64,000 nucleotides of DNA. It comes from Nitrosomonadales bacterium (GTDB lineage Bacteria; Pseudomonadota; Gammaproteobacteria; Burkholderiales; Gallionellaceae). Where the stretch lies: positions 1 through 64,000 of the forward strand of contig JACRME010000016.1 in assembly GCA_016235045.1 (NCBI GenBank), given 5' to 3'. The position numbers and the translations under genes were made by a program. How positions within the stretch are numbered: position 1 is the stretch's first letter; every line of letters begins with the position of its first letter. The notes beneath the pieces are model-generated. The model did not search any database, was not told the origin of the DNA, and was given only the letters and a program-made list of their open reading frames with translations. Positions 1-64,000 of this stretch are shown piece by piece.

Positions 1-492
1 CTGACCCATTTTTCCGAATCCGGCCGCGCCCGCATGGTGGACGTTTCGGAAAAATCCAGCACCCAGCGCGTCGCCATTGCCAGCGGCGTATTGCGCATGC
101 AGATAACCACGCTGGAACGCATCCGCACCGGACAGATCGCCAAGGGCGACGTGCTGACCGTGGCCGATGTCGGCGCGGTAATGGCCGCCAAGCACACGCC
201 GGACATCATCCCGATGTGCCACAGCATCGCGCTGTCGGGAGTGGAGGTGGAATTCAGCGAGATTCTTGAACCCGATCATCAGGGTTGCGTCGGCATCAAA
301 GTCGTCACCACCGCCACCTGCGTCGGCCAGACCGGCGTCGAAATGGAAGCCCTGACCGCCGCCAGCGTCGCGCTGCTCACCATCTACGACATGTGCAAAG
401 CCATCGACCGCGGCATGCGCATCGAAAACGTGCAACTGGAAGAAAAGCGCGGCGGCAAGAGCGGCGTGTGGAAGCGCGGAGATACCCAATGA
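1..492 (+). CDS. moaC: Cyclic pyranopterin monophosphate synthase MoaC (5' partial)
   Basis: MoaC converts the GTP-derived cyclic intermediate made by MoaA into cyclic pyranopterin monophosphate, the first pterin of molybdenum and tungsten cofactor synthesis, in the cytosol. The reading frame is open from base 1 and begins LTHFSESGRARMVDVSEK, the usual MoaC N-terminus, so only the first few codons lie outside the window; the ATG at 34 is internal. The active-site stretch AKHTPDIIPMCHSIAL and the block CVGQTGVEMEALTAAS are present. About 163 residues are visible, the normal family length. The stop overlaps the moaD start (ATGA), so the genes are translationally coupled. Confidence 0.96.
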   Translation: MTHFSESGRARMVDVSEKSSTQRVAIASGVLRMQITTLERIRTGQIAKGDVLTVADVGAVMAAKHTPDIIPMCHSIALSGVEVEFSEILEPDHQGCVGIKVVTTATCVGQTGVEMEALTAASVALLTIYDMCKAIDRGMRIENVQLEEKRGGKSGVWKRGDTQ

Positions 493-728
493 TCAAGGTG
501 CTGTTCTTCGGCCCGGTGGCCGACCGCGTGCAGATGCGCGAGACGCAGGTTGAATACACTCCCGGCATGACCCTGCACGACGTCATCGCCCACATCGGCA
601 TGCAATATCCGGGCGCGTTCAGCATCGTCAGCTTCATTGCCGTCAACCAGACCCAGGTTCACGACAAGCAGACGGTCTTGCACGACAACGACGAGATCGC
701 CTTCATGGCGAAGTTCTCGGGAGGTTAG
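489..728 (+). CDS. moaD: Molybdopterin synthase small subunit MoaD
   Basis: MoaD is the ubiquitin-like sulfur carrier that donates thiocarboxylate sulfur to cyclic pyranopterin within molybdopterin synthase, paired with MoaE. The protein has 79 residues and ends in the functional Gly-Gly (AKFSGG), the site of adenylation and thiocarboxylation. The ATG at 489 overlaps the moaC stop. The partner moaE follows after a 162-base gap that holds a palindromic repeat element, so the usual tight moaD-moaE coupling has been opened by a repeat insertion. Confidence 0.94.
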   Translation: MIKVLFFGPVADRVQMRETQVEYTPGMTLHDVIAHIGMQYPGAFSIVSFIAVNQTQVHDKQTVLHDNDEIAFMAKFSGG

Positions 729-754
729 GATGCACACCGATAATCAACAAATCC

Positions 755-878
755 GTCATTCCGGCGCAGGCCGGAATCCAGACCAAATAAAAAGCCCGCG
801 TAGCGGACAAGTCATGATGCTGTCCTGCTGCGCAGGAATTCATTTTATTGCCTGGATTCCGGCCTGTGCCGGAATGAC
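755..878. repeat. Paired palindromic repeat (MITE/REP-pair-like) between moaD and moaE
   Basis: Two arms, 755-780 and 853-878, are inverted copies of each other (GTCATTCCGGCGCAGGC... and its reverse complement), and each arm is itself palindromic around GGCGCAGGCC. The interior contains CCGCGTAGCGGACAA and GCGCAGGAATTCATT. The copy at 9844-9968 has the same layout and the same interior words, so this is one repeated element of about 125 bp rather than two unrelated hairpins. Confidence 0.8.
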
Positions 879-890
879 GTTGGAGGGCCA

Positions 891-1316
891 ATGAGCAACC
901 CTGTCCGCATCCAAACCGAAGACTTCTCCCAGGACGAAGAGATCAACGCCCTGAAAGTCGGCTCCAAACGCATCGGCGGCATCGCCACCTTCCTCGGCTG
1001 CGCGCGCGACTTCTCCGAGGGCCGCGATGTCTCCGAGATCGGCTTCGAAGCCTACGGCCCCATGGCGCTGGCCGAAATGAAAAAACTGCGCGAAGAAGCT
1101 ATCAGCCGGTTTGCGCTGCTGGATGCGCGCATCGTGCACCGTGTCACCACCGTTCATGCCGGCGACAACATCGTGTTCATCGCCGCCGCCGCCGAACACC
1201 GCGCCGCGGCGCTGGAAGCCTGCCGCTGGATGATCGACGAACTGAAGGAACGCGTGCCGATCTGGAAGAAGGAAATCACGCCGCAGGGCGACTCCTGGGT
1301 AACACCGCATCCATGA
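891..1316 (+). CDS. moaE: Molybdopterin synthase catalytic subunit MoaE
   Basis: MoaE binds cyclic pyranopterin monophosphate and, with thiocarboxylated MoaD, inserts the two dithiolene sulfurs to give molybdopterin. The 141-residue product has the family blocks GGIATFLGCARD near residues 29-40, YGPMALAEMKKL and the C-terminal KERVPIWKKE with the conserved catalytic lysines. GGAGG sits six bases before the ATG, directly downstream of the repeat element. Its stop overlaps the mobB start (ATGA). Confidence 0.95.
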   Translation: MSNPVRIQTEDFSQDEEINALKVGSKRIGGIATFLGCARDFSEGRDVSEIGFEAYGPMALAEMKKLREEAISRFALLDARIVHRVTTVHAGDNIVFIAAAAEHRAAALEACRWMIDELKERVPIWKKEITPQGDSWVTPHP

Positions 1317-1825
1317 GTACCGTGCCGAAAGCTACACCCAAGGTATTCACCATCGTCGGCAATTCCGGTTCCGGCAAAACCACGCTGGTGGAAAAACTCA
1401 TCCGCGAATTGAGCAGCAGGGGATTGCGCGTGGCCACCATCAAATATGCGAATCACAAGGTCGTGCTGGATACGCCGGGCAAGGACAGCTACCGCAACAA
1501 GGAAGCCGGTGCGGTAATGAGCATGCTGGTGACGTCCAGCCAGATGCAACTGGTTTCCGATTTGGCCGAAGAGCGCGAGCCGGGACAACTGGCAGAACGT
1601 TTTATGGGAGGGGCAGACCTGGTGCTGGCGGAAGGTTTCTCTTTGTCGCCGGGGGCCAAGATCGAAGTGGTGCGCCGCGAATGCGGCAAGCCGCCGCGTT
1701 GCACCCTCGAAGACGGGCTGATCGCGGTCGTCACCGATATGGAGGAGGTCTTTCCCAAACTGCCGCACTTTGCGCTCGACGATATCGACGGCATTGTAGA
1801 ATTCATTCTGCAACGGGCCGCATGA
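1313..1825 (+). CDS. mobB: Molybdopterin-guanine dinucleotide biosynthesis protein MobB
   Basis: MobB is a small P-loop GTP-binding accessory protein that helps attach nucleotide to the pterin during dinucleotide cofactor assembly. The Walker A motif GNSGSGKTT occupies residues 16-24, and ADLVLAEGFSLS fits the family's central strand. The 170-residue length is normal. It sits between moaE and moeA in one plus-strand operon, with a four-base overlap to moaE. No mobA partner follows directly; a MobA-like nucleotidyltransferase lies at 21.4 kb instead. Confidence 0.9.
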   Translation: MSTVPKATPKVFTIVGNSGSGKTTLVEKLIRELSSRGLRVATIKYANHKVVLDTPGKDSYRNKEAGAVMSMLVTSSQMQLVSDLAEEREPGQLAERFMGGADLVLAEGFSLSPGAKIEVVRRECGKPPRCTLEDGLIAVVTDMEEVFPKLPHFALDDIDGIVEFILQRAA

Positions 1826-1844
1826 ATCAGGGGGAAGCAAAGTA

Positions 1845-3083
1845 ATGGAGAATTTGAAAGCAAGCGTGGCGCAGCGCGTCATCCTGGAATCGGTCGCGAT
1901 ACTGGGTGTCGAACCGGTGAAGATGGAACAGTCATTGGGGCGCGTGCTGGCCGAAGACATCAAGGCCAACCGCAACCTGCCGCCGTACGATGTGTCGGCA
2001 ATGGACGGCTTTGCGGTGCGCAGTGCGGATGTGGCCAACCCGCCCGCGATGCTGGAACTTATCGAAGAAATCCAGGCCGGCAGCCTGCCGACCAAAACCG
2101 TGCGAGCCGGGCAGTGCGCGCGCATCATGACCGGCGCGGCGGTGCCGCAGGGCGCGGACGCGGTGATCCGCGTCGAAGACACAAAAGCTATTGCTGCGAA
2201 CAGCGTTCAGTTTGTTGTATCGGTGAAGCCGGGCAATTTTATCCGTCCGCATGGCGAACACATGCACACCGGCGATATCGTGCTGAAAGCCGGCACCGAA
2301 ATTACCCCCGGTGTCATCGGCGTGCTGGCGACGGTGAAGGCCGCTCAGTTCAATGTGTATCGCCGTCCGCGCGTGGCCATCCTTTCCACCGGCAACGAAC
2401 TGGAAGGCCTGAACGAGCCGGTCGACCCGAACAAGATTCCCGATTCCAATACCTATGCCGTGATGGCGCAAGTGCAGGCGCTCGGCATTGAGCCGGTGCT
2501 GCTCGGCATCGCGCGCGACGATCCGGCCGAACTGGAACAATACCTGCAGCGCGGTTTGGAATACGACGTGCTGTTGGTTTCCGGCGGCACCTCGATGGGC
2601 GAATACGATTACGTGCGTCCGTGCATCGAGAAGCTGGGCGTGAAGATGATCTTCTGGCGCGTGCTGACCCGGCCCGGTCATCCGCTGACGTTCGGCAAGA
2701 CCGACAAAACCGTCGTGTTCGGCCTGCCGGGCTATCCGGTGTCCAGCATGGTCAGTTTCGAAGAGTTCGTGCTGCCCGCCTTGCGCCACATGATGGGCAA
2801 TCGGAATCTGCATCGCCGCACCGTTATCGCGCGTCTGGCACATGCAGTGAAGACCCAGCCGGGCCGCACCGAATTCATCCGCGTGCTGCTGACGCACACC
2901 GACGCCGGCTACACCGTCAACACCACCGGCACGCAAAGCAGCGGGGTGCTGCTGTCCATGGCCAGGGCGGATGGCTTGATGGTGGTGCCTGCCGACTGCA
3001 CCGGGCTGGCAGAAGGCGACCATGTCACCGTGCAATTGCTGGACGGCTCGGCCTTCCAGGAAAAAGTCTGTTACAAGGAGTAA
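1845..3083 (+). CDS. moeA: Molybdopterin molybdenumtransferase MoeA (copy 1)
   Basis: MoeA inserts molybdate (or tungstate) into adenylated molybdopterin made by Mog. The 412-residue protein shows PPYDVSAMDGFAVR near 46-59, the MPT-binding block GGTSMGEYDYVRP, and GLPGYPVS in the C-terminal half. GGGGGAAG lies before the ATG. mog begins three bases after its stop. A second, clearly diverged moeA lies at 12.8-14.0 kb beside tungstate-related genes, so the two copies may be specialised for different metals; that specialisation is inference. Confidence 0.94.
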   Translation: MENLKASVAQRVILESVAILGVEPVKMEQSLGRVLAEDIKANRNLPPYDVSAMDGFAVRSADVANPPAMLELIEEIQAGSLPTKTVRAGQCARIMTGAAVPQGADAVIRVEDTKAIAANSVQFVVSVKPGNFIRPHGEHMHTGDIVLKAGTEITPGVIGVLATVKAAQFNVYRRPRVAILSTGNELEGLNEPVDPNKIPDSNTYAVMAQVQALGIEPVLLGIARDDPAELEQYLQRGLEYDVLLVSGGTSMGEYDYVRPCIEKLGVKMIFWRVLTRPGHPLTFGKTDKTVVFGLPGYPVSSMVSFEEFVLPALRHMMGNRNLHRRTVIARLAHAVKTQPGRTEFIRVLLTHTDAGYTVNTTGTQSSGVLLSMARADGLMVVPADCTGLAEGDHVTVQLLDGSAFQEKVCYKE

Positions 3084-3086
3084 GCA

Positions 3087-3632
3087 ATGAGCATAGCCCG
3101 AATCGGTTTGGTAACCATCTCCGACCGCGCCAGCAGCGGCGCATACGAAGACAAAGGCGGCCCGGCGATGAACGCATGGTTTGCGCGCGTGTTGACCAGC
3201 CCGTGGGAAGCCGTGGTGCGCGTTATCCCCGACGAACAACACCTGATCGAAGCGACGCTCATCGAGTTGAGCGATAACCTTGGTTGCAGCCTCATCGTCA
3301 CCACCGGCGGTACCGGCCCGGCCAAGCGCGACGTCACACCGGAAGCAACCGAGGCCGTGTGCGAAAAAATGATGCCGGGCTTCGGCGAACTGATGCGCAC
3401 CGAATCGCTCAAATTCGTTCCGACCGCGATCCTGTCGCGCCAGACCGCAGGCATACGCGGCAAGAGTTTTATCCTCAACCTGCCCGGCAAACCCTCTGCG
3501 ATAGATGACTGCCTGAATGCCGTGTTCCCGGCCGTTCCCTATTGCATCGACCTGATTGAGGGCGCGTATCTGGAATCCGATCCGCAGCAATGCAAGGTAT
3601 TCCGTCCGGCGCATGCGCAGCGGCCGAAATAA
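3087..3632 (+). CDS. mog: Molybdopterin adenylyltransferase (Mog/MoaB family)
   Basis: The product adenylates molybdopterin to activate it for metal insertion by MoeA. It has 181 residues with the N-terminal SDRASSGAYEDKGG, the nucleotide loop TTGGTGPAKRDVTPEAT and the C-terminal LNLPGKPSAI, all typical of the MogA branch. AAGGAG precedes the ATG by six bases. It follows moeA with a three-base gap, so both are probably made from one transcript. Confidence 0.92.
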   Translation: MSIARIGLVTISDRASSGAYEDKGGPAMNAWFARVLTSPWEAVVRVIPDEQHLIEATLIELSDNLGCSLIVTTGGTGPAKRDVTPEATEAVCEKMMPGFGELMRTESLKFVPTAILSRQTAGIRGKSFILNLPGKPSAIDDCLNAVFPAVPYCIDLIEGAYLESDPQQCKVFRPAHAQRPK

Positions 3633-3696
3633 AAAATGTAGGTTTAAGCCCGGATAGCGGGCAACACTACGCTGCTAAGGAAGTGCCGATCAACTC

Positions 3697-3733
3697 CTCC
3701 GTTCGTGGTGAGTCTGTCGAACCATGAATGGAG
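3697..3733. repeat. REP-type palindrome
   Basis: The arms CTCCGTTCGTGGT and ACCATGAATGGAG pair with two G-T wobbles around GAGTCTGTCGA. This is the widespread proteobacterial extragenic palindrome type (TTCGTGGTGAG...TCGAACCA). It lies between mog and the MoaD-like gene. Confidence 0.7.
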
Positions 3734-3775
3734 GCCGATCAACATTCAATTCATTGCCATTATCGGTGAACCATC

Positions 3776-4072
3776 ATGTCCGAAACAATTGAACTTCATG
3801 CCTTCATGGGTCTCGCGGACGTCTTCAGGGAACGCCAGTGGACCAACCCGACGAATTTTCCGCTCGACCGGGAAACCACCGGCGCCGAATTGATGGCCAA
3901 ACTGGACATTCCCATGGAACGCGTCGAAGTGATATTCATTAATCGCAAAGCCATCGCCGCCGATGACGCGGTGATCCAACCGGGTGATCGCGTCGCCCTG
4001 GTACCTCCCGGCGTACCGGGCCCGCACCGTTTCCTGCTTGGTTTCAAGAATAGAAAGGCCAAGGCGGAATAA
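3776..4072 (+). CDS. MoaD/ThiS-like protein without C-terminal Gly-Gly
   Basis: The 98-residue protein has the beta-grasp pattern of MoaD/ThiS, including GDRVALVPPGVPGPHRFLLGF near the C-terminus. It ends FKNRKAKAE, about 13 residues beyond the usual Gly-Gly point and with no terminal diglycine. MoaD-like proteins with a PPGxPGP ending are known around tungsten and molybdenum enzymes, where a carrier or structural role is suspected. A role in the W/Mo cofactor pathway is inferred from its position at the end of the moa-mog cluster. Confidence 0.75.
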   Translation: MSETIELHAFMGLADVFRERQWTNPTNFPLDRETTGAELMAKLDIPMERVEVIFINRKAIAADDAVIQPGDRVALVPPGVPGPHRFLLGFKNRKAKAE

Positions 4073-4291
4073 TTAATCGGCACGACTGGCTCTGGCGCGA
4101 CCCGAACCAGACGGTTATGATTCCCATTGCGGATTCGCTGTGGAAAACAGTAACCGCACAGCTATTCATCTGCTCAGACGAGCTTTTTGATAGCATCTGT
4201 CGATACAGATCAATCGCAGTGCCGTACGGGATTTTCGAAACAAGATATCTGCCTCTGCCTTCCACCGGTTAACGAAGAATAGGGAAAGCCA

Positions 4292-6658
4292 ATGATCTCG
4301 GATTCGCCCGCCAACCGCACCGCCTTGAACGCCACCCGGGGTTCATCTGCCGTCACGCTGAAGAACTGGTTTAGCCATGCAGCAGAATCGCACATTCTGT
4401 TTCCGGCAATTGCCGTTTTGGTGCTGGCAGTGATCTGGGGGACGACTCTGAACCTCATCAAGGTCGAACGCGCTTCCGCCGAGCACAGCGCGTCGGTATC
4501 GAGCCGCGAACTGGCCGAAACCTATGAAGCACAGGTTATACGCGCGCTACGCGAAATCGATCAGACCCTGAAGCTCGTCAGGTATGCATATGAATCCGCA
4601 AGAAAGCACGCGACACTGAGCGATCTCAAGGCAAAGACATTGTTGCCGCCGGATTTGGTGTTCGTGGTCAGCATTGCGGATAACAAGGGGGATATTGTCG
4701 CAAGCACGCGACCACCCGAAAAAAAGAATGTTGCCGATCAGGAATATTTCGAGTCGCAGCGTAGCGTCGATGCTCTCTCGGTCAGCCGTCCCTGGAAAAA
4801 CAAAGTTTCGTCGGAATGGCAACTTCAGTTCAGTCGCAGACTGAATGCGCCAGACGGAAGTTTTGCCGGCATTGTCATGATTGCCGTTGACGCCGGCTAT
4901 TTCGTCAGTGGTTATGAGGTCGACAAACTTGGGGAGCACGGCGCACTCGGCGTTCTCGGCACGGATGGTGTATTTCGTGCACGGCGCAGCGGAGATTCAA
5001 TAACGGCAGGCGATACGGTCGATTACGCAGCCGTGGTGCCCGCCACGGATGAGCCGAATGACATCAGGCCGACAATCAACGCATGGGATGGGGTGTTGCG
5101 ATATACCAGTGCACGCCAGCTCTACGATTTTCCTCTGGCCATCGTCGTCGGGTTATCCGAAGACGAACAACTGGCGGCCGCACGTCAAAACAAGCGCACC
5201 TACCTGTGGCGAGCCTCCGCCGCCAGTCTGTTGCTGATCCTGGTTGTCTCGGTGCTGGGCCGCTTGAGCCGGCAGCTCGTGCTGAGCCGGCAGCGCGAAG
5301 TCGAGGAGCAGGTCGCCCACGCGGCGCGTGTCGAATATCTTGCCTACCACGACGGTCTCACGACGCTGCCGAATCGCAGCTTGTTCAGCAAGCTTCTCAG
5401 CCAGAGCATCAACGAGGCGCATCGCTATAAGCGGCGGCTGGCGGTGATGTTCCTTGACCTCGACCATTTCAAACACGTCAACGATACGCTCGGGCACGAG
5501 TCAGGCGATCAACTGTTGAAAGAAGTGGCAACGCGACTTAAGGATTGTCTGCGCGAAAGCGACACCGTCGCCCGTCTGGGCGGCGACGAATTCGTGGTAC
5601 TGCTGCCTGAACTGGACGAGGAAAAATACGTTTCAACCGTAGCCCACAAAATACTGTCCTCGGTCGCCAAGCCTTTTATCCTGATGGGCGATGAGTTCCG
5701 CGTCACGGCGAGTATCGGTATCAGCACGTATCCGCAAGATGGCCTGGACGAGCAGACACTGACCAAAAACGCCGACAACGCGATGTATCTGGCGAAGGAG
5801 GAAGGCAAGAACAATTTCCAGTTCTTTTCCGAAAAACTGCACGCCAATTCGCTGGAACGACTCACGCTGGAGTCAGGCCTGCGCCACGCTCTGGAACACC
5901 ACGAGTTTGAACTGCACTATCAGCCCATGAGGGACATGCGTAGCGGCATGATCACCGGCATGGAAGCAGTGCTGCGCTGGCACCACCCGGATATTGGCAT
6001 GGTGGTTCCAACTCGGTTCATTGCGGTCGCGGAGGAAATGGGCCTGATGGTGCCGATCGGCAAGTGGGTAATCAGAACCGCGTGCCTGCAAAATGTGGCT
6101 TGGCAACATCGGGGCCTGCCGCGTTTGAAAATGGCGGTCAACCTGACGTTGCGCCAGTTTTTCGATGAAAATTTGCTGGCGGATTTGACGAAGATACTGG
6201 CCGATACCGGCATGGATGCGACTCTGCTGGAGCTGGAAATTACCGAAAGCCTGCTGATGCGCGATGTCGAAAAAACCATGCGCGTCTTGAATGGACTCAA
6301 GGACCGGGGTATCAGGATTGCCATTGACGATTTTGGAATCGGCTATTCCTCGCTCGCCACGCTCAAACAATTCCCGCTCGATACCATCAAGATCGACCGT
6401 TCGCTAATCCGTGATGTTGCCAGTGTTGACGAGGACAAGGATATGACCAAGGCCATTGTCGCGATGGGGCGGACGCTAAGCCTGACCGTCGTCGCCCAAG
6501 GCGTGGAAACGAAGGAACAGGCCGAGTATTTGCGCGAGAACGCCTGCGACGAGTTCCAGGGTTTCTATCTCAACAGGCCCGTTCCGGCGGAACAGGTTGC
6601 CGAATTGCTGCAGACGCAGTCGGCTATTTCGGACACCGATGCGAATCCAGCGGATTGA
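4292..6658 (+). CDS. Membrane GGDEF-EAL c-di-GMP turnover protein with periplasmic sensor
   Basis: The 788-residue inner-membrane protein has TM1 near 32-52, a periplasmic Cache/PDC-like sensor to about 300, TM2 near 308-325, a GGDEF domain (about 355-515) and an EAL domain (about 535-775). The cyclase active site is an intact RLGGDEF, with an RESD inhibitory site five residues before it. In the EAL domain the signature reads EAV (MEAVLRW), but DDFGIGYSSL and the downstream lysine block KIDRS are present. It could therefore be bifunctional or mainly a cyclase. It stands alone, ahead of a convergent minus-strand pair. GGGAAAG precedes the start. Confidence 0.92.
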   Translation: MISDSPANRTALNATRGSSAVTLKNWFSHAAESHILFPAIAVLVLAVIWGTTLNLIKVERASAEHSASVSSRELAETYEAQVIRALREIDQTLKLVRYAYESARKHATLSDLKAKTLLPPDLVFVVSIADNKGDIVASTRPPEKKNVADQEYFESQRSVDALSVSRPWKNKVSSEWQLQFSRRLNAPDGSFAGIVMIAVDAGYFVSGYEVDKLGEHGALGVLGTDGVFRARRSGDSITAGDTVDYAAVVPATDEPNDIRPTINAWDGVLRYTSARQLYDFPLAIVVGLSEDEQLAAARQNKRTYLWRASAASLLLILVVSVLGRLSRQLVLSRQREVEEQVAHAARVEYLAYHDGLTTLPNRSLFSKLLSQSINEAHRYKRRLAVMFLDLDHFKHVNDTLGHESGDQLLKEVATRLKDCLRESDTVARLGGDEFVVLLPELDEEKYVSTVAHKILSSVAKPFILMGDEFRVTASIGISTYPQDGLDEQTLTKNADNAMYLAKEEGKNNFQFFSEKLHANSLERLTLESGLRHALEHHEFELHYQPMRDMRSGMITGMEAVLRWHHPDIGMVVPTRFIAVAEEMGLMVPIGKWVIRTACLQNVAWQHRGLPRLKMAVNLTLRQFFDENLLADLTKILADTGMDATLLELEITESLLMRDVEKTMRVLNGLKDRGIRIAIDDFGIGYSSLATLKQFPLDTIKIDRSLIRDVASVDEDKDMTKAIVAMGRTLSLTVVAQGVETKEQAEYLRENACDEFQGFYLNRPVPAEQVAELLQTQSAISDTDANPAD

Positions 6659-6695
6659 CGCTCAGAGCGTGTAACTGTGAAACCGACGGGACGGA

Positions 6696-7142
6696 TTATT
6701 GAGCGAGCAACACTTTTACGCTACTGTCCACCAGACTCTGCTCAATGTAGCCAATCGCATTGGGATCTTTGGCGAGGAGTTTCTTCACTTCAATACTGTT
6801 CGTCACTTCCCGTGGCGGCCTGCCACGGCCGGTGAAAATAATCTTCGACCAATGCGCCTTGATTTGCGCGGGGGATTTACCGGTGAACTTGAGATAAAAC
6901 TCGTCGCGCACGGCGGAACCTTCGGATTGATCAATCGGCACAGCCTGGCTGCCATCGGGAAAGCGGCTCGCTTTGCCCAGAAAAATATCCACCACCTGAT
7001 TGTTGCTCAGCGTTGCTGTCACGGGATTCCTGGCGGAAACCACCGCCACCACCTCGGCCACAGCCGCACCGGCCCGCAGACTTAACGCCAGTCCAATGAC
7101 AATTAGGTGAACGCAATTTTTGAGTGACATGGTTCGTTTCAT
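6696..7142 (-). CDS. PstS-like phosphate-binding-fold periplasmic protein
   Basis: The 148-residue protein has a signal peptide (about 1-29, ending AVAE) and a single PBP-like domain with NPVTATLSNNQVVDIFLGK, VPIDQSEGSAVRDEFY and DPNAIGYIEQS. These blocks are typical of short PstS-related proteins that lack the rest of an ABC transporter. It overlaps the upstream porin stop (TGATG), so the two are co-translated. The ligand is not evident. Similar pairs of a porin and a PBP-like protein occur near c-di-GMP sensors, and one lies just upstream here. Confidence 0.78.
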   Translation of the reverse strand: MKRTMSLKNCVHLIVIGLALSLRAGAAVAEVVAVVSARNPVTATLSNNQVVDIFLGKASRFPDGSQAVPIDQSEGSAVRDEFYLKFTGKSPAQIKAHWSKIIFTGRGRPPREVTNSIEVKKLLAKDPNAIGYIEQSLVDSSVKVLLAQ

Positions 7143-8383
7143 CAGAATACGAAGTCAATCGTGGCGCTGAATACATTGACCTTGCCGCCAGTCTGAAAGC
7201 CGGGCTGCGTGTTGATCAATGAACCGTTAGAGCCCGCGTCGATACGGGTATGGTCGAACTGCAGTTTGATGTCGGCATTCTTCATGAAATCCCAACGCCC
7301 GCCAATGGAAATAGTCTTCTGAGCCGAAATGGTTCGTAGGACAGCGCTCAGACCTGCGTTGAGGGCGGCAGCAAATCCAGCCTGGGAGGGGGGCAAAGCA
7401 GACACGTTCAAACCGGGGTCGGAAGGATTGACATCTGCTTTCACTCTGGCGTAAGTGAGATAGGGTGTGAAATTGTCAATCCGGTAACCGCCGCTGGCAT
7501 ACCAGGCGCTCCTTCTGAGCGTTTCAATCTTGCTGTCGAGATTGCACCATTCGCTCATCGCGAACCAGCCGCCCGGATCGTACATGGCGCCGAGACTGAT
7601 GAAGGAAACGTGCGTTTTGCTGAGATCATATTTATCTGCAAGAGCGATTCCTTCCGCTCCGAATTGTCTGAACCCGTCGAATAGCGGTTTGTAGGCATCG
7701 ACAGTCGCGTTGGATTGGAGATATGAAAGGTGCGCGGTTGCGGCACCAACTTCACCTGTATAGCTTATGCCCCACACATCCTTCGCTTTGGCCGTGCCGC
7801 CGCCGGACGGAAGGTCGATTTCGTTTTGTCCGTAAATTCCCTGCACGGTGTTCGTGAATTCACCGATGCGCACGCGGTAACTGGCATCTATGCCATCGCT
7901 GTTGCTGACGGGTAAAACGCGATAGACCTCGCCCGGTGTTCTTACCCAGGGATTTGCATAGCCCACCTTTCGAGAGTCGGAAACCAGAAAAACCGGTAAT
8001 ACGATCCTGCCAACACGCATGCTGAAATCCGGCGTCAACTGGTACTTGATGTTCGCCCACTCCACATGGGGGCGATAGGTGTTGTCGTAATTCTGCTCCG
8101 ATACGACTTGCAAGACCGCCGTGAGCTGGGACGTCAGATTGGCCATAACCTGCCCTGCAATCAGGCTGTCGACGTCGGCACTCCAACTATGACTATAACC
8201 GGCACCGTTTGGCTTGAAGTAACTGGAATTGAAATCCGCTTTGTTCTCGCTGGAGTGAGCCACACCTAAAGTGCCGTAGCCGCTGAATGAAAGCATCGGC
8301 GTATTGGCATCATCATCTGCGCGAGCGCTGACGCCATACAGCGAGAGAGCAAGTAGCGTGATCGTGGTCAGTTTGAATGACAT
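7142..8383 (-). CDS. Outer-membrane porin-like beta-barrel protein
   Basis: A 413-residue protein starts at the ATG encoding MSFKLTTITLLALS; the frame runs upstream to a TTG, but the signal peptide (1-22, ending SARA before DD) fits the ATG. The mature part alternates short polar and aromatic strands (LSFSGYGTLGVAH, FSMRVGRIVLPVF, AWYASGGYRI) and ends in the terminal Phe of bacterial outer-membrane barrels (FSATIDFVF). The substrate is unknown. It is the first gene of the operon with the PBP-like protein downstream. Confidence 0.78.
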   Translation of the reverse strand: MSFKLTTITLLALSLYGVSARADDDANTPMLSFSGYGTLGVAHSSENKADFNSSYFKPNGAGYSHSWSADVDSLIAGQVMANLTSQLTAVLQVVSEQNYDNTYRPHVEWANIKYQLTPDFSMRVGRIVLPVFLVSDSRKVGYANPWVRTPGEVYRVLPVSNSDGIDASYRVRIGEFTNTVQGIYGQNEIDLPSGGGTAKAKDVWGISYTGEVGAATAHLSYLQSNATVDAYKPLFDGFRQFGAEGIALADKYDLSKTHVSFISLGAMYDPGGWFAMSEWCNLDSKIETLRRSAWYASGGYRIDNFTPYLTYARVKADVNPSDPGLNVSALPPSQAGFAAALNAGLSAVLRTISAQKTISIGGRWDFMKNADIKLQFDHTRIDAGSNGSLINTQPGFQTGGKVNVFSATIDFVF

Positions 8384-8668
8384 GCGTTGGCCGCTATTCC
8401 GTGGACTAATTGTCGAATCGGCATGGTGGGTCTCCAAGTTGTCCCAAATGAAAAACAGACTTGCCAGCTACTCACATCATTGCATCAGCAAACGCTTTCA
8501 CACTACCATCATCACCAAATTATCTCAATTGTTTTGAAACGTTATCTATACCGTAACGCACACATGGCGCAGAAATCAACCCCCACATGAAATTCGACAA
8601 CAATATTTTTCCAATTTACGTCGTAGTCATTTTTTACACTTGCCATTGGTACCCAGTAATCGCCTAGC
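8384..8668. other. Intergenic region upstream of porin
   Basis: These 285 bases separate the porin start from the end of the MOT1-like gene, both on the minus strand. The sequence is AT-richer than its surroundings and should hold the porin promoter. I see no convincing hairpin, repeat or small gene. Confidence 0.5.
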
Positions 8669-9823
8669 TCACATTCTTATCCACCCGCGTTTGGACGCGT
8701 GATAAACGAATATGCCGAACAACACGGCAATACCCACATTCCAGATGGCGAAGGCTGCCGTTGTCAGCACGACCAGGCGATCTGCTTTGTCGTGACCGGC
8801 ATCCTTGCCGCCCAGTGCGAGTTGCGCGCCGGCCAGAAACAGGATGACGCCCAGCACTGCGGGTGGAAACAGTTTGAACAGCAGCGCCACCGAGTCTCCG
8901 AGAAACAATCCTGTCGTTAGCAGAACCACGCCGAGCATGATGGATGCGCCGCCGGTATGCGCGCCGAACTGGACGTGTCCGGCCATGCCGCCCGCACCGT
9001 GGCACATGGGAATGCCGCCGATCGCGCTTGACCACAGGTTCATCAAGCCCGTGGAGAAAGCCACACGCCGCTCGGTAACCGGACGGTCCGGAAACAAACG
9101 GTTGTTCTCGTCGGTGATCGCGATCAGCGCGTTGCCGAAGGTGAGCGGCAGTTGCGGCAGCGCCAGGAAGATGGCGCCTACCCAGAGGTCGTTCCATGTG
9201 AGTGTCGGCCAGGAGAACGAGGGCAGGTGGGGCGAGAAACGAATGGCGGCTAGTTCGCCGGACAGTGTCGGCTGGTTGATCAGCGCGATGACGGCACCGA
9301 CGGCGAGCAGCACCACCATCGCCGGGAAACGCGAACGCGCCAGCAACACCAGCGTAAGAACGAGCAGGGCGGCGCCGATCCAGGGGCTCTGGGCCATCAT
9401 GCGGATGCCTTCAAGCATGAAGCTGAAACCGAGACCCATCACCACGCCGATCAGCGCTGGACGCGGCACCCAGCGCCCCAGGCGGTGCGCGAGGCCGGTT
9501 GCGCCGAGCAGCAGCCAAAGTAGGCCAGTCGCTACACCGGCACCCATCACTGTGGAGGATGTCAGTGCCGCCATCTGGCTCGTTTGAGTAAGGGCGACGG
9601 CGCCGATGGCTTTCATCGGCTGCACCGGGAAAGGCGTTCGATAGATCCAGCCGACCACAATCAAGGTCGAGCCGAAGGCCAGCAGGATGCCGCTGGGGTC
9701 CATTTTCAGGATGGAGATATACGCGGCGACGAAGGGGATCAGCGTGCCGAGGTCGCCGAATGCTCCGGCAAGTTCATGCAGGTCGAAGCGGTTTTTGGTG
9801 GGGGTTGTTACAACTTGACTCAT
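8669..9823 (-). CDS. MOT1/SulP-like molybdate (or tungstate/sulfate) transporter
   Basis: The 384-residue integral membrane protein has about ten to eleven hydrophobic segments and two related halves, each starting with the MOT1 signature: ELAGAFGDLGTLIPF near residue 17, and the IFLALPQLPLTFGNALIAI region with CHGAGGMAGHVQFGA in the second half. It would import an oxyanion across the inner membrane without an ATPase. Its position beside moeA2, tupBCA and AOR suggests molybdate or tungstate as substrate rather than sulfate; that is inference. Only a weak ribosome binding site is visible before the ATG. Confidence 0.85.
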   Translation of the reverse strand: MSQVVTTPTKNRFDLHELAGAFGDLGTLIPFVAAYISILKMDPSGILLAFGSTLIVVGWIYRTPFPVQPMKAIGAVALTQTSQMAALTSSTVMGAGVATGLLWLLLGATGLAHRLGRWVPRPALIGVVMGLGFSFMLEGIRMMAQSPWIGAALLVLTLVLLARSRFPAMVVLLAVGAVIALINQPTLSGELAAIRFSPHLPSFSWPTLTWNDLWVGAIFLALPQLPLTFGNALIAITDENNRLFPDRPVTERRVAFSTGLMNLWSSAIGGIPMCHGAGGMAGHVQFGAHTGGASIMLGVVLLTTGLFLGDSVALLFKLFPPAVLGVILFLAGAQLALGGKDAGHDKADRLVVLTTAAFAIWNVGIAVLFGIFVYHASKRGWIRM

Positions 9824-9843
9824 TCCAAGTAATCCATTTGGTC

Positions 9844-9968
9844 GTCATTCCGGCGCAGGCCGGAATCCAGCAATGAAAGACACTCCGCGAAGCGGACAAA
9901 TTGATGAGTTTGTCCCACTGGCGTGGGAATTCATTAACCATCTGGATACCGGCCTGCGCCGGTATGAC
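9844..9968. repeat. Paired palindromic repeat, second copy
   Basis: The arms at 9844-9870 and 9942-9968 are inverted and each is palindromic. The interior carries CCGCGAAGCGGACAA and GGAATTCATT, matching the 755-878 copy. The right arm has two compensating changes (GATACC/GGTATG) that keep its own palindrome. Confidence 0.8.
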
Positions 9969-10016
9969 GCCGGTGTTGCTGATGGATTATCTGGGTTCAA
10001 GTCATTTCTCTGGAAA

Positions 10017-12320
10017 TCAGGAAGCGGGCGTTTTTACGGCACTCGAAATCGTCGCCGTCAGGTTGCACTTCAAGCAACGCGCCGCCTCGGCGCGGGCATC
10101 GCCATCGCTGTAGCTGCGCTCGATCTCATCGAAGTTGCCGCGCTCGGCTGGCGTCAACATGATCGGATACACCTTTTGGCGCCGGTTGAAATCCGGGTCT
10201 GCGCCCAGGTACGGCGACGTCTGCCAATCGTCGGGCAGCAGCTTCTCTTCGATGTTGCCATCGCCGCCCAGTTGCAGGTCGATGGCGGTGGCGGCCACGC
10301 GGCCGTGGGCCACCGATTCGATCAGCGACGAGGGGCCGAGCACGCAGTCGCCGCCGGCATAGACGGCGGGGCGGCTTGTCATGAGGGAATCTTCACGCAC
10401 CACGATGCGGCCCTTGGCGTCGGTCTGCACGCCGAAGCCGACGAATTGCTGCGTGTGCTGACCAATGGCGGCGATGATGAGATCGACGCCTTCGGTGATT
10501 TCCTCGCCGGTGTCGACCGGACGGCGCCGACCCGAAGCATCGGGCGCGCCGAGTTCCATGCGGGCATAGGTGATCGCGAGGCGGAAACCGCCGGTTCCCG
10601 GCTCTATCCGCTTCGGCGCCAATTGGTAGCGGACGTTCACGCCTTCCTCGATGCAGCCCTCCAGCTCGTGTGCATGGATCGGCATCTCCTGCTTCGTACG
10701 CCGGTAGATGATGTCCACCGCCGCGCCGAAACGGGTCGAGGAGCGGGCGCTGTCGGCGGCAACGTTGCCGCCGCCAATCACCGCAACCTTCTTTCCGGTT
10801 TCAATGCGTCCGCTTGGCGCATTGACGTGGCCCATGGCCACCGCACCCAGATAGGTGGGGCTGTCCACCACGCCGGGCAGATCGTCGCCGGGCACGCCGA
10901 GCCGGTCACCGCCCTGGCAACCGATGGCGATGAAGGCCGCATCGAAACCCGCGGCGAACAGCGGGTCGAAATTTTCGATGCGTTTGCCGAATTCAAAACT
11001 GACACCGAGTTTTTCCACCTCGGCGACCTCGCGTTCCACAACCTCGGCGGGCACGCGATAGGAGGGAATGCCATAACGCGCCGTGCCGCCGCCGCTGGGG
11101 TGGGCGTCGAATATCGTGACGGCATGGCCTTTCTTGGACAGGTACCAGGCAGCGGTGAGCCCGGCGGGTCCGGCACCGACGATGGCGACGCGCTTGCCCG
11201 TAGGTGGTAACTGCTTCGAGTACTGGCGCCAGAGGCCGGTATCGTTTTCTTCGGCGATGCGCTTCAGGCTGCGGATCGACAGCGGGTCGTCGAGGTGTCC
11301 GCGCAGGCAGGCCGTTTCGCACATGGCATAACAGGCGTGACCGAGGATGGCGGGGAAGGGCAGTTTCTCGCGCACAACGGCGGCGGCTTCGCTGTATTTG
11401 CCTTCGGCGGCGAGCTGCACGTAGCGCGGCACGTCGATACCGACCGGGCAGGCAGATTGGCAGGGCGCCGTGGCGGCTTCGCGTTGCGACGGATCAAGCG
11501 TGCGGTCAGAGAGCGCGCCCGTGGGGCAAACTGCGACGCAGGAGCGGCAGAACTTGCAGCCGGAGTCGAGCAACGTATCCGCGATGGTGCCGACGTAAGT
11601 GCGCGGGCCTTGCGGTGTATCGACGCTCTTCAGTTCCAGGCAGCCGACACCGCGGATATCGTTGCAAACCGTGATGCAGCGGCGGCAGTCGATGCACAAG
11701 TTGTAGTCGCGATTGAACAGGGGATCGCTTGTGATCGTGGGCAGACCGATAGTCTGGTAGACAGGCGTGTTGTCGCGGATGCCGACAAAGTCGGCGACCT
11801 TGCGCAATTCGCAGTTGGAGAATTGTTCGCAGCAGCGGGCTTCCTGCGGGTGGCCGTAAGAACATTCTTCGCGGTTGCAGACAGAGCGTTCGGGACAGGT
11901 CAGGCAGACATGGGGGTGGTTGGCGAGGATCTTGGCCAGCGCAGATTGCCGTCCGATGCGGATAAGGGGCGACTCGGTGCGTATAGACATACCTTCAGCC
12001 ACGTCGATCTTGCAGGCGTGGGTGACCTTGCCGGGGCGCAGCGAGGTTTCCACCGCGCACAGATTGCAGCCGCCGCCCTCGCCGCGGCGACAGGCCGGGG
12101 GCAGATCGGGATGAGTGCACAGGTGTGGAACATAGACGCCGGCAGCGATGATGGCATTGAGCACCGACGCACCGGCAGGCGCCTCGAATTCTTTTCCGTC
12201 GATGGTGATCTTGACCGGCGCGCCGAAGGAATCCAATCCTTGTGTGCGGCTGGCATCCCACCAGGTGGGGGCTTGGTGCTGCGGAGTCGATTCTGGGTCG
12301 ATAACCACGTCAGTTTTCAT
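10017..12320 (-). CDS. NuoG-like 2Fe-2S/4Fe-4S protein fused to GltD/NfnB-like FAD oxidoreductase
   Basis: A 767-residue cytosolic electron-transfer flavoprotein. In order it shows a plant-type 2Fe-2S domain (CTHPDLPPACRRG, CNLCAVE), a NuoG-like cysteine block (CLTCPERSVCNREEC), two 4Fe-4S motifs (CIDCRRCITVC, CKFCRSCVAVCPTGAL), the GltD-type helical domain (CQSACPVGIDVPRY), then FAD and NAD(P) Rossmann sites (VAIVGAGPAGL, VAVIGGGNVAAD). A related architecture is known in NADPH:ferredoxin oxidoreductases. I infer it exchanges electrons between NAD(P)H and ferredoxin or AOR. The start at 12320 has GAGGAAAT; a further in-frame start lies ten codons upstream. Confidence 0.85.
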   Translation of the reverse strand: MKTDVVIDPESTPQHQAPTWWDASRTQGLDSFGAPVKITIDGKEFEAPAGASVLNAIIAAGVYVPHLCTHPDLPPACRRGEGGGCNLCAVETSLRPGKVTHACKIDVAEGMSIRTESPLIRIGRQSALAKILANHPHVCLTCPERSVCNREECSYGHPQEARCCEQFSNCELRKVADFVGIRDNTPVYQTIGLPTITSDPLFNRDYNLCIDCRRCITVCNDIRGVGCLELKSVDTPQGPRTYVGTIADTLLDSGCKFCRSCVAVCPTGALSDRTLDPSQREAATAPCQSACPVGIDVPRYVQLAAEGKYSEAAAVVREKLPFPAILGHACYAMCETACLRGHLDDPLSIRSLKRIAEENDTGLWRQYSKQLPPTGKRVAIVGAGPAGLTAAWYLSKKGHAVTIFDAHPSGGGTARYGIPSYRVPAEVVEREVAEVEKLGVSFEFGKRIENFDPLFAAGFDAAFIAIGCQGGDRLGVPGDDLPGVVDSPTYLGAVAMGHVNAPSGRIETGKKVAVIGGGNVAADSARSSTRFGAAVDIIYRRTKQEMPIHAHELEGCIEEGVNVRYQLAPKRIEPGTGGFRLAITYARMELGAPDASGRRRPVDTGEEITEGVDLIIAAIGQHTQQFVGFGVQTDAKGRIVVREDSLMTSRPAVYAGGDCVLGPSSLIESVAHGRVAATAIDLQLGGDGNIEEKLLPDDWQTSPYLGADPDFNRRQKVYPIMLTPAERGNFDEIERSYSDGDARAEAARCLKCNLTATISSAVKTPAS

Positions 12321-12380
12321 AATAAATTTCCTCTGCAATGCGGGGCCCAATCGGTCTTGTGGGCGGTTGTTCGCGGTGTT

Positions 12381-12410
12381 TTGTAGGTGCGAATAAATTC
12401 GTACCTACAA
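12381..12410. repeat. Near-perfect 30-bp palindrome over a stop codon
   Basis: TTGTAGGTGCGAAT and its inverted partner ATTCGTACCTACAA form a near-perfect hairpin. It contains the TAG stop of the small membrane protein gene. The GTAGGTGCGAA word recurs in degenerate form at 58189-58251, so it belongs to a dispersed repeat family. Confidence 0.65.
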
Positions 12411-12818
12411 CTTCTTCGACAGCTTTCCTCCAGCCAATTCCACCCCGGGCAGGCGCGCATTGCGAAAGCTCGCCGGTGCATGCGAGAACACACCCGACCA
12501 GACCACAATGATCCAGAACAACGGCACGCGCAAGTCCGGTGCGAATATCATCCACACAATCAGTGCCAGTTTAAGCAGCATGCTGAGACCGGCACCCTCG
12601 ACCAGATGACCGGGTTTGTACCAGATGTCGAGCAGCCAGATCAGCACGCCGGTGATCAGCACCGCGCTGCCTGCATATTCCGGCAGTGGGGTTGTTGTCT
12701 GCAGCAGCACCGTGGCGAAGGCAATCACGGCAACCAGGTGCGCACTGCGCAGGAAGACGCTCAACCAGCGGCGGCCGCGGAAGTCCCGGGTTGTGTTTGG
12801 ATAGTGGTGGGACGCCAT
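12405..12818 (-). CDS. Small integral membrane protein in W/Mo locus
   Basis: I do not recognise a named family. The 137-residue protein has a basic N-terminus and four hydrophobic segments (near 25-41, 48-65, 78-93, 98-112), then a polar tail ending KLSKKL. It starts inside the moeA2 stop (TGATG) and precedes the FeS-flavoprotein gene. Tight coupling suggests it works with the cofactor or redox genes, perhaps as a membrane anchor; that is inference. Confidence 0.7.
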   Translation of the reverse strand: MASHHYPNTTRDFRGRRWLSVFLRSAHLVAVIAFATVLLQTTTPLPEYAGSAVLITGVLIWLLDIWYKPGHLVEGAGLSMLLKLALIVWMIFAPDLRVPLFWIIVVWSGVFSHAPASFRNARLPGVELAGGKLSKKL

Positions 12819-14044
12819 CAGATCAGGCCGTCGAAAGGTTGCACGTAGACGAGGTCGCCCGCCGCGACGTCGCTGCTGGTTTCCGGCAAGACGACGAAGC
12901 AGTTGGCACTGGACATCGAGCTCAGGATGCCAGAACCCTGATTGCCCGCGAGTCGCACTTTCCAGACATCGTCGTCGAGGAAAAGCACCCCGCGCATGAA
13001 TTCACGGCGAGCTTGCGACTTCGTGATCGCCGAGGCGCACGGCACCTTGAACAACGGGCGCTCCGGTAGCGGCGCGCAGCCCATCAATTTGCACAACGCA
13101 TCCAGCACGACCTGATAAAACGTGACCATTACCGCCACTGGGTTGCCGGGCAGGCCGAACAGCCAGGCATCGCCGATGCGGCCGAAAGCCATCGGACGGC
13201 CGGGCTTGATGTTGAGTTTCCAGAATTCGATATTGCCCAGACGCGAAGTGAGTTCGCGGATGTAATCGGCATCGCCGACGGAAACGCCGCCGCTGGTGAG
13301 AATCACGTCGGCCTGTGCCGCTGCATCCTTGAGCGCCTGTTCCAGTGCGGCGGGATCGTCGCGCACCACGCCCATGTCGATCAGGTCGACGCCCAGCCGC
13401 GTGAGGGCGCCAAAAAGCGTGTAGCGGTTGCTGTCGTAGATTTCACCCGGCGCCAGGGGGCGTCCGATGGAGGCGACTTCGTCGCCGGTGGAAAAGAACG
13501 CCACCCGCAGACGGCGGCGCACGGCAACTTCGCCAATGCCGAGCGAAGCCAGCAGGCCGATCTCGGCCGGCCCGAGGCGCTTGCCGGCCAACAGTGCCGG
13601 TTTGCCGCGCGCCAGGTCTTCGCCGGCACGGCGCACGTTTTGTTCCGCCTCTTGCCCCGGCGGCACGATGATGGCATCGCCGTCGACGCGCACGACTTCC
13701 TGTACGACGACGGTATCGGCACCGCGCGGCAACATGGCGCCTGTCATGATGCGTACCGCCTGACCTTTGCCGACCAGGCCGGAGAAGGCATTGCCCGCGT
13801 ACGCCGTGCCAACGATGTTGAGCCGGGTTTCCGAACCGGCGGACAAGTCGCCGAATCTGACTGCGTAGCCGTCCATGGCCGAGTTGTCGTGGGCGGGCAC
13901 GTCGAAAGGCGCGGTGACGTCGCGGTAGAGAATGCGGTCGAGGGCGCGGCGTATTGGCAGCGCTTCCCAGCCCGTTACGGGAGTGAGCGCATCAAGCATG
14001 GCCTGGCGCGCTTCGGCAACGTTCAAAGTATTTTTCTTGGTCAT
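12818..14044 (-). CDS. moeA: Molybdopterin metal-transferase MoeA (copy 2)
   Basis: A 408-residue MoeA with PAHDNSAMDGYAVR near 50-63, SGGVSVGDADYIREL, PGRPMAFG and GLPGNPVAVM. It differs from the 1.8-kb copy through much of its length, including the sequence around both active-site blocks. It heads the operon moeA-membrane protein-flavoprotein-transporter and lies just downstream of tupBCA and AOR. In several tungsten-using prokaryotes two MoeA paralogues handle Mo and W separately; by position this is the better candidate for tungsten insertion. Confidence 0.92.
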   Translation of the reverse strand: MTKKNTLNVAEARQAMLDALTPVTGWEALPIRRALDRILYRDVTAPFDVPAHDNSAMDGYAVRFGDLSAGSETRLNIVGTAYAGNAFSGLVGKGQAVRIMTGAMLPRGADTVVVQEVVRVDGDAIIVPPGQEAEQNVRRAGEDLARGKPALLAGKRLGPAEIGLLASLGIGEVAVRRRLRVAFFSTGDEVASIGRPLAPGEIYDSNRYTLFGALTRLGVDLIDMGVVRDDPAALEQALKDAAAQADVILTSGGVSVGDADYIRELTSRLGNIEFWKLNIKPGRPMAFGRIGDAWLFGLPGNPVAVMVTFYQVVLDALCKLMGCAPLPERPLFKVPCASAITKSQARREFMRGVLFLDDDVWKVRLAGNQGSGILSSMSSANCFVVLPETSSDVAAGDLVYVQPFDGLI

Positions 14045-14135
14045 AACGTGTCGTTAGTTACGGAAAGTTGTTGGGGCATTATGCGACGATTCGACTTGGT
14101 CTTAAATAGTTGTTGTGTGCCACGCCGAAAGAACA

Positions 14136-14274
14136 TTTTAGCCACAGAGTCCACAGAGAACACAGAGAAAGACGAGGCTTTCGCATGTTTCGCAGAGCCA
14201 CCCGAAAGGTGAATCGCATTCGGATTACAACCGTTTGTTTCTCCTCTGTGATCTCTGTGTTCTCTGTGGCTAAC
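14136..14274. repeat. Inverted repeat of CACAGAG words
   Basis: The arms at 14136-14171 (AGCCACAGAGTCCACAGAG...) and 14238-14274 (the reverse complement, ending CTCTGTGGCTAAC) can form a long imperfect hairpin. This dispersed type is common in betaproteobacterial intergenic regions. It fills most of the 278-base gap between tupA and moeA2, so these may be separate transcription units. Confidence 0.7.
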
Positions 14275-14322
14275 ATAGGTTTTCAGGTGTATCTGTGTTC
14301 ATCAGTGGCAATAGTTTGCCAG

Positions 14323-15135
14323 TCAGTTCTTCGCACTGGGGAAAAACAGTTGCTCGCCGTTGATCTTGTAGGCAGCAATCGTTTCCTGTCCATCGCGCGA
14401 GGTGATCCAGTCGATGAATTTCATCCCGGCTTCTTTCTTGACGTGCGGATGCTTGGCGGGATTCACGAGCATGACGCCGTACGGATTGAAGAGGCGTTTG
14501 TCTCCGGCCAATACGATTTCCAGGTCCTGGCGATTCTTGAAGGAGAGCCAGGTGCCGCGGTCGGACAGCGTGTAGCCGCCCATGGCAGCGGCCATGTTGA
14601 GCGTGGGGCCCATGCCTGCGCCGGCTTCCTTGTAGTCTGCCCAGGCTTTCGGATCGATGTTGGCATCTTTCCAGAAGCGCAGTTCGGCCGAGTTCGTTCC
14701 GCTCTTGTCGCCGCGTGAAACGAACGGCGCGGAACCGGCAGCCATGCGGCGGAAACCTTCAACCACATCGTTGGTACCTTTGACCTTTGATGCGTCCGCC
14801 TTGGGGCCAACGATAACAAAATCGTTGTACATCACATCGCGGCGATCCACTCCCCAACCCTCGGCAACGAATTTGTCCTCGGCCGGCCGGTCATGCACAA
14901 ACACTACATCGGCATCGCCGCGACGACCGGTGTCCAGTGCCTGACCGGTGCCCAGCGCCACCACCTTGACCTTGATGCCTGTCTTCGCTTCGAAGCGCGG
15001 CAGGATGTAACCGAACAAGCCGGACTGCTCGGTCGATGTCGTCGACGAAACGACGATGGACTCTTCGGCCTGGGCAAATCCGCCCAGCAGCATCGCGCAG
15101 AAGAAAATAATCAGTTGTCGAAAGAAATTCGCCAT
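14323..15135 (-). CDS. tupA: Tungstate ABC transporter substrate-binding protein TupA
   Basis: A 270-residue periplasmic binding protein with signal peptide 1-23 (ending AQA before EE). The SSTTSTEQSGL block near residue 29 is the TupA signature, which differs from molybdate-binding ModA; SRGDKSGTN and GMGPTLNMAAAMGGYTLSDR also fit TupA. AAGGAGAA lies before the ATG, and the gene overlaps the end of tupC by 25 bases. It supplies tungstate for the AOR made from the neighbouring operon. Confidence 0.93.
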   Translation of the reverse strand: MANFFRQLIIFFCAMLLGGFAQAEESIVVSSTTSTEQSGLFGYILPRFEAKTGIKVKVVALGTGQALDTGRRGDADVVFVHDRPAEDKFVAEGWGVDRRDVMYNDFVIVGPKADASKVKGTNDVVEGFRRMAAGSAPFVSRGDKSGTNSAELRFWKDANIDPKAWADYKEAGAGMGPTLNMAAAMGGYTLSDRGTWLSFKNRQDLEIVLAGDKRLFNPYGVMLVNPAKHPHVKKEAGMKFIDWITSRDGQETIAAYKINGEQLFFPSAKN

Positions 15136-15830
15136 GGCAGTTCTCCTTGTATGAAAAGTTTGGCTTCGTTGGACTGCGGTCGTGCAAAAAAACGGGACGT
15201 CGGCGCGCGTTCGATCACGCGGCCGTTGGCAAGAAAAACGATGTCGTCCGAAATGCGCATGGCCTGGCCCAGGTTATGCGTGGTCATGACGATGCGGGTG
15301 CCATCCGTGCGAATCTCGCGCACGATGCCTTCGACCACGTCGGTGGCCGAGGGATCGAGTGCGGCGGTCGGTTCGTCCAGCAGCAGCAACTGCGGGCGCA
15401 TCGCCCAGGCGCGCGCCAGCGCCAGGCGCTGGCGTTCGCCGCCCGAAAGCAGCCGTGCGCTGTCCTCGGCGCGATGGGCGAGGCCGACGCGCTCCAGCGT
15501 CTGCAGGGTGCGCCGCTTTGCTTCCGCGCGCGACAGGCCGAACGGTTTGAGGCCCAGCCCCGCGTTGTGGAACACCGAACTGCGCAGCAGCACCGGATGC
15601 TGGAAGACCATGGCGATTCCGGTTGCCGGGTTGTCGTCGCCGTTCCAGTTGATCGCTCCGTCATGGGGTGTTTGCAGACCCGCCATGATGCGCAACAGCA
15701 CGGTCTTGCCGGCACCGTTGGGGCCGATGATCACGGTGATGCCTTCGGCGTCGATATCCAGATCGACTCCGGTGAGAACCGTGCGGCCGTCCGGCGTAAA
15801 GCGGATGTTGGAAAGTTGTATGGGAAACAT
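15111..15830 (-). CDS. tupC: Tungstate ABC transporter ATPase TupC
   Basis: A 239-residue ABC ATPase with Walker A GPNGAGKTVL, Q-loop VFQHP, signature LSGGERQRLALARA, Walker B LLLLDEPTAALD and the H-loop MTTHNLG. The ATG at 15830 overlaps the tupB stop (TGATG), and GAGGAAG lies within the end of tupB. An in-frame start eight codons upstream is less likely. It energises tungstate uptake through TupB. Confidence 0.92.
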   Translation of the reverse strand: MFPIQLSNIRFTPDGRTVLTGVDLDIDAEGITVIIGPNGAGKTVLLRIMAGLQTPHDGAINWNGDDNPATGIAMVFQHPVLLRSSVFHNAGLGLKPFGLSRAEAKRRTLQTLERVGLAHRAEDSARLLSGGERQRLALARAWAMRPQLLLLDEPTAALDPSATDVVEGIVREIRTDGTRIVMTTHNLGQAMRISDDIVFLANGRVIERAPTSRFFARPQSNEAKLFIQGELPWRISFDN

Positions 15831-16525
15831 CAGCCGTACTTCCTCATCGCCCACAGCCGCAAGTGATAGGCGCCGGTGTTGAGCAGCAGCACCAGCGTCA
15901 GCAGCACCATGCCCAAGGCCAGCGACAGCGGCAAATCGCCTTTGGCGGTTTCGAGCGCAATGGCCGTGGTCATGACGCGCGTATAACCTTCGATGTTGCC
16001 ACCGACGATCATCACCGCCCCGACTTCGGACAGCGAACGCCCGGCACCGGCCAGTACCGCCACGACCAGCGAGTAACGGCAGTCGTAAAGCAGGGCGGCA
16101 ACACTGTGGCGCAGCGAGAAATGCATGGAGCGGAATTCGGTGGCATATGTGCGCCAGGCATCCTCGACGATCTGCCGCGTCAGCGCCGCGATCAGCGGCA
16201 CCACGAGAACGGTCTGCGCCATCACCATGGCCGTTGGCGAATAGAGCAGACCCATGTCGCCGAACGGCCCCGAGCGCGAAAGAATCAGGTAAACGATGAC
16301 GCCCACCACCACCGAGGGCAGTCCCATCATGGCGTTAAGAAAGACTGTAACCGCACCGCGGCCGGGAAACGATGCCACTGCCACGAGTGCACCAAACGGC
16401 AGGCCGATCAGCGTCGCCAAAGTGACCGTCGCCAGCGCGACCTTGAAGGAAAGCCAGACGATGGCGACCACCTGACTATCCAGGCGAGACAACAGCGAAA
16501 AGGCTTCGAGCAGTGTGTTCAGCAT
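15830..16525 (-). CDS. tupB: Tungstate ABC transporter permease TupB
   Basis: A 231-residue permease with about five to six transmembrane segments and the BPD-type cytoplasmic loop around GAGRSLSEVGAVMIVGGNI, where the ATPase docks. Length and motif match TupB. It is the first of the three tup genes and follows the MoaD-like gene by 52 bases on the same strand. Confidence 0.91.
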   Translation of the reverse strand: MLNTLLEAFSLLSRLDSQVVAIVWLSFKVALATVTLATLIGLPFGALVAVASFPGRGAVTVFLNAMMGLPSVVVGVIVYLILSRSGPFGDMGLLYSPTAMVMAQTVLVVPLIAALTRQIVEDAWRTYATEFRSMHFSLRHSVAALLYDCRYSLVVAVLAGAGRSLSEVGAVMIVGGNIEGYTRVMTTAIALETAKGDLPLSLALGMVLLTLVLLLNTGAYHLRLWAMRKYG

Positions 16526-16577
16526 GCAAAGATACTAGCGTAAATTCAGGTTATAGATGGCGGCATACCGGCACGGT

Positions 16578-16829
16578 TCAACCGCCGCCAATAGCCGGAA
16601 AGACCGCCAGGATGTCGCCATCCTGAAGTCGACGCGTGGAAAAATCGGGACGCAGCACGTGGCGCCCGTTGATGAATATGATGTGCGGCAGAGTCATGGG
16701 AAGGGCCAGTACGCCGAGCGCATCGGGGATGGTGGCCGCTTCGGGCAATTCCATGTCTGTTTCGCTGCTGCTGCTTCCCGGCGGCAAATATTTCTGCAGC
16801 GTGGCGTAGAGTCTTAGCGTGATTTTCAT
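16578..16829 (-). CDS. MoaD/ThiS family sulfur carrier (GGG C-terminus)
   Basis: An 83-residue beta-grasp protein (MKITLRLYATLQKYLPPG) ending DGDILAVFPAIGGG. The C-terminal Gly-Gly needed for thiocarboxylation is present, unlike the MoaD-like protein at 3.8 kb. Its place between AOR and tupBCA suggests a pterin-sulfur carrier used for the tungsten enzyme, parallel to AOR-linked MoaD proteins in other bacteria; that assignment is inference. Confidence 0.83.
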   Translation of the reverse strand: MKITLRLYATLQKYLPPGSSSSETDMELPEAATIPDALGVLALPMTLPHIIFINGRHVLRPDFSTRRLQDGDILAVFPAIGGG

Positions 16830-16853
16830 GCCGGATTACCCCGAATAGTTGTT

Positions 16854-16903
16854 GGGTGCGCTTGCGCACCATCGTCATCGCCAATTGGTGCGCAAGCGCA
16901 CCC
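16854..16903. repeat. Perfect 17-bp inverted repeat
   Basis: GGGTGCGCTTGCGCACC at 16854-16870 and its exact complement at 16887-16903 flank a 16-base loop. It could fold in RNA on either strand. It lies between the AOR terminator and the MoaD-like gene and has no U-tract of its own. Confidence 0.75.
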
Positions 16904-16928
16904 TACTTGGCTGGCAGTTACAATTTCA

Positions 16929-16970
16929 ACAAAAACCCCCGGCGCGGGGCTGCAAAGCCTGCGTCGGGGG
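16929..16970 (-). terminator. Intrinsic terminator after AOR
   Basis: Read on the minus strand, the stem CCCCCGACGC...GCGCCGGGGG (one mismatch) is followed directly by TTTTTGTTG. It lies 36 bases past the AOR stop and should end the ferredoxin-AOR transcript, separating it from MoaD-tupBCA. Confidence 0.8.
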
Positions 16971-17006
16971 AGGGAGTGGCGCCGTTGCGGCGCCTAGGGT
17001 AGGACA

Positions 17007-18737
17007 TCAGAAATTCCAGAACGTATCGAGTTCCGCCGGGGTGAAATCCCAGATGACATTGTGCGGCGGCAGAGACTCTTTGCTGAAGAACTCGGGCAGG
17101 CGGTCGTCTTCCTTGGTCAGACCGGCATCCAGGTTGAACTGGTGCTCGATCTTCAGCACCGATTTGCCCAGCGCTGTCACGTCGTCGCCCTTCAGGTTGA
17201 TGCCGAACTGGGCGTTGATCATGTCGATCAGCGACGACAGGCATTCGGGAATGTCCAAAGCCGGGAAGGCGATGAACAAACACATGCCGGTCGAATCGAT
17301 GGCCGCCGTGGCGATCTGCAGGTTGCGCGCGAGTTCGATCTGGCCTGTCTTCGACAGCGGATCGACATGGCCGCCCACGCTCAGGATGTTGGTGGCCACC
17401 GCGTAACCCGAAGTGTGGTCGGCCCCCATCGTGCCCATCGCATAGGTGACGCCGATGCCCTTGACGGCGCGCGGGTCGTAGGCAGGAATGCCCTGGTTCT
17501 TGACCACCGGTACGCGGGTCATGCCATAGATACGACCGAGCTGGCCGGCACCGCCGCCGAGCACGCGGCCTAGCGCTGTGCCCTTGCCGATCTCGTCGCG
17601 CAACATGCGCACCACGCCCTTGCCGTCGCCGAAAGGCAGCACGCCGGCTTCCATCGCGACACCGAACATCACCGCCGTTTCGATGCTGTCAACGCCGATG
17701 TCGTCCATGATGTGGTCGGCTTCGGCGATGTCATCGAGGTCTTCGATACAGCAGTCGGCGCCCAGGCCCCAGATGGTTTCATACTCGAAACCGGAGGTGA
17801 GGTACTTGCCGTCCTTGTCATTGTAGATCTGCGAACACTGTATCTGGCAGCCGGGATGGCAGGCGTGGGTCGGTACGCCGCCGCGCTTGACGATGGTGTC
17901 GTGCATGGTCTCGCCGGAAATCTTGTCGTGCGCGGCATACTGGCCGCTGGTGAAGTTGCGCGTCGGCAGGCCGCCGGCTTCGTTGAGGATGTTTACCAGC
18001 ACGTCGGTGCCGTAGGTGGGCAGGCCCTGGCCGCTGACCGGGTGGTCGAGCAGGGTCTTGGCGAAGATGCGCGACGCTTCCTTGAACTTGGCGGCGTCCT
18101 TGGGCATCACCGGTGGAACGCCGGTTTCGTCGATGGAAATGAACTTGATCTTTTTCGAGCCCATCACCGCGCCGAGACCGCCGCGGCCGAGACTGCGGAT
18201 ATGCGATTCGGGATCGGCCACGGAGATGTTGGCGGAGAGCATTTTCATTTCGCCGGCAGGGCCAACGGATACGACAGCAACCGGCTTGCCGTAGCGGGTC
18301 TGGACCTGGTTCACGATGGAGTAGTTGCCCTTGCCGAGCAACTCGGATTCTTCCTTGATGGTGACGGCATCCTTGGCGATATGCACGCTATACCACTTGT
18401 CGGCCTTCGGAATGCCTTCAACGATCAGCGCCCGGATGCCGAGCTTGGCGAGCATGCGGGCAGCAGTGCCGCCGGCGTTGCTTTCCTTGATGCCGCCGGT
18501 CAGCGGACTCTTGGCGCCGGCCGACAGGCGACCGGAGTTGGCGGCTGCCGTGCCGGTCAGCAGACCGGGCGAAAACACCAGCTTGTTGCTCGCGCCCAGC
18601 GCATGACAGGTGGGCGGTACTTCTTTGGCGACGATGGTGGAAGTCATTGCCCGTCCGCCCAGACCCACCCATTCCGCCGGGACGGGTTCGGTGCTGGTGG
18701 TGAGATCCGACATATTGATGCGAACTATCTTATCCAT
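17007..18737 (-). CDS. aor: Aldehyde:ferredoxin oxidoreductase (tungsten-type AOR)
   Basis: A 576-residue cytosolic AOR-family enzyme, the normal length, expected to bind a bis-pterin tungsten centre and one 4Fe-4S cluster and to oxidise aldehydes to acids (or reduce acids) with ferredoxin. Cluster cysteines are visible in CHPGCQIQC (293, 297, 301) and the distal Cys486 in GMCLF. The pterin-binding N-terminal half carries SAGAKSPLTGGIKESNAGG near 71-90. The ATG at 18737 has AGGAGA; the frame extends 18 codons upstream without a site. It is co-transcribed with the 63-residue ferredoxin upstream. The surrounding tup, moeA2 and MoaD-like genes support tungsten rather than molybdenum. Confidence 0.94.
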   Translation of the reverse strand: MDKIVRINMSDLTTSTEPVPAEWVGLGGRAMTSTIVAKEVPPTCHALGASNKLVFSPGLLTGTAAANSGRLSAGAKSPLTGGIKESNAGGTAARMLAKLGIRALIVEGIPKADKWYSVHIAKDAVTIKEESELLGKGNYSIVNQVQTRYGKPVAVVSVGPAGEMKMLSANISVADPESHIRSLGRGGLGAVMGSKKIKFISIDETGVPPVMPKDAAKFKEASRIFAKTLLDHPVSGQGLPTYGTDVLVNILNEAGGLPTRNFTSGQYAAHDKISGETMHDTIVKRGGVPTHACHPGCQIQCSQIYNDKDGKYLTSGFEYETIWGLGADCCIEDLDDIAEADHIMDDIGVDSIETAVMFGVAMEAGVLPFGDGKGVVRMLRDEIGKGTALGRVLGGGAGQLGRIYGMTRVPVVKNQGIPAYDPRAVKGIGVTYAMGTMGADHTSGYAVATNILSVGGHVDPLSKTGQIELARNLQIATAAIDSTGMCLFIAFPALDIPECLSSLIDMINAQFGINLKGDDVTALGKSVLKIEHQFNLDAGLTKEDDRLPEFFSKESLPPHNVIWDFTPAELDTFWNF

Positions 18738-18812
18738 GGTTATCTCCTGGTTGGTTGCTGCGGACGCCTCCGTGGGAAAGCGCAGTTTCAAGATACCGTT
18801 GGGCTGGCGGGT

Positions 18813-19004
18813 TCAGGCCGGCACGCAGGCGTCGGTGTTGCAAAGTTGGGCACACATCGGGCTGTCGTAAGTACCCTGGCACTCCTGGCACTTGTTCGGG
18901 TCGATGGTGTAGGCTTTTTCAATGTGGCTAATGGCACGGTTCGGGCACTCCGTTTCGCAGGCGCCGCAGCCGTTGCACAGATTAGGAACAATTTTGTAAG
19001 CCAT
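18813..19004 (-). CDS. 2[4Fe-4S] ferredoxin, AOR-associated
   Basis: A 63-residue ferredoxin with CNGCGACETECPNRAI and the longer second motif CQECQGTYDSPMCAQLC, the CxxC-x8-CxxxC spacing of Allochromatium/FdxN-type ferredoxins. It starts the transcript that continues into AOR 75 bases later and is the likely direct electron partner. A second ferredoxin at 22.7 kb, next to the hydrogenase, is identical at 55 of 63 positions. Confidence 0.95.
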   Translation of the reverse strand: MAYKIVPNLCNGCGACETECPNRAISHIEKAYTIDPNKCQECQGTYDSPMCAQLCNTDACVPA

Positions 19005-19101
19005 GGTGTTCTCCTTAAGGTGGTGGAATCGTTGCGATTCATGACGTAATTTGTGCGTCTGGCGATGAGTATTTCACTGCGAAAAACCCGATACAAGAGA
19101 T

Positions 19102-19115
19102 GCAAAACGTTTTGC
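19102..19115. promoter_or_regulatory. 14-bp perfect palindrome upstream of ferredoxin-AOR
   Basis: GCAAAACGTTTTGC is a perfect palindrome lying about 100 bases before the ferredoxin start. It is a possible operator for a helix-turn-helix regulator. It is seven bases away from the TGTAAC-N5-GTGACA dyad, so two regulators may meet here. Confidence 0.45.
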
Positions 19116-19122
19116 CGGGGGG

Positions 19123-19139
19123 TGTAACATTTCGTGACA
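19123..19139. promoter_or_regulatory. TGTAAC-N5-GTGACA dyad upstream of ferredoxin-AOR
   Basis: TGTAAC and GTGACA form an imperfect dyad around ATTTC, with symmetric T and C on the outside extending the arms to seven bases. The same 17-bp pattern occurs, in opposite orientation, upstream of the hydrogenase at 30611-30627. The binding protein is unknown. Confidence 0.55.
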
Positions 19140-19196
19140 CATTTCTGTGCGCCAGCGTCTGGACGGTGGCTGTGTTCTTTCAAAAAAGAGCAGTTG

Positions 19197-19324
19197 TCCG
19201 CAGATTACGCAGATTAACGCCGATTAAAACCAACCTTTACCCGGATACTTCTGCGCTCCTTTTGGGTGATGTGGTCTCTGCGCATAACAGCATGAAAATC
19301 TGCTTAATCTGCGTAATCTGCGGA
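19197..19324. repeat. Inverted repeat with 21-bp perfect arms
   Basis: TCCGCAGATTACGCAGATTA (plus one A) at 19197-19217 and its exact complement at 19304-19324 enclose 86 bases. This CAGATTACGCAGATTAA type is a dispersed bacterial intergenic repeat. With the two dyads above it accounts for the 337-base gap 19005-19341; I see no gene in it. Confidence 0.75.
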
Positions 19325-19341
19325 TGGATGGTTTTTTGGGT

Positions 19342-19713
19342 TCATCGACTTTGGGCCGGGGCCAGCATCCCAATCCGGTACTTTGCCAACAATTCATCCG
19401 CGTAAGGGGAATGCGGGCGCCCTTTTGTCTTGGTGTCGTAAGCCACGGTGGCTTCCTTGCCGCACCACGACGTAACGATTTCGGGCGGCGAGGGATGTTG
19501 CGGCAGGTAGGTGCCCAGGTCGTAGACGCTTCCCCGTATCGCCATCCAGCAGTTTCCCGGCATCGCATGTTTCGCCAGTTCCGCCGCCGGGATGACGCGC
19601 TCGGCGGCGATGGCGGCGCTTTCCCCGGCGGAGGGCAACCATTTCCCGCCGATCCAGAAGGCTGCCACCAACAGCCAGAAGACAACGGTGGCGGATAAAT
19701 AGAGCCGGCGCAT
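19342..19713 (-). CDS. Membrane-anchored cytochrome b5-like protein
   Basis: A 123-residue protein with one N-terminal membrane segment (about 5-26) and a cytochrome b5-like domain: NCWMAIRGSVYDLGTYLPQHP near 54-74 corresponds to the first heme-ligand region, and the second is around SWCGKEATVAYDTK. The usual HPGG is HPSPPE, so heme ligation by the second residue should be tested. It starts inside the stop region of the ferric-reductase-like gene and probably works as its electron partner. Confidence 0.75.
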   Translation of the reverse strand: MRRLYLSATVVFWLLVAAFWIGGKWLPSAGESAAIAAERVIPAAELAKHAMPGNCWMAIRGSVYDLGTYLPQHPSPPEIVTSWCGKEATVAYDTKTKGRPHSPYADELLAKYRIGMLAPAQSR

Positions 19714-20966
19714 TATCGAAATCCGAAATTCTCAAAGTGGATATGGCGGGGCGTGATGCCCCGCTGCCGAAGGGCGGGCTTCAACGCGGCGATCATGCCC
19801 GGTGGCCCGCACAGATAGCACTCGCGGTGCGAGAGTTCGTGCGCATCCGGAAGCAGCGCATCGAGATCGGGCTGCGGGTTGTCGACTTGCATTGTCTGCA
19901 GGGAAAGGTGCGGGTCCGCATGCGCAATATCTTGCAGCTCCTGAACAAAGGCGGCGCCGGTCCCGGACCGATAAAGATAGAGGAGCCTGGTTGGCTGAGA
20001 GACAAGGCCCTCCCGGAGGACTGCCAGGAAAGGGGTGATGCCGGTTCCGCCAGCGATCCAAAATTGCGGCAGCGGCGGCCGATGCGCCAGGAATTCGCCA
20101 AACCCGCCGTGGACGCGCGCCGTGACGCCGGGCCCGACCGACTGGATGTGTCGCGTGCAATCGCCCAGTGCCTTCACCGCAATCCGGATATGACCGCCGT
20201 TCTCCACCGAGCTGACGGTAAAGGGATGGAACTCTCCGCAGCCCCGGAACCCGGGGCCTGCGAAGAAGGCCACCAGAACGAACTGTCCCGTTGTCACGGC
20301 GACGGGGCCGCCCAGCGGTGCCAGCGAAATCTCGACCATGTCGGCGGCAACGCGTTGCGCCGACTGCACCACGTAGGGGCGTGCCGCAGTTCCAAAATCC
20401 GCCCGGATCACGCGCCATCCCAGCAACAACGCAGCCAGCGCCAGAATCGGCAGCACGGGCTCGTCGATCCCCAGCAGGATAAGGTGTGCCAGCCCGAGCA
20501 GCACGGCGACACCCAGCCCGATATGGAGCCAACGCCACGTCCGGTAAGGGAGGCGCGTCGCGAAGGTGGCCGCCAGGCCCAGCATCAGGAACAGCAGCGA
20601 CAGCCATCCCACCCATACCGGCCAGCCCTGGCTGAACGGGGAAAGCGTCTGCCACGCCGCCAGGCGGGACTCCTGCCAGGCCGCGGCGGCGAGCGCCAGC
20701 GGATGGGCGAGCAACAGGACATACGCCGCCATGCCGACCCAGTGGTGCCATCGGTACATCCGTTCCAGCCCCGCAAACCCGCGGGCCAGCCAGGTTTCCC
20801 TCAGCATCAGCAACAGAGCGACCAGCAGGAGGCTGCAGCCTGCCCATCCCAGCACGATGCCCAGCATTCGTCCCGTCGACACCTCCTCGGGGAATGCCCA
20901 CAGCACGAGGCCAAACGTGCAACCCGCGATCAGCAGCGGAATTGACAGGGTGCGCAGGATGGACAT
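19713..20966 (-). CDS. Ferric reductase-like transmembrane FAD/NAD(P)H oxidoreductase
   Basis: A 417-residue inner-membrane protein with about six hydrophobic segments carrying heme-type histidines (WHHWVGMAAYVLLLAHP, WRWLHIGLGVAVLLGLAHL). The cytosolic FNR module follows from about residue 205, with HPFTVSS for FAD, GGTGITPF for NAD(P)H and the C-terminal CGPPGM. It would carry electrons from NAD(P)H across the membrane to heme and an outer acceptor. The cytochrome b5-like gene overlaps its end. The acceptor is not evident. Confidence 0.85.
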   Translation of the reverse strand: MSILRTLSIPLLIAGCTFGLVLWAFPEEVSTGRMLGIVLGWAGCSLLLVALLLMLRETWLARGFAGLERMYRWHHWVGMAAYVLLLAHPLALAAAAWQESRLAAWQTLSPFSQGWPVWVGWLSLLFLMLGLAATFATRLPYRTWRWLHIGLGVAVLLGLAHLILLGIDEPVLPILALAALLLGWRVIRADFGTAARPYVVQSAQRVAADMVEISLAPLGGPVAVTTGQFVLVAFFAGPGFRGCGEFHPFTVSSVENGGHIRIAVKALGDCTRHIQSVGPGVTARVHGGFGEFLAHRPPLPQFWIAGGTGITPFLAVLREGLVSQPTRLLYLYRSGTGAAFVQELQDIAHADPHLSLQTMQVDNPQPDLDALLPDAHELSHRECYLCGPPGMIAALKPALRQRGITPRHIHFENFGFR

Positions 20967-20997
20967 GGGAGTCTGCCGAATTATTCAACAGGGATGG

Positions 20998-21291
20998 TTA
21001 GCGCGAGTTCGCACCGGGCTTGAGGTGATCGCAGATGTCCCGTCCGCCTGCTGCCAATGCCAATCCCCGCTGTTTCGCGCGCGCTTCCATCAGCCGGTGA
21101 TGTTCCAACTGGTATGCATGGCAATCCTCGTATTTCTTGAAGCCGCGAATTGCGGACTGGTGTTCGATCCGTTCCTCGGGCGTCATGAGTTTCCAGCCCC
21201 GGGTGTTTTTTTCACTGGCGTGCCACGGGCCCCGCGCAAGAGCAGGCCCCGCAAACAGCAGCGCCACGATGAGCAATTGCATTCTCTTCAT
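20998..21291 (-). CDS. Secreted hypothetical protein, Psi-type small periplasmic protein
   Basis: I do not recognise this 97-residue protein with confidence. It has a signal peptide (MKRMQLLIVALLFAGPALA) followed by a basic, His-rich domain with MTPEERIEHQSAIRGFKKYEDCHAYQ and two cysteines. AGGAGG precedes the ATG at 21291. It lies upstream of the ferric-reductase-like gene on the same strand. The MTPEER...H pattern resembles small periplasmic stress or metal proteins, but no metal site is clear. Confidence 0.65.
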   Translation of the reverse strand: MKRMQLLIVALLFAGPALARGPWHASEKNTRGWKLMTPEERIEHQSAIRGFKKYEDCHAYQLEHHRLMEARAKQRGLALAAGGRDICDHLKPGANSR

Positions 21292-21396
21292 GCTATGTGC
21301 CTCCTTTGGTTCTCGCGATCTTTCAACTGCGATCCTCATGGTACTCTGTAGTCGGCGACCGGCAGATGCTTTCGGTCTCGTCCGGCGGTTGCGGAT

Positions 21397-22545
21397 TCAG
21401 GGGCATGTCGGCACTCCGCAGTCGGCAAGGATATTCGTTACGGATTCTCCCGCCAGTCGCTCCACTGCGGCGAGAATCGCCAGCGCCGTGTCGTATTGCC
21501 CGGTCAATCCGCGCAGCGTTTCCGGTTGGTTGTGGAAGCGTTCCAATCCGTGCCGATAGTACTCTTCCAGATCTATCCGGCGATCTTCGCGCACCAGTTT
21601 GTCGGCAAGAAAAACGATGGCTGCCTCCCTCGGCGAACAGCCGTCATAGTCCATGTCCATGTGCTGCCCGATGACATCGCCCACCTCCGGAAAACCGAGG
21701 CTGGTCACGATGGCCGCGCCGCTCTCGGCATGGACGGGGTCTCCCTTGGCGATGTCATGCAGCAGGCTTGCGGCGCGCACCAGGTCGGGATCGATAATGA
21801 CGCCATGGGCATTGAGGCGTTTCGTCATGGCCTCCGCGACCGCCGCGACGGCATGGCCGTGGCGGCGGATCGGATCGTCCACCGCCAGCGCGGCGAGAAT
21901 GGCATCGCACTCGGCCGCTGTCGGCACGTGGCGGCGCGGAGCCAGCTTCGCCAATCGTTCGTAGTCCTCGGGAGTATCCATGTCGAGCAGGACGCCCTCG
22001 TCGAATACATGGACCTTGCTGGATTCTGCCTGGTGACGTTGCAGCAGGGCACCCAATTCGCCCGCGCCGTCTTCGGCAAGGATTTCGCCAAACAGCCTGC
22101 GGGCGATTAACGTTGGATGGCCGGGTCGTCCGTCAAATACCGGATAGACAATGGATGGGTGGCTCGATTCGTGGCGCTCGGCCATTGCTTTCACGGTTGC
22201 GGGACGTACCAGGGGGACGTCGGCAGGCAACAGGAAGCAGGCATCGACATCCCCGGACAACGACTTGATTCCCGCCTGCATGCTCGAGTACATGCCGCGG
22301 GCGAAGTCCGGATTGCGTACTGCCGGAATTCCCATGTATTTGAGCACCGGCTCCAGCCGCTCGGCTTCGTGGCCGGTGACGACGGCGATCCTGCCGATAC
22401 CGGCATTGCGGAACGTGTCGACGGCTGCTTCGATTACGGTTCTGCCGTCGAGACGCATCAGCGGCTTGAATCGATCCATGCGCGAGGAGTAGCCTGCGGC
22501 GAGGATCAAGGCCGCGAGGATGGGACGCTGGCGATGTGTGGACAT
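21397..22545 (-). CDS. MobA-like nucleotidyltransferase fused to HD domain
   Basis: A 382-residue two-domain protein. Residues 1-190 form a MobA/MocA-type NTP transferase (LAAGYSSRMDRFKPLMRLDG near 14-33, LLPADVPLVRP, GRPGHPTLI). Residues about 210-380 carry an HD phosphohydrolase fold (RHGHAVAAV, LLHDIAKGDP). The fusion resembles the DVU_1551-type family seen beside Mo/W enzymes. It may add a nucleotide to the AOR or another pterin cofactor. GGGAGAA supports the ATG at 22545; the frame runs 21 codons upstream. It follows the hydrogenase and ferredoxin genes on the same strand. Confidence 0.83.
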   Translation of the reverse strand: MSTHRQRPILAALILAAGYSSRMDRFKPLMRLDGRTVIEAAVDTFRNAGIGRIAVVTGHEAERLEPVLKYMGIPAVRNPDFARGMYSSMQAGIKSLSGDVDACFLLPADVPLVRPATVKAMAERHESSHPSIVYPVFDGRPGHPTLIARRLFGEILAEDGAGELGALLQRHQAESSKVHVFDEGVLLDMDTPEDYERLAKLAPRRHVPTAAECDAILAALAVDDPIRRHGHAVAAVAEAMTKRLNAHGVIIDPDLVRAASLLHDIAKGDPVHAESGAAIVTSLGFPEVGDVIGQHMDMDYDGCSPREAAIVFLADKLVREDRRIDLEEYYRHGLERFHNQPETLRGLTGQYDTALAILAAVERLAGESVTNILADCGVPTCP

Positions 22546-22675
22546 GACGGTTCTCCCGATATCCCCGTTCGGCGCCATTGCGTCCGTCGAGTTCGAAGCC
22601 GTTCGCATCCAGTTCGATGGATGTCCCCGGGTTGCTTGTCGCGGACAGGGCGCGGTGTTGGGGGTGTTGGCTCAG

Positions 22676-22867
22676 TCAGGCCTGCACGCAGGCATCCGTG
22701 TTGCAAAGCTGGGCACACATCGGGCTGTCGTAAGTGCCCTGGCATTCCTGGCACTTGCTCGCGTCGATGGCATAGAGCTTGTCGACGTGGCTGATGGCCC
22801 GGTTCGGGCACTCGGTCTCGCAGGCGGCACAGCCGTTGCACAGGTTGGGGACGATTTTGTAAGCCAT
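22676..22867 (-). CDS. 2[4Fe-4S] ferredoxin, hydrogenase-associated
   Basis: A 63-residue ferredoxin, 55 of 63 residues identical to the AOR-associated one; all cluster cysteines and their spacing are conserved (CNGCAACETECP, CQECQGTYDSPMCAQLC). Differences concentrate in the linker between the two motifs. It lies 67 bases after the hydrogenase large-subunit gene on the same strand, so it is probably the last electron-transfer gene of that operon and could shuttle electrons to or from AOR. Confidence 0.95.
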   Translation of the reverse strand: MAYKIVPNLCNGCAACETECPNRAISHVDKLYAIDASKCQECQGTYDSPMCAQLCNTDACVQA

Positions 22868-22934
22868 GATGCTCTCCTCGAAAATGACGGAATTCTCTGT
22901 GTGGTGCGCTGGATTCCGCTGGTTGATAAAACGT

Positions 22935-24020
22935 TTACCGCTCGGTGCAGGAAATGCACGGATCGATGCTGTTCACGATGATGGCGATGTCGGCAATCTT
23001 GGCGTCCTTCATCATGATGCGCAGGGCATCCCAGTTCATGAAACTCGGTACGCGCCACTTGACCCGCTCCGGTCGCGGCGAGTCGGTCATGCGCACGTAG
23101 TAGATGAGTTCGCCGCGGGGTGCCTCGCACTTGCCGATGGCCTCGCCGACCGGGATTGACGGTCGTTCCGTGGTGCACGAGGTTGGTCCCGCGGGCAGGT
23201 TGTCGAGACACTGGCGCAGGATGTCGACGGCGGTGGTGACCTCGGACAGACGGACTATCGCGCGCGACCAGACGTCGCCGTCGGACAGGGTGTGCACCGG
23301 TACTTCGAGCCGGTCGTAGGCCGCGTAGGGTGCCTTGACGCGCACGTCGTAGTTGATTCCCGAGGCGCGTGCGACCGGCCCGACGACGGAGCAGTCGACG
23401 GCGTCGGCATGGGAGAGGACGCCGATGCCGCGCGTGCGGCCGAGAATCGAGCCGTTGGTGCGGTAAAGGTGGGTGATCTCGGCGACGGCCGGTGCAATGC
23501 GGTCGAGCTGCGCCTTGAGGTAGGCAATGTTCTCGTCATCGATGTTGAAGCGCACGCCGCCGATGACATGGGCGCCCAGATCCATGCGGTTGCCGAACAT
23601 CGACTCCTTCACGTCCTGCATCATTTCGCGGACTTCCATGACATGCATGAACAGCGACTCGAAACCGACCAGGTGGGCGAGCACGCCGACGTTGAACAGG
23701 TGCGACGCAACGCGTTTGATTTCATCCGCGATGACGCGCATGTATTCGGCACGCGGCGGCACGGTGAGCCCGGCAATCTGCTCGATCGCCATGGCGTAGG
23801 CCTGCGGGTGGCTGTTGGAGCACAGCGAACAGATGCGCTCGGTCAATACCAGATTCTGGAACACATTGCGTTTGGTGACCAGGTACTCGATGCCGCGATG
23901 CACGTGACCGGCATGGATGTCCACATTGGCGACGGTTTCGCCGTGCACGTCGACCTTGAAATACATCGGCTCTTCGAGCGCAACGTTGAGCGGGCCGACC
24001 GGAATGGTGAAGTTGCTCAT
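22935..24020 (-). CDS. Group 4 [NiFe] hydrogenase large subunit
   Basis: A 361-residue NuoD/HycE/EchE-type catalytic subunit. Both nickel-binding pairs are intact: RICSLCSNSH (Cys64, Cys67) and DPCISCTER (Cys355, Cys358), which separates it from complex I NuoD, where they are lost. The protein ends three residues after the last cysteine, so there is no C-terminal extension for a maturation protease to remove, as I recall for CooH-type enzymes. The ATG at 24020 overlaps the NuoC-like stop (ATGA); the open frame extends upstream but only as an out-of-gene shadow. It should catalyse H+ reduction or H2 oxidation with ferredoxin. Confidence 0.93.
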   Translation of the reverse strand: MSNFTIPVGPLNVALEEPMYFKVDVHGETVANVDIHAGHVHRGIEYLVTKRNVFQNLVLTERICSLCSNSHPQAYAMAIEQIAGLTVPPRAEYMRVIADEIKRVASHLFNVGVLAHLVGFESLFMHVMEVREMMQDVKESMFGNRMDLGAHVIGGVRFNIDDENIAYLKAQLDRIAPAVAEITHLYRTNGSILGRTRGIGVLSHADAVDCSVVGPVARASGINYDVRVKAPYAAYDRLEVPVHTLSDGDVWSRAIVRLSEVTTAVDILRQCLDNLPAGPTSCTTERPSIPVGEAIGKCEAPRGELIYYVRMTDSPRPERVKWRVPSFMNWDALRIMMKDAKIADIAIIVNSIDPCISCTER

Positions 24021-24607
24021 GATGGACTCCCCTTGTTGGCCAGTATCTTTTCCCACAACCCCTTGGTGGTGGCGCTGTTGACCAGGGTCGAAAAGGGAAC
24101 CAGGCGTTCCAGCACGGCATTGTCGATATTCGGATCGATGAACAGGCGGCGCGGATCGGGATGGCCGCGAACGATGACGGAATAGAGCTCCATCAATTCG
24201 CGCTCGGGCCAATCGGCGCAGCGGAACAGCGTCGTCAGCGACTGCACGTCGCCGCCATAAGGCACGTACACCACCAGCGTCAGCGTGTCGCCGTCGACGT
24301 CGAAGTGGTAGTCGATTTCGAATGTCTTGCCGTCGCTGGCGGTGCCGCCAAAGTTGGTTGGCGCGACCGGCGTCTCGCCTTCCTTGGGCGGCGGCGCCGA
24401 CGGGGCCTTGGGCTGCAAAATGGTGATCGTCGACAGACGGGCGCCGATGGACTTCAGCAGTGCGGCGCTTGAAAGCAGGTCGTCCTTGTTGGCCAGCTTG
24501 CACCAACTGCAACAGACGCCTTTCTTGTTTTCGGTGGTGTTGAACTGAATACCGGATGGCGCGACAGCCGCCAGGCGCGCTTCGATGTTATCGGGCAGGA
24601 TGCTCAT
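24017..24607 (-). CDS. Hydrogenase NuoC-like (30-kDa type) subunit
   Basis: A 196-residue hydrophilic subunit. DWPERELMELYSVIVRGHPD near 137-156 is the NuoC/HycE-N signature. The N-terminal half contains an unusual Pro-rich linker (KAPSAPPPKEGETPVAP) and CCSWC, neither usual in NuoC. It bridges the large and small subunits at the membrane in this family. TAATG overlaps the upstream gene and ATGA the downstream gene, so the operon is tightly coupled. Confidence 0.88.
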   Translation of the reverse strand: MSILPDNIEARLAAVAPSGIQFNTTENKKGVCCSWCKLANKDDLLSSAALLKSIGARLSTITILQPKAPSAPPPKEGETPVAPTNFGGTASDGKTFEIDYHFDVDGDTLTLVVYVPYGGDVQSLTTLFRCADWPERELMELYSVIVRGHPDPRRLFIDPNIDNAVLERLVPFSTLVNSATTKGLWEKILANKGSPS

Positions 24608-25107
24608 TATTTGACTCCTCTTTCCGCCAGGGCCGTCTTGCGGCAGCCGGGGCAGAGGTTGCGTTGTATTTCGATTTCTTCAGCGGTGAAAGGCGGTACG
24701 ACCCCTGCGGGGTTGGGGGCGCTGGCGAGGGCCTTGGCGCCGCAAGCGGTGCAACTGACATAGGAAATCAGTTCGCGTATCGCCATCTCATACTGGTGTG
24801 CGGTGGCATGGGCCATGTGCCAGTCGTCGGTCTGGTGGATGGCGTCGGTGGGGCAGTAGTACTCGCACAGCCCGCAGAACACACAGGTGTTGTGCCACAA
24901 CATGAAGCGCAGTCCCTCCGGCGTCTTGTCGAAGCGAATGGCGCCGGGCGCGCAGACCTGTTCGCAGGCGCGGCAGGCGGTGCAACTGGACAGCTTGAAC
25001 TCGACGCGTCCGCGAAAATGCACCGGCGTCCATGCCGGGCCGAAGGGATAGACCTCGGTGGAGGGGCCGCGTATCAGGTTGCGAATCAAAGTTCTTACAT
25101 AGTTCAT
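24607..25107 (-). CDS. Hydrogenase NuoI/HycF-like 2[4Fe-4S] subunit
   Basis: A 166-residue polyferredoxin subunit with CTACRACEQVCAPGAI and CVFCGLCEYYCPTDAI binding two 4Fe-4S clusters. A C-terminal extension has two CxxC pairs (SCTACGAKA, NLCPGCRK) that look like a zinc ribbon or rubredoxin-like knuckle, as in HycF/HyfH. It passes electrons between the ferredoxin and the small subunit. Confidence 0.92.
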   Translation of the reverse strand: MNYVRTLIRNLIRGPSTEVYPFGPAWTPVHFRGRVEFKLSSCTACRACEQVCAPGAIRFDKTPEGLRFMLWHNTCVFCGLCEYYCPTDAIHQTDDWHMAHATAHQYEMAIRELISYVSCTACGAKALASAPNPAGVVPPFTAEEIEIQRNLCPGCRKTALAERGVK

Positions 25108-25123
25108 GACCGTTCCTTTTTAT

Positions 25124-25576
25124 TCAAAGACGTTCGCGCCAGATGGCGATGGCCTGCGCGATACCTTCGATGATGGCTTGCGGGCGCGGCGGGCAGCCGG
25201 GGATATTCACGTCGACCGGGAGGTGCTGGTCGATGGGCGCATGCACCGCGTAACCGTCGCGGAAAATCCCGCCCGAGATCGGGCATACGCCCACGGCCAC
25301 CGTGACCTTGGGTTCCGGCACTTCGGCGTAGACGCGCATCACGGCGTCCTTGACGCGTGCAGTCAGCGGCCCGGTGATCAGCACGATATCGGCGTGGCGC
25401 GGGCTGCCGCAGTACTGGCAGCCGAGGCGCTCGACGTCGTAGCGCGGGATGAGCGCGGTGGTCGCGCATTCGACGTCGCAACCATTGCAGGAACCGGCGT
25501 TGATGCGATAGATCCAGGGCGAACGCGCGGCCATGTTGCGGGCCTGGTTGGAGAGCGTTTGAAGCAGAGTGGTCAT
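25124..25576 (-). CDS. Group 4 hydrogenase small subunit (NuoB/HycG-like)
   Basis: A 150-residue subunit holding the proximal 4Fe-4S cluster next to the NiFe site. Ligand cysteines are in SCNGCDVE, GVCPISGG and IPGCPPRP. The ATG at 25576 has GGGGAAA before it; an in-frame start seven codons upstream is possible. It lies between the NuoH-like and NuoI-like genes in the usual group 4 order. Confidence 0.92.
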   Translation of the reverse strand: MTTLLQTLSNQARNMAARSPWIYRINAGSCNGCDVECATTALIPRYDVERLGCQYCGSPRHADIVLITGPLTARVKDAVMRVYAEVPEPKVTVAVGVCPISGGIFRDGYAVHAPIDQHLPVDVNIPGCPPRPQAIIEGIAQAIAIWRERL

Positions 25577-25589
25577 GACATTTTCCCCG

Positions 25590-26546
25590 TTAGACAAGAG
25601 CTACAAAGGCAAGAGAAATCACAGACAGCGCCAGCGGCCACTTGAGGAAGAAGCGGAAGGCCTGGTCGATGCGCATGCGGCCGCAGGAGACGCGCACGAC
25701 GGTGACGCCGATCAGCATCAACAGCACCAGCTTGGCGATTTGCACCAGCAGACCAGCCGCGCCTTCGGGTGCAATCGGGTAGAACAGCGCCACGCCGAGT
25801 CCGAGAACCACCACCGCTTTCAGCGCCGACATGATCTTGAACAGCCCCAGCGCGGGACCCGAATACTCAAGCAGGGGGCCTTCCAGCACTTCCGTTTCCG
25901 CCTCGGGGATATCGAAGGGGACGATACCGAGGTTGGCGGGATAGAAAGCGAGGAAGGCAAGCAGTGCCGGCCACATGACCGGGTCAAACAGGAAGGCGCC
26001 GTGGCTTTGCTGGTAGGCGACGATGTCGGTCAGCGAAAAGCTGATCAAGCCACCCATGCCCATGCCGGTGCGCATTGCCACTGCCGCGACCACCAGTACC
26101 AGCGGCCCTTCGTAGGCCAGCATCATTGCCATTTCACGCGAAAAGCCAATTGCGCCGAAAGGCGAACCGGAAGCTGAGCCCGCGATCATCAGCACGATTG
26201 CCGGAACGGTGAGCAGATAGAGCAGCACCAGCAGATCGCCGAGCACCGGATCCGGCGTGTAGAAACCGGGGATGGGCACCAGCGCTGCGGCCAGCGCCAT
26301 CGATACGGCGCCGATCAGCGGTGCACCGAGGAACACGGGCTCGCAGGCGACGTCCGGCACCATGGTGCGCTTTCTGGCCAACTTGACCAGATCGTAAATA
26401 GGCTGCGCCAGGGGAGGTCCGACGCGCGCCTGGAGGCGAGCAGCCAGACGCCGGTCAAACCCTTTCAAGGTCAGACCGAGCGCCAGGGCAAACAAGCCGC
26501 CGGGGAAGAGCAGTGCAGCGAATGGTGTGTAAAGTGATTCAAGCAT
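25590..26546 (-). CDS. Hydrogenase membrane subunit NuoH/HycD-like
   Basis: A 318-residue membrane protein with about eight transmembrane segments. LQARVGPPLAQPIYDLVKL near 38-56 and PFDIPEAETEVLEGPLLEYSG (split by one loop) are the conserved NuoH/EchB motifs at the contact with the hydrophilic arm, including the acidic residues of the proton path. It anchors the catalytic module to the antiporter-like subunit encoded just upstream. Confidence 0.92.
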   Translation of the reverse strand: MLESLYTPFAALLFPGGLFALALGLTLKGFDRRLAARLQARVGPPLAQPIYDLVKLARKRTMVPDVACEPVFLGAPLIGAVSMALAAALVPIPGFYTPDPVLGDLLVLLYLLTVPAIVLMIAGSASGSPFGAIGFSREMAMMLAYEGPLVLVVAAVAMRTGMGMGGLISFSLTDIVAYQQSHGAFLFDPVMWPALLAFLAFYPANLGIVPFDIPEAETEVLEGPLLEYSGPALGLFKIMSALKAVVVLGLGVALFYPIAPEGAAGLLVQIAKLVLLMLIGVTVVRVSCGRMRIDQAFRFFLKWPLALSVISLAFVALV

Positions 26547-26558
26547 GTTGGTTCTCCC

Positions 26559-29500
26559 TTAGGCCGGCTTGATTGCAATAGGGGCAGCGTGAGCATGAGC
26601 TGCGGGCTCATCGTCATCGTCGCTGTAACCGGTATCGTGTTTTGCATGGAGCAGTTCGCGCATGGCGGCGTCCGGCGCTTCGAACAGGTTGGAGGCGCCA
26701 ACGTGAGCCATGGCCGGAGCGATATCGGCGACACCGCACAAGTGAATCGGCGAGCGCACCACCGGCTTGCCGGCGCGACCCAGACGCAGATAGAAGGTTG
26801 CGACACCGGCCAGCAGCAACAGCAACACCGAGAGCACGCCCGGATGCCAGCCGCCGGTACCCGGCAGCGGGCCGCTCCAGGTGGCGGCAATCGGCACCAT
26901 GCCGAGGCTTTGCTGGATGGTGGCGATCGGCACGAGCAGAAGTCCGGGCATCATGCCAACGGCGAAGCAAGCGGCAGTCAGGATGGCCATCGGCACCAGC
27001 ATGATCGCCGGTGCTTCCTGCGCGTGTTCGGCGGCGGCACCGGGCGAGCCCATGAAAGCCGCATGCGCAAACTTGAGTATTGCCGCCAATGTGAACAAGC
27101 TGGCAATCAGTGCGGAGACGCCGAGCAGGTAGTGGCCGGACTGGAAGGCGGCCTGGTAGATCAGCCATTTCGAACTGAAGCCGTTCAGCGGCGGCACACC
27201 GGCCAGGGACAGGCCCGCGAACAGGAAGATGCCGAAGGTGATGGGCATCTTGCGACCCAGTCCGCCTAGTTGATCCAGCGTGGTCGCATGGCTGACCACC
27301 ATGATGCAACCTGCACACAGGAACAGCAGATCCTTGAGCATCATGTGATTGACGAAGTGCATCAGTCCGCCCGCGACGCCGAGCGTGGTTCCGAGTGCCA
27401 GCGCCATGGTGACGTAGCCGAGCTGGCACACGGTGCTGTAGATCAGCAGGCGTTTGATGCCGGTCTGCAGCACGGCCATCGCGCCGGCGTAGAGCAGGGT
27501 GATGCCGCCGATGACTGCCACTGCATACATCAGCAGCGGCATGCCGGAAACAACGCCGAGGCGGTCGAACAATGCCGCACCGCCGAGTACCGCAAACAAT
27601 TTGAGAATACCGTAGGGACCGCTCTTCAGCAGCACGGCCGAGATGTAGCCGGAGACCGGCGTCGGTGCGGTGGCCGGGTGCATCTGGTAGTCGATGCGTA
27701 TCGGCAGCATCGCGGCTTTCATCAACATGCCGAGAACAACCATCACGAGCGATCCACCAAGCCAGGGCGCGGACATCAGCGGTGCGGCTTGGGCAATCGC
27801 GGCGAATTCGAAACTTCCGCTCGCCGTGCCGAGCATGGCGATGCCGAGGAACATGAAGCAGGCGCCGACGGTGTTGAACATGAAGTACTTGAGCGCTTCG
27901 CGGCGCGCGTCCGCAGTTTCTTCATGGGCCAAGGCAACATACAGCGCCCAACTGCTCATCAATTCCCAGAAGGCGAAGAAGTTGAAAAAGTCGTGACTGC
28001 CGGCCATGCCGATCAGTCCTGCCATCATCAGCGTGAAGGCAGCGTAGAAGCGCGGCTGGGCGTGACCATGTGCCATGTAGCCGGTGGCGTAGGCCATGTT
28101 CAAAGTACCGACACCGGCGACCAACAGCGCGAAGGCGAAGGACAGCGTGTCGTAGTGATCAGGCTGCGCCAGAATCGCGACGAACGCGGCCAGCGGTACG
28201 GCGATGGCGAGGCGGGCTGCGCCGGTTGCCGAGACTTTGCCCAGCAGCCAGACGGCGACTGCGCCGAGCGTGGCGATCACGGCCGCTGCAGGCCAGGCGA
28301 TGACCAGATCGGGCAACACGACCGCAGGCAAGTCGGCGCGGCTGGCCATCAGGTCGCCCACGGCACGCACTGCGTCAAGCTGGAAGCCCGGTGCTACGCC
28401 GCCGAAGATGATGGCGGCGGCGAGAACGCCCATGGCCGCGAGCATGGTGGACGGTGCTTCCTTGACGGGAGCTCCTTCATACGGCTGGAAGAACAGGACG
28501 CGGACGATGCGCAGGTAGTAGAAGGCGGCGACCACGCTGCCGACCAGGATCAGCGCGGCGACATCGACGCGGCCGGCCGCAGCGGCTGCGGTGATCATCA
28601 GGAATTTGCTGACGAAGCCGGAGAACGGCGGCAGACCCATGATCGCAATCGTGGCCAGCGCATAACAGCCTGCGGTGAACGGCATTACCTTGCCCAAGCC
28701 GGCCAGTTCCTTGATCTGGCGTTTGCCGCTTTGCAGGATGAAGGCACCGGCCGCGAAGAACAGCAGCGTCTTCATGACCGCGTGGTTGGTGACATGCAGC
28801 AGCGCGGCCGAGGTGGCGAGCGAAGTGCCCAGCCCGAGGATGGCGCCGATCTCGCCGATCTGCGCCAGCGTCGAGTAAGCCAGCATGCGCTTGATCTCGG
28901 TCTGCAACAGCGCCATCACTTCGCCGTAGACCAGCGTGGCGCAGCCCAGCACGAGCAGCAACAGGCCGAGATCGAATCCGGCACCGGCGAAGCGCGTGAG
29001 GGCGGTAGCGCCGAAGATCACGAACAAGACTTTGATGATGCCGAAGATACCGGCCTTGGTCAGGATGCCGGACAGCGGTGCGGAAATCGACGAAGGCGCT
29101 TCCGGGTGGGCGAGCGGCAACCACGAATGCAGGGGAACGAAACCGGCCTTGACGGCGAAGCCGATGAAGAAGCACAGAGCGGCGAGCATGCCGACCGTGG
29201 CATCCATCTGGCCGATCTGCGCCGCCACGGTGGCGAACTCGAAGGTGTGCATCTGCGCATGCACCAGCAGGATGCCGAAGTGCATGATGTAGGCGCCGGC
29301 GGCGCACATCAGGAAATAAATCATACCGGCCCGGAGCGCCTTGGGTGTCTGCTCATGCACTACCAGCAGGTAGGAGCTCCAGGTCATCAGTTCCCAGAAC
29401 ACGTAGAAGTTGCCGAACTCGTGCGCGGTGGTCAATCCGAGCATGGAGCCGGTCATCAGGAACACGAAGAAGTAATAGCGGTTGCTGTGCTCGGCATGTT

Positions 29501-30404
29501 GCATGTAGCTGTAGGAATACAGCACGACGAGGAAGGCGATGCCGGCGAAGAGCACGGCGAAGAGATGCGAGGCCGGATCAAGACCGGGTTGCAACACGGC
29601 CAGCACCAGTGTGGCAAAGGCCAGCAATACGGCCAGCGCATCGCGCACCAATTTCGTACTCAGGCCGATGGCATAGAGGATAAAGCCACCGACATAGGGC
29701 ACCAGTACCAGCATCGACCAGGGCGATTCGAATTGCGGCACCAGGGAGACATCGGGCACGCCAGCCAGCGCGGCGGCCTGATGCAACAGGGGCTCGGGCC
29801 AGATGCTCATGAATATCGTCAACGCGGTCAGCAGAACAATCGGAATAAACAAACGGGAAGGCGCTTCGTTCAGTTCGAGGGTCTTGTTCTCGGGCTCCAG
29901 ACAGACACGTTGAATGATGCGTATGTAATACACCGCGGCGATGATGCTTGCCAGCGTGCCGACGGCTGCCAGCAGCCAGTGGCCCTGTTCGATGGCGGCG
30001 TAGAGGATCAGGAACTTGCTGAACGATCCCTTGAACGGCGACAGACCCATCACCGAGAACATGCCGAAGCCGAACAGCGTGGCCACCACCGGCATGCGCT
30101 TGCCGCTGCCGGCGAGGTCGTCGAGCTTGCTTGAACCGGTGCGCCGGATCAGCCACCACGCAGTCAATATAACAAGGCCGCGCATCACGATCTGATAACC
30201 AAGGTGCATCATCGCACCGGTGTCGCCGGATGCGCCGCCGAGTCCCAGACCCATCAACACATACCCGACTTCCGCGATGGTGGAGACGACGATTAACCGG
30301 GGCAGGTTGCGTAACGAGAGTAAGGCGAAGATTTCGCCGAATAGCAGAATGATTGCGCCTAGCCATGCTGTCAGTGCGGGGTCAAAACCTGCGGATGCGA
30401 GCAT
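26559..30404 (-). CDS. Giant fused antiporter-like subunit of group 4 hydrogenase (2.5 modules)
   Basis: One uninterrupted 1281-residue membrane protein, two to three times the size of NuoL/M/N or HyfB/D/F. Residues 1-215 match only the C-terminal half of an NuoN/M-like antiporter (TIAEVGYVLMGLGL, GLSPFKGSFSKF). Residues about 230-690 form a full module with TM5 Glu338 (FWELM), Lys419 (FAVKAG) and Lys450. Residues about 695-1200 form a second full module with Glu814 (FWELM), Lys896 and Lys927. The tail (1210-1281) is hydrophilic with Asp- and His-rich stretches. GGAAC lies before the ATG, so the truncated first module is genuine. It should pump protons or sodium ions. No separate NuoK/HyfE-like gene is present. 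Confidence 0.9.
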   Translation of the reverse strand: MLASAGFDPALTAWLGAIILLFGEIFALLSLRNLPRLIVVSTIAEVGYVLMGLGLGGASGDTGAMMHLGYQIVMRGLVILTAWWLIRRTGSSKLDDLAGSGKRMPVVATLFGFGMFSVMGLSPFKGSFSKFLILYAAIEQGHWLLAAVGTLASIIAAVYYIRIIQRVCLEPENKTLELNEAPSRLFIPIVLLTALTIFMSIWPEPLLHQAAALAGVPDVSLVPQFESPWSMLVLVPYVGGFILYAIGLSTKLVRDALAVLLAFATLVLAVLQPGLDPASHLFAVLFAGIAFLVVLYSYSYMQHAEHSNRYYFFVFLMTGSMLGLTTAHEFGNFYVFWELMTWSSYLLVVHEQTPKALRAGMIYFLMCAAGAYIMHFGILLVHAQMHTFEFATVAAQIGQMDATVGMLAALCFFIGFAVKAGFVPLHSWLPLAHPEAPSSISAPLSGILTKAGIFGIIKVLFVIFGATALTRFAGAGFDLGLLLLVLGCATLVYGEVMALLQTEIKRMLAYSTLAQIGEIGAILGLGTSLATSAALLHVTNHAVMKTLLFFAAGAFILQSGKRQIKELAGLGKVMPFTAGCYALATIAIMGLPPFSGFVSKFLMITAAAAAGRVDVAALILVGSVVAAFYYLRIVRVLFFQPYEGAPVKEAPSTMLAAMGVLAAAIIFGGVAPGFQLDAVRAVGDLMASRADLPAVVLPDLVIAWPAAAVIATLGAVAVWLLGKVSATGAARLAIAVPLAAFVAILAQPDHYDTLSFAFALLVAGVGTLNMAYATGYMAHGHAQPRFYAAFTLMMAGLIGMAGSHDFFNFFAFWELMSSWALYVALAHEETADARREALKYFMFNTVGACFMFLGIAMLGTASGSFEFAAIAQAAPLMSAPWLGGSLVMVVLGMLMKAAMLPIRIDYQMHPATAPTPVSGYISAVLLKSGPYGILKLFAVLGGAALFDRLGVVSGMPLLMYAVAVIGGITLLYAGAMAVLQTGIKRLLIYSTVCQLGYVTMALALGTTLGVAGGLMHFVNHMMLKDLLFLCAGCIMVVSHATTLDQLGGLGRKMPITFGIFLFAGLSLAGVPPLNGFSSKWLIYQAAFQSGHYLLGVSALIASLFTLAAILKFAHAAFMGSPGAAAEHAQEAPAIMLVPMAILTAACFAVGMMPGLLLVPIATIQQSLGMVPIAATWSGPLPGTGGWHPGVLSVLLLLLAGVATFYLRLGRAGKPVVRSPIHLCGVADIAPAMAHVGASNLFEAPDAAMRELLHAKHDTGYSDDDDEPAAHAHAAPIAIKPA

Positions 30405-30856
30405 TATTGAGTTCCTTTTCTTTAGTTCAGATCACTTTCGCGATGCTGGATGACTCGTTTCATCGTGTTCATTTGGCTCACATGGCAGCGTCGAAGAAGA
30501 TGGTTGTTGTGCAAATCTGCGGTGATGAAATGCAGTTCAAGAATTACTGTGATTGCATTCAACTGCATTGAAATTCGATAAACAATAGCTGCGCGCCGGA
30601 TTCATTTGATTGTCACTTTTTGTTACAGAAGCTTGATTTCAGGTTTGGTTGTGTGTTGTTTCGAAAATCGCCGTGATAGCCTTTGTCTCACGGTACTTGC
30701 GCGTTGCTCCGGCTTTGTTGGCTTGGGGAATCTTCAGATGTGTGAATATACTTGTCGATTGCGAGCGCGTGAACTTGAGTAATTTTGTACGAGCGATATT
30801 GCATGCGAAATGTGCCGGTGAAGTTTTTGGAGTCGTGATGCAACGGAGAATGAGTC
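30405..30856. other. Divergent promoter region of hydrogenase and hypA
   Basis: This 452-base gap separates the hydrogenase operon (minus) from hypA (plus). It holds the TGTCAC-N5-GTTACA dyad and an inverted pair AATGCAGTT (30529-30537)/AACTGCATT (30561-30569), with a further GATTGCATT between them. I looked for a sigma-54 site (GG-N10-GC) on both strands and found no good match. Confidence 0.6.
30611..30627. promoter_or_regulatory. TGTCAC-N5-GTTACA dyad between hydrogenase and hypA
   Basis: On the minus strand it reads TGTAAC-AAAAA-GTGACA, the same twelve fixed bases and spacer length as the AOR-upstream dyad. It lies 207 bases before the hydrogenase start and 230 before hypA. A common regulator for AOR and hydrogenase is the simplest reading. 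Confidence 0.55.
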
Positions 30857-31222
30857 ATGCATGAAACGGCAATCGTCGGCGGCTTGATGCGCATCCTCGA
30901 ACAGAAGGCAGCGCGAAATGGCGTGGCACATATCAGCAGCGTGCTGCTCAAGGTGGGACGCCTGCGCGCAGTGGAGCCGCAGCAATTGAGTGCATGCTTC
31001 GAGATGTTCGCCGAGGGTACGGTCGCCGATGGTGCGGAGTTGGTCATCGACGTGATTGGAGTGAGGGGACGCTGCCGCGCATGCGCCACGGAGTTCGATG
31101 TGCCGCATTACCGTTTTGAATGTCCTGCCTGTGCCGGAAGTGACATAGAAGTCATCCAGGGGCAGGAGTTGTATATCGAGAGCTTCGAGGCATCCGCCGG
31201 AGCGGTGGTGCGCGATACATAA
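30857..31222 (+). CDS. hypA: Hydrogenase nickel incorporation protein HypA
   Basis: A 121-residue nickel metallochaperone for the NiFe site. It begins MHE, giving the His2 nickel ligand, and has the zinc site CRACATEF...CPACAGSD (two CxxC). It is transcribed divergently from the hydrogenase operon. hypC, hypD, hypE and hypF are not in the window. Confidence 0.93.
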   Translation: MHETAIVGGLMRILEQKAARNGVAHISSVLLKVGRLRAVEPQQLSACFEMFAEGTVADGAELVIDVIGVRGRCRACATEFDVPHYRFECPACAGSDIEVIQGQELYIESFEASAGAVVRDT

Positions 31223-31542
31223 GTGTAGGAGCGCAATTCATTGCGCGATTAATTACGAAGCTATCGCGCAATGAATTGCGCTCCTACATGAGGTACTACT
31301 GTGTCGTAGACACGGAGCAGCATTCCCTCCCCCTTGCAGGGGGAGGGCTAGGGTGGGGGTAGATACTGTGCCGTTCCAGAACTCTACCCTCATCCGTGCG
31401 TGTGTTGTTGGGGCGAATGCCCCGTACAACCGCGGCCTACCCCTTGCGGGTAACCTTCCCCCTGCAAGGGGAAGGGGCTGGGAGATTGTTTGTGACATAG
31501 TATTTATCACGCGGACGAATGGCCGCGAAAGGAGAAGCAACC
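31223..31542. repeat. Repeat-filled gap between hypA and hypB
   Basis: Two inverted-repeat systems occupy this 320-base gap. One pairs GTAGGAGCGCAATTCATTG... at 31224-31249 with its complement at 31263-31288. The other pairs a CCCTCCCCCTTGCAGGGGGA block at 31325-31359 with CTTCCCCCTGCAAGGGGAAG at 31455-31482. Both are dispersed intergenic repeat types. hypB has its own ribosome binding site after them. Confidence 0.75.
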
Positions 31543-32274
31543 ATGTGCGACAACTGCGGCTGCAATGTGACCGATGCCAACCGGCATCTGCTGGAAGGTG
31601 ATGGGCATCACACCATCGAAGTGCTGGAAAACCTGCTGCACGAAAACGATATTCAGGCCGAACACAATCGCGCCCATTTCGAGGATCACGGCGTCTTTGC
31701 CGTCAACATCATGTCGGGGCCCGGCAGCGGCAAGACCAGTTTGCTGGAAGCGACCATCCAGGCGCTGCCGCCGGGTTTGCGCATTGCCGTGATCGAGGGC
31801 GATCTGGAAACGGAGAACGATGCCGAGCGCATTCGCCGCCACGGCGTGCCCGCGATACAGATCACCACCGGCATGGCCTGTCACCTCGACGCGCACATGG
31901 TGCACGAGGCGCTGCATGAACTCGACCTGACCGGCATCGATATCCTGTTCATTGAGAACGTCGGCAATCTGGTGTGTCCGGCGAGTTTCGACATCGGCCA
32001 GCATCGCAATGTGCTGTTGCTGTCCGTCACCGAGGGCGACGACAAGCCGGCCAAGTATCCGATCATGTTCCGCGCCGGCGATCAGGTGCTGATTACCAAG
32101 ACCGATCTGCTGCCGTATATCGAGGAGTTCAGCACGGCCCGTGCCCGCGCTTCCATCCATGCAATTCGCGGCGATATGCCGATCATCGAATTGTCGTCCA
32201 AGAACGGCGACGGTATGTGGCAGTGGGTAGACTGGCTGGTCAAGTCCGTTGCAGACCAGAAGATCGCGGCCTGA
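31543..32274 (+). CDS. hypB: Hydrogenase nickel GTPase HypB
   Basis: A 243-residue GTPase that delivers nickel with HypA. The N-terminal CDNCGCN is the high-affinity metal motif, followed by the P-loop SGPGSGKTSLL near 66-76, ENVGNLVCPASFD and the guanine-specificity TKTD. AAGGAGAA precedes the ATG at 31543; the frame opens eight codons earlier without a better site. The HdrB-like gene begins five bases after its stop. Confidence 0.95.
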   Translation: MCDNCGCNVTDANRHLLEGDGHHTIEVLENLLHENDIQAEHNRAHFEDHGVFAVNIMSGPGSGKTSLLEATIQALPPGLRIAVIEGDLETENDAERIRRHGVPAIQITTGMACHLDAHMVHEALHELDLTGIDILFIENVGNLVCPASFDIGQHRNVLLLSVTEGDDKPAKYPIMFRAGDQVLITKTDLLPYIEEFSTARARASIHAIRGDMPIIELSSKNGDGMWQWVDWLVKSVADQKIAA

Positions 32275-32279
32275 CAGGT

Positions 32280-33779
32280 ATGAGCGACACGCCTATCCAC
32301 TCCAAAACAGCAAGCACGGTGCGCAGCGATGATGCAGAGATGCGTACGCGCAAGGTAATCAATCGCTGCAACGGTTGCGGCCACTGCCGGGAGTTGATGG
32401 TCGATACGTCGTGCCTGTTCATGCCGCAGTTGTATCGGCTCGTTGATCGCGAACAAGCGGGTGGGGCGCCGATTTCATCCGCCGAAATGAAGCAGTTGCT
32501 CGATCTGTGCAACACCTGCGGCATCTGTCCCTGCACGCCGGTGCATACCTGGATACGCGAAGCCAAGGATGCGTTTGTCGGGCGCGAAGGACTGCCGCCA
32601 GGTCTTCGCCTGATCGAAAATGTCCAGCTCATGGGCAGGTTGGGCGGCGCGTTGCCGCGACTGGCCAATCTCGCTCTTGGCAACGGCACTGTGGCGAAAG
32701 GATTGAAGCGTGTGATCGGCATTCATCCGGAACGCAAGTTGCCGCTCTTTCCGCAAGACAGCTTCACTGCCTGGGCCAAAGCGCGCGGACTCATGCACAT
32801 GCCGAAAACCGGCGGACGCAAAGTGGCGTACTTTGCCGGATGCACGGCACGCTATTATTTTCCCGAAGTGGCGAAGGCCACCGTGGAAGTGCTGCAACGC
32901 AACGGCGTGGCCGTCTATCTGCCGGAACAGAAATGCTGTGGCATGCCCACCATGCTGGAAGGCGACCGCGAATTCACTTTCGATCTCGCCCGTTTCAACG
33001 TGGCCGAACTCGCCCGTTGCGTCAGCGCAGGTTTCGACATCGTCTGCTCCTGCCCGACCTGCGGGTATCTCCTGAAATCGGTGTTGCGCGAGGGCGCTCA
33101 ATTTTCGGAGGAATATCGTGCATTGGTGCAACAGTTGGCGCATCAGGCAAAGGGTGATTTTGATCAAGTCAGCGCGCGTCTGGCGGCCGAAGACGCGGCC
33201 TTTACCGGGCGGGCGAACACTGCGTCGACGCATGGCAGGAATGCATCGATGCTCAGTCTCACGCAGTGGAAGATGTTTAGCGACCAGGGTTACTTTGCCG
33301 GGATCGGCGGCGCAAACCGGTTGCGCGTTGCCAACCATACCTACGATCTGGGCGAGTACTTGTGGGAGTTGCATGAGGCAGGGCAGTTGAAACTTGAATT
33401 GGGTGCAGTACCTGCGCAGGTGGCTTATTTTGCGCCTTGCCATCAGCGGCAGCAGGACATCGGTCAACCCTGGGTGAATCTGCTCGGCCTCGTGCCGGAG
33501 GCACAGACGGAAAGAATTGGCGATGCCTTCGATTGCTGCGGTCTGGGTGGCATCATGGGTTTCAAAAAAGATTTCCACGAAACATCGCTGACGATAGGAA
33601 CGCGGCTGACCGACAAGATCAAGGCTGCCGCTCCCGGGAGAGTGGCAACCGACTGCCTCAGTTGCCGGTTGCAGTTCCAGCAGATGCTGCCTTATGAAGT
33701 TTTCCACCCGGTCGAGATTCTGCGGGAAGCCTACCGGAATTTCCTGACAAAGACATCCGCCAATGTGAGCGAACGATAG
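32280..33779 (+). CDS. HdrB/GlpC-like iron-sulfur oxidoreductase
   Basis: A 499-residue soluble protein with two N-terminal cysteine clusters (CNGCGHCRELMVDTSC, CNTCGICPC) and two CCG domains (KCCGMPTMLEG with upstream GCTARYYF, and DCCGLGGIMGFKKDF with upstream CHQRQQD). This is the HdrD/GlpC layout, used for two-electron transfer from FeS carriers to a thiol or quinone-linked acceptor. It is co-transcribed with hypB five bases upstream. A link to hydrogenase or ferredoxin electrons is inferred from location. The second ferredoxin motif is shorter than usual (CNTCGICPCTP). Confidence 0.85.
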   Translation: MSDTPIHSKTASTVRSDDAEMRTRKVINRCNGCGHCRELMVDTSCLFMPQLYRLVDREQAGGAPISSAEMKQLLDLCNTCGICPCTPVHTWIREAKDAFVGREGLPPGLRLIENVQLMGRLGGALPRLANLALGNGTVAKGLKRVIGIHPERKLPLFPQDSFTAWAKARGLMHMPKTGGRKVAYFAGCTARYYFPEVAKATVEVLQRNGVAVYLPEQKCCGMPTMLEGDREFTFDLARFNVAELARCVSAGFDIVCSCPTCGYLLKSVLREGAQFSEEYRALVQQLAHQAKGDFDQVSARLAAEDAAFTGRANTASTHGRNASMLSLTQWKMFSDQGYFAGIGGANRLRVANHTYDLGEYLWELHEAGQLKLELGAVPAQVAYFAPCHQRQQDIGQPWVNLLGLVPEAQTERIGDAFDCCGLGGIMGFKKDFHETSLTIGTRLTDKIKAAAPGRVATDCLSCRLQFQQMLPYEVFHPVEILREAYRNFLTKTSANVSER

Positions 33780-33878
33780 TTCAACCTTTTGATGCTTAAT
33801 AACCAACCATCCAGCTCAAACGCTTTCCGGATTCTCGTTATTTTTCAAGGTCGCCTGGGTGGAAGGCTAGGCTAAGGT

Positions 33879-33924
33879 CTATATCTTTTGGCATATGTTC
33901 CCGCGGACACTTTATTGTTAGGCT
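33879..33924 (+). promoter_or_regulatory. Bipartite promoter-like motif, copy 1 (DUF805 gene)
   Basis: CTATATCTTTTGGCATAT is followed after exactly 18 bases by TTGTTAGGCT. It is the most degenerate copy in the second half. The DUF805 start codon lies 58 bases downstream. Confidence 0.6.
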
Positions 33925-33981
33925 CCGCCGCCATAAGAATTCAAAACCGCGTTACTGGCAGGTAAGGCGAAAGGGAATGAC

Positions 33982-34314
33982 ATGAACTGGTATTTCGATG
34001 TGCTGAAGAACTACGCGGCGTTTGAGGGAAGGGCCGGAAGGGAAGAATACTGGCATTTCACCTTGCTCAACATCATCGTCGGCATCGCGCTGTTTGTCAC
34101 ACTCAATGAACTCTGGGCTGTCTATACCGTAGTCGTTCTAACCCCGAGCGTCGCAGTATCGGTGCGGAGACTGCATGACATCGATCGCAGCGGCTGGTGG
34201 GTTTTGATCGCTGCCGTTCCGTTCCTGGTCATCGTTCTCCTGTTTCTGATGTTGCAAGACGGCGAACCCGGCGAAAACCGGTATGGATTCAACCCCAAAG
34301 ACGTCATAGCCTAG
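33982..34314 (+). CDS. DUF805 family membrane protein
   Basis: A 110-residue inner-membrane protein with the DUF805 pattern: NYAAFEGRAGREEYWHF near 10-26, three hydrophobic segments and RRLHDIDRSGWW near 62-73, ending near GENRYGFNP. Function is unknown for the family. It stands alone behind promoter-like motif copy 1. Confidence 0.9.
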   Translation: MNWYFDVLKNYAAFEGRAGREEYWHFTLLNIIVGIALFVTLNELWAVYTVVVLTPSVAVSVRRLHDIDRSGWWVLIAAVPFLVIVLLFLMLQDGEPGENRYGFNPKDVIA

Positions 34315-34522
34315 CCGCGTCAATTGCGGCGCCAGCATCACCTTCTGCAGACTTGCACTAGTCCATAAAGCACAGCGGCTGAAATACAGCGGGTAAAGCC
34401 GCCTCGGCCTTCTCCTGCGTCTCATGTCGACGCATTGCGAACTTTGTAATTTGCGCCAAACGATATAGAGTACAGAACGCAACCCATTCCGCGAGACAAC
34501 CATAGGCCTGCACAATTCCGTC

Positions 34523-35407
34523 ATGTCTCCAATCATCACTGCCGCAAAACTGTTTAAACAATATCCCGGCGTCATCGCTGTCGACAGGATTGACCTTGCC
34601 ATTCCCAAGGGGATTTGCTTCGGCTTGCTCGGCCCGAATGGCGCCGGCAAGACCACCACCATCGAGATGCTGGAAGGCATACAGATGCAAACCAGCGGTA
34701 CGGTGCTCTACAAAGGCGAACCGCTGGGGGCGCGCTACCGCGAAGAGGTCGGCATCCAGTTTCAGCATACGGCGCTGCAGGAATTCCTGACGGTACGCGA
34801 GACGCTGGAATTGTTCGAGCGGCTCTATCGCCGCACCCTGCCGATTCCGGAGCTGATCGAGTTGTGTTCGCTGGCGGACATTCTGGAACGCGACACGCGC
34901 AAGATTTCCGGCGGGCAAAGACAGCGCCTGCTGCTCGCGTTGGCATTGATCAACGATCCCGAGTTGATCTTTCTGGATGAGCCCACCACCGGGCTGGATC
35001 CGCAGGCGCGGCGCAATTTCTGGGACTTGGTCAACCTGGTGAAGTCGCGCGACAAGACCATCGTGCTGACCACGCACTATATGGAGGAGGCATATGCCCT
35101 GTGCGACGAGATCGCCATCATGGACAAGGGGCGGATCGTCTCGCAGGGCACGCCGGCGCATTTGCTGTCCGAACACTTTGGCGACGTGATATTGCAGATC
35201 CCCCAAAGCGATGCCGGAAGCAAACTTGCCGATTTTGGACTGAGCGCAGTGCAGGCGGGCGATATGCTGGAAATCAGAACCAATCGCCTGCACCAAACGC
35301 TGCAACAGCTACTGGAAAACGGAATCAATCTGGATCGTTTGCGCATCCGCGCCTGGACGCTCGAAGATTTGTTCATCAACGTGACAGGGAAGAAACTCAA
35401 CCCATGA
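34523..35407 (+). CDS. ABC-2 type exporter ATPase
   Basis: A 294-residue ATPase with Walker A GPNGAGKTTT near 38-47, signature ISGGQRQRLLLAL, Walker B LIFLDEPTTGLD and H-loop LTTHYMEEA, the CcmA/drug-exporter branch. The C-terminal extension of about 80 residues is usual in that branch. It overlaps the permease start (ATGA). The cargo is unknown. Confidence 0.92.
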   Translation: MSPIITAAKLFKQYPGVIAVDRIDLAIPKGICFGLLGPNGAGKTTTIEMLEGIQMQTSGTVLYKGEPLGARYREEVGIQFQHTALQEFLTVRETLELFERLYRRTLPIPELIELCSLADILERDTRKISGGQRQRLLLALALINDPELIFLDEPTTGLDPQARRNFWDLVNLVKSRDKTIVLTTHYMEEAYALCDEIAIMDKGRIVSQGTPAHLLSEHFGDVILQIPQSDAGSKLADFGLSAVQAGDMLEIRTNRLHQTLQQLLENGINLDRLRIRAWTLEDLFINVTGKKLNP

Positions 35408-36411
35408 GAAAATTCCTGGCCGTATTGCATGCCCGCAACATGGAATTCCTGCGCGACCGCTCCGCGCTGGCCTGGAATCTCGCCATGCCGTTCATGCTGG
35501 TGATCGGTCTGGCGTTCACCTTTTCCAGCAGCGACAGGGATATCTACAAGATTGGCCTGGTGGGTGGGCTCGACAAACTGCACAGCGTCGCCCCCGCGCT
35601 GCAATCGACAAGATATATCTCGTACGTTCCCTACGACGACCTGAATGCCGCGATCGGAAAAGTAAAACACCATCAAATGGACATGCTGATCGACGTCAGC
35701 GGGACGCCGAGATACTGGATCAACTCAAGTTCGCCCAGCGGTTACCTGCTGGAGCGCATCGTTCGGGGGGCGGAAGGGCATCGGTTCGAACGGCAGGTCG
35801 TGGAAGGGGCCGAAATACGCTATGTCGACTGGTTCCTCCCCGGCATCCTGGGCATGAACATGATGTTCGCCTGCCTGTTCGGCGTCGGTTTCGTGATTGT
35901 GCGCTACCGCAAGAACGGATTCCTGAAACGCCTGAAGGCGACGCCGCTGGGCGCATTCCAGTTCCTGTTTGCGCAACTGATCTCGCGTCTGCTGTTGATC
36001 ATGCTGGTCACCATGATCGTCTATACCGGTTGCAATTTCTTCATCGAATTCAACATGCAGGGCTCGTATTGGACGTTGTTGCTGGTCACCACCCTGGGGG
36101 CGATGAGCATGATCTCCATCGGCTTGCTCATCGCGGCGCGCACGGCCAGCGAAGAACTGGCAGGCGGCATTCTCAATCTTGTGGTGTGGCCGATGATGCT
36201 GTTGTCGGGCGCATGGTTTTCGCTGGAAGGCGCGCAAGTCTGGGTGCAAAAAATATCGTTAATCTTCCCGCTGACGCATATGATTTCGGCGGCGCGCGCG
36301 ATCATGAACGAAGGCGCCACGTTGCTCCAGGTGATGCCGCATGTCTGGGTGCTCGCCCTCATGAGCATCTTTTTTGTGGCGATTGGAGCGTACGTGTTCA
36401 AGTGGGAGTGA
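35404..36411 (+). CDS. ABC-2 type exporter permease
   Basis: A 335-residue permease. TM1 lies near 20-40, a periplasmic domain of about 120 residues follows, then five transmembrane segments from about 150 on, with the ABC-2 family blocks RYRKNGFLKRLKATPLG and LSGAWFSLEG. Start ATG at 35404 lies within the ATPase stop. Together they form a complete two-gene half-transporter exporter. Confidence 0.9.
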   Translation: MRKFLAVLHARNMEFLRDRSALAWNLAMPFMLVIGLAFTFSSSDRDIYKIGLVGGLDKLHSVAPALQSTRYISYVPYDDLNAAIGKVKHHQMDMLIDVSGTPRYWINSSSPSGYLLERIVRGAEGHRFERQVVEGAEIRYVDWFLPGILGMNMMFACLFGVGFVIVRYRKNGFLKRLKATPLGAFQFLFAQLISRLLLIMLVTMIVYTGCNFFIEFNMQGSYWTLLLVTTLGAMSMISIGLLIAARTASEELAGGILNLVVWPMMLLSGAWFSLEGAQVWVQKISLIFPLTHMISAARAIMNEGATLLQVMPHVWVLALMSIFFVAIGAYVFKWE

Positions 36412-36490
36412 TTGCTGCCGCATTGCCGGCCTTGCAGTAATGAATCGGGTGCCGTATCGTTCTCCCAACCGGTTGGAGCACATTGATACC

Positions 36491-37165
36491 ATGTTTACCA
36501 AAGCCACCTTCAAATTCCTCGACGAACTGGCCGCCAACAACAACCGGGCCTGGTTCGAAGCGAACAAACCGCGCTATGAGGCGTTGGTGCGTGAGCCCGC
36601 GCTGGACTTTATCGAGGCGATGGAGCCGGCACTCAAGACATTCGCTCCCGGCTTCCGCGCCGAGCCGCGCAAGATGGGCGGTTCGCTGATGCGCGTGTTT
36701 CGCGATACGCGCTTCTCGCGCGACAAGACGCCGTACAAGACCAACATCGGCATCCAGTTTCGCCATGCGCTGGGCAAGGACGTTCACGCGCCCGGCTTTT
36801 ACGTGCACATCGCCACGGACGAGTGTTTCTTTGCGGTCGGCTGCTGGCACCCGGAGGCCGATGCGCTGGGGAAGATACGCGATCTGATTGCGCAGAAGCC
36901 CGAGAAATGGGTTGCCGCGCGCGACGATAAAAAATTCGCCGCGCAATGGGAGCTTTGGGGCGACAGCCTGTCGCGGCCGCCGCGCGGCTACGATGCCAAT
37001 CATCCGGCGATTGCGGATTTGAAACGCAAGGATTTCGTTGCCATCGCGCCGTTGTCCGCCGCCGAGGTTACCGGGGCAGGGCTGGTCAAACTGGCGGGCA
37101 AGCGGTTTGCCGAAACGGCGCCCTTCATGAAATTCCTGTGCGAAGCGCTGGACGTAACGTATTGA
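36491..37165 (+). CDS. DUF2461 family protein
   Basis: A 224-residue protein of the TIGR02453/DUF2461 family: FLDELAANNNRAWFEANKPRY near 9-29 (split pattern NNxxWFxxNK), FRDTRFSRDKTPYKTN and GFYVHIATDE. The biochemical role is unknown. The start at 36491 is chosen for family fit; the frame opens 39 codons earlier inside the exporter permease region. Confidence 0.9.
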   Translation: MFTKATFKFLDELAANNNRAWFEANKPRYEALVREPALDFIEAMEPALKTFAPGFRAEPRKMGGSLMRVFRDTRFSRDKTPYKTNIGIQFRHALGKDVHAPGFYVHIATDECFFAVGCWHPEADALGKIRDLIAQKPEKWVAARDDKKFAAQWELWGDSLSRPPRGYDANHPAIADLKRKDFVAIAPLSAAEVTGAGLVKLAGKRFAETAPFMKFLCEALDVTY

Positions 37166-37177
37166 AGACTTCTGCGG

Positions 37178-38818
37178 TCATACCTTGAAGTAAGCCATAT
37201 CTTCCTGCAGCTTTCCGGCCAACACTTTCAACTGATCTGCTGCCTCCGAATTGCTGTGGGTCGCGGCATTGGTTTCCTCGGTCATGGTGGCGATTTTCTC
37301 GATGTGGCTGGCGATCTCGTTGGCCGTGACGGATTGAGCCTTGGTCGCATTGGCCACTTCCTGTGCCTTCGACAATGAGTCGGTCGCCTGGCGCTGGATA
37401 TCGTCGAGCACTTCCGTTGCCTGCATGGCCAACTCCTGCCCTTGTTTGACCAGCGGCGTCGCGTTCTCCATGGCGACGACAGTCTGCTGGGTGTCAGCCT
37501 GGATGGCTTCGACCATGCCGGAAATCTCTGCCGTCGCCTGAGTGGTTCGCTCCGCCAGCTTTCTGACCTCGTCGGCAACCACTGCGAAACCACGCCCCTG
37601 TTCGCCGGCGCGAGCCGCTTCGATGGCGGCATTGAGGGCAAGCAGATTGGTCTGATCCGCAATTTCCTTGATGACCTGGGTGATTTTGCCGATCTCCTGG
37701 GAACGCTCGACCAGTGACTGGATGCGGCCCGTGGAATCGTGGACGGAGGTGGCGATGTTCTCGATCTTCTGCGCTGCCTGGCGCACCACATCGCCGCCCT
37801 TGCCGGCCAGATCGGCCGTCTCGCGCGAATTCTTCTCGGTTGTCAGCGCAATCTCCGACACTTCATTGATGCTGACAGTGAGCTGTTCGATGGCTGCGGC
37901 AGTGGCGGCGCTGGACTCGGCTTGATTGCGCGTCGCCAAACTGATTTCCTTTGCGGCCACCGACAACTCGCTGGATTCCTTCGCCAGAGTCTCGGTGCTA
38001 CCGCGGATGCTTCGTACAATACCTGCAAGCCTGTCCTGCATATTGCCCAGCGTCGCCAGCAAATTTCCCGGTTCGTTGCTCGTTGAAACGATGCGCTTGG
38101 TCAGGTCGCCATCGGCAAAATCTACAGCCTGCCTTGCCGCCAAAGCGGGTTCGCCGCCGATCTGGCGCATCACGCTGCGCTCGACGGTCCAGCCCAGCGC
38201 GCCGAGCAGCACGGCGATCGCCGCAAGGAAAACGACAGACTTCAGCGCGGCTTGCCGAAAGTCGGCATCGACGTCCTCAATGTAAACGCCTGTCCCCAGC
38301 CACCAGCCCCATGGCTGGAAAACCCTTGCGTAGGACACCTTGGGAATCGGCTCAGTGGAGCCTGCCTTGGGAAACATATAGTCGATGTGGGCGCTGCCGT
38401 CCCGTTTAAGCAGGTCGACCCACTCCTTGATGTAGTACTTGCCGTTCGGGTCCTTGGTATCCAGCCAACTCTTGCCCTCGCGCTCCGGTTTGGTCGCATG
38501 CATGATATTGACGCCATTGAGGTCGTAGATAAAGAAGTAGTCGGCGCCATTGTTGTATTTGCTCTTGCGCAGATTGTCCTGGGCCAGGCGCTGTGCTTCC
38601 TGCTCGGTCAGCTTGCCCGCCTTGAACAGATCGTACTGTTGCTGAATAACGCCCAAACCGGAATCGACCAGCGCCTGCAGGCCGAGCTTCTTTTCTTCCA
38701 GAATATGCGAACGCAGATCGAATACCGAATACCCGCCCAGCAACATCAACCCCAACAACATGCTGCCCAGCATTGTGTAAAGACGCGCCTTGAGTGTCAT
38801 GCCCTTGTTTGTGTCCAT
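37178..38818 (-). CDS. Methyl-accepting chemotaxis protein with single Cache sensor
   Basis: A 546-residue chemoreceptor: TM1 near 14-32, a periplasmic single-Cache domain ([35 protein letters not shown]), TM2 near 188-208, HAMP, and the cytoplasmic signalling hairpin with [20 protein letters not shown]. No CZB or CheR-docking pentapeptide is visible at the end (EDMAYFKV). GGGAGA supports the ATG at 38818; the frame is open 28 codons upstream. The ligand is unknown, with small organic acids usual for this sensor fold. Confidence 0.93.
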
Positions 38819-39076
38819 GGTTATCTCCCGAATGATTCGGGAACTGCACATCCAGTTCCCACAAACATGATCCCGTTTTGCCGCGCTGTTAATCCAATAC
38901 ACAAACGCAGCGCAAAATCTTTTGGCGTAAATCCACCTTGCACCACAAGTTATCGACCTTGTTACAGAAAAGATTAGGCTAAGCGCCCGTAATCCCGCTT
39001 TGCAAAACAGGGATATACCGCGTTGAGCAGCCCGGAATTTTGATTGGCACCTGGTTGAAGTGCTGTGTCGGTGGCT

Positions 39077-40375
39077 TTAAACAGCCGCCCGGCATACCGC
39101 TAACTCGCTCCACTCGGTCGTATACCGCTTCGACCGGTTCTCCCTGCGCATGGCCCAGGCTTTATGCGTTCCTTCACCCAGCAATTTGATGGTGCCACTG
39201 CCCATGCTGCGGTTGATGCGATCCAGCGTGCGCATCAACACGTGCGATTTCTCTTGTGCCTCTGCGTCGTCGAACAAGGTTTGCGGTCTGGCCGAAGCGG
39301 GAATGATTCCGGTCAGCATTACGCCCGCTTTTTGATAGACATAGCCCGCGCGGTAGATGCGGCGCAGTCCGTGCAGCGCCGCATGGCACAGCAGGCGCGT
39401 GTCGCCGGTTGGCTCGGGCAAGGGCATCAGCGCCGCCTGCCGGTATTGCGGGTCGCGTTCCTTGTGCGGATTGGTGCGGATATACACCTGAATGCCGCTG
39501 GCCAACGAGTGCTGCTGCCGCAATTTCTCCGCTGCGCGCGTGGCATAGGCGACCACGGCCTCCTCCAGGTCGGCCAACAGGGAAGTCGGCACCCCGAACG
39601 AGCGCGAGCAAATGATCTGCTGCTTGTCCGGCACCACGTCATCCAGTTCCAGGCAGGCGACACCGTTCAGTTCCGCCACGATGCGTTCCTGCACCACGCT
39701 GAATTTCTCGCGCAGGCGTTTGGCCGGTGTGCGTTTCAGGTCGAGCACGGAGCGGATGCCCATCTCGTTGAGCCTGCCCGTGCTGCGCCTGCCCACGCCC
39801 CACACTTCACCTACATCGATGGCGGCGAACAGGTCGTTCAATTCCTTTTCCGTCAGCGCGTTGAAATCGCATACCGCGCCGAAGCGCGGATTTTTCTTGG
39901 CGACATGGTTGGCGAGCTTGGACAGGGTCTTGCTCGACGCAACGCCCACGCACACCGGAATGCCGACACAGCGGCGGATAGTCTCGCGGATGCGTTGCGC
40001 ATATTGCGTGTGATCGGCGGGAATGCCGGTCAGGTCGAGGAACGACTCGTCGATGGAATACACCTCCTGCTCCGGGCTGAATTGCGCCAGCAGCGACATC
40101 ACCCGGTTGGAGAGATCGGCATACAGCTCGTAATTGGATGAGAAGGCGACGATGCCGTGGCGTCTGGCCATGTCCTTCATCTGATACCAGGGCACGGCCA
40201 TCTTCATTCCCAGGTCTTTCACTTCCTGCGAACGCGACACCACGCAACCGTCGTTGTTGGACAGTACCACCACCGGCCTGCCTTCCAGGTCGGGGCGGAA
40301 CAGGCGCTCGCAGGAAACGAAGAAGTTGTTGCAGTCGACCAGCGCGATGGCACGTTTCATTTCATCATTCGACAT
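39077..40375 (-). CDS. umuC: DNA polymerase V catalytic subunit UmuC
   Basis: A 432-residue Y-family translesion polymerase: ALVDCNNFFVSCERLF near 11-26 with the first catalytic Asp, YSIDESFLDL near 108-117 with the Asp-Glu pair, a helix-hairpin-helix (LFAAIDVGEVWGVGRRS) and a little-finger domain. It acts in SOS mutagenesis with UmuD'. A start at the Met five codons later is equally possible; neither has a strong ribosome binding site. Between umuD and umuC lies a 110-bp palindromic repeat element. Confidence 0.93.
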   Translation of the reverse strand: MSNDEMKRAIALVDCNNFFVSCERLFRPDLEGRPVVVLSNNDGCVVSRSQEVKDLGMKMAVPWYQMKDMARRHGIVAFSSNYELYADLSNRVMSLLAQFSPEQEVYSIDESFLDLTGIPADHTQYAQRIRETIRRCVGIPVCVGVASSKTLSKLANHVAKKNPRFGAVCDFNALTEKELNDLFAAIDVGEVWGVGRRSTGRLNEMGIRSVLDLKRTPAKRLREKFSVVQERIVAELNGVACLELDDVVPDKQQIICSRSFGVPTSLLADLEEAVVAYATRAAEKLRQQHSLASGIQVYIRTNPHKERDPQYRQAALMPLPEPTGDTRLLCHAALHGLRRIYRAGYVYQKAGVMLTGIIPASARPQTLFDDAEAQEKSHVLMRTLDRINRSMGSGTIKLLGEGTHKAWAMRRENRSKRYTTEWSELAVCRAAV

Positions 40376-40386
40376 GATCCGATCCC

Positions 40387-40496
40387 GTCATTCCCGCGCA
40401 GGCGGGAATCCAGTGTTCTTTCAACATGCCTTGGGTTTTGTCCTTGCCATGCAAGGTTATTTTGTTTGACTGGATTCCCGCCTGCGCGGGAATGAC
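40387..40496. repeat. Paired palindromic repeat between umuD and umuC
   Basis: The arms at 40387-40413 (GTCATTCCCGCGCAGGCG...) and 40470-40496 are exact inverted copies over 27 bases, each internally palindromic. They are the GC-shifted form of the 755 and 9844 elements (CCCGCG for CCGGCG). The interior differs from those copies. It splits an operon that is normally compact. Confidence 0.8.
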
Positions 40497-40514
40497 GGCT
40501 CTATAGCGTACGGC

Positions 40515-40994
40515 TCATACCTTATGCACGTTCCACTGCACCACACCCCAGATGGAGAAATCCTGCTCCGGCTTGATGAGCACCTCCGGATAATCGGGAT
40601 GCGCGGCGCGCAGGATCTTGCCCTGCGGCGTGTACAGCAACTGCTTCACCGTGAACTCCCCATCCACCACTGCCACCACCACGCTGCCGTGGGCGGCGGG
40701 CACGGAACGATCCACCACCAGCAGGTCGCCGTCGAAAATGCCCAGTTCGCGCATTGAATGCCCGGCCACGCGCATGAAGAAGGTTGATTCCCGATGCTGG
40801 ATCAGGTGCTCGTCCAGGCTCAGGCTACGCTCCACATAGTCGTCGGCCGGCGAGGGGAAACCCGCCGGCACGGCCTTGCGCAACAACGCGCGCTGCCGCT
40901 CGAACATCGACTTGTTGGGATGCGTCAGCGACAGCAGGGTGGATGAAGCGGCGCGGCGCGCCGGGCTGGCAAGGTGATGGTTGAGACTGGTCAT
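40515..40994 (-). CDS. umuD: UmuD translesion accessory protein (LexA-like autoprotease)
   Basis: A 159-residue protein with the RecA-stimulated cleavage site Ala44-Gly45 (VPAGFPSP), catalytic Ser80 in GHSM and Lys117 in TVKQLL. The N-terminal arm is about 20 residues longer than in E. coli UmuD. The ATG at 40994 is chosen; a TTG four codons earlier is possible. Two LexA-box-like palindromes lie directly upstream, so it is damage-inducible. Confidence 0.93.
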   Translation of the reverse strand: MTSLNHHLASPARRAASSTLLSLTHPNKSMFERQRALLRKAVPAGFPSPADDYVERSLSLDEHLIQHRESTFFMRVAGHSMRELGIFDGDLLVVDRSVPAAHGSVVVAVVDGEFTVKQLLYTPQGKILRAAHPDYPEVLIKPEQDFSIWGVVQWNVHKV

Positions 40995-41005
40995 GGCAAT
41001 ATCCA

Positions 41006-41047
41006 ACAGAACGAACGTTCTCCAATGGTAGAGAACGTTCGTTCTGT
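41006..41047 (-). promoter_or_regulatory. Double SOS operator of umuD (noncanonical LexA boxes)
   Basis: Two 12-bp boxes, GAACGAACGTTC at 41009-41020 and GAACGTTCGTTC at 41033-41044, are reverse complements. They lie inside a perfect 17-bp inverted repeat (ACAGAACGAACGTTCTC, 8-base spacer CAATGGTA). The box equals the LexA target I recall for Sideroxydans and Gallionella rather than CTGT-N8-ACAG. The boxes start 15 bases before the ATG. Confidence 0.85.
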
Positions 41048-41103
41048 TGTCAATGCATTATTCAGTGCGCCTGTATCGACCGATGGCAGGCCTGTCAGGC
41101 GCC

Positions 41104-43164
41104 TCAGGCCTTGCGCTCTGCGATATCGAGCAGCGCCACGATGCGTTTTGAAATGCCCTCCACGTTGGCATAAAGCCGCTCTGCACCGGTTTTGTCGCCG
41201 GTTTTCATGGCTTGAACGATCTCTTTGATCGTTCGGTGCAATTCGGCGTGAGGCGCTTCGACATCGCGCAGTTCCTGGATATGTCCATACTGTTTCAAAC
41301 CCACGCTGTAATACCATTTGCCGAAGGCGCATTGCTGGTGGGAAACGGCTTCAGCTTCCGTCAGTGTTGCCTTGCCATCGAGGAATGCGCGCAGCCGGGC
41401 TTTCCAGTTCAGGTGCGCGGACTTGGCACCCGACAAATCCAGCTTGTTGCCGCCGACCTTGAATTGGCCGACCGACGTTTTGAGTTGATCCACCAGTTTG
41501 GCGAGATCGGCCACGGCATCCTCCGTACTTTTCACGCCGGCCGAAGTCACAATTGCCATCTGGTTGATCGTCGCGATGCTGGCGCCGATCCCCTCGGCAA
41601 CGCTGAGCTGATCCTTGGCCGAGTTTGCGATTTCGCCATTTATGTCGCGGATGCTCGCCACCGCAGTGGTGATCTTTTCCAGGGACACACCGGCAGCGCC
41701 GGCCTGGCCGACGCTGGCATCGACGCGCAGGCGGCCTTCCTCCATTACCTTGACTGCAGCCAGCGCCTTGACTTGCAGGTGCTCGATCATTTCCTGGATG
41801 CGTGCGGTGGCTTCCTGCGTGCTCTGCGACAGTTTGCGTACCTCATCGGCAACGACGGCAAATCCGCGCCCCTGCTCCCCGGCGCGCGCCGCCTCGATTG
41901 CAGCATTGAGCGCAAGCAGGTTGGTCTGGTCGGCGATGCCCTTGATCGTCTCCAGGATCGTGCCGATATTGCGGCTGTCGCTTTCCAGTTCGGCAATCAC
42001 CTGCGCGCCGTGGCCGACCTCGTCGGCAACCGAGTGAATGGAAGCAATCGTATTGCGCACCACAGTCATGCCCAGGTTGGCTTCGGTGTCTGCTTGCTGC
42101 GCTGCCGTGACTGCGCTCGCCGCGCTCTCGGTTACGTGCCGCACCTGGATCAGCATGCCCCGGATGGCCTCGGCGACTCTTGCGGTTTCCTGGTCCTGCT
42201 GACTGATGTTGTCCCCGGTTTGCTGGGCCACCGATGAAAGCCGCGCCGAGTCTGCATTGATCAGGTGAGTCGCTTCAACCACCCGCAACATGGCTTGCTG
42301 TATCTTGGCCGCGAAAAGGTTGAACCCGGAAGCGAGCCGGACGACTTCCCCGCCGCCATGTTCGGACAGGCGTTTCGTCAAGTCGCCGTCCCCATTCACG
42401 ATCTCGCTCATCGCATTGGCGATCTCCGACAAGGATCGCGTAATGCTTTGCCTTAAAGCCCCGGTAATCACCAGCAGCACGGCGATGGCGCCCAGCATCA
42501 GCCAGATGTTATGCCAGACCCGTGCGCGGATTAGCGTATCCACGTCGTCCACGTAGATACCGGAGCCGATCAACCAGCCCCAGGGCTCAAATTTCTTCAC
42601 ATAAGACAGCTTCGGGAAAAGCTCCTCCGTCACGCCGCCGCCTTCCCTGGGCTTGGGCCAGTTGTAGGTGACGTAACCTTTTCCGCTCCGGTCGACCACC
42701 TCGACAAAAGCCGCAAACAGGTTCTTCTTGCCCCCGGTTTTGACCGGTGACGCGTTATCGCCAAAACTCTGGCTGGTCGCGCAATTGAATTTCTCCGCAT
42801 CCAGCACTTTGCCCTCGAGCGCAGGCACTGTCGGATGCATGATCATGGTCGGGAACGGCTTGCCGAGGTCGTTGATCCAGAAGTATTCCGTTTCCTCGTA
42901 GCGCAACGCCCTGATGACGTTGATGGCCTCGGAGCGCGCTGCGGCTTCGGTCAGCGCGCCGGTTTTTTGCAGGTCGTAATAACGCGCCAGTACGCTGTAT
43001 GAAGTCTCAACCAGATGTCGTGTCTTCAGTTGTTTCTCCGCCCACAAGGTGCTGCGGACAGACAGCACGTCAATAACGCTACCGCCAATGATGGCACTGA
43101 TGAAAAACGCCATCATCAGCCATATCTTGTTGCGGATACTCAGATTGTCGAGAAATTTGTACAT
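41104..43164 (-). CDS. Chemoreceptor with Cache sensor and C-terminal CZB zinc domain
   Basis: A 686-residue chemoreceptor: TM1 near 12-32, periplasmic single Cache domain ([19 protein letters not shown]), TM2 near 215-235, HAMP, signalling hairpin with [20 protein letters not shown], and a CZB domain from about 560 ([39 protein letters not shown]). CZB binds zinc through three His and one Cys and senses zinc or oxidants such as hypochlorous acid in known receptors. The CZB ligand pattern is complete. A second CZB occurs in the cyclase at 52.4 kb. Confidence 0.93.
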
Positions 43165-43196
43165 GCCACCCCCGCGAGTTTGCCAAGCAGAGTTAG

Positions 43197-43305
43197 GGAA
43201 GCGCTGATTTATTCTGTTTCGTCGTTCCGGCGAAGTCCGGAACCCAGTTAAATAAAGGCACAGGATACCGGCCTTCGCCGGTATGACGAATTAATCAGCG
43301 CTTCC
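43197..43305. mobile_element. 109-bp MITE-like element with nested inverted repeats
   Basis: The outer inverted repeats GGAAGCGCTGATTTATTC (43197-43214) and GAATTAATCAGCGCTTCC (43288-43305) match at 17 of 18 bases. Inside them lie a palindromic pair at 43221-43247 and 43263-43287 related to the other extragenic repeats. It is too short to encode a transposase. Confidence 0.65.
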
Positions 43306-43390
43306 TTGGATACCACCGATACTCCCGTGCTACAGATGTCCTTCGGCAATGCATTGAAAAACATTAGGGCAATTTTGGCCTGGTGCAAGG

Positions 43391-43438
43391 CCTGTATATT
43401 TTGTCATGTAGCCTGAAAGGGTCTTTGCTGCTAGATTG
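43391..43438 (+). promoter_or_regulatory. Bipartite promoter-like motif, copy 8 (NfeD-SPFH operon)
   Basis: CCTGTATATTTTGTCATGT is followed after 18 bases by CTGCTAGATTG. The first half is the most diverged copy (GTCATGT for GGCATAT), but the spacing is exact. The NfeD-like start lies 78 bases downstream. Confidence 0.55.
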
Positions 43439-43516
43439 CGGGTTGATGCATCCGGCATTCCATGCGGACGTCGAGGAATGGGCAATGGTTCAGGCATGGC
43501 AAACAGAAAGGAAGTC

Positions 43517-43936
43517 ATGGAAATCTACATTTACTGGTTCTTGCTGGCGATCATCCTGATCGGTCTGGAGATGGTCACCGGCACGTTCTACCTGCTGGTG
43601 GTCGCCATCGCGATGGCCGTGGGCGGCGTGGCGGCGTTGCTGGGGGCAGGCATGGCGTGGCAACTGGTGTTCGGCGCGGTCACCGGTGTCGCGGGCACGA
43701 TTGTCCTGAGGCGCTGGAAAAGCGCCCAGCCGGCGGACGCGCCCAACGCAAATTTCGATGTCGGCCAGCCGGTGCGCGTCATCAAGTGGAACGACAGCGG
43801 GTCGGCCAGGGTCTTTTACCGCGGCGCGGAATGGGATGCAGAACTTGAGTCCGCCGACATCCCGCGCGAAGGAACGCTCTATATCGCCGCAGTGCGCGGC
43901 TCCGGTCTGGTGCTGACGCATCGCAAACAACAATAA
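43517..43936 (+). CDS. NfeD-like membrane protein
   Basis: A 139-residue protein with two or three N-terminal transmembrane segments (about 3-22, 25-62) and a C-terminal OB-fold domain (VGQPVRVIKWNDSGSARVFYRG). NfeD proteins pair with SPFH proteins and help organise membrane microdomains; the SPFH gene follows nine bases later. The ATG at 43517 has AAAGGAAG; another ATG seven codons upstream is possible. Confidence 0.88.
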   Translation: MEIYIYWFLLAIILIGLEMVTGTFYLLVVAIAMAVGGVAALLGAGMAWQLVFGAVTGVAGTIVLRRWKSAQPADAPNANFDVGQPVRVIKWNDSGSARVFYRGAEWDAELESADIPREGTLYIAAVRGSGLVLTHRKQQ

Positions 43937-43945
43937 GGAGACAAC

Positions 43946-44851
43946 ATGGAAATCGCTCTGTTCATACTGGTCGCAGCCGTCATTTTCATCATCAAGGCGC
44001 TCAAGGTCGTGCCGCAGCAGAACGCCTGGGTGGTCGAGCGCCTCGGCAAGTTCCATGCGTCGCTGTCGCCCGGCCTGAACGTGGTCATCCCGTTCATCGA
44101 CCGCGTCGCCTACAAGCACCTGCTCAAGGAAGTTCCGCTCGATGTCCCGAGCCAGATCTGTATTACCAAGGACAATACGCAATTGCAGGTCGACGGCATC
44201 CTGTATTTCCAGGTGACCGATCCCAAGCTCGCCTCCTATGGCACCAGCGACTACATCATGGCGATTACGCAGCTCGCCCAGACCACCTTGCGTTCCGTCA
44301 TCGGCAAGATGGAATTGGACAAGACCTTCGAGGAGCGCGACGACATCAACCGCGCCGTGGTGACCGCGCTGGACGAAGCCGCGACCAGTTGGGGCGTCAA
44401 GGTGCTGCGCTACGAGATCAAGGACCTGACGCCGCCGAAAGAAATCCTGCACGCCATGCAGCAGCAGATCACCGCCGAGCGCGAAAAGCGCGCGCTGATC
44501 GCCGCATCGGAAGGCCGCAAACAGGAGCAGATCAACATCGCCACCGGCGAACGCGAAGCCTTCATCCAGCGTTCGGAAGGCGAGAAGCAGGCCGCGATCA
44601 ACACTGCACAAGGCGAGGCTGCGGCGATCATCGCCGTTGCCACGGCGAACGCCCAGGCAATCCAGCAGGTCGCCCACGCCATCCAGTCGCCCGGCGGCAT
44701 GGAAGCCGTCAACCTCAAGGTTGCGGAGAAATACGTCGAAGCTTTCGGCAACGTCGCCAAGGAAGGCAACACCCTCATCCTGCCGGGCAACCTGGCGGAG
44801 ATGGGCTCTATGGTGGCCGCGGCGATGAGTATCGTGAAGGGGCAGAAATAG
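43946..44851 (+). CDS. SPFH/stomatin-like protein (QmcA/paraslipin type)
   Basis: A 301-residue protein with one N-terminal membrane anchor (about 2-17), an SPFH/PHB domain (VVPQQNAWVVERLGKFH near 22-38, ITKDNTQLQVDGILYFQV) and an Ala/Glu-rich coiled coil (about 170-240). It oligomerises on membranes and often protects or recruits proteases such as HflBKC-like complexes. It is co-transcribed with the NfeD-like gene. Confidence 0.92.
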   Translation: MEIALFILVAAVIFIIKALKVVPQQNAWVVERLGKFHASLSPGLNVVIPFIDRVAYKHLLKEVPLDVPSQICITKDNTQLQVDGILYFQVTDPKLASYGTSDYIMAITQLAQTTLRSVIGKMELDKTFEERDDINRAVVTALDEAATSWGVKVLRYEIKDLTPPKEILHAMQQQITAEREKRALIAASEGRKQEQINIATGEREAFIQRSEGEKQAAINTAQGEAAAIIAVATANAQAIQQVAHAIQSPGGMEAVNLKVAEKYVEAFGNVAKEGNTLILPGNLAEMGSMVAAAMSIVKGQK

Positions 44852-44909
44852 TCGGCAGGGCAGCGAACAGCCCGGAAAAATTGCCTCTGTTGACCAAACC
44901 GGACAGGGC

Positions 44910-44956
44910 ATAGGCCCTTTGGCATATTTCCTTATAGAGGCTTTACTGCTAAATTG
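44910..44956 (+). promoter_or_regulatory. Bipartite promoter-like motif, copy 9 (lipoprotein gene)
   Basis: ATAGGCCCTTTGGCATAT is followed after 18 bases by CTGCTAAATTG. The left arm is degenerate, but CCTTTGGCATAT is as in copy 4. The lipoprotein start is 86 bases downstream. Confidence 0.55.
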
Positions 44957-45042
44957 CGGGCAGGACGTGTGTTTTTTGTTGAAAATGGCACAAGCAATTG
45001 CATTCAGGATATAGTCTTCAAAAATAACAGGGAGTGTGGACG

Positions 45043-45483
45043 ATGCGATTCAAAACGACTTTAATGGTGGCACTGATTACCCCGGTGTTTCTGGCAGGCT
45101 GTTTTGGGAGCGGCGGCAGCAGCAACGTCGGCGGCACGGACTACGATGGCAACTGGCCGAATGTGGCTTTCGTGAATCCCGATGTGGTAGACCCGGCTCC
45201 TGGAACCAACCAGACCATGATTTGTTCCCAGCCGCCCGTCGCAATGACGATCGTGAACGGATACGGTTCCACCATGCAATTGCGGTCTTGCCAAGCCTAC
45301 ACCACAGGCACCTCAACCCCTGTGGGTGTCCAACAAAATTTCTATTACCTCATCAGCGTTTCCATTCTTCCGGGCAACATCGTAAATGCCGAAGTAAATG
45401 GCCTGCCACTGACCGGAAAGTGCCTTAGCCCGGTGGGATGTTACGCAGTAGCCGGAACGGCGGGTTTAACCCTTACGCGCTAG
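45043..45483 (+). CDS. Hypothetical lipoprotein
   Basis: I recognise no family. The 146-residue protein has a lipobox (FLAGC, Cys20) after a short signal, then a Gly/Ser linker and a small beta-rich domain with three further cysteine positions (MICSQPP, RSCQAY, GKCLSPVGCYAV). A GTG three codons upstream is possible. It stands alone behind motif copy 9. Confidence 0.75.
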   Translation: MRFKTTLMVALITPVFLAGCFGSGGSSNVGGTDYDGNWPNVAFVNPDVVDPAPGTNQTMICSQPPVAMTIVNGYGSTMQLRSCQAYTTGTSTPVGVQQNFYYLISVSILPGNIVNAEVNGLPLTGKCLSPVGCYAVAGTAGLTLTR

Positions 45484-45567
45484 CAACGCAGGCCGGGACG
45501 GCCCGGCGGATTTTTTCGTCGGTACCCGCCGGTTCATTTGTTTCCTGTGCGGGGTTAACATACCCGC

Positions 45568-46692
45568 ATGCCTCGCGCCACCCTCAAAATCATCGACAAC
45601 CTCGCGGACATTCCCGCACCGGAGTGGGATGCGCTGGCGGGCGGCGATCCGACGCTTTCCCATGCCTTCTTCCTTGCGCTGCAGCAAAGCGGCTGCGCCA
45701 TGCCGCAGTATGGCTGGCAGGCGCAATTCATCACCCTGTGGCAGGACGAACATCTGGTCGGCGCGATGCCGCTTTACCGGAAGATGAATTCCTTCGGCGA
45801 GCATGTGTTCGACTTTGCCTGGGCCGATGCCTATCAGCGGCATGGGCTGCGCTATTACCCCAAGCTGGTCTGCACGGTGCCGTTCACGCCGGTAACGGGC
45901 AGAAGGTTGCTGGCCGCATCGGATGAAATGCGCAGCTTGCTGCTGAAGCATGCACTGCAATACGCAAAGGATACGGGTGTCTCCTCGCTGCATTGCCTGT
46001 TCCTGAACGAGGCGGATGCGCTGGAGGCGCAGACCCAGGGCATGATGTTGCGCCAGGATGTGCAGTTCCATTGGCGCAATCCGGGCTATCGCGACTTCGA
46101 CGATTTTCTGGCCTCGCTCAGCCGCGACAAGCGCAAGCGCATCAGGCAGGAGCGGCGCAAGATCAGGGAGGCCGGCATCGAGGTGCAATGCGTTACCGGG
46201 CATCAAGCTACTGCGGAGCAGTGGTCTTTCTTCGCTTCCTGTTATCTGCACACCCAGCGCTTGCACAATTCGCCGCACCAGTTGAACGAGGATTTCTTCC
46301 AGCGCATCGGCGCTGCGTTGCCGCAACACACCCTGCTGGTCATCGCGACGCGCGACGGCAGGCCGATCGCCAGCGCGCTGAATTACGTGAACGGCGATGC
46401 ACTGCACGGACGCTCATGGGGAACGTTCGAATTCCACTCCGGATTGCATTTCGAGACCTGCTATTACAAAGCCATCGAATATTGCATCGCGCACAACATC
46501 AAGACATTCGAAGGCGGAGCGGGGGGCGAACACAAATTGGCACGCGGCTTCCTTCCCGTGGTCACGCGCTCGGCGCACTGGCTGGAACACCCGCAGTTCG
46601 CGCAAGCAGTGGAGGATTATTTGGCCCAGGAGGCCGATGCCATGGCGGAATATGTGGATGACCTGAAAGAGAGGAGTCCGTTCAAGAAATAG
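45568..46692 (+). CDS. GNAT-like N-acyltransferase (COG3146/DUF482 type)
   Basis: A 374-residue cytosolic protein with two GNAT-like halves; SRDKRKRIRQERRKIREAGI near 190-209 and FEGGAGGEHKLARGF near 315-329 mark the COG3146/FemAB-related family. The exact acceptor is not established. It is a single gene; its stop is followed by the Rieske-type gene after 110 bases. Confidence 0.82.
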   Translation: MPRATLKIIDNLADIPAPEWDALAGGDPTLSHAFFLALQQSGCAMPQYGWQAQFITLWQDEHLVGAMPLYRKMNSFGEHVFDFAWADAYQRHGLRYYPKLVCTVPFTPVTGRRLLAASDEMRSLLLKHALQYAKDTGVSSLHCLFLNEADALEAQTQGMMLRQDVQFHWRNPGYRDFDDFLASLSRDKRKRIRQERRKIREAGIEVQCVTGHQATAEQWSFFASCYLHTQRLHNSPHQLNEDFFQRIGAALPQHTLLVIATRDGRPIASALNYVNGDALHGRSWGTFEFHSGLHFETCYYKAIEYCIAHNIKTFEGGAGGEHKLARGFLPVVTRSAHWLEHPQFAQAVEDYLAQEADAMAEYVDDLKERSPFKK

Positions 46693-46805
46693 ATTCGCCG
46701 GGGATGGATATGCCCCGTCCGCTGGTTTCATGTTCGCCCGCAACTTCGGTATTACCTGCTTGTCGAAACGATTGTCCAATGAGTTCGAATTTGGAAGGAA
46801 ATATC

Positions 46806-47132
46806 ATGTGCAGATGGGTCGACGTCGCTAACGCATATCACCTGACCCCGGGCAGTCGGCGCGATCTCGATGTGTATGGGGTAATCGTGGCCGTGTTCAA
46901 TATTGACGGCGAATACTATGCCTTCAAGGATGCATGTCCGAATGACGGGCGCGAATTGCTTAAAGGCGAGGTGAGGGGCGACGAGATCATATGCCCGCGC
47001 CACGGCGAGCGCTATTCAATCAGGACGGGTGTCATGCTGGATCAGCCCGCCAAGGAAAAATTGGATATATTCCCTGTGCGGGTATCGCGCGGAATGGTTC
47101 AGATCGAGATTGAAATGCCGGAATTGCATTAG
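46806..47132 (+). CDS. Rieske-type protein with altered cluster ligand (C-x-N)
   Basis: A 108-residue Rieske ferredoxin-like protein. The second ligand pair is normal (CPRHGERY), but the first reads CPNDGREL where CxH is expected, with Asn (AAT) for His (CAT), one base different. The pattern is C-x-N-x16-C-x2-H. A standard 2Cys-2His cluster cannot form; a modified cluster, or no cluster, must be considered. GGAAGGAAA precedes the ATG at 46806. The rest of the fold (VFNIDGEYYAFKDACP) is well conserved. Confidence 0.8.
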   Translation: MCRWVDVANAYHLTPGSRRDLDVYGVIVAVFNIDGEYYAFKDACPNDGRELLKGEVRGDEIICPRHGERYSIRTGVMLDQPAKEKLDIFPVRVSRGMVQIEIEMPELH

Positions 47133-47148
47133 CATCTTCAACATCAGG

Positions 47149-47184
47149 CGGAGGAGGGCGGAAGCCCCCTCCGCTTTCGTTTGC
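47149..47184 (+). terminator. Terminator after Rieske-type gene
   Basis: The stem GCGGAGGAGGGC-GGAA-GCCCCCTCCGC is followed by TTTCGTTTG. It sits 17 bases after the stop and 30 bases before motif copy 2, forming a terminator-promoter junction. Confidence 0.75.
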
Positions 47185-47213
47185 CGCGAAGAAGCGCTAC
47201 TACATATAAAGAC

Positions 47214-47261
47214 CTATATCTTTTGGCATATAGGCAATAGGGGATTTTGCTGCTAATCTTA
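47214..47261 (+). promoter_or_regulatory. Bipartite promoter-like motif, copy 2 (GGDEF-EAL operon)
   Basis: CCTATATCTTTTGGCATATA then GG completes a perfect 7-bp dyad (CCTATAT-N8-ATATAGG). After 18 bases from GGCATAT comes CTGCTAATCTT. The operon start codon lies 117 bases downstream. Confidence 0.65.
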
Positions 47262-47378
47262 AAAATAAGGGAGAACAATCAATATGCTGCCGGAGGCGAT
47301 TTTGCTCATCGCCCGGTTCGGCGAAACATCGGTTATCCATCCGGATTATCTGGTCTTGTTGCTTGTTGCGGAGGAACC

Positions 47379-49874
47379 ATGCATTCCAATGGACTCGGTC
47401 TGGAATCAAATGCCACTCATACCATGAGTTACGTCGCAGTCGAAGGAAGCAAACGACCGGGCAGCACAGCGAGATCGGTGAGGCTGCGCAAACCACGGAT
47501 ACACAAGCTTCAAACGCGCATCGTACTTGCTTTTAGTCTGCTGCTGCTTCTGATTCAGGCCACCAGTCTGGTGATGATCAACACCGTCCTGTCGGAGCGC
47601 GCAGATCAGGATATCCGGCGGAATCTGCTGGCCGGGCAACGCGTTTTCAATCAGGTGCGCGAAGACAATAACCGGCAACTGATTCAGTCGGCAACCATCA
47701 TGTCCTCGGATTTTGCTTTCCGGAAAGCCATTGCGACCGGCGATTATGGAACAGTGGTCTCAACGCTGACCAATCATGGCGCCAGGATCAAGGCGGATGT
47801 GCTGCTGCTGGTGGCTACCGACGGAAAAATGATCGCCGACACATTGCCTGCCGGACATGCCGAACCGACATTTCAATTTCAGGAACTCATCGGGACGGCG
47901 GAACAACGGGGCCAATCGGCGGCCATGGTGGCGCTGGATGACAAGCTTTATCAAATGGTGGTTGTGCCGGTGTTGGGGCCGTTACCTATCGCATGGCTGA
48001 TCGTGGGCTTCAACATTGACGAGAAATTCGTTCGCAACTTGCAGGCGGCTACTGCGCTGAACGTTTCATTCCTTGCCGGAGCCCCGAACAAAAACGAGTG
48101 GCGGTTGCTTGCGAGTACGCTTCCGGCCGGCACGTCTGCCGCCTTCCCGAAAGTGCTGCATGGCCTGCCCGTTGGGGAAATAAAAGAAGACAATCTCGCC
48201 ACGCTGAGCATGGGCGATGAAGATCACCTGGCGCTTTCTTCCGATATGGGGAAGCAGGGTGGCACTCAAATCATCGCCATCCTGCAACAGTCGCTGCAAC
48301 AGGCACTGGAGCCGCTGCGGCGTTTACAGGTCATCTTGTTATACCTGAGCGCGATATCGTTGTTGGCGATGCTGGCTGCGAGCTACAAAATCGCACGGAA
48401 CATCACCAAACCGATCAGTGTGCTCGGCAACCTGGCCAGACGCATACAGCAGGGCGACTATTCGGAACCCGCCACGGTCGATCGGGAGGATGAGATTGGC
48501 GAACTCGCTTCGGCCTTCAACCACATGAAAGATGGATTGGCCACGCGGGAAGCCAAGATTACCGAGTTGGCCTACCGCGATCAACTGACCGGATTGCCCA
48601 ATCGCATTTTGTTTCACGACAGGCTGGAGCAGTCGGCCAAACTGACAAGTCGCGCGGGGCAGAATCTTGCGCTGCTGATCATCAACCTGGACAGGTTCAA
48701 GGAGGTCAACGTCATCCTGGGCCACCATATCGGCGATCTGCTGTTGCAGGAAATATCCCGGCGGCTGGCATTCATACTCGAGCGCGAATCCGACACGCTG
48801 GCGCGGCTGGGAGGGGATGAGTTCGCCGTGCTGCTTTCGGATTGCGACGCGCGGGGCGCGATGATGGTTGCACGCAAGATTCTGGACACATTGGATCAGC
48901 CGATTTTGCTCGAGGGGCAGGAAGTCATCGCCACCGGCAGTATCGGCATCGCCATCTATCCCGAGCACGGCAGCGAAATCAACACACTCATGCGTCGTGC
49001 CGACATCGCCAAGTACGAGGCAAAACGCAATAACGCCGGCTATGCGCTTTTCGACCTGAATTATGTTGAAAAAAACCAGGAGCATTTGTCGCTGCTGGCG
49101 GGGTTGCGCCACGCCATCGAACGGAACGAGTTCGTCCTCTACTACCAGCCCAAGGTGAGGTTCGCGGCCGGTGAGATTGGCCACGTGGAGGCGCTGGTGC
49201 GCTGGATACACCCGGAGCGGGGCATGATCCCTCCCGATCAGTTCATTCCCTACGCCGAACATACCGGATATATACGGAACATTACCCGATGGGTGATTGA
49301 GGAGGCATTCCGCCAGCGCAAGGAATGGGAGCAAATGCAGCTGCCTTTGACCGTTTCCGTCAACATATCGGCAAGAGATCTGGTGAATGCCGATCTCCCC
49401 AGGGTAATCGCGGAGCTGATGGACAAGTATGGGGCATCGCCGGACTGGATGTGCCTGGAAATCACCGAAAGCGCGATCATGGGCGATACCAAACGAGCCT
49501 TGAGCATATTGGACGAGCTTCACGACATGGGCATTACCCTCTCGGTGGATGATTTCGGCACAGGCTATTCTTCGCTTGCGTACCTCAAGAAATTGCCCGT
49601 TTCCGAATTGAAAATAGACCAGTCTTTCGTGTTCCACATGGCCGATGACAAGGACGACGCGACCATCGTGCGATCGACCATAGAAATGGGCCACAACATG
49701 GGGCTGGTGGTTGTGGCGGAAGGCATTGAAAACAAGGCGACCTGGGATATGCTGAACGACATGGGGTGCGACCTGGCGCAGGGGTACTACATCGGCAAAC
49801 CCATGCCTGCGGACGCGTTATTGAAGTGGCTTGCACAAGCGCCGTGGAAAGTGTCCGGGGATTGGCGCGAATAA
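47379..49874 (+). CDS. Membrane HAMP-GGDEF-EAL c-di-GMP turnover protein
   Basis: An 831-residue inner-membrane protein: TM1 near 47-69, a periplasmic sensor of about 250 residues (dCache-like, with DVLLLVATDGKMIADTLP), TM2 near 318-338, HAMP, GGDEF (about 400-560) and EAL (about 575-815). Active sites look intact: RLGGDEF with an RESD inhibitory site, and VEALVRW plus DDFGTGYSSL. GGAGGAACC supports the ATG at 47379; the frame opens 44 codons earlier. The downstream outer-membrane and cupredoxin genes suggest a periplasmic metal or redox signal. Confidence 0.92.
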   Translation: MHSNGLGLESNATHTMSYVAVEGSKRPGSTARSVRLRKPRIHKLQTRIVLAFSLLLLLIQATSLVMINTVLSERADQDIRRNLLAGQRVFNQVREDNNRQLIQSATIMSSDFAFRKAIATGDYGTVVSTLTNHGARIKADVLLLVATDGKMIADTLPAGHAEPTFQFQELIGTAEQRGQSAAMVALDDKLYQMVVVPVLGPLPIAWLIVGFNIDEKFVRNLQAATALNVSFLAGAPNKNEWRLLASTLPAGTSAAFPKVLHGLPVGEIKEDNLATLSMGDEDHLALSSDMGKQGGTQIIAILQQSLQQALEPLRRLQVILLYLSAISLLAMLAASYKIARNITKPISVLGNLARRIQQGDYSEPATVDREDEIGELASAFNHMKDGLATREAKITELAYRDQLTGLPNRILFHDRLEQSAKLTSRAGQNLALLIINLDRFKEVNVILGHHIGDLLLQEISRRLAFILERESDTLARLGGDEFAVLLSDCDARGAMMVARKILDTLDQPILLEGQEVIATGSIGIAIYPEHGSEINTLMRRADIAKYEAKRNNAGYALFDLNYVEKNQEHLSLLAGLRHAIERNEFVLYYQPKVRFAAGEIGHVEALVRWIHPERGMIPPDQFIPYAEHTGYIRNITRWVIEEAFRQRKEWEQMQLPLTVSVNISARDLVNADLPRVIAELMDKYGASPDWMCLEITESAIMGDTKRALSILDELHDMGITLSVDDFGTGYSSLAYLKKLPVSELKIDQSFVFHMADDKDDATIVRSTIEMGHNMGLVVVAEGIENKATWDMLNDMGCDLAQGYYIGKPMPADALLKWLAQAPWKVSGDWRE

Positions 49875-49902
49875 CCACGACTATTATCAACTGAGGAAAT
49901 TG

Positions 49903-50793
49903 GTGCCGGATACGATGAAGGTCAACTTGCGAAAGCCACTCCTTGTTCTTCTTGGTGCAATTGCTTTTTCGCCAATTGTATCGGCGGAATGGATGGGCAA
50001 TTCCGATGTCGGCGTCCGTCATGACGGCAACGTCAACAACGCCCAATTGAACCACGACATTGCAGGCGACTCGGCGCTTCTCGCCGGGATTTCGGCCACC
50101 GGATTTTTTCCGCTGGAGCATGGCAGCAGCCTGAGTGTTACGGGCGAAACCAGGGTCGAGTCATATGATCGATACACCGGATTGAACAACCTGTCACTGG
50201 GTGCAGCGCTCGCATTCCGCAAGAAATGGGCGCTGGGGCCTTACGCCCCGTGGACCGGCCTGTCGCTGTCTTCTGCGCATTTGAACTACTCCAATAACAT
50301 CCGCAACGGGTGGCGCCACCAGGTAGCGATTCGCGGTGGCGAACGTATTCTGGAGCGGTGGAACGTTCGGGCCGAATACCTGTACGAACGGCGCACTGCC
50401 AAAACCCAGCAGCCGGATCAACCGGGGATTTCGGGCGACATTTTCAGCTACAACAGCCGGGCGGTGACGCTCAATGCCGAGTACGCCTGGGACGAAAGCA
50501 TTTTCCTGACCTGCGGCGTCCTGTTGCGCCGCGGAGGTGTAGTCGCAACCACCAGCGAGACCGCAAACATGATTGCGTCCTCGGAAGCCATCGCGGACGA
50601 TCCGGTATTTGGCGAGCACTTCTATGCCTACAGGATGTACGGCACAACTCGGGGGCTGGATGTCGGCCTGAATGTTGCGGTGAGCCGCAACAGCCTGTTG
50701 CGCGCGTCGATATCGCGTTTGTTGACTCACACAGCGGGCGACAACGACTATGCCAAGACCGTGCAAACGGTTTCCTGGAATTACAGCTACTAG
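49903..50793 (+). CDS. Outer-membrane beta-barrel protein of GGDEF/cupredoxin operon
   Basis: A 296-residue secreted protein with signal sequence (KPLLVLLGAIAFSPIVSA) and amphipathic beta strands through to WNYSY, an outer-membrane ending. I choose the GTG at 49903 because GAGGAAATT lies six bases before it; the ATG four codons later lacks a site. The function is unknown. It is placed between a c-di-GMP protein and a cupredoxin, an arrangement I recall seeing in other beta- and gammaproteobacteria. Confidence 0.78.
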   Translation: MPDTMKVNLRKPLLVLLGAIAFSPIVSAEWMGNSDVGVRHDGNVNNAQLNHDIAGDSALLAGISATGFFPLEHGSSLSVTGETRVESYDRYTGLNNLSLGAALAFRKKWALGPYAPWTGLSLSSAHLNYSNNIRNGWRHQVAIRGGERILERWNVRAEYLYERRTAKTQQPDQPGISGDIFSYNSRAVTLNAEYAWDESIFLTCGVLLRRGGVVATTSETANMIASSEAIADDPVFGEHFYAYRMYGTTRGLDVGLNVAVSRNSLLRASISRLLTHTAGDNDYAKTVQTVSWNYSY

Positions 50794-50805
50794 CACGAAG
50801 CAAAT

Positions 50806-51471
50806 ATGCGAAATCTCATTGTGGACAAATATATATTGTTGGTTGGACTCCTGTTTGCCTGGATGGATATGTCCGGCGCCGGCGAATTGCAGGCTTTCGT
50901 CAAGGATCAGAATGGAAAGCCGGTAGAGGACGCGGTCGTGCTGGCGACGCCGCTCGATGGCAGCCATGTCCAAATGCTCAAACAGCAGCGCAACGAGGTG
51001 GATCAGATAGACAAGGAATACGTTCCCCACGTAAAAGTGGTTCTGGTCGGTTCCAACGTGCTATTTCCAAACAAAGACAACATTCGGCATCACGTGTATT
51101 CCTTCTCGCCCGGCAAAGTATTCGAACTGCCACTCTACTCCGGCACGCCCGCGGCACCGGTGCAATTCGACAAGGCCGGGCCGGTCACGCTCGGCTGCAA
51201 TATCCATGACTGGATGCTCGGCTATATCTATGTTGCAGATACGCCGTTTTATGGCAAGAGTGCGAAGGATGGCAAGACGCATATCGTCGATGTTCCGCCC
51301 GGCGATTATTCCGTGCGAGTCTGGCATCCGGACATGAAAGGATCCGAGGAGTCAACCTCGCGCAAAGCGACAGTGGATGCAACCGCGGTAACAACGATGG
51401 AATGGCAACTGACACTGAAGCCGGTATTCAGAATACCGCGCGTTTCCGGTGGCGCAGGTTCCGCCTACTAG
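50806..51471 (+). CDS. Periplasmic cupredoxin-like protein
   Basis: A 221-residue periplasmic protein with signal peptide (about 1-25) and a type 1 copper centre pattern: His95/His96 in RHHVYSF and GCNIHDWM with Cys131, His134 and Met137. The N-terminal region (ELQAFVKDQNGKPVEDAVV) is a carboxypeptidase-regulatory or Ig-like domain common to MauL-like methylamine utilisation proteins. It probably carries electrons or copper in the periplasm. It follows the outer-membrane gene by 12 bases. Confidence 0.83.
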   Translation: MRNLIVDKYILLVGLLFAWMDMSGAGELQAFVKDQNGKPVEDAVVLATPLDGSHVQMLKQQRNEVDQIDKEYVPHVKVVLVGSNVLFPNKDNIRHHVYSFSPGKVFELPLYSGTPAAPVQFDKAGPVTLGCNIHDWMLGYIYVADTPFYGKSAKDGKTHIVDVPPGDYSVRVWHPDMKGSEESTSRKATVDATAVTTMEWQLTLKPVFRIPRVSGGAGSAY

Positions 51472-51608
51472 GATCAACCAGGGGATTCACCCTCCGACCA
51501 GAGAACAGGTGCAGGCCGACCCTTCCTGCGTATCAGGATAGCAAGTAACTTTTGCCTCCTTTTGTGGTCTATGCATTTGCCGAATATTTTCAAGATAGGA
51601 GGCTTATC

Positions 51609-52187
51609 ATGACACAACTCCGTTTGCATTCCGGAATATGGGAAACGTTCACCAGCAGCCGCACGTCGGTGTTGATGATGTTCCTGTTCTATGCGGTGCC
51701 GCTGTCGGTGATCCCGCCGGTAATGATTTACTACGCCGGCGTCACCTACGGCGGGAATTTACTCCCGGCGCTGACCAGCATGCAACTCCAAGCCATCGGC
51801 ATCGTGTTCTTCATTGCCGAACTGGTGATGACCTTCCTGGTCGCAAGTATCATCAAGAGTCTGGGCGATGTGGTGGACATCAAGCCAGAGTTTGAGGATG
51901 CCTACAAGCTGGCAGTCGTGGTGCCGACACCGTTATGGATCGCGCCCGTGTTCCTGTTCATCCCCAGCTTCATCTTCAACCTCACGATTGGCGCTGCGGC
52001 CTTGATCCTCTCCGGCATACTGATCTTCCGCAATGTGCCGGCCATCCTCAAGGTCAACGAAGAAGGGCATGCCATACTGCTGTCCGGTTCCATACTGGCG
52101 GCCGGAATGGTGGCGTGGGTAGCGATGATGTACCTCACGTTCCTTAGCTGGAGCTTCATCACATCCACATTGGTTCTTCTGATCTGA
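51609..52187 (+). CDS. YIP1-like membrane protein
   Basis: A 192-residue membrane protein with five hydrophobic segments and the YIP1 pattern (MTQLRLHSGIWETF near 1-14, IPSFIFNLTIGAAAL). Its cellular role is unknown. AGGAGG lies before the ATG at 51609. The frame opens 19 codons earlier without a site. It ends at a strong hairpin and motif copy 3. Confidence 0.85.
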   Translation: MTQLRLHSGIWETFTSSRTSVLMMFLFYAVPLSVIPPVMIYYAGVTYGGNLLPALTSMQLQAIGIVFFIAELVMTFLVASIIKSLGDVVDIKPEFEDAYKLAVVVPTPLWIAPVFLFIPSFIFNLTIGAAALILSGILIFRNVPAILKVNEEGHAILLSGSILAAGMVAWVAMMYLTFLSWSFITSTLVLLI

Positions 52188-52223
52188 ACAGACAGACAAA
52201 GCGCAGCCATATCTGGCTGCAGG

Positions 52224-52258
52224 GCGGGGAAGGCGCAAGGCCTTCCCCGTCTACGTTT
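52224..52258 (+). terminator. Terminator after YIP1-like gene
   Basis: The stem GCGGGGAAGGC-GCAA-GGCCTTCCCCGT is followed by CTACGTTTG, a weak U-tract. Together with motif copy 3 starting 22 bases later it has the same order as at 47149. Confidence 0.65.
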
Positions 52259-52280
52259 GCCCTGAAAAATCGCCGTCGCA

Positions 52281-52328
52281 CCTATATCTTTTGGCATATA
52301 TGCCGGAGGGGATTTTGCTGCTAGGCTT
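52281..52328 (+). promoter_or_regulatory. Bipartite promoter-like motif, copy 3 (CZB-GGDEF gene)
   Basis: CCTATATCTTTTGGCATATA is followed by GGGGATTTTG and CTGCTAGGCTT, the consensus form. The cyclase start codon is 45 bases downstream. Confidence 0.65.
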
Positions 52329-52373
52329 GCGTGCGCTGCATGGTAACAAAGCGGAATTAGCGGGGAGTGCGGA

Positions 52374-53291
52374 ATGAAACATTACGATATCACCCGGGAA
52401 AAACTGCAAGGAATTCTTGCCAAGCTCGAACATGCCCTCATACATCATCAGCACTGGCATGCCGGGGTGATTCGCTCGATTAGCTGCAAGCTGCTGGTGG
52501 ACAAATGCGATCTTGCCCCTGAATCGTTTCGCACATGCGGTTTTGGCCAATGGTACTACAGCAATGAAAATGAGGATCTGCGTGAATTTGCCGGATTCGT
52601 TGCCCTGGGCGAAAAACATAAGCTCATGCACCAGATGGCAGAGAAGTTGCTCATCGAGGCCCAGGAGGAAGGGCCTGTCGACGTTTTCGACTTTGACAAC
52701 TTTGCAAATGCGCTCGAAGGGATGCGCCTCGAACTCTCTGCGTTAGAGCATGAATTGGAAAACATGCTGTACAACCACGATGCGCTTACAGGCGCCATTA
52801 CACGGTATGGCATTCTCCCGGCTTTTCGCGAGCAACATGAGTTGATAAAACGGGGATTGCAGTCAAGCTGTATTGTCATGGTGGACCTGGATAACTTCAA
52901 GACCGTCAATGATCGATATGGGCATCTTGCAGGCGACCGTGCGCTGATCGCATCGGCCCGCTACATGATTGAGCACCTCCGTTCTTATGACAAGGTCTTC
53001 CGTTATGGCGGTGAAGAATTCCTTCTTTTGCTGCAGCATACCGAAATGACTGCCGGTTATGAATTGGTGGAGCGCTTGCGTAAAGGAATCGAGTCCCTGA
53101 CCATTGACGTCGAAGGCCAGGTACCGATCCATATTACCGCTTCGTTCGGATTGGTATGCCTTGATCCAGACTCGCCAGTCGAAAGCTCCATTGATCGTGC
53201 CGACAAGGCAATGTATATGGCAAAAGCCGCCGGACGCAATAGTGTCCGGATCGGTGATTTGGCGCCGCTATCGGAGATGCAATCGCAGTAA
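52374..53291 (+). CDS. Zinc-sensing diguanylate cyclase (CZB-GGDEF, DgcZ-like)
   Basis: A 305-residue cytosolic cyclase. The N-terminal CZB domain has candidate zinc ligands His24-His29, Cys55 (FRTCGFGQW) and His82/His86 (HKLMH). The GGDEF domain carries YGGEEF with an RSYD inhibitory site. The layout matches E. coli DgcZ, whose activity is inhibited by zinc; the same control is inferred here. It stands alone, promoted by motif copy 3. Confidence 0.93.
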   Translation: MKHYDITREKLQGILAKLEHALIHHQHWHAGVIRSISCKLLVDKCDLAPESFRTCGFGQWYYSNENEDLREFAGFVALGEKHKLMHQMAEKLLIEAQEEGPVDVFDFDNFANALEGMRLELSALEHELENMLYNHDALTGAITRYGILPAFREQHELIKRGLQSSCIVMVDLDNFKTVNDRYGHLAGDRALIASARYMIEHLRSYDKVFRYGGEEFLLLLQHTEMTAGYELVERLRKGIESLTIDVEGQVPIHITASFGLVCLDPDSPVESSIDRADKAMYMAKAAGRNSVRIGDLAPLSEMQSQ

Positions 53292-53478
53292 TAGCGTCCG
53301 GGTGCCATGCACCCGTCGCTTACATTGAATCCTGTAGTCAAATTACCCATTCCTGCGTATTCCTTTCTACAGGCGCTTTTCCTATTATCAAACCGGTTCT
53401 TGCAGCAACGCCTGAGCGGAGCCAAAGACGATGAATACGTCGCCATATGCAGCAATTTTTTACGGGAGGCCGCTTATC

Positions 53479-53592
53479 ATGGGCTTTAGACCATCATATA
53501 AAGGACAAACGCGGGCAGAACACAAGCACAACAGCGACCTTGGCTGGGTTGCGGTTGTATCGTTGGCAATTGTCGTTCTGATTGTCGCCTGA
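53479..53592 (+). CDS. 37-residue small membrane protein
   Basis: The short frame begins MGFRPSYKGQTRAEHKHNSD, a basic N-terminus, and continues into one hydrophobic segment LGWVAVVSLAIVVLIVA that ends the protein. GGGAGGCC lies before the ATG, and a similar context (GGAGGCTTATCATG) precedes the YIP1-like gene. It fits a tail-anchored small protein. Expression is not shown by sequence alone. Confidence 0.5.
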   Translation: MGFRPSYKGQTRAEHKHNSDLGWVAVVSLAIVVLIVA

Positions 53593-53676
53593 TGAATTGG
53601 ATATAATTGGCTTATGCCTGAACAGTTTGCCTAAGAAGGCATTCCGGCAGCCGCATTTTGTGCATTTGCCACGAAC

Positions 53677-54012
53677 ATGTCCGACCTGTACAAATCCCAT
53701 TTGAATTGGGACATACAACTAAACTTTGATAACCTCGAAATTACCAAAGATGCAGTTCCGTTGCCGCCCAAAATCCCGCCCCGGCAAATCATCGGGGAGA
53801 AATTTCCCAAGATACTGACCCGCATAGAACTCCTCTGGGGTACTTTGGAACTGCACAACTATCTTGAGCACACACTCTTCACCGATCGCTCAAACCGGCA
53901 TGGATTTCCGGAAGACGTGCTGAAAGCACTGGGCGAAATACACAATGAACACATATGGCTGCTCAAGCAAAAAAACATGATCAGCGTGGATATCTGGGAC
54001 ATCAACAAATAG
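53677..54012 (+). CDS. Hypothetical protein, tandem paralogue A
   Basis: I do not recognise the family. The 111-residue soluble protein shares with its neighbour at 54279 the blocks PPRQIIGEKFPKILTRIELLW, ELHNYLEHTLFTDRSNR and KALGEIHNEH. The first block is broken by a single conserved substitution between the copies. No signal peptide, membrane segment or metal cluster is visible; the conserved Asp/Arg/His positions could bind a small ligand. It begins about 85 bases after the small membrane protein and ends at a terminator. Confidence 0.7.
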   Translation: MSDLYKSHLNWDIQLNFDNLEITKDAVPLPPKIPPRQIIGEKFPKILTRIELLWGTLELHNYLEHTLFTDRSNRHGFPEDVLKALGEIHNEHIWLLKQKNMISVDIWDINK

Positions 54013-54075
54013 CGGCTGCATCAGGCCCGAGACGTACAGTGCGACGCATTCAAAATGCGACCAGCAGCCAAAGAG

Positions 54076-54110
54076 CGGGGAAGGCGGAAACCCTCCCCGC
54101 TTTTGTTTGC
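54076..54110 (+). terminator. Terminator after paralogue A
   Basis: The stem GCGGGGAAGG-CGGAAA-CCCTCCCCGC runs into TTTTGTTTG. Motif copy 4 starts 26 bases further on. Confidence 0.8.
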
Positions 54111-54135
54111 CCGGAAAGTCGCGGCAGGCAAAATA

Positions 54136-54185
54136 GGCATATGTCCTTTGGCATATGGCCGGAAAGGAATTTTGCTGCTAGGCTT
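54136..54185 (+). promoter_or_regulatory. Bipartite promoter-like motif, copy 4 (paralogue B)
   Basis: GGCATATGTCCTTTGGCATAT with GGCC keeps the dyad (CATATG on both sides) although its sequence differs from the other copies. The second half is the consensus TTTTGCTGCTAGGCTT at the same spacing. The start codon of paralogue B is 93 bases downstream. Confidence 0.6.
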
Positions 54186-54278
54186 TAGCGTGTCCGGGAG
54201 AACAATTCGGCCCGGCCAACCATGCAAATGTTGCGCGCCTCCCGAGTCTGCTGACTTGTAAATTTATTAAGAGTAACC

Positions 54279-54632
54279 ATGTTGGAAAATGAAAATCAAC
54301 CGTTGAACTGGAATATCGAGCTTAACTTCAATCTCCTTGAAGCCAAGCGGGAAGAGCCTGTTCAGGCGCCCAAAATTCCGCCCAGGCAGGTCATCGGGGA
54401 GAAGTACCCCAAGATACTGACCCGGATCGAAATGCTCTGGTGTTCCCGTGAGTTGCACAACTACCTTGAGCAAACCCTGTTTACCGACCGCTCAAACAGG
54501 CAAGGTTTTCCGGCAGACGTGATGAAGGCATTGGGCGAGATACACGCTGAACATACGCGGGTATTGAAAGAGAAGAGATTACTCAGTGACGACGTATGGG
54601 ACATGCAGCCAAAGCCCAGGGACTTGTCCTGA
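54279..54632 (+). CDS. Hypothetical protein, tandem paralogue B
   Basis: A 117-residue protein, clearly homologous to the gene at 53677 (PPRQVIGEKYPKILTRIEMLW, LHNYLEQTLFTDRSNRQGFP, KALGEIHAEHTRVL). It has an extended C-terminus ending PKPRDLS. Its promoter region carries motif copy 4. The pair looks like a recent tandem duplication of a lineage-specific gene. No function can be given. Confidence 0.7.
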   Translation: MLENENQPLNWNIELNFNLLEAKREEPVQAPKIPPRQVIGEKYPKILTRIEMLWCSRELHNYLEQTLFTDRSNRQGFPADVMKALGEIHAEHTRVLKEKRLLSDDVWDMQPKPRDLS

Positions 54633-54665
54633 GCTACGGCCAGCGACCCACCAGAGGAGAGCAAC

Positions 54666-54944
54666 ATGACCGAACACGCTGAAGTACCACACAACAAACG
54701 CAATATCTGGATACGCGGATTGTTCATGCTGTTGATGGGTCTCGCGTTCCATGTATGCGCGACCGTGCTGGGTTTTGTGGTTGTCATCCAGTTCGCGATG
54801 GCGCTGCTGAACGACGCACCCAACGCCCGGCTGGTTTCATTTGGCCGCAGCATGGGCAACTACCTGCGGCAGATCGTAAACTACCTGACTTTTGCCACCG
54901 AAGAGATGCCGTTTCCATTCAACGAATGGCCTGCGGGCGAGTAG
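54666..54944 (+). CDS. DUF4389-like membrane protein
   Basis: A 92-residue protein with one or two hydrophobic segments (about 14-48, IWIRGLFMLLMGLAFHVC) and the family ending RLVSFGRSMGNYLRQIVNYLTFATEEMPFPFNEWP. DUF4389 proteins have no known function. GGAGAGC precedes the ATG, 33 bases after paralogue B. Confidence 0.85.
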   Translation: MTEHAEVPHNKRNIWIRGLFMLLMGLAFHVCATVLGFVVVIQFAMALLNDAPNARLVSFGRSMGNYLRQIVNYLTFATEEMPFPFNEWPAGE

Positions 54945-55080
54945 CAACCGGCAAAGAACAGAAGGCCCATAACGTCTGCACCGTTTCTGCTTCCGTTCCC
55001 CGTCGCGGCGAACAACAAACAGAGCGGGGGAGCAGGGCTGCTGGTAAAGTATCGCGAACCCAACCTCCCCAATTGCCAAA

Positions 55081-55851
55081 TTGAAATCTTTGGGCACAAC
55101 GCTACAGCGCTGGCGCATGCGTAGAATCGTGCAGCGCCATCCCTTGCCGCATCACATCTGGCACCAGGCGACGCGGCAGCTTGTCGTATTGCAGGGTCTG
55201 GACGCAGTGCAAATGGCGCATCTGCGCGAACTCACAACCTGGTTTCTGCACAGCAAGGCGATCAACGGCGTGCACGGTCTGGAAGTGACGATGCCGATGC
55301 GCGTGGCGGTGGCTGCCCAGGCCTGCCTGTTGATCCTGAACCTGGGCACCCGCTACTTCGACAACTGGGTCGAGGTCGTCCTCTATCCCGGCGCCTTTGG
55401 CGTCAGTCGGGAGCAGACGGATGAAATCGGGCTGGTGCATGAAGACACCCAGGTGCTCAGCGGCGAATCATGGATACGCGGCCCGGTGGTTTTGTCCTGG
55501 GATGACGTGGAGTGGGACAGCTATCACCAGACCGGCAGCAACGTCGTGCTGCACGAGTTTGCGCACAAACTGGATGGCCTCAGCGGGGAAACGAACGGCA
55601 TGCCGCCGCTGCACCGCGGCATGAGCCGCAAAATTTGGGCCGAATCCATGAGTTCTGCCTACGATGCGCTGCATCGGCAAGCGGCCGCCGGGAAACCGCC
55701 TTGCATCGATCCCTATGCCGCCACCAACCCGGCCGAATTCTTCGCGGTAGTGACCGAGTATTTCTTTACCGAGCCGGAAACATTGAAGGACTGCTATCCG
55801 GAAGTTCACCGGCAACTGGCGTTGTTTTACCAGCAGCCAGTATCGCGTTAA
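55081..55851 (+). CDS. mtfA: MtfA-like M90 zinc metallopeptidase
   Basis: A 256-residue peptidase with the zinc motif VVLHEFAHKLDG (His158, Glu159, His162) and NPAEFFAVVTEYFF, where the third ligand Glu lies. E. coli MtfA titrates the repressor Mlc and has peptidase activity; here the natural partner is unknown. The frame opens with a TTG at 55081; an ATG twelve codons later is also possible and neither has a clear ribosome binding site. Confidence 0.87.
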   Translation: MKSLGTTLQRWRMRRIVQRHPLPHHIWHQATRQLVVLQGLDAVQMAHLRELTTWFLHSKAINGVHGLEVTMPMRVAVAAQACLLILNLGTRYFDNWVEVVLYPGAFGVSREQTDEIGLVHEDTQVLSGESWIRGPVVLSWDDVEWDSYHQTGSNVVLHEFAHKLDGLSGETNGMPPLHRGMSRKIWAESMSSAYDALHRQAAAGKPPCIDPYAATNPAEFFAVVTEYFFTEPETLKDCYPEVHRQLALFYQQPVSR

Positions 55852-55950
55852 CAGCCCAAAGACGCCCGTATTTACTGACATGCGGGCCAATCACATATCG
55901 ATTTTGCAACTAATCAGCAAGGTCAATGCGGGGGAGGCCTAAGTCGAGGT

Positions 55951-55997
55951 CTATATCTTTTGGCATATATGAGTGAAAGTGCTTTTCTGCCAGGCTT
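55951..55997 (+). promoter_or_regulatory. Bipartite promoter-like motif, copy 5 (phospholipase-like gene)
   Basis: CTATATCTTTTGGCATATAT is followed after 18 bases by CTGCCAGGCTT. The start codon is 93 bases downstream. Confidence 0.6.
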
Positions 55998-56090
55998 CGG
56001 GCCGGTAAATGGCAGGAAAATGCGGTTGTGGAGCAATGCATTGCAGTTTCACAACCGCTTCGACTAGAAGTTTTTCCAGGGAGCATCCAA

Positions 56091-57083
56091 ATGCAAATAA
56101 GACACTTCCAGATTATTGTACCGGTTCTTATTTTCGTGATTGGAGTTTCTGGCCATGCTTCAGGCCAAGATGATCTAAATACGTTTGATCCAAGTTACGT
56201 GGTTTACAAAAAGACTGATCAGGGCGATAGCTGCCACAGGGCACGGCTGGCTCCATATGAACCCAGCTATGTGAAAGTACATAAATCGGTTGGCGATGAT
56301 TTGACTCTGCGCGCTCATTACTCGTTTAAGTACACAGCGTACCCTGTCTCAAATGAATTGGAATCCAATGACGGAAAATCCTGCACAACGAATATTCTTG
56401 CCGACGAACACCTGATATATCCGGATGGTGAAATCTACTTGAGCTATATCGGTGAATTTGATTTCTATATGTTTGACTCCCCTGATAGACCTTCATCTCC
56501 GGTAATCAACAGAATTAGCAATCCGGCGCTTCATTATCGGCGTCATTTGGAGAACATCAATTGGATAGATGTCGGCTTCGAACACCGCTCAAATGGACAG
56601 ACTACTGAGGTATCCTCTCCTGCTGATGCCGCAAGAGTGCAGCAAGCGTACATTCAGGAAGATCGCGTCTTCTTCGATGGAATCAGTCGCGGCTCCAATT
56701 ATTTTTCACTTGAGGTACACAAACTCATCAGAAATGCAGACAAGGACAAAGAAATCAGCACGTACGTCAAACTCAAAGTTTACGCCTCGAAAAATAGCGA
56801 AATTACTTGGGGGCCGCTTGCGGGAACAAATATATCCATTTCTGACTATGACCGACTCAGATTTCTGGCAAAAAGAGCGCTACTTGGAAATGATGAATTA
56901 ACCATTGAATGGATGTTGGGCGACAAGATGCTGAAAACAGACTCATGGAACCTGGACTATCAGTTTTCGCGAAGTGCGGCACTTCCCCTATATATTGGCT
57001 TTCACTTTGGCCCAATGCAGACTCTTTCGGATTACACCACAGAGGTGAAATCAATAAGTATTGGGCTGAAGTTTGCGCCATAG
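56091..57083 (+). CDS. Phospholipase A1 (OMPLA)-like outer-membrane protein
   Basis: A 330-residue secreted protein with signal peptide 1-25. The block VGFEHRSNGQ (His165, Ser167) matches the catalytic His-Ser of outer-membrane phospholipase A, and SRGSNYFSLEV resembles the following SRSWNRLY segment. The beta-strand ending KSISIGLKFAP fits an outer-membrane barrel. The N-terminal region with three cysteines is unusual. Local composition is visibly AT-richer than the genes before it. GGGAG precedes the ATG. Confidence 0.77.
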   Translation: MQIRHFQIIVPVLIFVIGVSGHASGQDDLNTFDPSYVVYKKTDQGDSCHRARLAPYEPSYVKVHKSVGDDLTLRAHYSFKYTAYPVSNELESNDGKSCTTNILADEHLIYPDGEIYLSYIGEFDFYMFDSPDRPSSPVINRISNPALHYRRHLENINWIDVGFEHRSNGQTTEVSSPADAARVQQAYIQEDRVFFDGISRGSNYFSLEVHKLIRNADKDKEISTYVKLKVYASKNSEITWGPLAGTNISISDYDRLRFLAKRALLGNDELTIEWMLGDKMLKTDSWNLDYQFSRSAALPLYIGFHFGPMQTLSDYTTEVKSISIGLKFAP

Positions 57084-57301
57084 CTGCAATACATACTGAA
57101 AATCCGGCGCGGTAGTAATTTCCGCTTCCATGTCGATGGGAAATCAACGCGAACTTGCAAAATGATTTGCAGGATCAGCGATGTCTCAAGGCGCAACAAA
57201 GCTGGGCAAGTGAGGAGTGATGAAAATGGCGGGAAAATATTTCGAACTTCTCTTGATTTGTTGAGCGCCCAGGACGGATACTCCAACGTAAAGGCGAAAA
57301 A

Positions 57302-57757
57302 ATGAAACGACGATATTCAATTGTGATCCTGGTATTGGTTGCATCCGTCGCACAGGCAGGCGTATTCAAATGCAGGACATCAAACGGAATTATCTATTCA
57401 GAGCGCGCATGCCCGGCGGATACCTCGGCAGGCAGCGTTCGATCCATTCCGGCGATTGGTCAGCAGCAACCGGCCAGTCAACCGCAAACAACCAGTGAAC
57501 GACCAGCCCAGAGTCGAACAACAATAGCGGACATCCGAAACGTGGATGCCGTACCGCTGCCGGTGCCCGCCAATCAGCGAGGAGCTTACGAAGCTTTTCT
57601 GACCAAACAAAATCCACGGGCGTTTTTAATATGCAAAGACCGCAGCGTAATGACACTGTTCGGGAAAGGCAATTTCGTCCGGAATAAACTGGCATCCCTG
57701 GCTGAAAGATGCGCACCATATGCTATCGATGATGAAGTTGTGTGGGCTGGAAAATGA
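57302..57757 (+). CDS. DUF4124-like secreted protein
   Basis: A 151-residue protein with signal peptide (ending AQA at 19) and the short N-terminal motif VFKCRTSNGIIYSERACP, which is the DUF4124 pattern. A Gln/Ser-rich linker and a C-terminal region with two cysteines (FLICKDRS, LAERCAPY) follow. The function is unknown. It stands alone; upstream it has 218 bases of AT-rich, featureless sequence. Confidence 0.75.
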   Translation: MKRRYSIVILVLVASVAQAGVFKCRTSNGIIYSERACPADTSAGSVRSIPAIGQQQPASQPQTTSERPAQSRTTIADIRNVDAVPLPVPANQRGAYEAFLTKQNPRAFLICKDRSVMTLFGKGNFVRNKLASLAERCAPYAIDDEVVWAGK

Positions 57758-57860
57758 GCAGGTACTTGAGTCGAATTGTTTGGTATCTGGAGAGAACAGA
57801 AAAAGAAATCGACACGGCTACTTCAGTTTTCTCTCGCGCGCCCTTTAGTTCTTTTTTGAA

Positions 57861-58064
57861 TTGAATTTATCAAAAGTTAAGTGTATAAAATAATCGTGGT
57901 TCCAAATCGATTACCGCTTGGTAATGTAACCATCAAAGGGGGGCTTATCGGCAAAATCGTGATGAAAATCCTTTGTTTCAAACCATGTCAGCATTAGATG
58001 ACTGAACCCATCGGAATTTAATATGCCGATACATAACGCCGGATTAGTTCGGCGTTATTATTTT
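57861..58064 (+). ncRNA. Candidate small RNA with promoter and intrinsic terminator
   Basis: A good sigma-70 promoter, TTGAAT (57861-57866), 17 bases, TATAAA (57884-57889), is followed by about 165 bases without a convincing frame and an intrinsic terminator TAACGCCG/CGGCGTTA (58034-58057) with TTATTTT. Inside lie a short hairpin ATTACC-GCTT-GGTAAT and a weak ATCGG/CCGAT stem. Only an 11-codon frame (beginning at GTGATGAAAATC) is present. No known RNA family is recognised. Confidence 0.4.
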
Positions 58065-58096
58065 CCGCAAACGTTTTATCCAATACAGGTTGTCGA

Positions 58097-58140
58097 CATC
58101 TTTTATCCGGTGGCACAGTGGGGTTTTTGCTGCTAGGCTT
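58097..58140 (+). promoter_or_regulatory. Bipartite promoter-like motif, copy 6 (GAF-GGDEF gene)
   Basis: CATCTTTTATCCGG keeps the ATCTTTT word, and CTGCTAGGCTTCGG follows at the same total distance (31 bases from ATC to CTG). The GGCATAT is replaced by ATCCGGT. The chosen start codon is 172 bases downstream. Confidence 0.55.
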
Positions 58141-58188
58141 CGGGGCGGTAAAAGACGCAGTTGCCAGCATTCATTGCGTTATGAGGGC

Positions 58189-58251
58189 GGTGCAGGCGCG
58201 AAGTCGTTCGCACAAAACTTTGATCGCGCGAATGAATTCGCACCTGCAAAT
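58189..58251. repeat. Repeat relic in GGDEF leader
   Basis: GGTGCAGGCGCGAAGTCGTTCGC (as split words) and GCGAATGAATTCGCACCTGC form an imperfect inverted repeat related to the 12381 palindrome. It lies in the 5' leader between motif copy 6 and the GAF-GGDEF start. Confidence 0.55.
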
Positions 58252-58312
58252 CCCCAGCAACGTTTTTTTGCAGGTTGAATTCGAATTCATCGCAATCACC
58301 GCATTGGTGGAC

Positions 58313-59455
58313 ATGGACAACCAACCCCAGACCGAGTCACAGCAACTGCGCGACCAGCTTCAATCGCTGATGGATGCAGCCCGCCTCAATGAAAAAAAGT
58401 GGCGACGTCTGGATCAGTTCGAAAAACAGTTGATCGCCACGCGCACCTTGCCGGAACTCGTCCAGTTGATGCTCGAAAACTACCAGACCGCCTGCGAGAC
58501 CGATGTGGTGACGCTGGTGCTGTGCGATCCCGAATACGAGATCAGGCGCATCCTGGAAAGATCGCAATCGGGCTGCGACGAAGTACCCGGCCTGGTGCTG
58601 CTGGAAAAGCTGCCTGCGCATGATGCCGAGCCTGCCCCCTATCTCGGCCCCTTCGATGCCGAAATGGAGCGCGCCATTTTCGACCCCTGGCCCGACGGTT
58701 GCCATTCCATGATGCTGCTGCCGCTGATGCGCCAGGGTGAACTGGTCGGCAGTCTCAACATGGCCAGCAGCGCCGCCGAGCGCTTCTCGGCTGACAGAAG
58801 CACCGACTTCGTCGAGCGGCTCGCGGACATATTCTCGATCTGCCTGGAAAACGCGCTCAACCATGAACGCCTCAACCTGATCGGCCTGACCGATCCGCTC
58901 ACCGGCATCTTCAACCGGCGCTATCTCGAAACCCGCTGCCAGGAAGAGACCGCGAACGTGCGGCGCTATCGCAGTCCGCTTTCCTCGATGTTTCTCGACA
59001 TCGACAAATTCAAGCGCATCAACGACACCTACGGCCACATCATGGGCGACGAGGTGCTGCGCAAGGTGGCCAGCCTGATCAAATCGGAGTTGCGCAGCAA
59101 CGACGTGCTGGCGCGCTATGGCGGCGAAGAGTTCGTCGTGCTGTTGCCGCAGACCGCGCTGCACCATGCCTGCGAGATCGCCGAGCGCATCCGCGGCACC
59201 ATCGCCGAACACCCTTTCCGTTTCGACGGGCGCGACGAACTGCAGGTGACCATCTCCATCGGCGTTGCCCAGGTTCCCGCGGAACCCGAAGGCTCGGACC
59301 GGGACATCGCCCACAAGCTGCTCGCTGCCGCCGACGAAGCTTTGTACCTGGCCAAGGAAAGCGGCCGCAACAAAGTCGTCAGCGAACAGAATCGCCCAGC
59401 GACGGTCGTGGCGAAACGCAGCCTGATCAAAATGCTGGGTTTCGGTTCGGCGTGA
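58313..59455 (+). CDS. Cytosolic GAF/DUF484-like diguanylate cyclase
   Basis: A 380-residue cytosolic protein with a short coiled coil, a GAF/DUF484-like sensor (about 45-190) and a GGDEF domain (about 215-365) with RYGGEEFVVLL and an RSND inhibitory site. It should make c-di-GMP. The ATG at 58313 fits the family; the frame is open 65 codons further up through the repeat relic, which is probably not coding. Confidence 0.9.
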   Translation: MDNQPQTESQQLRDQLQSLMDAARLNEKKWRRLDQFEKQLIATRTLPELVQLMLENYQTACETDVVTLVLCDPEYEIRRILERSQSGCDEVPGLVLLEKLPAHDAEPAPYLGPFDAEMERAIFDPWPDGCHSMMLLPLMRQGELVGSLNMASSAAERFSADRSTDFVERLADIFSICLENALNHERLNLIGLTDPLTGIFNRRYLETRCQEETANVRRYRSPLSSMFLDIDKFKRINDTYGHIMGDEVLRKVASLIKSELRSNDVLARYGGEEFVVLLPQTALHHACEIAERIRGTIAEHPFRFDGRDELQVTISIGVAQVPAEPEGSDRDIAHKLLAAADEALYLAKESGRNKVVSEQNRPATVVAKRSLIKMLGFGSA

Positions 59456-59513
59456 TGGGCCAGCGGATGTCCGGCGGAATATTTTTCAAGCGCGGCCAGC
59501 CAAATTTATGCGT

Positions 59514-60113
59514 TCAAGCAGGTCGCGGTTCAAGCATGAGTCTCCGAAAGGCCGCCAGTGCGATGACGCCAATCCCGGTTATTTCGAGGATCCAGTTCCA
59601 CCTGATCCCGAGCACACTGCTGCCGATGAACAGGTCGAAATGGTGAAACGAACTCGCTCGGGCCAATATGAACACGCCAAGCAAGCATAGCCCAGCCATG
59701 GCCAACTTGATTGGCCGACTCATTTTCCAGGTAAGGGCAAGCAACAGGCATGCGCAAAATGCGCCGCCGAGAACAAGCCCGGCAATGAACATTTCCTGGT
59801 ACATCCGACGTTCAGCGTACCAGCCTTCCCGGCGGGAAATCATGCGTCCGATTTCCGTAAACGCGGTTTGCAGGTCGAGTTGCTTATTGATGCACAAGAA
59901 CCCCAGAGCGATGCTCAAGAACCACCACAACTTGGTCTCCAGTGGGAGCATCGTCTTGTTCGGCTGAGGCGGCTTCCTGCATTTTCGCGCGGCGCGCCAG
60001 CACAGGACTGCCGCCAGGGCATATAACGCGACGGTCAGCCAACCAACGATGGTCGGATCGCCAATACCTGGCGACCATTGTCCTATCCAGCCGGCATCTT
60101 CAGAATTGGTCAT
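59514..60113 (-). CDS. Multipass membrane protein of unknown function
   Basis: A 199-residue protein with five hydrophobic segments and a cytosolic patch RKCRKPPQPNKTMLP; MISRREGWYAERRMYQEM is the most polar conserved-looking block. I recognise no family name. It is convergent with the GGDEF gene and divergent from the riboswitch-controlled gene. Confidence 0.75.
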   Translation of the reverse strand: MTNSEDAGWIGQWSPGIGDPTIVGWLTVALYALAAVLCWRAARKCRKPPQPNKTMLPLETKLWWFLSIALGFLCINKQLDLQTAFTEIGRMISRREGWYAERRMYQEMFIAGLVLGGAFCACLLLALTWKMSRPIKLAMAGLCLLGVFILARASSFHHFDLFIGSSVLGIRWNWILEITGIGVIALAAFRRLMLEPRPA

Positions 60114-60334
60114 AGTCAGCTAATGCGCGAGTCCATTCCACAACGGCCGAGAATAGGAAATGCAACCGCACAAGTCAACTCAACTTCGGCCCGCGACCTT
60201 CGCTGAAATATGCATTCCCTTTACGCGGGTACAAGGTTGCCGGAGGGCGATCTGTCTGGCGCCCGGATCAAGTGGAAAAAGATAAATCCCTTCGATTCCA
60301 AATCCGCAACCAAAACCAAGTGAATTGATCTGGA
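60114..60334. other. Intergenic region before riboswitch promoter
   Basis: These 221 bases precede the riboswitch promoter and include the divergent start of the membrane protein gene. I see no repeat or hairpin of note and no small gene. Confidence 0.5.
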
Positions 60335-60363
60335 TTGACCGCCCCGAAATAAAGCAGTAGGAT
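60335..60363 (+). promoter_or_regulatory. Sigma-70 promoter of c-di-GMP riboswitch
   Basis: TTGACC (60335-60340) and TAGGAT (60358-60363) are separated by 17 bases and would start transcription near 60370, at the 5' edge of the riboswitch. Confidence 0.55.
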
Positions 60364-60365
60364 TC

Positions 60366-60470
60366 AGCAACTTGGCAAACGTACCGAAAGGTACGGACGC
60401 AAAGTCTCCGGCCTAAGGGAAGCTACGGTAGCGGGACTGCGACACAAGGCGTTCTTCCTTGTGTCCATCC
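60366..60470 (+). ncRNA. c-di-GMP-I (GEMM-I) riboswitch with downstream hairpin
   Basis: The conserved GEMM-I blocks are all here in order: GGCAAAC, the GTACC-GAAA-GGTAC stem with its GAAA tetraloop, GGACGCAAAG, CTCCGGCCTAA and GGTAGCGGG. A hairpin GACACAAGG/CCTTGTGTC (60441-60465) follows directly but lacks a U-tract, so control may be by another switch such as a terminator alternative or translation. It lies 77 bases upstream of the bacteriohemerythrin start and would tie its expression to c-di-GMP. Confidence 0.92.
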
Positions 60471-60546
60471 CGGCACCTCCCGTCAGCCGCTGAAAACCAT
60501 TTCTTCATGTATCGAATCGTGACTGAATGTTCTTTGGGAGGTACAC

Positions 60547-61050
60547 ATGTCTAATGATGAAATCTTCTTCAAATGGTCTCCGGACTATAGCGTCAACATC
60601 AAGGCCATCGACGATCAGCACCAGGAGTTGGTCAACATCCTCAACCGGCTTTTCGTCGCGGTATCCAAACGCGAGGGCGACCAGGCCATTGCCGGGATAC
60701 TGGACGCACTTGTAAGTTATACGCAGACGCACTTTGCGCTGGAAGAACGACTGATGCGGCAGGCAAAATACAAGGATCTTGAACCGCACATCGCCGAACA
60801 CAAAAAATTGCTGGAGCAATTGGACCAACTGGCGAAGAAGCACATGCTCGAAGAAAAGCCGATCTATTTCGAGATGCTGGCCTTCCTGAAGTCCTGGCTC
60901 AAGGTGCACATCCAGGGAGTGGATATGAAATACAGCACTGCATTACAGCAGGCCGGATTTTCGGTCGACGCGTGGGAGCGTGAAGCTACTGCCGAGTTTG
61001 CGACCATGTCGAATTCGAAGAAATGGTGGGAGGTCTGGAAAGCCGCTTGA
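60547..61050 (+). CDS. Bacteriohemerythrin
   Basis: A 167-residue O2-binding diiron protein with the hemerythrin ligand set: DDQHQEL (His25), HFALEERLM, HIAEHKKLLEQ and HIQGVDMKY, each on one of four helices. A tail of about 30 residues after the domain ends KWWEVWKAA, aromatic and basic. GGGAGG lies eight bases before the ATG. It is controlled by the GEMM-I riboswitch just upstream, so c-di-GMP sets the level of an oxygen-binding protein. Confidence 0.94.
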   Translation: MSNDEIFFKWSPDYSVNIKAIDDQHQELVNILNRLFVAVSKREGDQAIAGILDALVSYTQTHFALEERLMRQAKYKDLEPHIAEHKKLLEQLDQLAKKHMLEEKPIYFEMLAFLKSWLKVHIQGVDMKYSTALQQAGFSVDAWEREATAEFATMSNSKKWWEVWKAA

Positions 61051-61103
61051 TCAGGCGCTCCGGGCACACAGCCAGCTCACTCCACACAGTCGTGCAACGC
61101 AAT

Positions 61104-61385
61104 ATGAAAAGCATATTACGGCACCTGATGGCATTAATATGTATCGCCGCAATTGTTGGGATGCCATGCCAGGCGAATGAAGAGATGACAAACAAAATCG
61201 CCGAGCCGTTTCAGACATGTTCAGTAAATGATGAACAACTGAAACTGAATATCAAGGATACAGCGACTGAACATGGTGGCGGACTCAATGCCTGCGGTTG
61301 CCACTTCAATCGAAAAACCGGCGAGTGTCACTGTCATCGGCCAAGAAATTGCGGATGCAGTTGCCAGCCTGCTTCATGCAGGTAA
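61104..61385 (+). CDS. Secreted cysteine-rich small protein
   Basis: A 93-residue protein with a signal peptide (about 1-26, ending CQA), a short middle part, and a C-terminal cysteine/histidine-rich segment HGGLNACGCHFNRKTGECHC followed by RPRNCGCSCQPASC. The HGGL-GCH-RKTG-HCH core resembles a small domain found in many secreted bacterial proteins. Metal binding is plausible. The frame opens further upstream, overlapping the hemerythrin end, but the signal peptide fits this ATG. No strong ribosome binding site is seen. Confidence 0.6.
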   Translation: MKSILRHLMALICIAAIVGMPCQANEEMTNKIAEPFQTCSVNDEQLKLNIKDTATEHGGGLNACGCHFNRKTGECHCHRPRNCGCSCQPASCR

Positions 61386-61429
61386 AGAGGAGAAACCGTG
61401 GTTTACTAATGGAGCAAAGGAGGCCGACC

Positions 61430-62128
61430 ATGAATACACTATTGATCACCGGCGCCAACCGCGGCATCGGGCTGGAATTTTGCAAGCAATATGCCGCCGA
61501 TGGCTGGCGCGTCCTGGCCTGTTGCCGCGATCCCGGCAAAGCGGATGCACTCAACAGATTAGCGGCCCAATATCCCGACCTGATCAAACTCCATGCGCTC
61601 GACGTCACCAACCATGCGCAGATCGAGCAACTGGCACGCACGCTGTCCGAAGAAACCATCGACCTGCTCATCAACGACGCTGGCGTCTATCCGGATGCGG
61701 GCAGCGGCGGCTTCGGTCATACCGACTACGAGAAATGGATGGCCGCATTCAACATCAACACCATGGCCCCGCTCAAGATGGTCGAAGCGTTCGTCAACCA
61801 GATCGCGCGCAGCCAATTCAAACTCATCGTCACCATCACCAGCCAGATGGGCAGCATGGCCGACAACAGCAGCGGCGGCAGCTACCTGTATCGCAGCAGC
61901 AAAGCCGCAGCCAACATGGTGGTGAAAAGCCTGGCTGTTGACCTGAAAGAAAAAGGCATCACCTCGGTGGCCTTCAACCCCGGCTGGGTCAAGACCGACA
62001 TGGGCGGCCCCAACGCCATGATCGCGGTCGAGCAAAGCGTGGCAGACATGCGCAAAGTGATAGCCGGTCTTACGCTGGCAGACACGGGCAAGTTCATCGG
62101 CAATGATGGGCTGGTGATTCCGTGGTGA
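61430..62128 (+). CDS. Short-chain dehydrogenase/reductase
   Basis: A 232-residue NAD(P)-dependent SDR: TGANRGIG near 7-14, the structural NAG position as LINDAG, a catalytic Ser in SQMGSM, and YRSSK for the active-site Tyr-Lys. NPGWVKTDMGG matches the classical SDR C-terminal half. The substrate is unknown. GGAGG lies before the ATG at 61430; the open frame extends 44 codons upstream into the previous gene and is not used. Confidence 0.9.
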   Translation: MNTLLITGANRGIGLEFCKQYAADGWRVLACCRDPGKADALNRLAAQYPDLIKLHALDVTNHAQIEQLARTLSEETIDLLINDAGVYPDAGSGGFGHTDYEKWMAAFNINTMAPLKMVEAFVNQIARSQFKLIVTITSQMGSMADNSSGGSYLYRSSKAAANMVVKSLAVDLKEKGITSVAFNPGWVKTDMGGPNAMIAVEQSVADMRKVIAGLTLADTGKFIGNDGLVIPW

Positions 62129-62152
62129 CTTCGCTTGCTGGATCGCGTGATA

Positions 62153-62170
62153 TGGACTAACATTAGTCCA
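62153..62170 (+). promoter_or_regulatory. Palindromic operator of the antitoxin-PIN operon
   Basis: TGGACTAA-CA-TTAGTCCA is a perfect 8-bp-arm palindrome 22 bases before the antitoxin ATG. It is the expected autoregulatory operator for the antitoxin or toxin-antitoxin complex. Confidence 0.75.
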
Positions 62171-62192
62171 CTTGATCCATGCGAGGTGTGTC

Positions 62193-62435
62193 ATGTCAAC
62201 AGTCAATATCCATGAAGCCAAAACCCAGTTCTCACGCATCGTCGAGCAGGCGGAGGCGGGCGAGGAGATCGTGATCGCGCGTGGCGGAAAGCCGGTGGCG
62301 CGCCTGGTGTCTCTGGCTTCTGCCGCGCCCAAACCCCGCAAGCTCGGTCTGGGCAAGAAACGTTTCACTTTTCCGGCAAACTTCGACAACCTGAATGCGG
62401 GTGAAATAACGTCCATGTTCGAGCAGGGCAAATAA
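62193..62435 (+). CDS. Phd/YefM-type antitoxin
   Basis: An 80-residue antitoxin: STVNIHEAKTQFSRIVEQAEAGEEI is the Phd/YefM DNA-binding fold, and the C-terminal region (KRFTFPANFDNLNAGEITSM) should wrap the toxin. It overlaps the toxin start (TAATG). GAGGTG lies before the ATG. Confidence 0.9.
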   Translation: MSTVNIHEAKTQFSRIVEQAEAGEEIVIARGGKPVARLVSLASAAPKPRKLGLGKKRFTFPANFDNLNAGEITSMFEQGK

Positions 62436-62842
62436 TGGCCCGGCACGTGTACTTGCTGGATACCAATGTACTACTGGCGGCATTGCTTGCCCCCGAACGC
62501 TTGCCTCAAGAGGTGGTCGCGGGGCTGTCCGATTCATCCAACACTGTCTATTTCAGCTCGGCCAGCATTTGGGAAATCGCGATCAAGCGGTCTTTGAACC
62601 GTGCGGATTTTGATTTTTCTCCGGAGGATATTCACCGCCTTGCGAAGGACACCGGGTTCACCGAACTGACGGTGAAAGGTGAGGATTGCTATCCCCTGGT
62701 GGATTTGCCCTGGCATCACCGAGACCCGTTTGATCGATTACTGATTGCGCAGGCGCAATCGTTGCCAGCCTATTTGCTCACAACCGATGGCGTGCTGAGC
62801 CAATATTCAGAGCTGGTCGTGCATCTGACTTTGAGGCCATGA
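62435..62842 (+). CDS. vapC: PIN-domain toxin (VapC-like)
   Basis: A 135-residue PIN-domain ribonuclease with Asp9 (LLDTNVLL), the Glu in SIWEIAIK and the DPFDRLLIAQA acidic block that bind the catalytic metal. Paired with a Phd-type rather than AbrB-type antitoxin. It likely cleaves RNA when free. The HigA-like gene follows 18 bases after its stop. Confidence 0.9.
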   Translation: MARHVYLLDTNVLLAALLAPERLPQEVVAGLSDSSNTVYFSSASIWEIAIKRSLNRADFDFSPEDIHRLAKDTGFTELTVKGEDCYPLVDLPWHHRDPFDRLLIAQAQSLPAYLLTTDGVLSQYSELVVHLTLRP

Positions 62843-62860
62843 ATGATTAAGGAGATAGTC

Positions 62861-63187
62861 ATGGACAAATTAAAGAACATTCACCCCGGCGAAATCCTCC
62901 GCGAAGAGTTCTTGCTCCCGATGGAGATCAGCCAAACCAGACTCGCCAACTCCATCGGAGTGCCACCGCGTCGCATCAACGAGATCGTGCTGGGCAAGCG
63001 CGGCATCACGGCGGATACCGCCTTGCGCCTTGCCAAAGTGTTCGGAACCTCCGTGCAATTCTGGATGGGATTGCAGGACGAATACGAACTGCGCGAGGCA
63101 CGCAGCGCGATCAAGGATCAACTGGAACAGATGATGCCGATTGCGGGTAGAAAGTATTTCGAGCCAGGCCACTTTAATTCGTGGTGA
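62861..63187 (+). CDS. higA: HigA-type XRE antitoxin without HigB
   Basis: A 108-residue protein with HPGEILREEFLLPMEISQTRLA and an XRE helix-turn-helix (ANSIGVPPRRINEIVLGKRG), the HigA family. AAGGAGATAG lies before the ATG at 62861. HigB is normally encoded directly upstream; here a PIN toxin occupies that position and no HigB frame is present. It may be an orphan or a third regulator of the module. Confidence 0.88.
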   Translation: MDKLKNIHPGEILREEFLLPMEISQTRLANSIGVPPRRINEIVLGKRGITADTALRLAKVFGTSVQFWMGLQDEYELREARSAIKDQLEQMMPIAGRKYFEPGHFNSW

Positions 63188-63208
63188 TGCTGCGGCCTTG
63201 GTGAAGGT

Positions 63209-63255
63209 CTATATCTTTTGGCATATAGGCGAGCAGGGGATTTGCTGCTAGGCTT
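63209..63255 (+). promoter_or_regulatory. Bipartite promoter-like motif, copy 7 (DUF6883-DUF4926 operon)
   Basis: CTATATCTTTTGGCATATAG (perfect 6-bp dyad) is followed by GGGGATTTG and CTGCTAGGCTTCGG at the consensus distance. The DUF6883 start codon is 74 bases downstream. Confidence 0.65.
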
Positions 63256-63329
63256 CGGTGCGTTGGGTTGTAGGGCATGGAAAAGAATTTCGAGAGTAGG
63301 CTTCTTTAACTCATCTGCTTCGGTAAAAC

Positions 63330-63677
63330 ATGAAACTACCCAATGGCGGCAGTGCAGTCGTTGACATCGAAAAGTTGCGGGGATACTGTCTATCCGCACA
63401 GCACCCGGAAGGTCGACATAAGGCACGAGTGTTCTTGGCAACGCTGGGAATGTCGGTTACCGATGCAGACAAGTTGCGTGAGTTATTGCTGTCTGCAGCC
63501 GAGTCAAATGATAAAGTTTCCATGACCGGCGCTGATGAATATGGTAGCCGCTACACAATGGATGCGCATGTCGTCTGGGGTAGTCGTGGGGCGATTGTCA
63601 GAAGCGCATGGATTATCAAGATTGGTGAGGATTTTCCGCGCTTAGTCAGTTGTTATGTATTGAGAGGTGACGCATGA
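63330..63677 (+). CDS. DUF6883 protein
   Basis: A 115-residue protein with the DUF6883 layout: IEKLRGYCLSAQHPEGRHKA, RVFLATLGMSVTDADKL and a C-terminal RSAWIIKIGEDFPRLVSCYV. DUF6883 appears alone or at the C-termini of polymorphic toxins, where a nuclease role is suspected. Its stop overlaps the DUF4926 start (ATGA). Confidence 0.83.
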   Translation: MKLPNGGSAVVDIEKLRGYCLSAQHPEGRHKARVFLATLGMSVTDADKLRELLLSAAESNDKVSMTGADEYGSRYTMDAHVVWGSRGAIVRSAWIIKIGEDFPRLVSCYVLRGDA

Positions 63678-63883
63678 AAACATTAGAAGTGGTCGCACTG
63701 ACTAACGATGTTCCGGAAAAACATCTTCGCCGTGGTCAGGTAGGGACGATTGTAGAGCTACTCGCACACGGCATGGTGGAAGTTGAATTCTCCGATTTGG
63801 AGGGGGTGCCTTACGCCATGTGCGCGATACCGGAAAACAGCTTGATGGTATTGCATCACATCCCGGATGCGATTGCGGCATAG
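63674..63883 (+). CDS. DUF4926 protein
   Basis: A 69-residue protein matching DUF4926 (RRGQVGTIVELLAHGMVEVEFSD). DUF4926 is commonly encoded next to DUF6883 and could be its immunity or antitoxin partner; the overlap with that gene supports co-expression in fixed ratio. Function is not established. Confidence 0.85.
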   Translation: MKTLEVVALTNDVPEKHLRRGQVGTIVELLAHGMVEVEFSDLEGVPYAMCAIPENSLMVLHHIPDAIAA

Positions 63884-63916
63884 GTTTTTGCAGAGGTTGG
63901 TGTCGTAATGCAAGAC

Positions 63917-63970
63917 CTGACCCCGTGCTTGCTTTCCGTGCTTGCTTTTGACCCCGTGCTTGCTTTCTGC
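63917..63970. repeat. Short direct repeats at the window end
   Basis: CGTGCTTGCTTT occurs three times (about 63924, 63937 and 63955), twice preceded by GACCC, giving a small tandem array. It has no coding sense in the visible sequence. Confidence 0.7.
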
Positions 63971-64000
63971 AAAGACCCCGCGCGGAAGGCTAAAGAGCCT

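Follow-up and report, generated by a model that had tools for sequence, protein, structure and literature searches.

A conserved promoter-like element and a small RNA point to a probable activator-dependent regulon in the Gallionellaceae

Nine copies of a bipartite word in a 64,000-nucleotide stretch of a Nitrosomonadales genome (hereafter, the window) are very probably controlled σ70-type promoters of a family-wide, activator-dependent regulon, with a small RNA at its core. In the sequences compared, the element is conserved across the family, keeps a fixed geometry, lies between genes in the direction of the next one, and precedes an RNA with compensatory base changes. From this we infer that an activator binds the site and that one signal governs everything behind it. 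A regulon local to the window is ruled out by the genome comparison, as the element spans one family and the small RNA lies outside the window.

Nine elements in the window

All nine places listed in the preliminary description were recovered, with the 18-base spacing given there (Table 1). A pattern search with TTTTGGCATAT-N18-CTGCTA returned exact matches at 47221, 52289 and 63216, matches with one mismatch at 44917, 54146 and 55958, and matches with two at 33886 and 43399. Copy 8 (58101) does not match this pattern, and the shorter word of the preliminary description fits it with two mismatches. The model aligned to its downstream half only (58097, E 3.6e-5) and the upstream half-site is absent; what had been described as a full element is a half copy.

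A weight matrix trained on 45 sites, all from other genomes, recovered the nine copies (score of at least 10, both strands) and no further place in the window, in agreement with the earlier statement that none lies in 1–33 kb. The same matrix had no match in 20 Markov shuffles. In a separate word search, seven matches were observed in the window against 0.02 expected from its shuffles. The model was built from 55 rows, including seven of the nine window copies and three other sites of the same genome; one of 56 sites, L054:17172, was left out for its weak left arm. At E ≤ 1e-4 it marks 13 places in the genome, nine of them in the window.

Copies 2–9 are located inside an island bounded by umuDC- and tex-like genes, and the content of this island differs between species. 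Toxin-antitoxin-like pairs were noted there by eye. Three GGDEF genes, a phospholipase-like gene (26.1 bits, Pfam cut-off 27) and a DUF6883 gene, all named earlier as targets, are present by domain scan. At loci L067 and L150 the site is likewise upstream of a DUF805-like gene, and small proteins resembling that after element 6, with a common GGRQGFP-type stretch recognized by eye, follow the element at L117, L133, L163, L164, L165 and L182. Across the family, the genes downstream of elements encode c-di-GMP enzymes, hemerythrins, response regulators and envelope proteins, together with restriction and other (phage-)defence-like genes in variable places. A riboswitch was found downstream of an element in one case only (L030, c-di-GMP-I-GGC), and the c-di-GMP-I aptamer of the window, at 60364, is not preceded by an element in the matrix scan.

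Table 1. Elements, neighbouring genes and island borders in the window
Feature	Position	Strand	Basis and remarks
Element 1, operator to −10; before DUF805 gene	33876..33924	+	model and matrix; predicted +1 at about 33932
DUF805 membrane protein, downstream of element 1	33982..34314	+	domain scan
umuC-like gene, left border of island	39077..40375	-	by eye
Element 2, before NfeD-like gene	43389..43437	+	model and matrix
NfeD-like protein	43478..43936	+	28.4 bits, slightly below the 29.1 cut-off
SPFH/stomatin-like gene, after NfeD-like gene	43946-44851		by eye
Element 3, weaker; shares left half-site ATAGGCC with small-RNA promoters	44907..44955	+	model and matrix
Putative lipoprotein, downstream of element 3	45034..45483	+	by eye; no Pfam match; absent from our own gene predictions
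Element 4	47211..47259	+	pattern, model, matrix
dCache-HAMP-GGDEF-EAL protein, first after element 4	47379..49874	+	domain scan; start codon uncertain
Element 5	52279..52327	+	pattern, model, matrix
CZB-GGDEF protein, downstream of element 5	52374..53291	+	domain scan
Element 6, dyad CATATG...CATATG	54136..54184	+	pattern, model, matrix
Small protein after element 6	54279..54632	+	no Pfam or NCBIfam match
DUF4389 protein, next after the small protein	54666..54944	+	domain scan
Peptidase_M90, next after DUF4389 gene	55081..55851	+	domain scan
Element 7, −10 CAGGCT	55948..55996	+	pattern and matrix
Phospholipase A1-like protein	56028..57083	+	26.1 bits, Pfam cut-off 27
Element 8, degenerate, downstream half only	58091..58139	+	model positions 27-63; matrix score 29.9
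DUF484/GAF-GGDEF protein, downstream of element 8	58232..59455	+	domain scan
Element 9, top match of the genome	63206..63254	+	model, E 5.2e-19
DUF6883 protein, downstream of element 9	63330..63677	+	domain scan
tex-like gene, right border of island	contig position 65735, past window end		by eye

Promoter architecture and placement

The extended −10 of σ70 promoters, TGnTAnnnT, is found in 52 of the 55 aligned sites and in eight of the nine window copies; copy 7 is the exception, with CAGGCT in place of TAnnnT. The −10 variants TAGGCT, TAGATT, TACAAT and TATAGT are all of the TAnnnT type. Among the aligned sites, the distance from GGCATAT to TGnTAnnnT is fixed, with a gap of 19 bp to TGnTA. 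The −35 region is poor: three of the six bases of TTGACA are matched in 28 of the 55 sites, and four in three sites. One site does match five of the six at an adjacent spacing, which counts against the activator-promoter reading, as do the longer flanks that many island copies have in common and that promoters alone do not need. No σ54 box (TGGCAY-N4-6-TTGCW) was detected close to the nine elements.

All 50 scored sites (17 loci) are intergenic, although 76% of the sequence is genic, and the next predicted gene is co-directional for 47 of 49 sites (17 loci), lying within 300 bp in 31 of these 47 cases by simple gene calls. According to the preliminary description, a motif as frequent within genes as between them, or without preferred orientation, would have refuted the reading; the counts show the opposite. 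The eight window copies that were scored are each upstream of and co-directional with a gene, as first described; copy 8 (score 29.9), upstream of the GGDEF gene at 58232, falls below the cut of that count. The TGnTAnnnT bases and the placement counts support the original idea of a promoter with an extended −10 and an upstream dyad-type operator, belonging to the regulon of an undescribed activator.

On the other hand, selection for symmetry was not borne out in the window-type copies about either axis. Pairing about the axis first proposed was 88.5%, with no compensatory change, against 88.8% in shuffles, and about a second axis it was 82.6% against 83.1%; the arms showed no covariation. These copies keep the proximal half-site GGCATAT, while the distal one is degenerate and usually reads GGTCTATATC. 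The clear dyad belongs to the small-RNA promoters, where the operator is near-perfect (TATAGGCC-N4-GGCATATA) and its axis is one base off that of the preliminary description. We know of no site that the half-site TATAKGCC matches. Window-type sites and RNA promoters alike have 31.5 bp between the dyad centre and the first −10 base. As compared to CRP/FNR class II promoters, in which this distance is about 29.5 bp, the dyad is about 2 bp further out; the sites do not have spacing of that type, which also weighs against the activator-promoter reading. Relative to the conserved start of the RNA, the centre falls at about −44.5 and not, as proposed before, at about −42.

Family distribution and the small RNA

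The element was found in 95 of 150 Gallionellaceae genomes (E ≤ 0.01; the E-values are rough, with about 1.5 of 150 expected by chance) and in 10 of 15 sampled genera, many genomes beyond the window's own genus having just one or two weak matches. None of 386 genomes from other families of the order contained it at E ≤ 1e-4. Many of the matching records are genomes assembled from metagenomes.

The small RNA was detected in 108 of the 150 family genomes. It comprises 85 nt, with a predicted start at the G of GAGTTG, and is composed of two hairpins with CUCCUCC unpaired between them, the second hairpin being a terminator. Its fold z ranges from −5.4 to −5.8, and five pairs are changed on both sides, as compared to 1.5 in shuffles, none of 500 reaching five, with the RNA structure taken from the same alignment. 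From the 108 genomes with a match, 48 loci, most of them picked by score, were read. The operator ends 34 bp before the RNA start in 46 of 47 scored loci and 33 bp before it in the remaining one, in a count limited to matches with a −10-like word, a right half resembling GGCATA and a spacing of 28–40. Without these filters, the 16 specified operator bases were present with 0–3 mismatches at 47 of 48 loci, 28 of them exact; among 480 random stretches of the window, 5 had such a match. The central tetramer is GTTT in 22 of the 47 loci, AAAC in 10 and one of eight further spellings in 15, and the −10 is near consensus, mostly TACAAT.

Its own promoter, a stable structure, a terminator and an intergenic setting are all present, as in Hfq-type trans-acting small RNAs. 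Judging from sequence and fold, the RNA would be produced and its exposed CUCCUCC probably pairs with the ribosome-binding sites of mRNAs. None of 4227 Rfam families reached its gathering score for L018, L020 or the genome's own locus, where the top match scored 23.5 bits, the gathering score being 50. Among the papers found by literature search, no title or abstract opening named this motif, this RNA or a comparable regulon of the iron-oxidising Gallionellaceae, and the RNA is apparently unreported so far. Genus g8 lacks it in all 11 listed genomes, six having one or two weak element matches. Genome G020 has no window-type site, yet keeps the RNA and its operator, and its missing window-type sites therefore say little.

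Proposed mechanism, alternatives and known systems

In the reading that we favour, each element would be a σ70-type promoter without a good −35, dependent on one putative dimeric activator. This protein would bind the dyad as two 8-bp half-sites 4 bp apart, in their best form TATAGGCC-N4-GGCATATA and spanning about −54 to −35, near enough for contact with RNA polymerase at a −10 box of extended or near-consensus type, in the class II manner. The regulon would be peculiar to one family, the Gallionellaceae. Its core output would be the 85-nt RNA with the exposed CUCCUCC, and further outputs would be the c-di-GMP enzymes, hemerythrins, response regulators and envelope proteins and, variably, the restriction/defence-like genes.

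Recombination or docking sites of integron-like mobile cassettes, with only a secondary likeness to promoters, are an unlikely alternative that would fit several features of the island: eight of the nine copies lie in the variable umuDC-tex region with its toxin-antitoxin-like pairs (by eye), all copies point one way, and some have upstream sequence and leader sequence past the element in common. Moreover, an ATPase gene (protein 85% identical) follows the element in two genera, its DNA similarity being restricted to the coding region and its leaders resembling, by eye, the others of each genus. (The leader-hairpin alignment of other genera comprised 22 leaders from 23 loci chosen by a word filter, 19 of which were aligned, without L171, L114 and L157.) However, in several genomes similar chromosomal genes at apparently corresponding loci have a single copy in front of them (lipoprotein/protease, DUF805, NfeD and response regulator), the bases that do not vary belong to an extended −10, and an RNA gene with a terminator at its end lies behind the same element. 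Chance or simple duplication, to which the flanks common to several copies might be ascribed, is refuted by the distribution over 10 of 15 sampled genera, by the lack of matches in the 386 genomes of other families and by the absence of matches in the 20 shuffles, and the window targets are unrelated proteins; its probability is negligible.

The dyad form of the site and the near-consensus −10 of the RNA promoter, mostly TACAAT, would also suit a repressor operator above a weak constitutive promoter. We consider this decidedly unlikely: the operator ends at −35, constantly in 46 of 47 loci, without overlap with the −10 or +1, and the −35 box is poor, which therefore leaves little for repression. 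A promoter of an ECF-type alternative sigma factor, with TTTTGGCATAT as the −35-like and CTGCTAGGCTT as the −10-like block, would account for two conserved blocks at a fixed spacing and for their lineage-limited occurrence. ECF promoters generally have a shorter gap between blocks than the 19 bp from GGCATAT to TGnTA; here, the −10 is variable, though always of the TAnnnT type, and upstream a dyad of 20 bp, variable at its centre, extends to about −54, making an ECF promoter very improbable.

The activator-dependent regulon can be extended to a more speculative and rather doubtful scheme, in which one family-specific activator couples the anti-Shine-Dalgarno RNA, second-messenger signalling and acquired defence/effector genes, the element and its genus-specific leader acting as a landing pad. 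Incoming genes would be retained when they fall behind a resident element, and would hence be at once under the family programme. If so, the umuDC-tex island would be a gene-capture locus built on a regulated promoter and not on a recombinase site. The sharply defined operator, the family-wide RNA and the target list provide a testable network for iron oxidisers, posing the questions of which signal switches c-di-GMP metabolism and why defence-like/effector genes share that switch. A regulated promoter that marks a variable island also bears on the host control of foreign genes.

A dyad just above RNA polymerase, a poor −35 and an extended or good −10 recall class II activator promoters. CRP/FNR are centred at −41.5 in these, and LuxR-type proteins act near −42, with the lux box at −42.5, whereas counting from the RNA start places the dyad centre here at about −44.5. 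No clear activator candidate emerged among the genome's four CRP/FNR-type proteins or its thirteen LuxR-type ones. FNR and one more CRP/FNR group, with helices FNR-like by eye, were found in each of the eight genomes compared, also in G020, and among the GerE-domain proteins compared several NarL-like groups are shared between genomes, none of them singled out. The LuxR-type regulator EpsA, which passes TIGR03020, was attractive because it is encoded directly after the tex-like gene at the island end. It was rejected because of its distribution: it occurs in 6 of 100 family genomes, five above the cut-off, against elements in 95 of 150, and has no match (E ≤ 1e-20) in the other 94, including the strong-regulon genomes G004, G007, G013, G028 and G030.

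In GacA-RsmY/RsmZ circuits, the activator acts mainly through small RNAs with repeated GGA hairpins and a far-upstream operator, and these RNAs set life-style genes. Similarly, a dedicated operator precedes a conserved small RNA here, and GGDEF/EAL genes and one VgrG-like gene lie behind the same element. In contrast, this RNA bears one CUCCUCC, its operator is at about −44, and one activator would control the RNA and the mRNAs directly. The seed of NfeR1 is C-rich and anti-Shine-Dalgarno, and the CUCCUCC left unpaired between the first hairpin and the terminator hairpin is like that of such C-rich-seed RNAs. Unlike them, the present RNA belongs to another lineage and stays below the gathering score of every Rfam family, NfeR1 being a small RNA of rhizobia (PMC10746234). 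Finally, the co-directional small genes, toxin-antitoxin-like pairs and variable locus resemble integron cassette arrays or genomic hotspots, but the repeated element here is a predicted promoter before each unit, with single copies elsewhere on the chromosome.

The element in the window and its anatomy

All nine copies of the promoter-like element that the preliminary description had reported were confirmed in the window, and the word given for it matched seven places with at most three mismatches, as compared to 0.02 expected. A 65-position matrix was built from 55 sites in the genome under study and its relatives, seven of them within the window, and was retrained for the window scan on 45 sites of other genomes, with a cut-off score of at least 10. 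In the 64 kb, the retrained matrix recovered the nine copies and no further place, with zero matches on the minus strand and, as had been claimed, none in the first 33 kb; it found no place in 20 Markov shuffles. The downstream part of copy 8 matches the element, while its upstream part does not, so this is a half copy. There GTGGCACnGTnGGnTTTTTGCTGCTAGGCTTCGG replaces GGCATAT, as it does in an element before a hemerythrin gene on contig C28, and it is perhaps a second operator type.

The alignment consensus is AAGGTCTATATC-TTTT-GGCATAT-N19-TGnTAnnnT. The proposed extended -10, TGnTAnnnT, is kept in 52 of the 55 aligned rows and in eight of the nine window copies. The -35 region is poor, mostly matching TTGACA at two or three of six bases at the usual distance; at a neighbouring distance, one site has five of the six. 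As proposed, the sites lie in front of genes: at scores of at least 30 in 17 long loci, with copy 8 (score 29.9) left out, all 50 are intergenic in sequence that is 76% predicted genic, and 47 of 49 are co-directional with the next gene called by a simple predictor that misses some genes, one further site having no downstream gene. The gene start is at most 300 bp away in 31 of these 47 sites and at most 1000 bp away in 39.

Behind the element, the leader GTATTTnnAGCCCCCGTGTTACTTGRACGGGG, apparently a hairpin, precedes unrelated genes in other genera and in L066. In the island copies of genus 1 (leaders of L053-L062), GAAAAGTATTNCGAACCCGACCCC often follows the -10 by several tens of bases; in L059 it also precedes an element, so it may be an independent repeat.

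Distribution and the genes behind the element

In a drawn sample of the Gallionellaceae, the element was found in 95 of 150 genomes and 10 of 15 genera at E <= 0.01, where chance would give about 1.5 genomes, provided that the rough E-values hold. Outside the window's genus, many genomes have just one or two weak matches. Among 399 genomes of the order, at E <= 1e-4, eight of the 13 family members (counted from a listing sorted by kinship) and none of the 386 genomes of other families matched. When 84,980 species genomes were scanned for exact IUPAC matches, 59 stretches were returned, 56 of them titled Sideroxydans, Sideroxyarcus, Gallionella, Ferrigenium or, less precisely, Gallionellales, Gallionellaceae, Nitrosomonadales, Gammaproteobacteria or Proteobacteria. 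The other three, from Paraburkholderia (L291, L292 and L296), carry the full pattern once per genome, apparently at one locus before a gene that looks by eye like a glycerate kinase, and reflect either chance or a homologous regulator.

The element model hits the genome under study (3.15 Mb) 13 times at E <= 1e-4: nine hits fall in the window, which is the start of a 201-kb contig, and four elsewhere. In the window's genus the elements are clustered. The interval between the umuC-like and tex-like genes, whose contents vary from species to species, holds copies 2 to 9, and copy 1 lies apart before DUF805, as in L067 and L150. Among the 17 long loci (16 and the window), umuC-like was called in five, tex-like in nine and both in two. 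An ATPase of the genus-1 island L057 shares 85% protein identity with one behind a lone site of genus 12 (L126); the DNA similarity (76%) sets in 12-27 bases inside the reading frame and ends at the stop codons. By eye, the leader of either copy is of the type found at other genes of its own genus. Incoming genes might be kept where they fall behind a resident element and its genus leader. However, L066 of genus 1 has a genus-12-type leader and L128 of genus 7 a genus-1-like one, so that this is only a possibility.

Judged solely by co-directional placement, the genes behind the elements would be members of one regulon. In the window they encode DUF805, NfeD-like, putative lipoprotein, dCache-HAMP-GGDEF-EAL (Yip1 is encoded farther downstream), CZB-GGDEF, a small unassigned family joined by DUF4389 and Peptidase_M90, phospholipase A1-like, GAF/DUF484-GGDEF and DUF6883 products. 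Elsewhere in the family, signalling genes include cyclic-nucleotide-binding EAL, PAS-GGDEF-hemerythrin, hemerythrin, response-regulator-HD, hybrid kinase, and a response regulator that precedes a class III cyclase domain; one element has a c-di-GMP riboswitch directly behind it. Mrr/ResIII with helicase (type IIG-like), ThsB-type TIR, GmrSD_N, DUF4062 and AAA/PDC-S59 genes also occur, as does a VgrG-like gene, and a type VI secretion gene may therefore belong to the regulon. Of ten proteins compared with PADLOC, five matched at E <= 0.001, one of them weakly; the ten were hand-picked as defence-like and are therefore no gauge of enrichment. In the window, a riboswitch aptamer precedes a hemerythrin gene, with no element in front of it in the matrix scan.

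Positions of the features
Feature	Position	Remark
Element copies 1-9	33879, 43391, 44910, 47214, 52281, 54136, 55951, 58097, 63209	window
Replaced motif	58091-58139; L134:3234-3298	copy 8; C28 element
Uncalled open frames	45034, 56028, 63330	window targets
c-di-GMP-I aptamer	60364-60444	67.7 bits; hemerythrin gene 60547-61050
tex-like gene	65735	just past window end
Elements outside window	C14:4243, C12:112040, C23:157778, C28:118236	element model, E <= 1e-4
VgrG-like gene	L151:1067-3451	
Shared leader	L120, L123, L125-L127, L130, L013, L066, L109, L132, L158, L159, L175, L184	
Small RNA	C23:139669-139753	covariance model
Small-RNA sites	L018, L020	between grxD-like and convergent argH-like genes (by eye)
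Small-RNA site	L051	own genome; between prmC-like and argH-like genes (by eye)
Weaker RNA relative	C32:189681-189771 (-)	own genome (G000)
Palindrome	L210:6319	contig position ~69319

A predicted small RNA behind the same type of operator

Some weaker element matches have no coding gene behind them and are followed by a predicted RNA of about 85 nt, which begins with GAGTTG or GAGTG and comprises a hairpin, the invariant CTCTCCTCCTATT and a terminator made of a hairpin and a T run (L287 and L288, left out of 14 printed stretches, are not this RNA). Three members fold with z of -5.4 to -5.8. Among eight distinct sequences, five pairs changed on both sides of a structure taken from the same alignment, as compared to 1.5 in shuffles, 0/500 of which were as high. 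No Rfam family attains its gathering score on it. Of 150 family genomes, 108, from 12 of 15 genera, have a match to its covariance model. A weaker relative has a similar CTCCTC word, with a sigma-54-type box (TGGCAY-N5-TTGCT) upstream in all four loci read (L394-L397); the two are perhaps sister RNAs under different control.

We collected the upstream DNA of 48 RNA loci (30 from the search, 16 more fetched from eight genera and two found earlier). The operator was recovered in 47 by a script demanding a -10-like word and a GGCATA-like right half at a distance of 28-40 bp; its end is separated from the RNA start by 34 bp in 46 loci and by 33 bp in the remaining one. Its left half is TATAGGCC in 33 and its right half GGCATATA in 38, around a central GTTT (22), its reverse complement AAAC (10) or one of eight other spellings (15). 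The 48th locus, L390, also has the operator and was missed because its RNA has a different start. In an unfiltered check, TATAKGCC-N4-GGCMTATA, with its 16 specified bases, was compared with the 200 bases upstream of the CTCCTC word; the best fit had no mismatch in 28 loci, one in 11, two in four, three in four and five in one, and 5/480 random 200-base window stretches had at most three. The prevailing -10 sequences are TACAAT, TAGAAT and TATAGT. The constant distance fixes the promoter register and, provided that the RNA begins at the point where it becomes conserved, places the centre of the dyad at about -44.5.

Symmetry, activator candidates and known systems

Selection on symmetry, as suggested from the window, was not borne out by the window-type sites. 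On the axis first proposed (CTATAT/ATATAG), no pair changed on both sides and pairing equalled that of shuffles; on a second, 7-4-7 axis, two pairs did, not above shuffles. In these sites the proximal half is nearly invariant and the distal half loose. The dimeric site is therefore backed by the clear operators of the small-RNA promoters and not by the nine copies. A perfect 20-bp palindrome, TATAGACC-GAAC-GGTCTATA, which shares the 8-4-8 design of the RNA operator, lies between epsA and its predicted neighbour gene.

EpsA, encoded beside tex, was rejected as the activator on its distribution. Four proteins of CRP/FNR type exceed the cut-off in the genome, which also has fourteen LuxR-type domain matches, one in an ECF-like protein (by eye); among the groups of these types common to eight genomes, none was singled out. 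Beyond the observed position, spacing and conservation of the element and the structure of the RNA, we propose that a putative dimer would activate transcription at the element, that the small RNA would be synthesised from the operator-controlled promoter and pair through CUCCUCC with targets, and that one shared signal may govern both the element-bearing genes and the RNA.

A literature search, judged at the level of listings, turned up no article on either the motif or the RNA. The element resembles class II activator promoters, but by its spacing it does not fit the CRP class; together, operator and small RNA resemble activator-small-RNA circuits.
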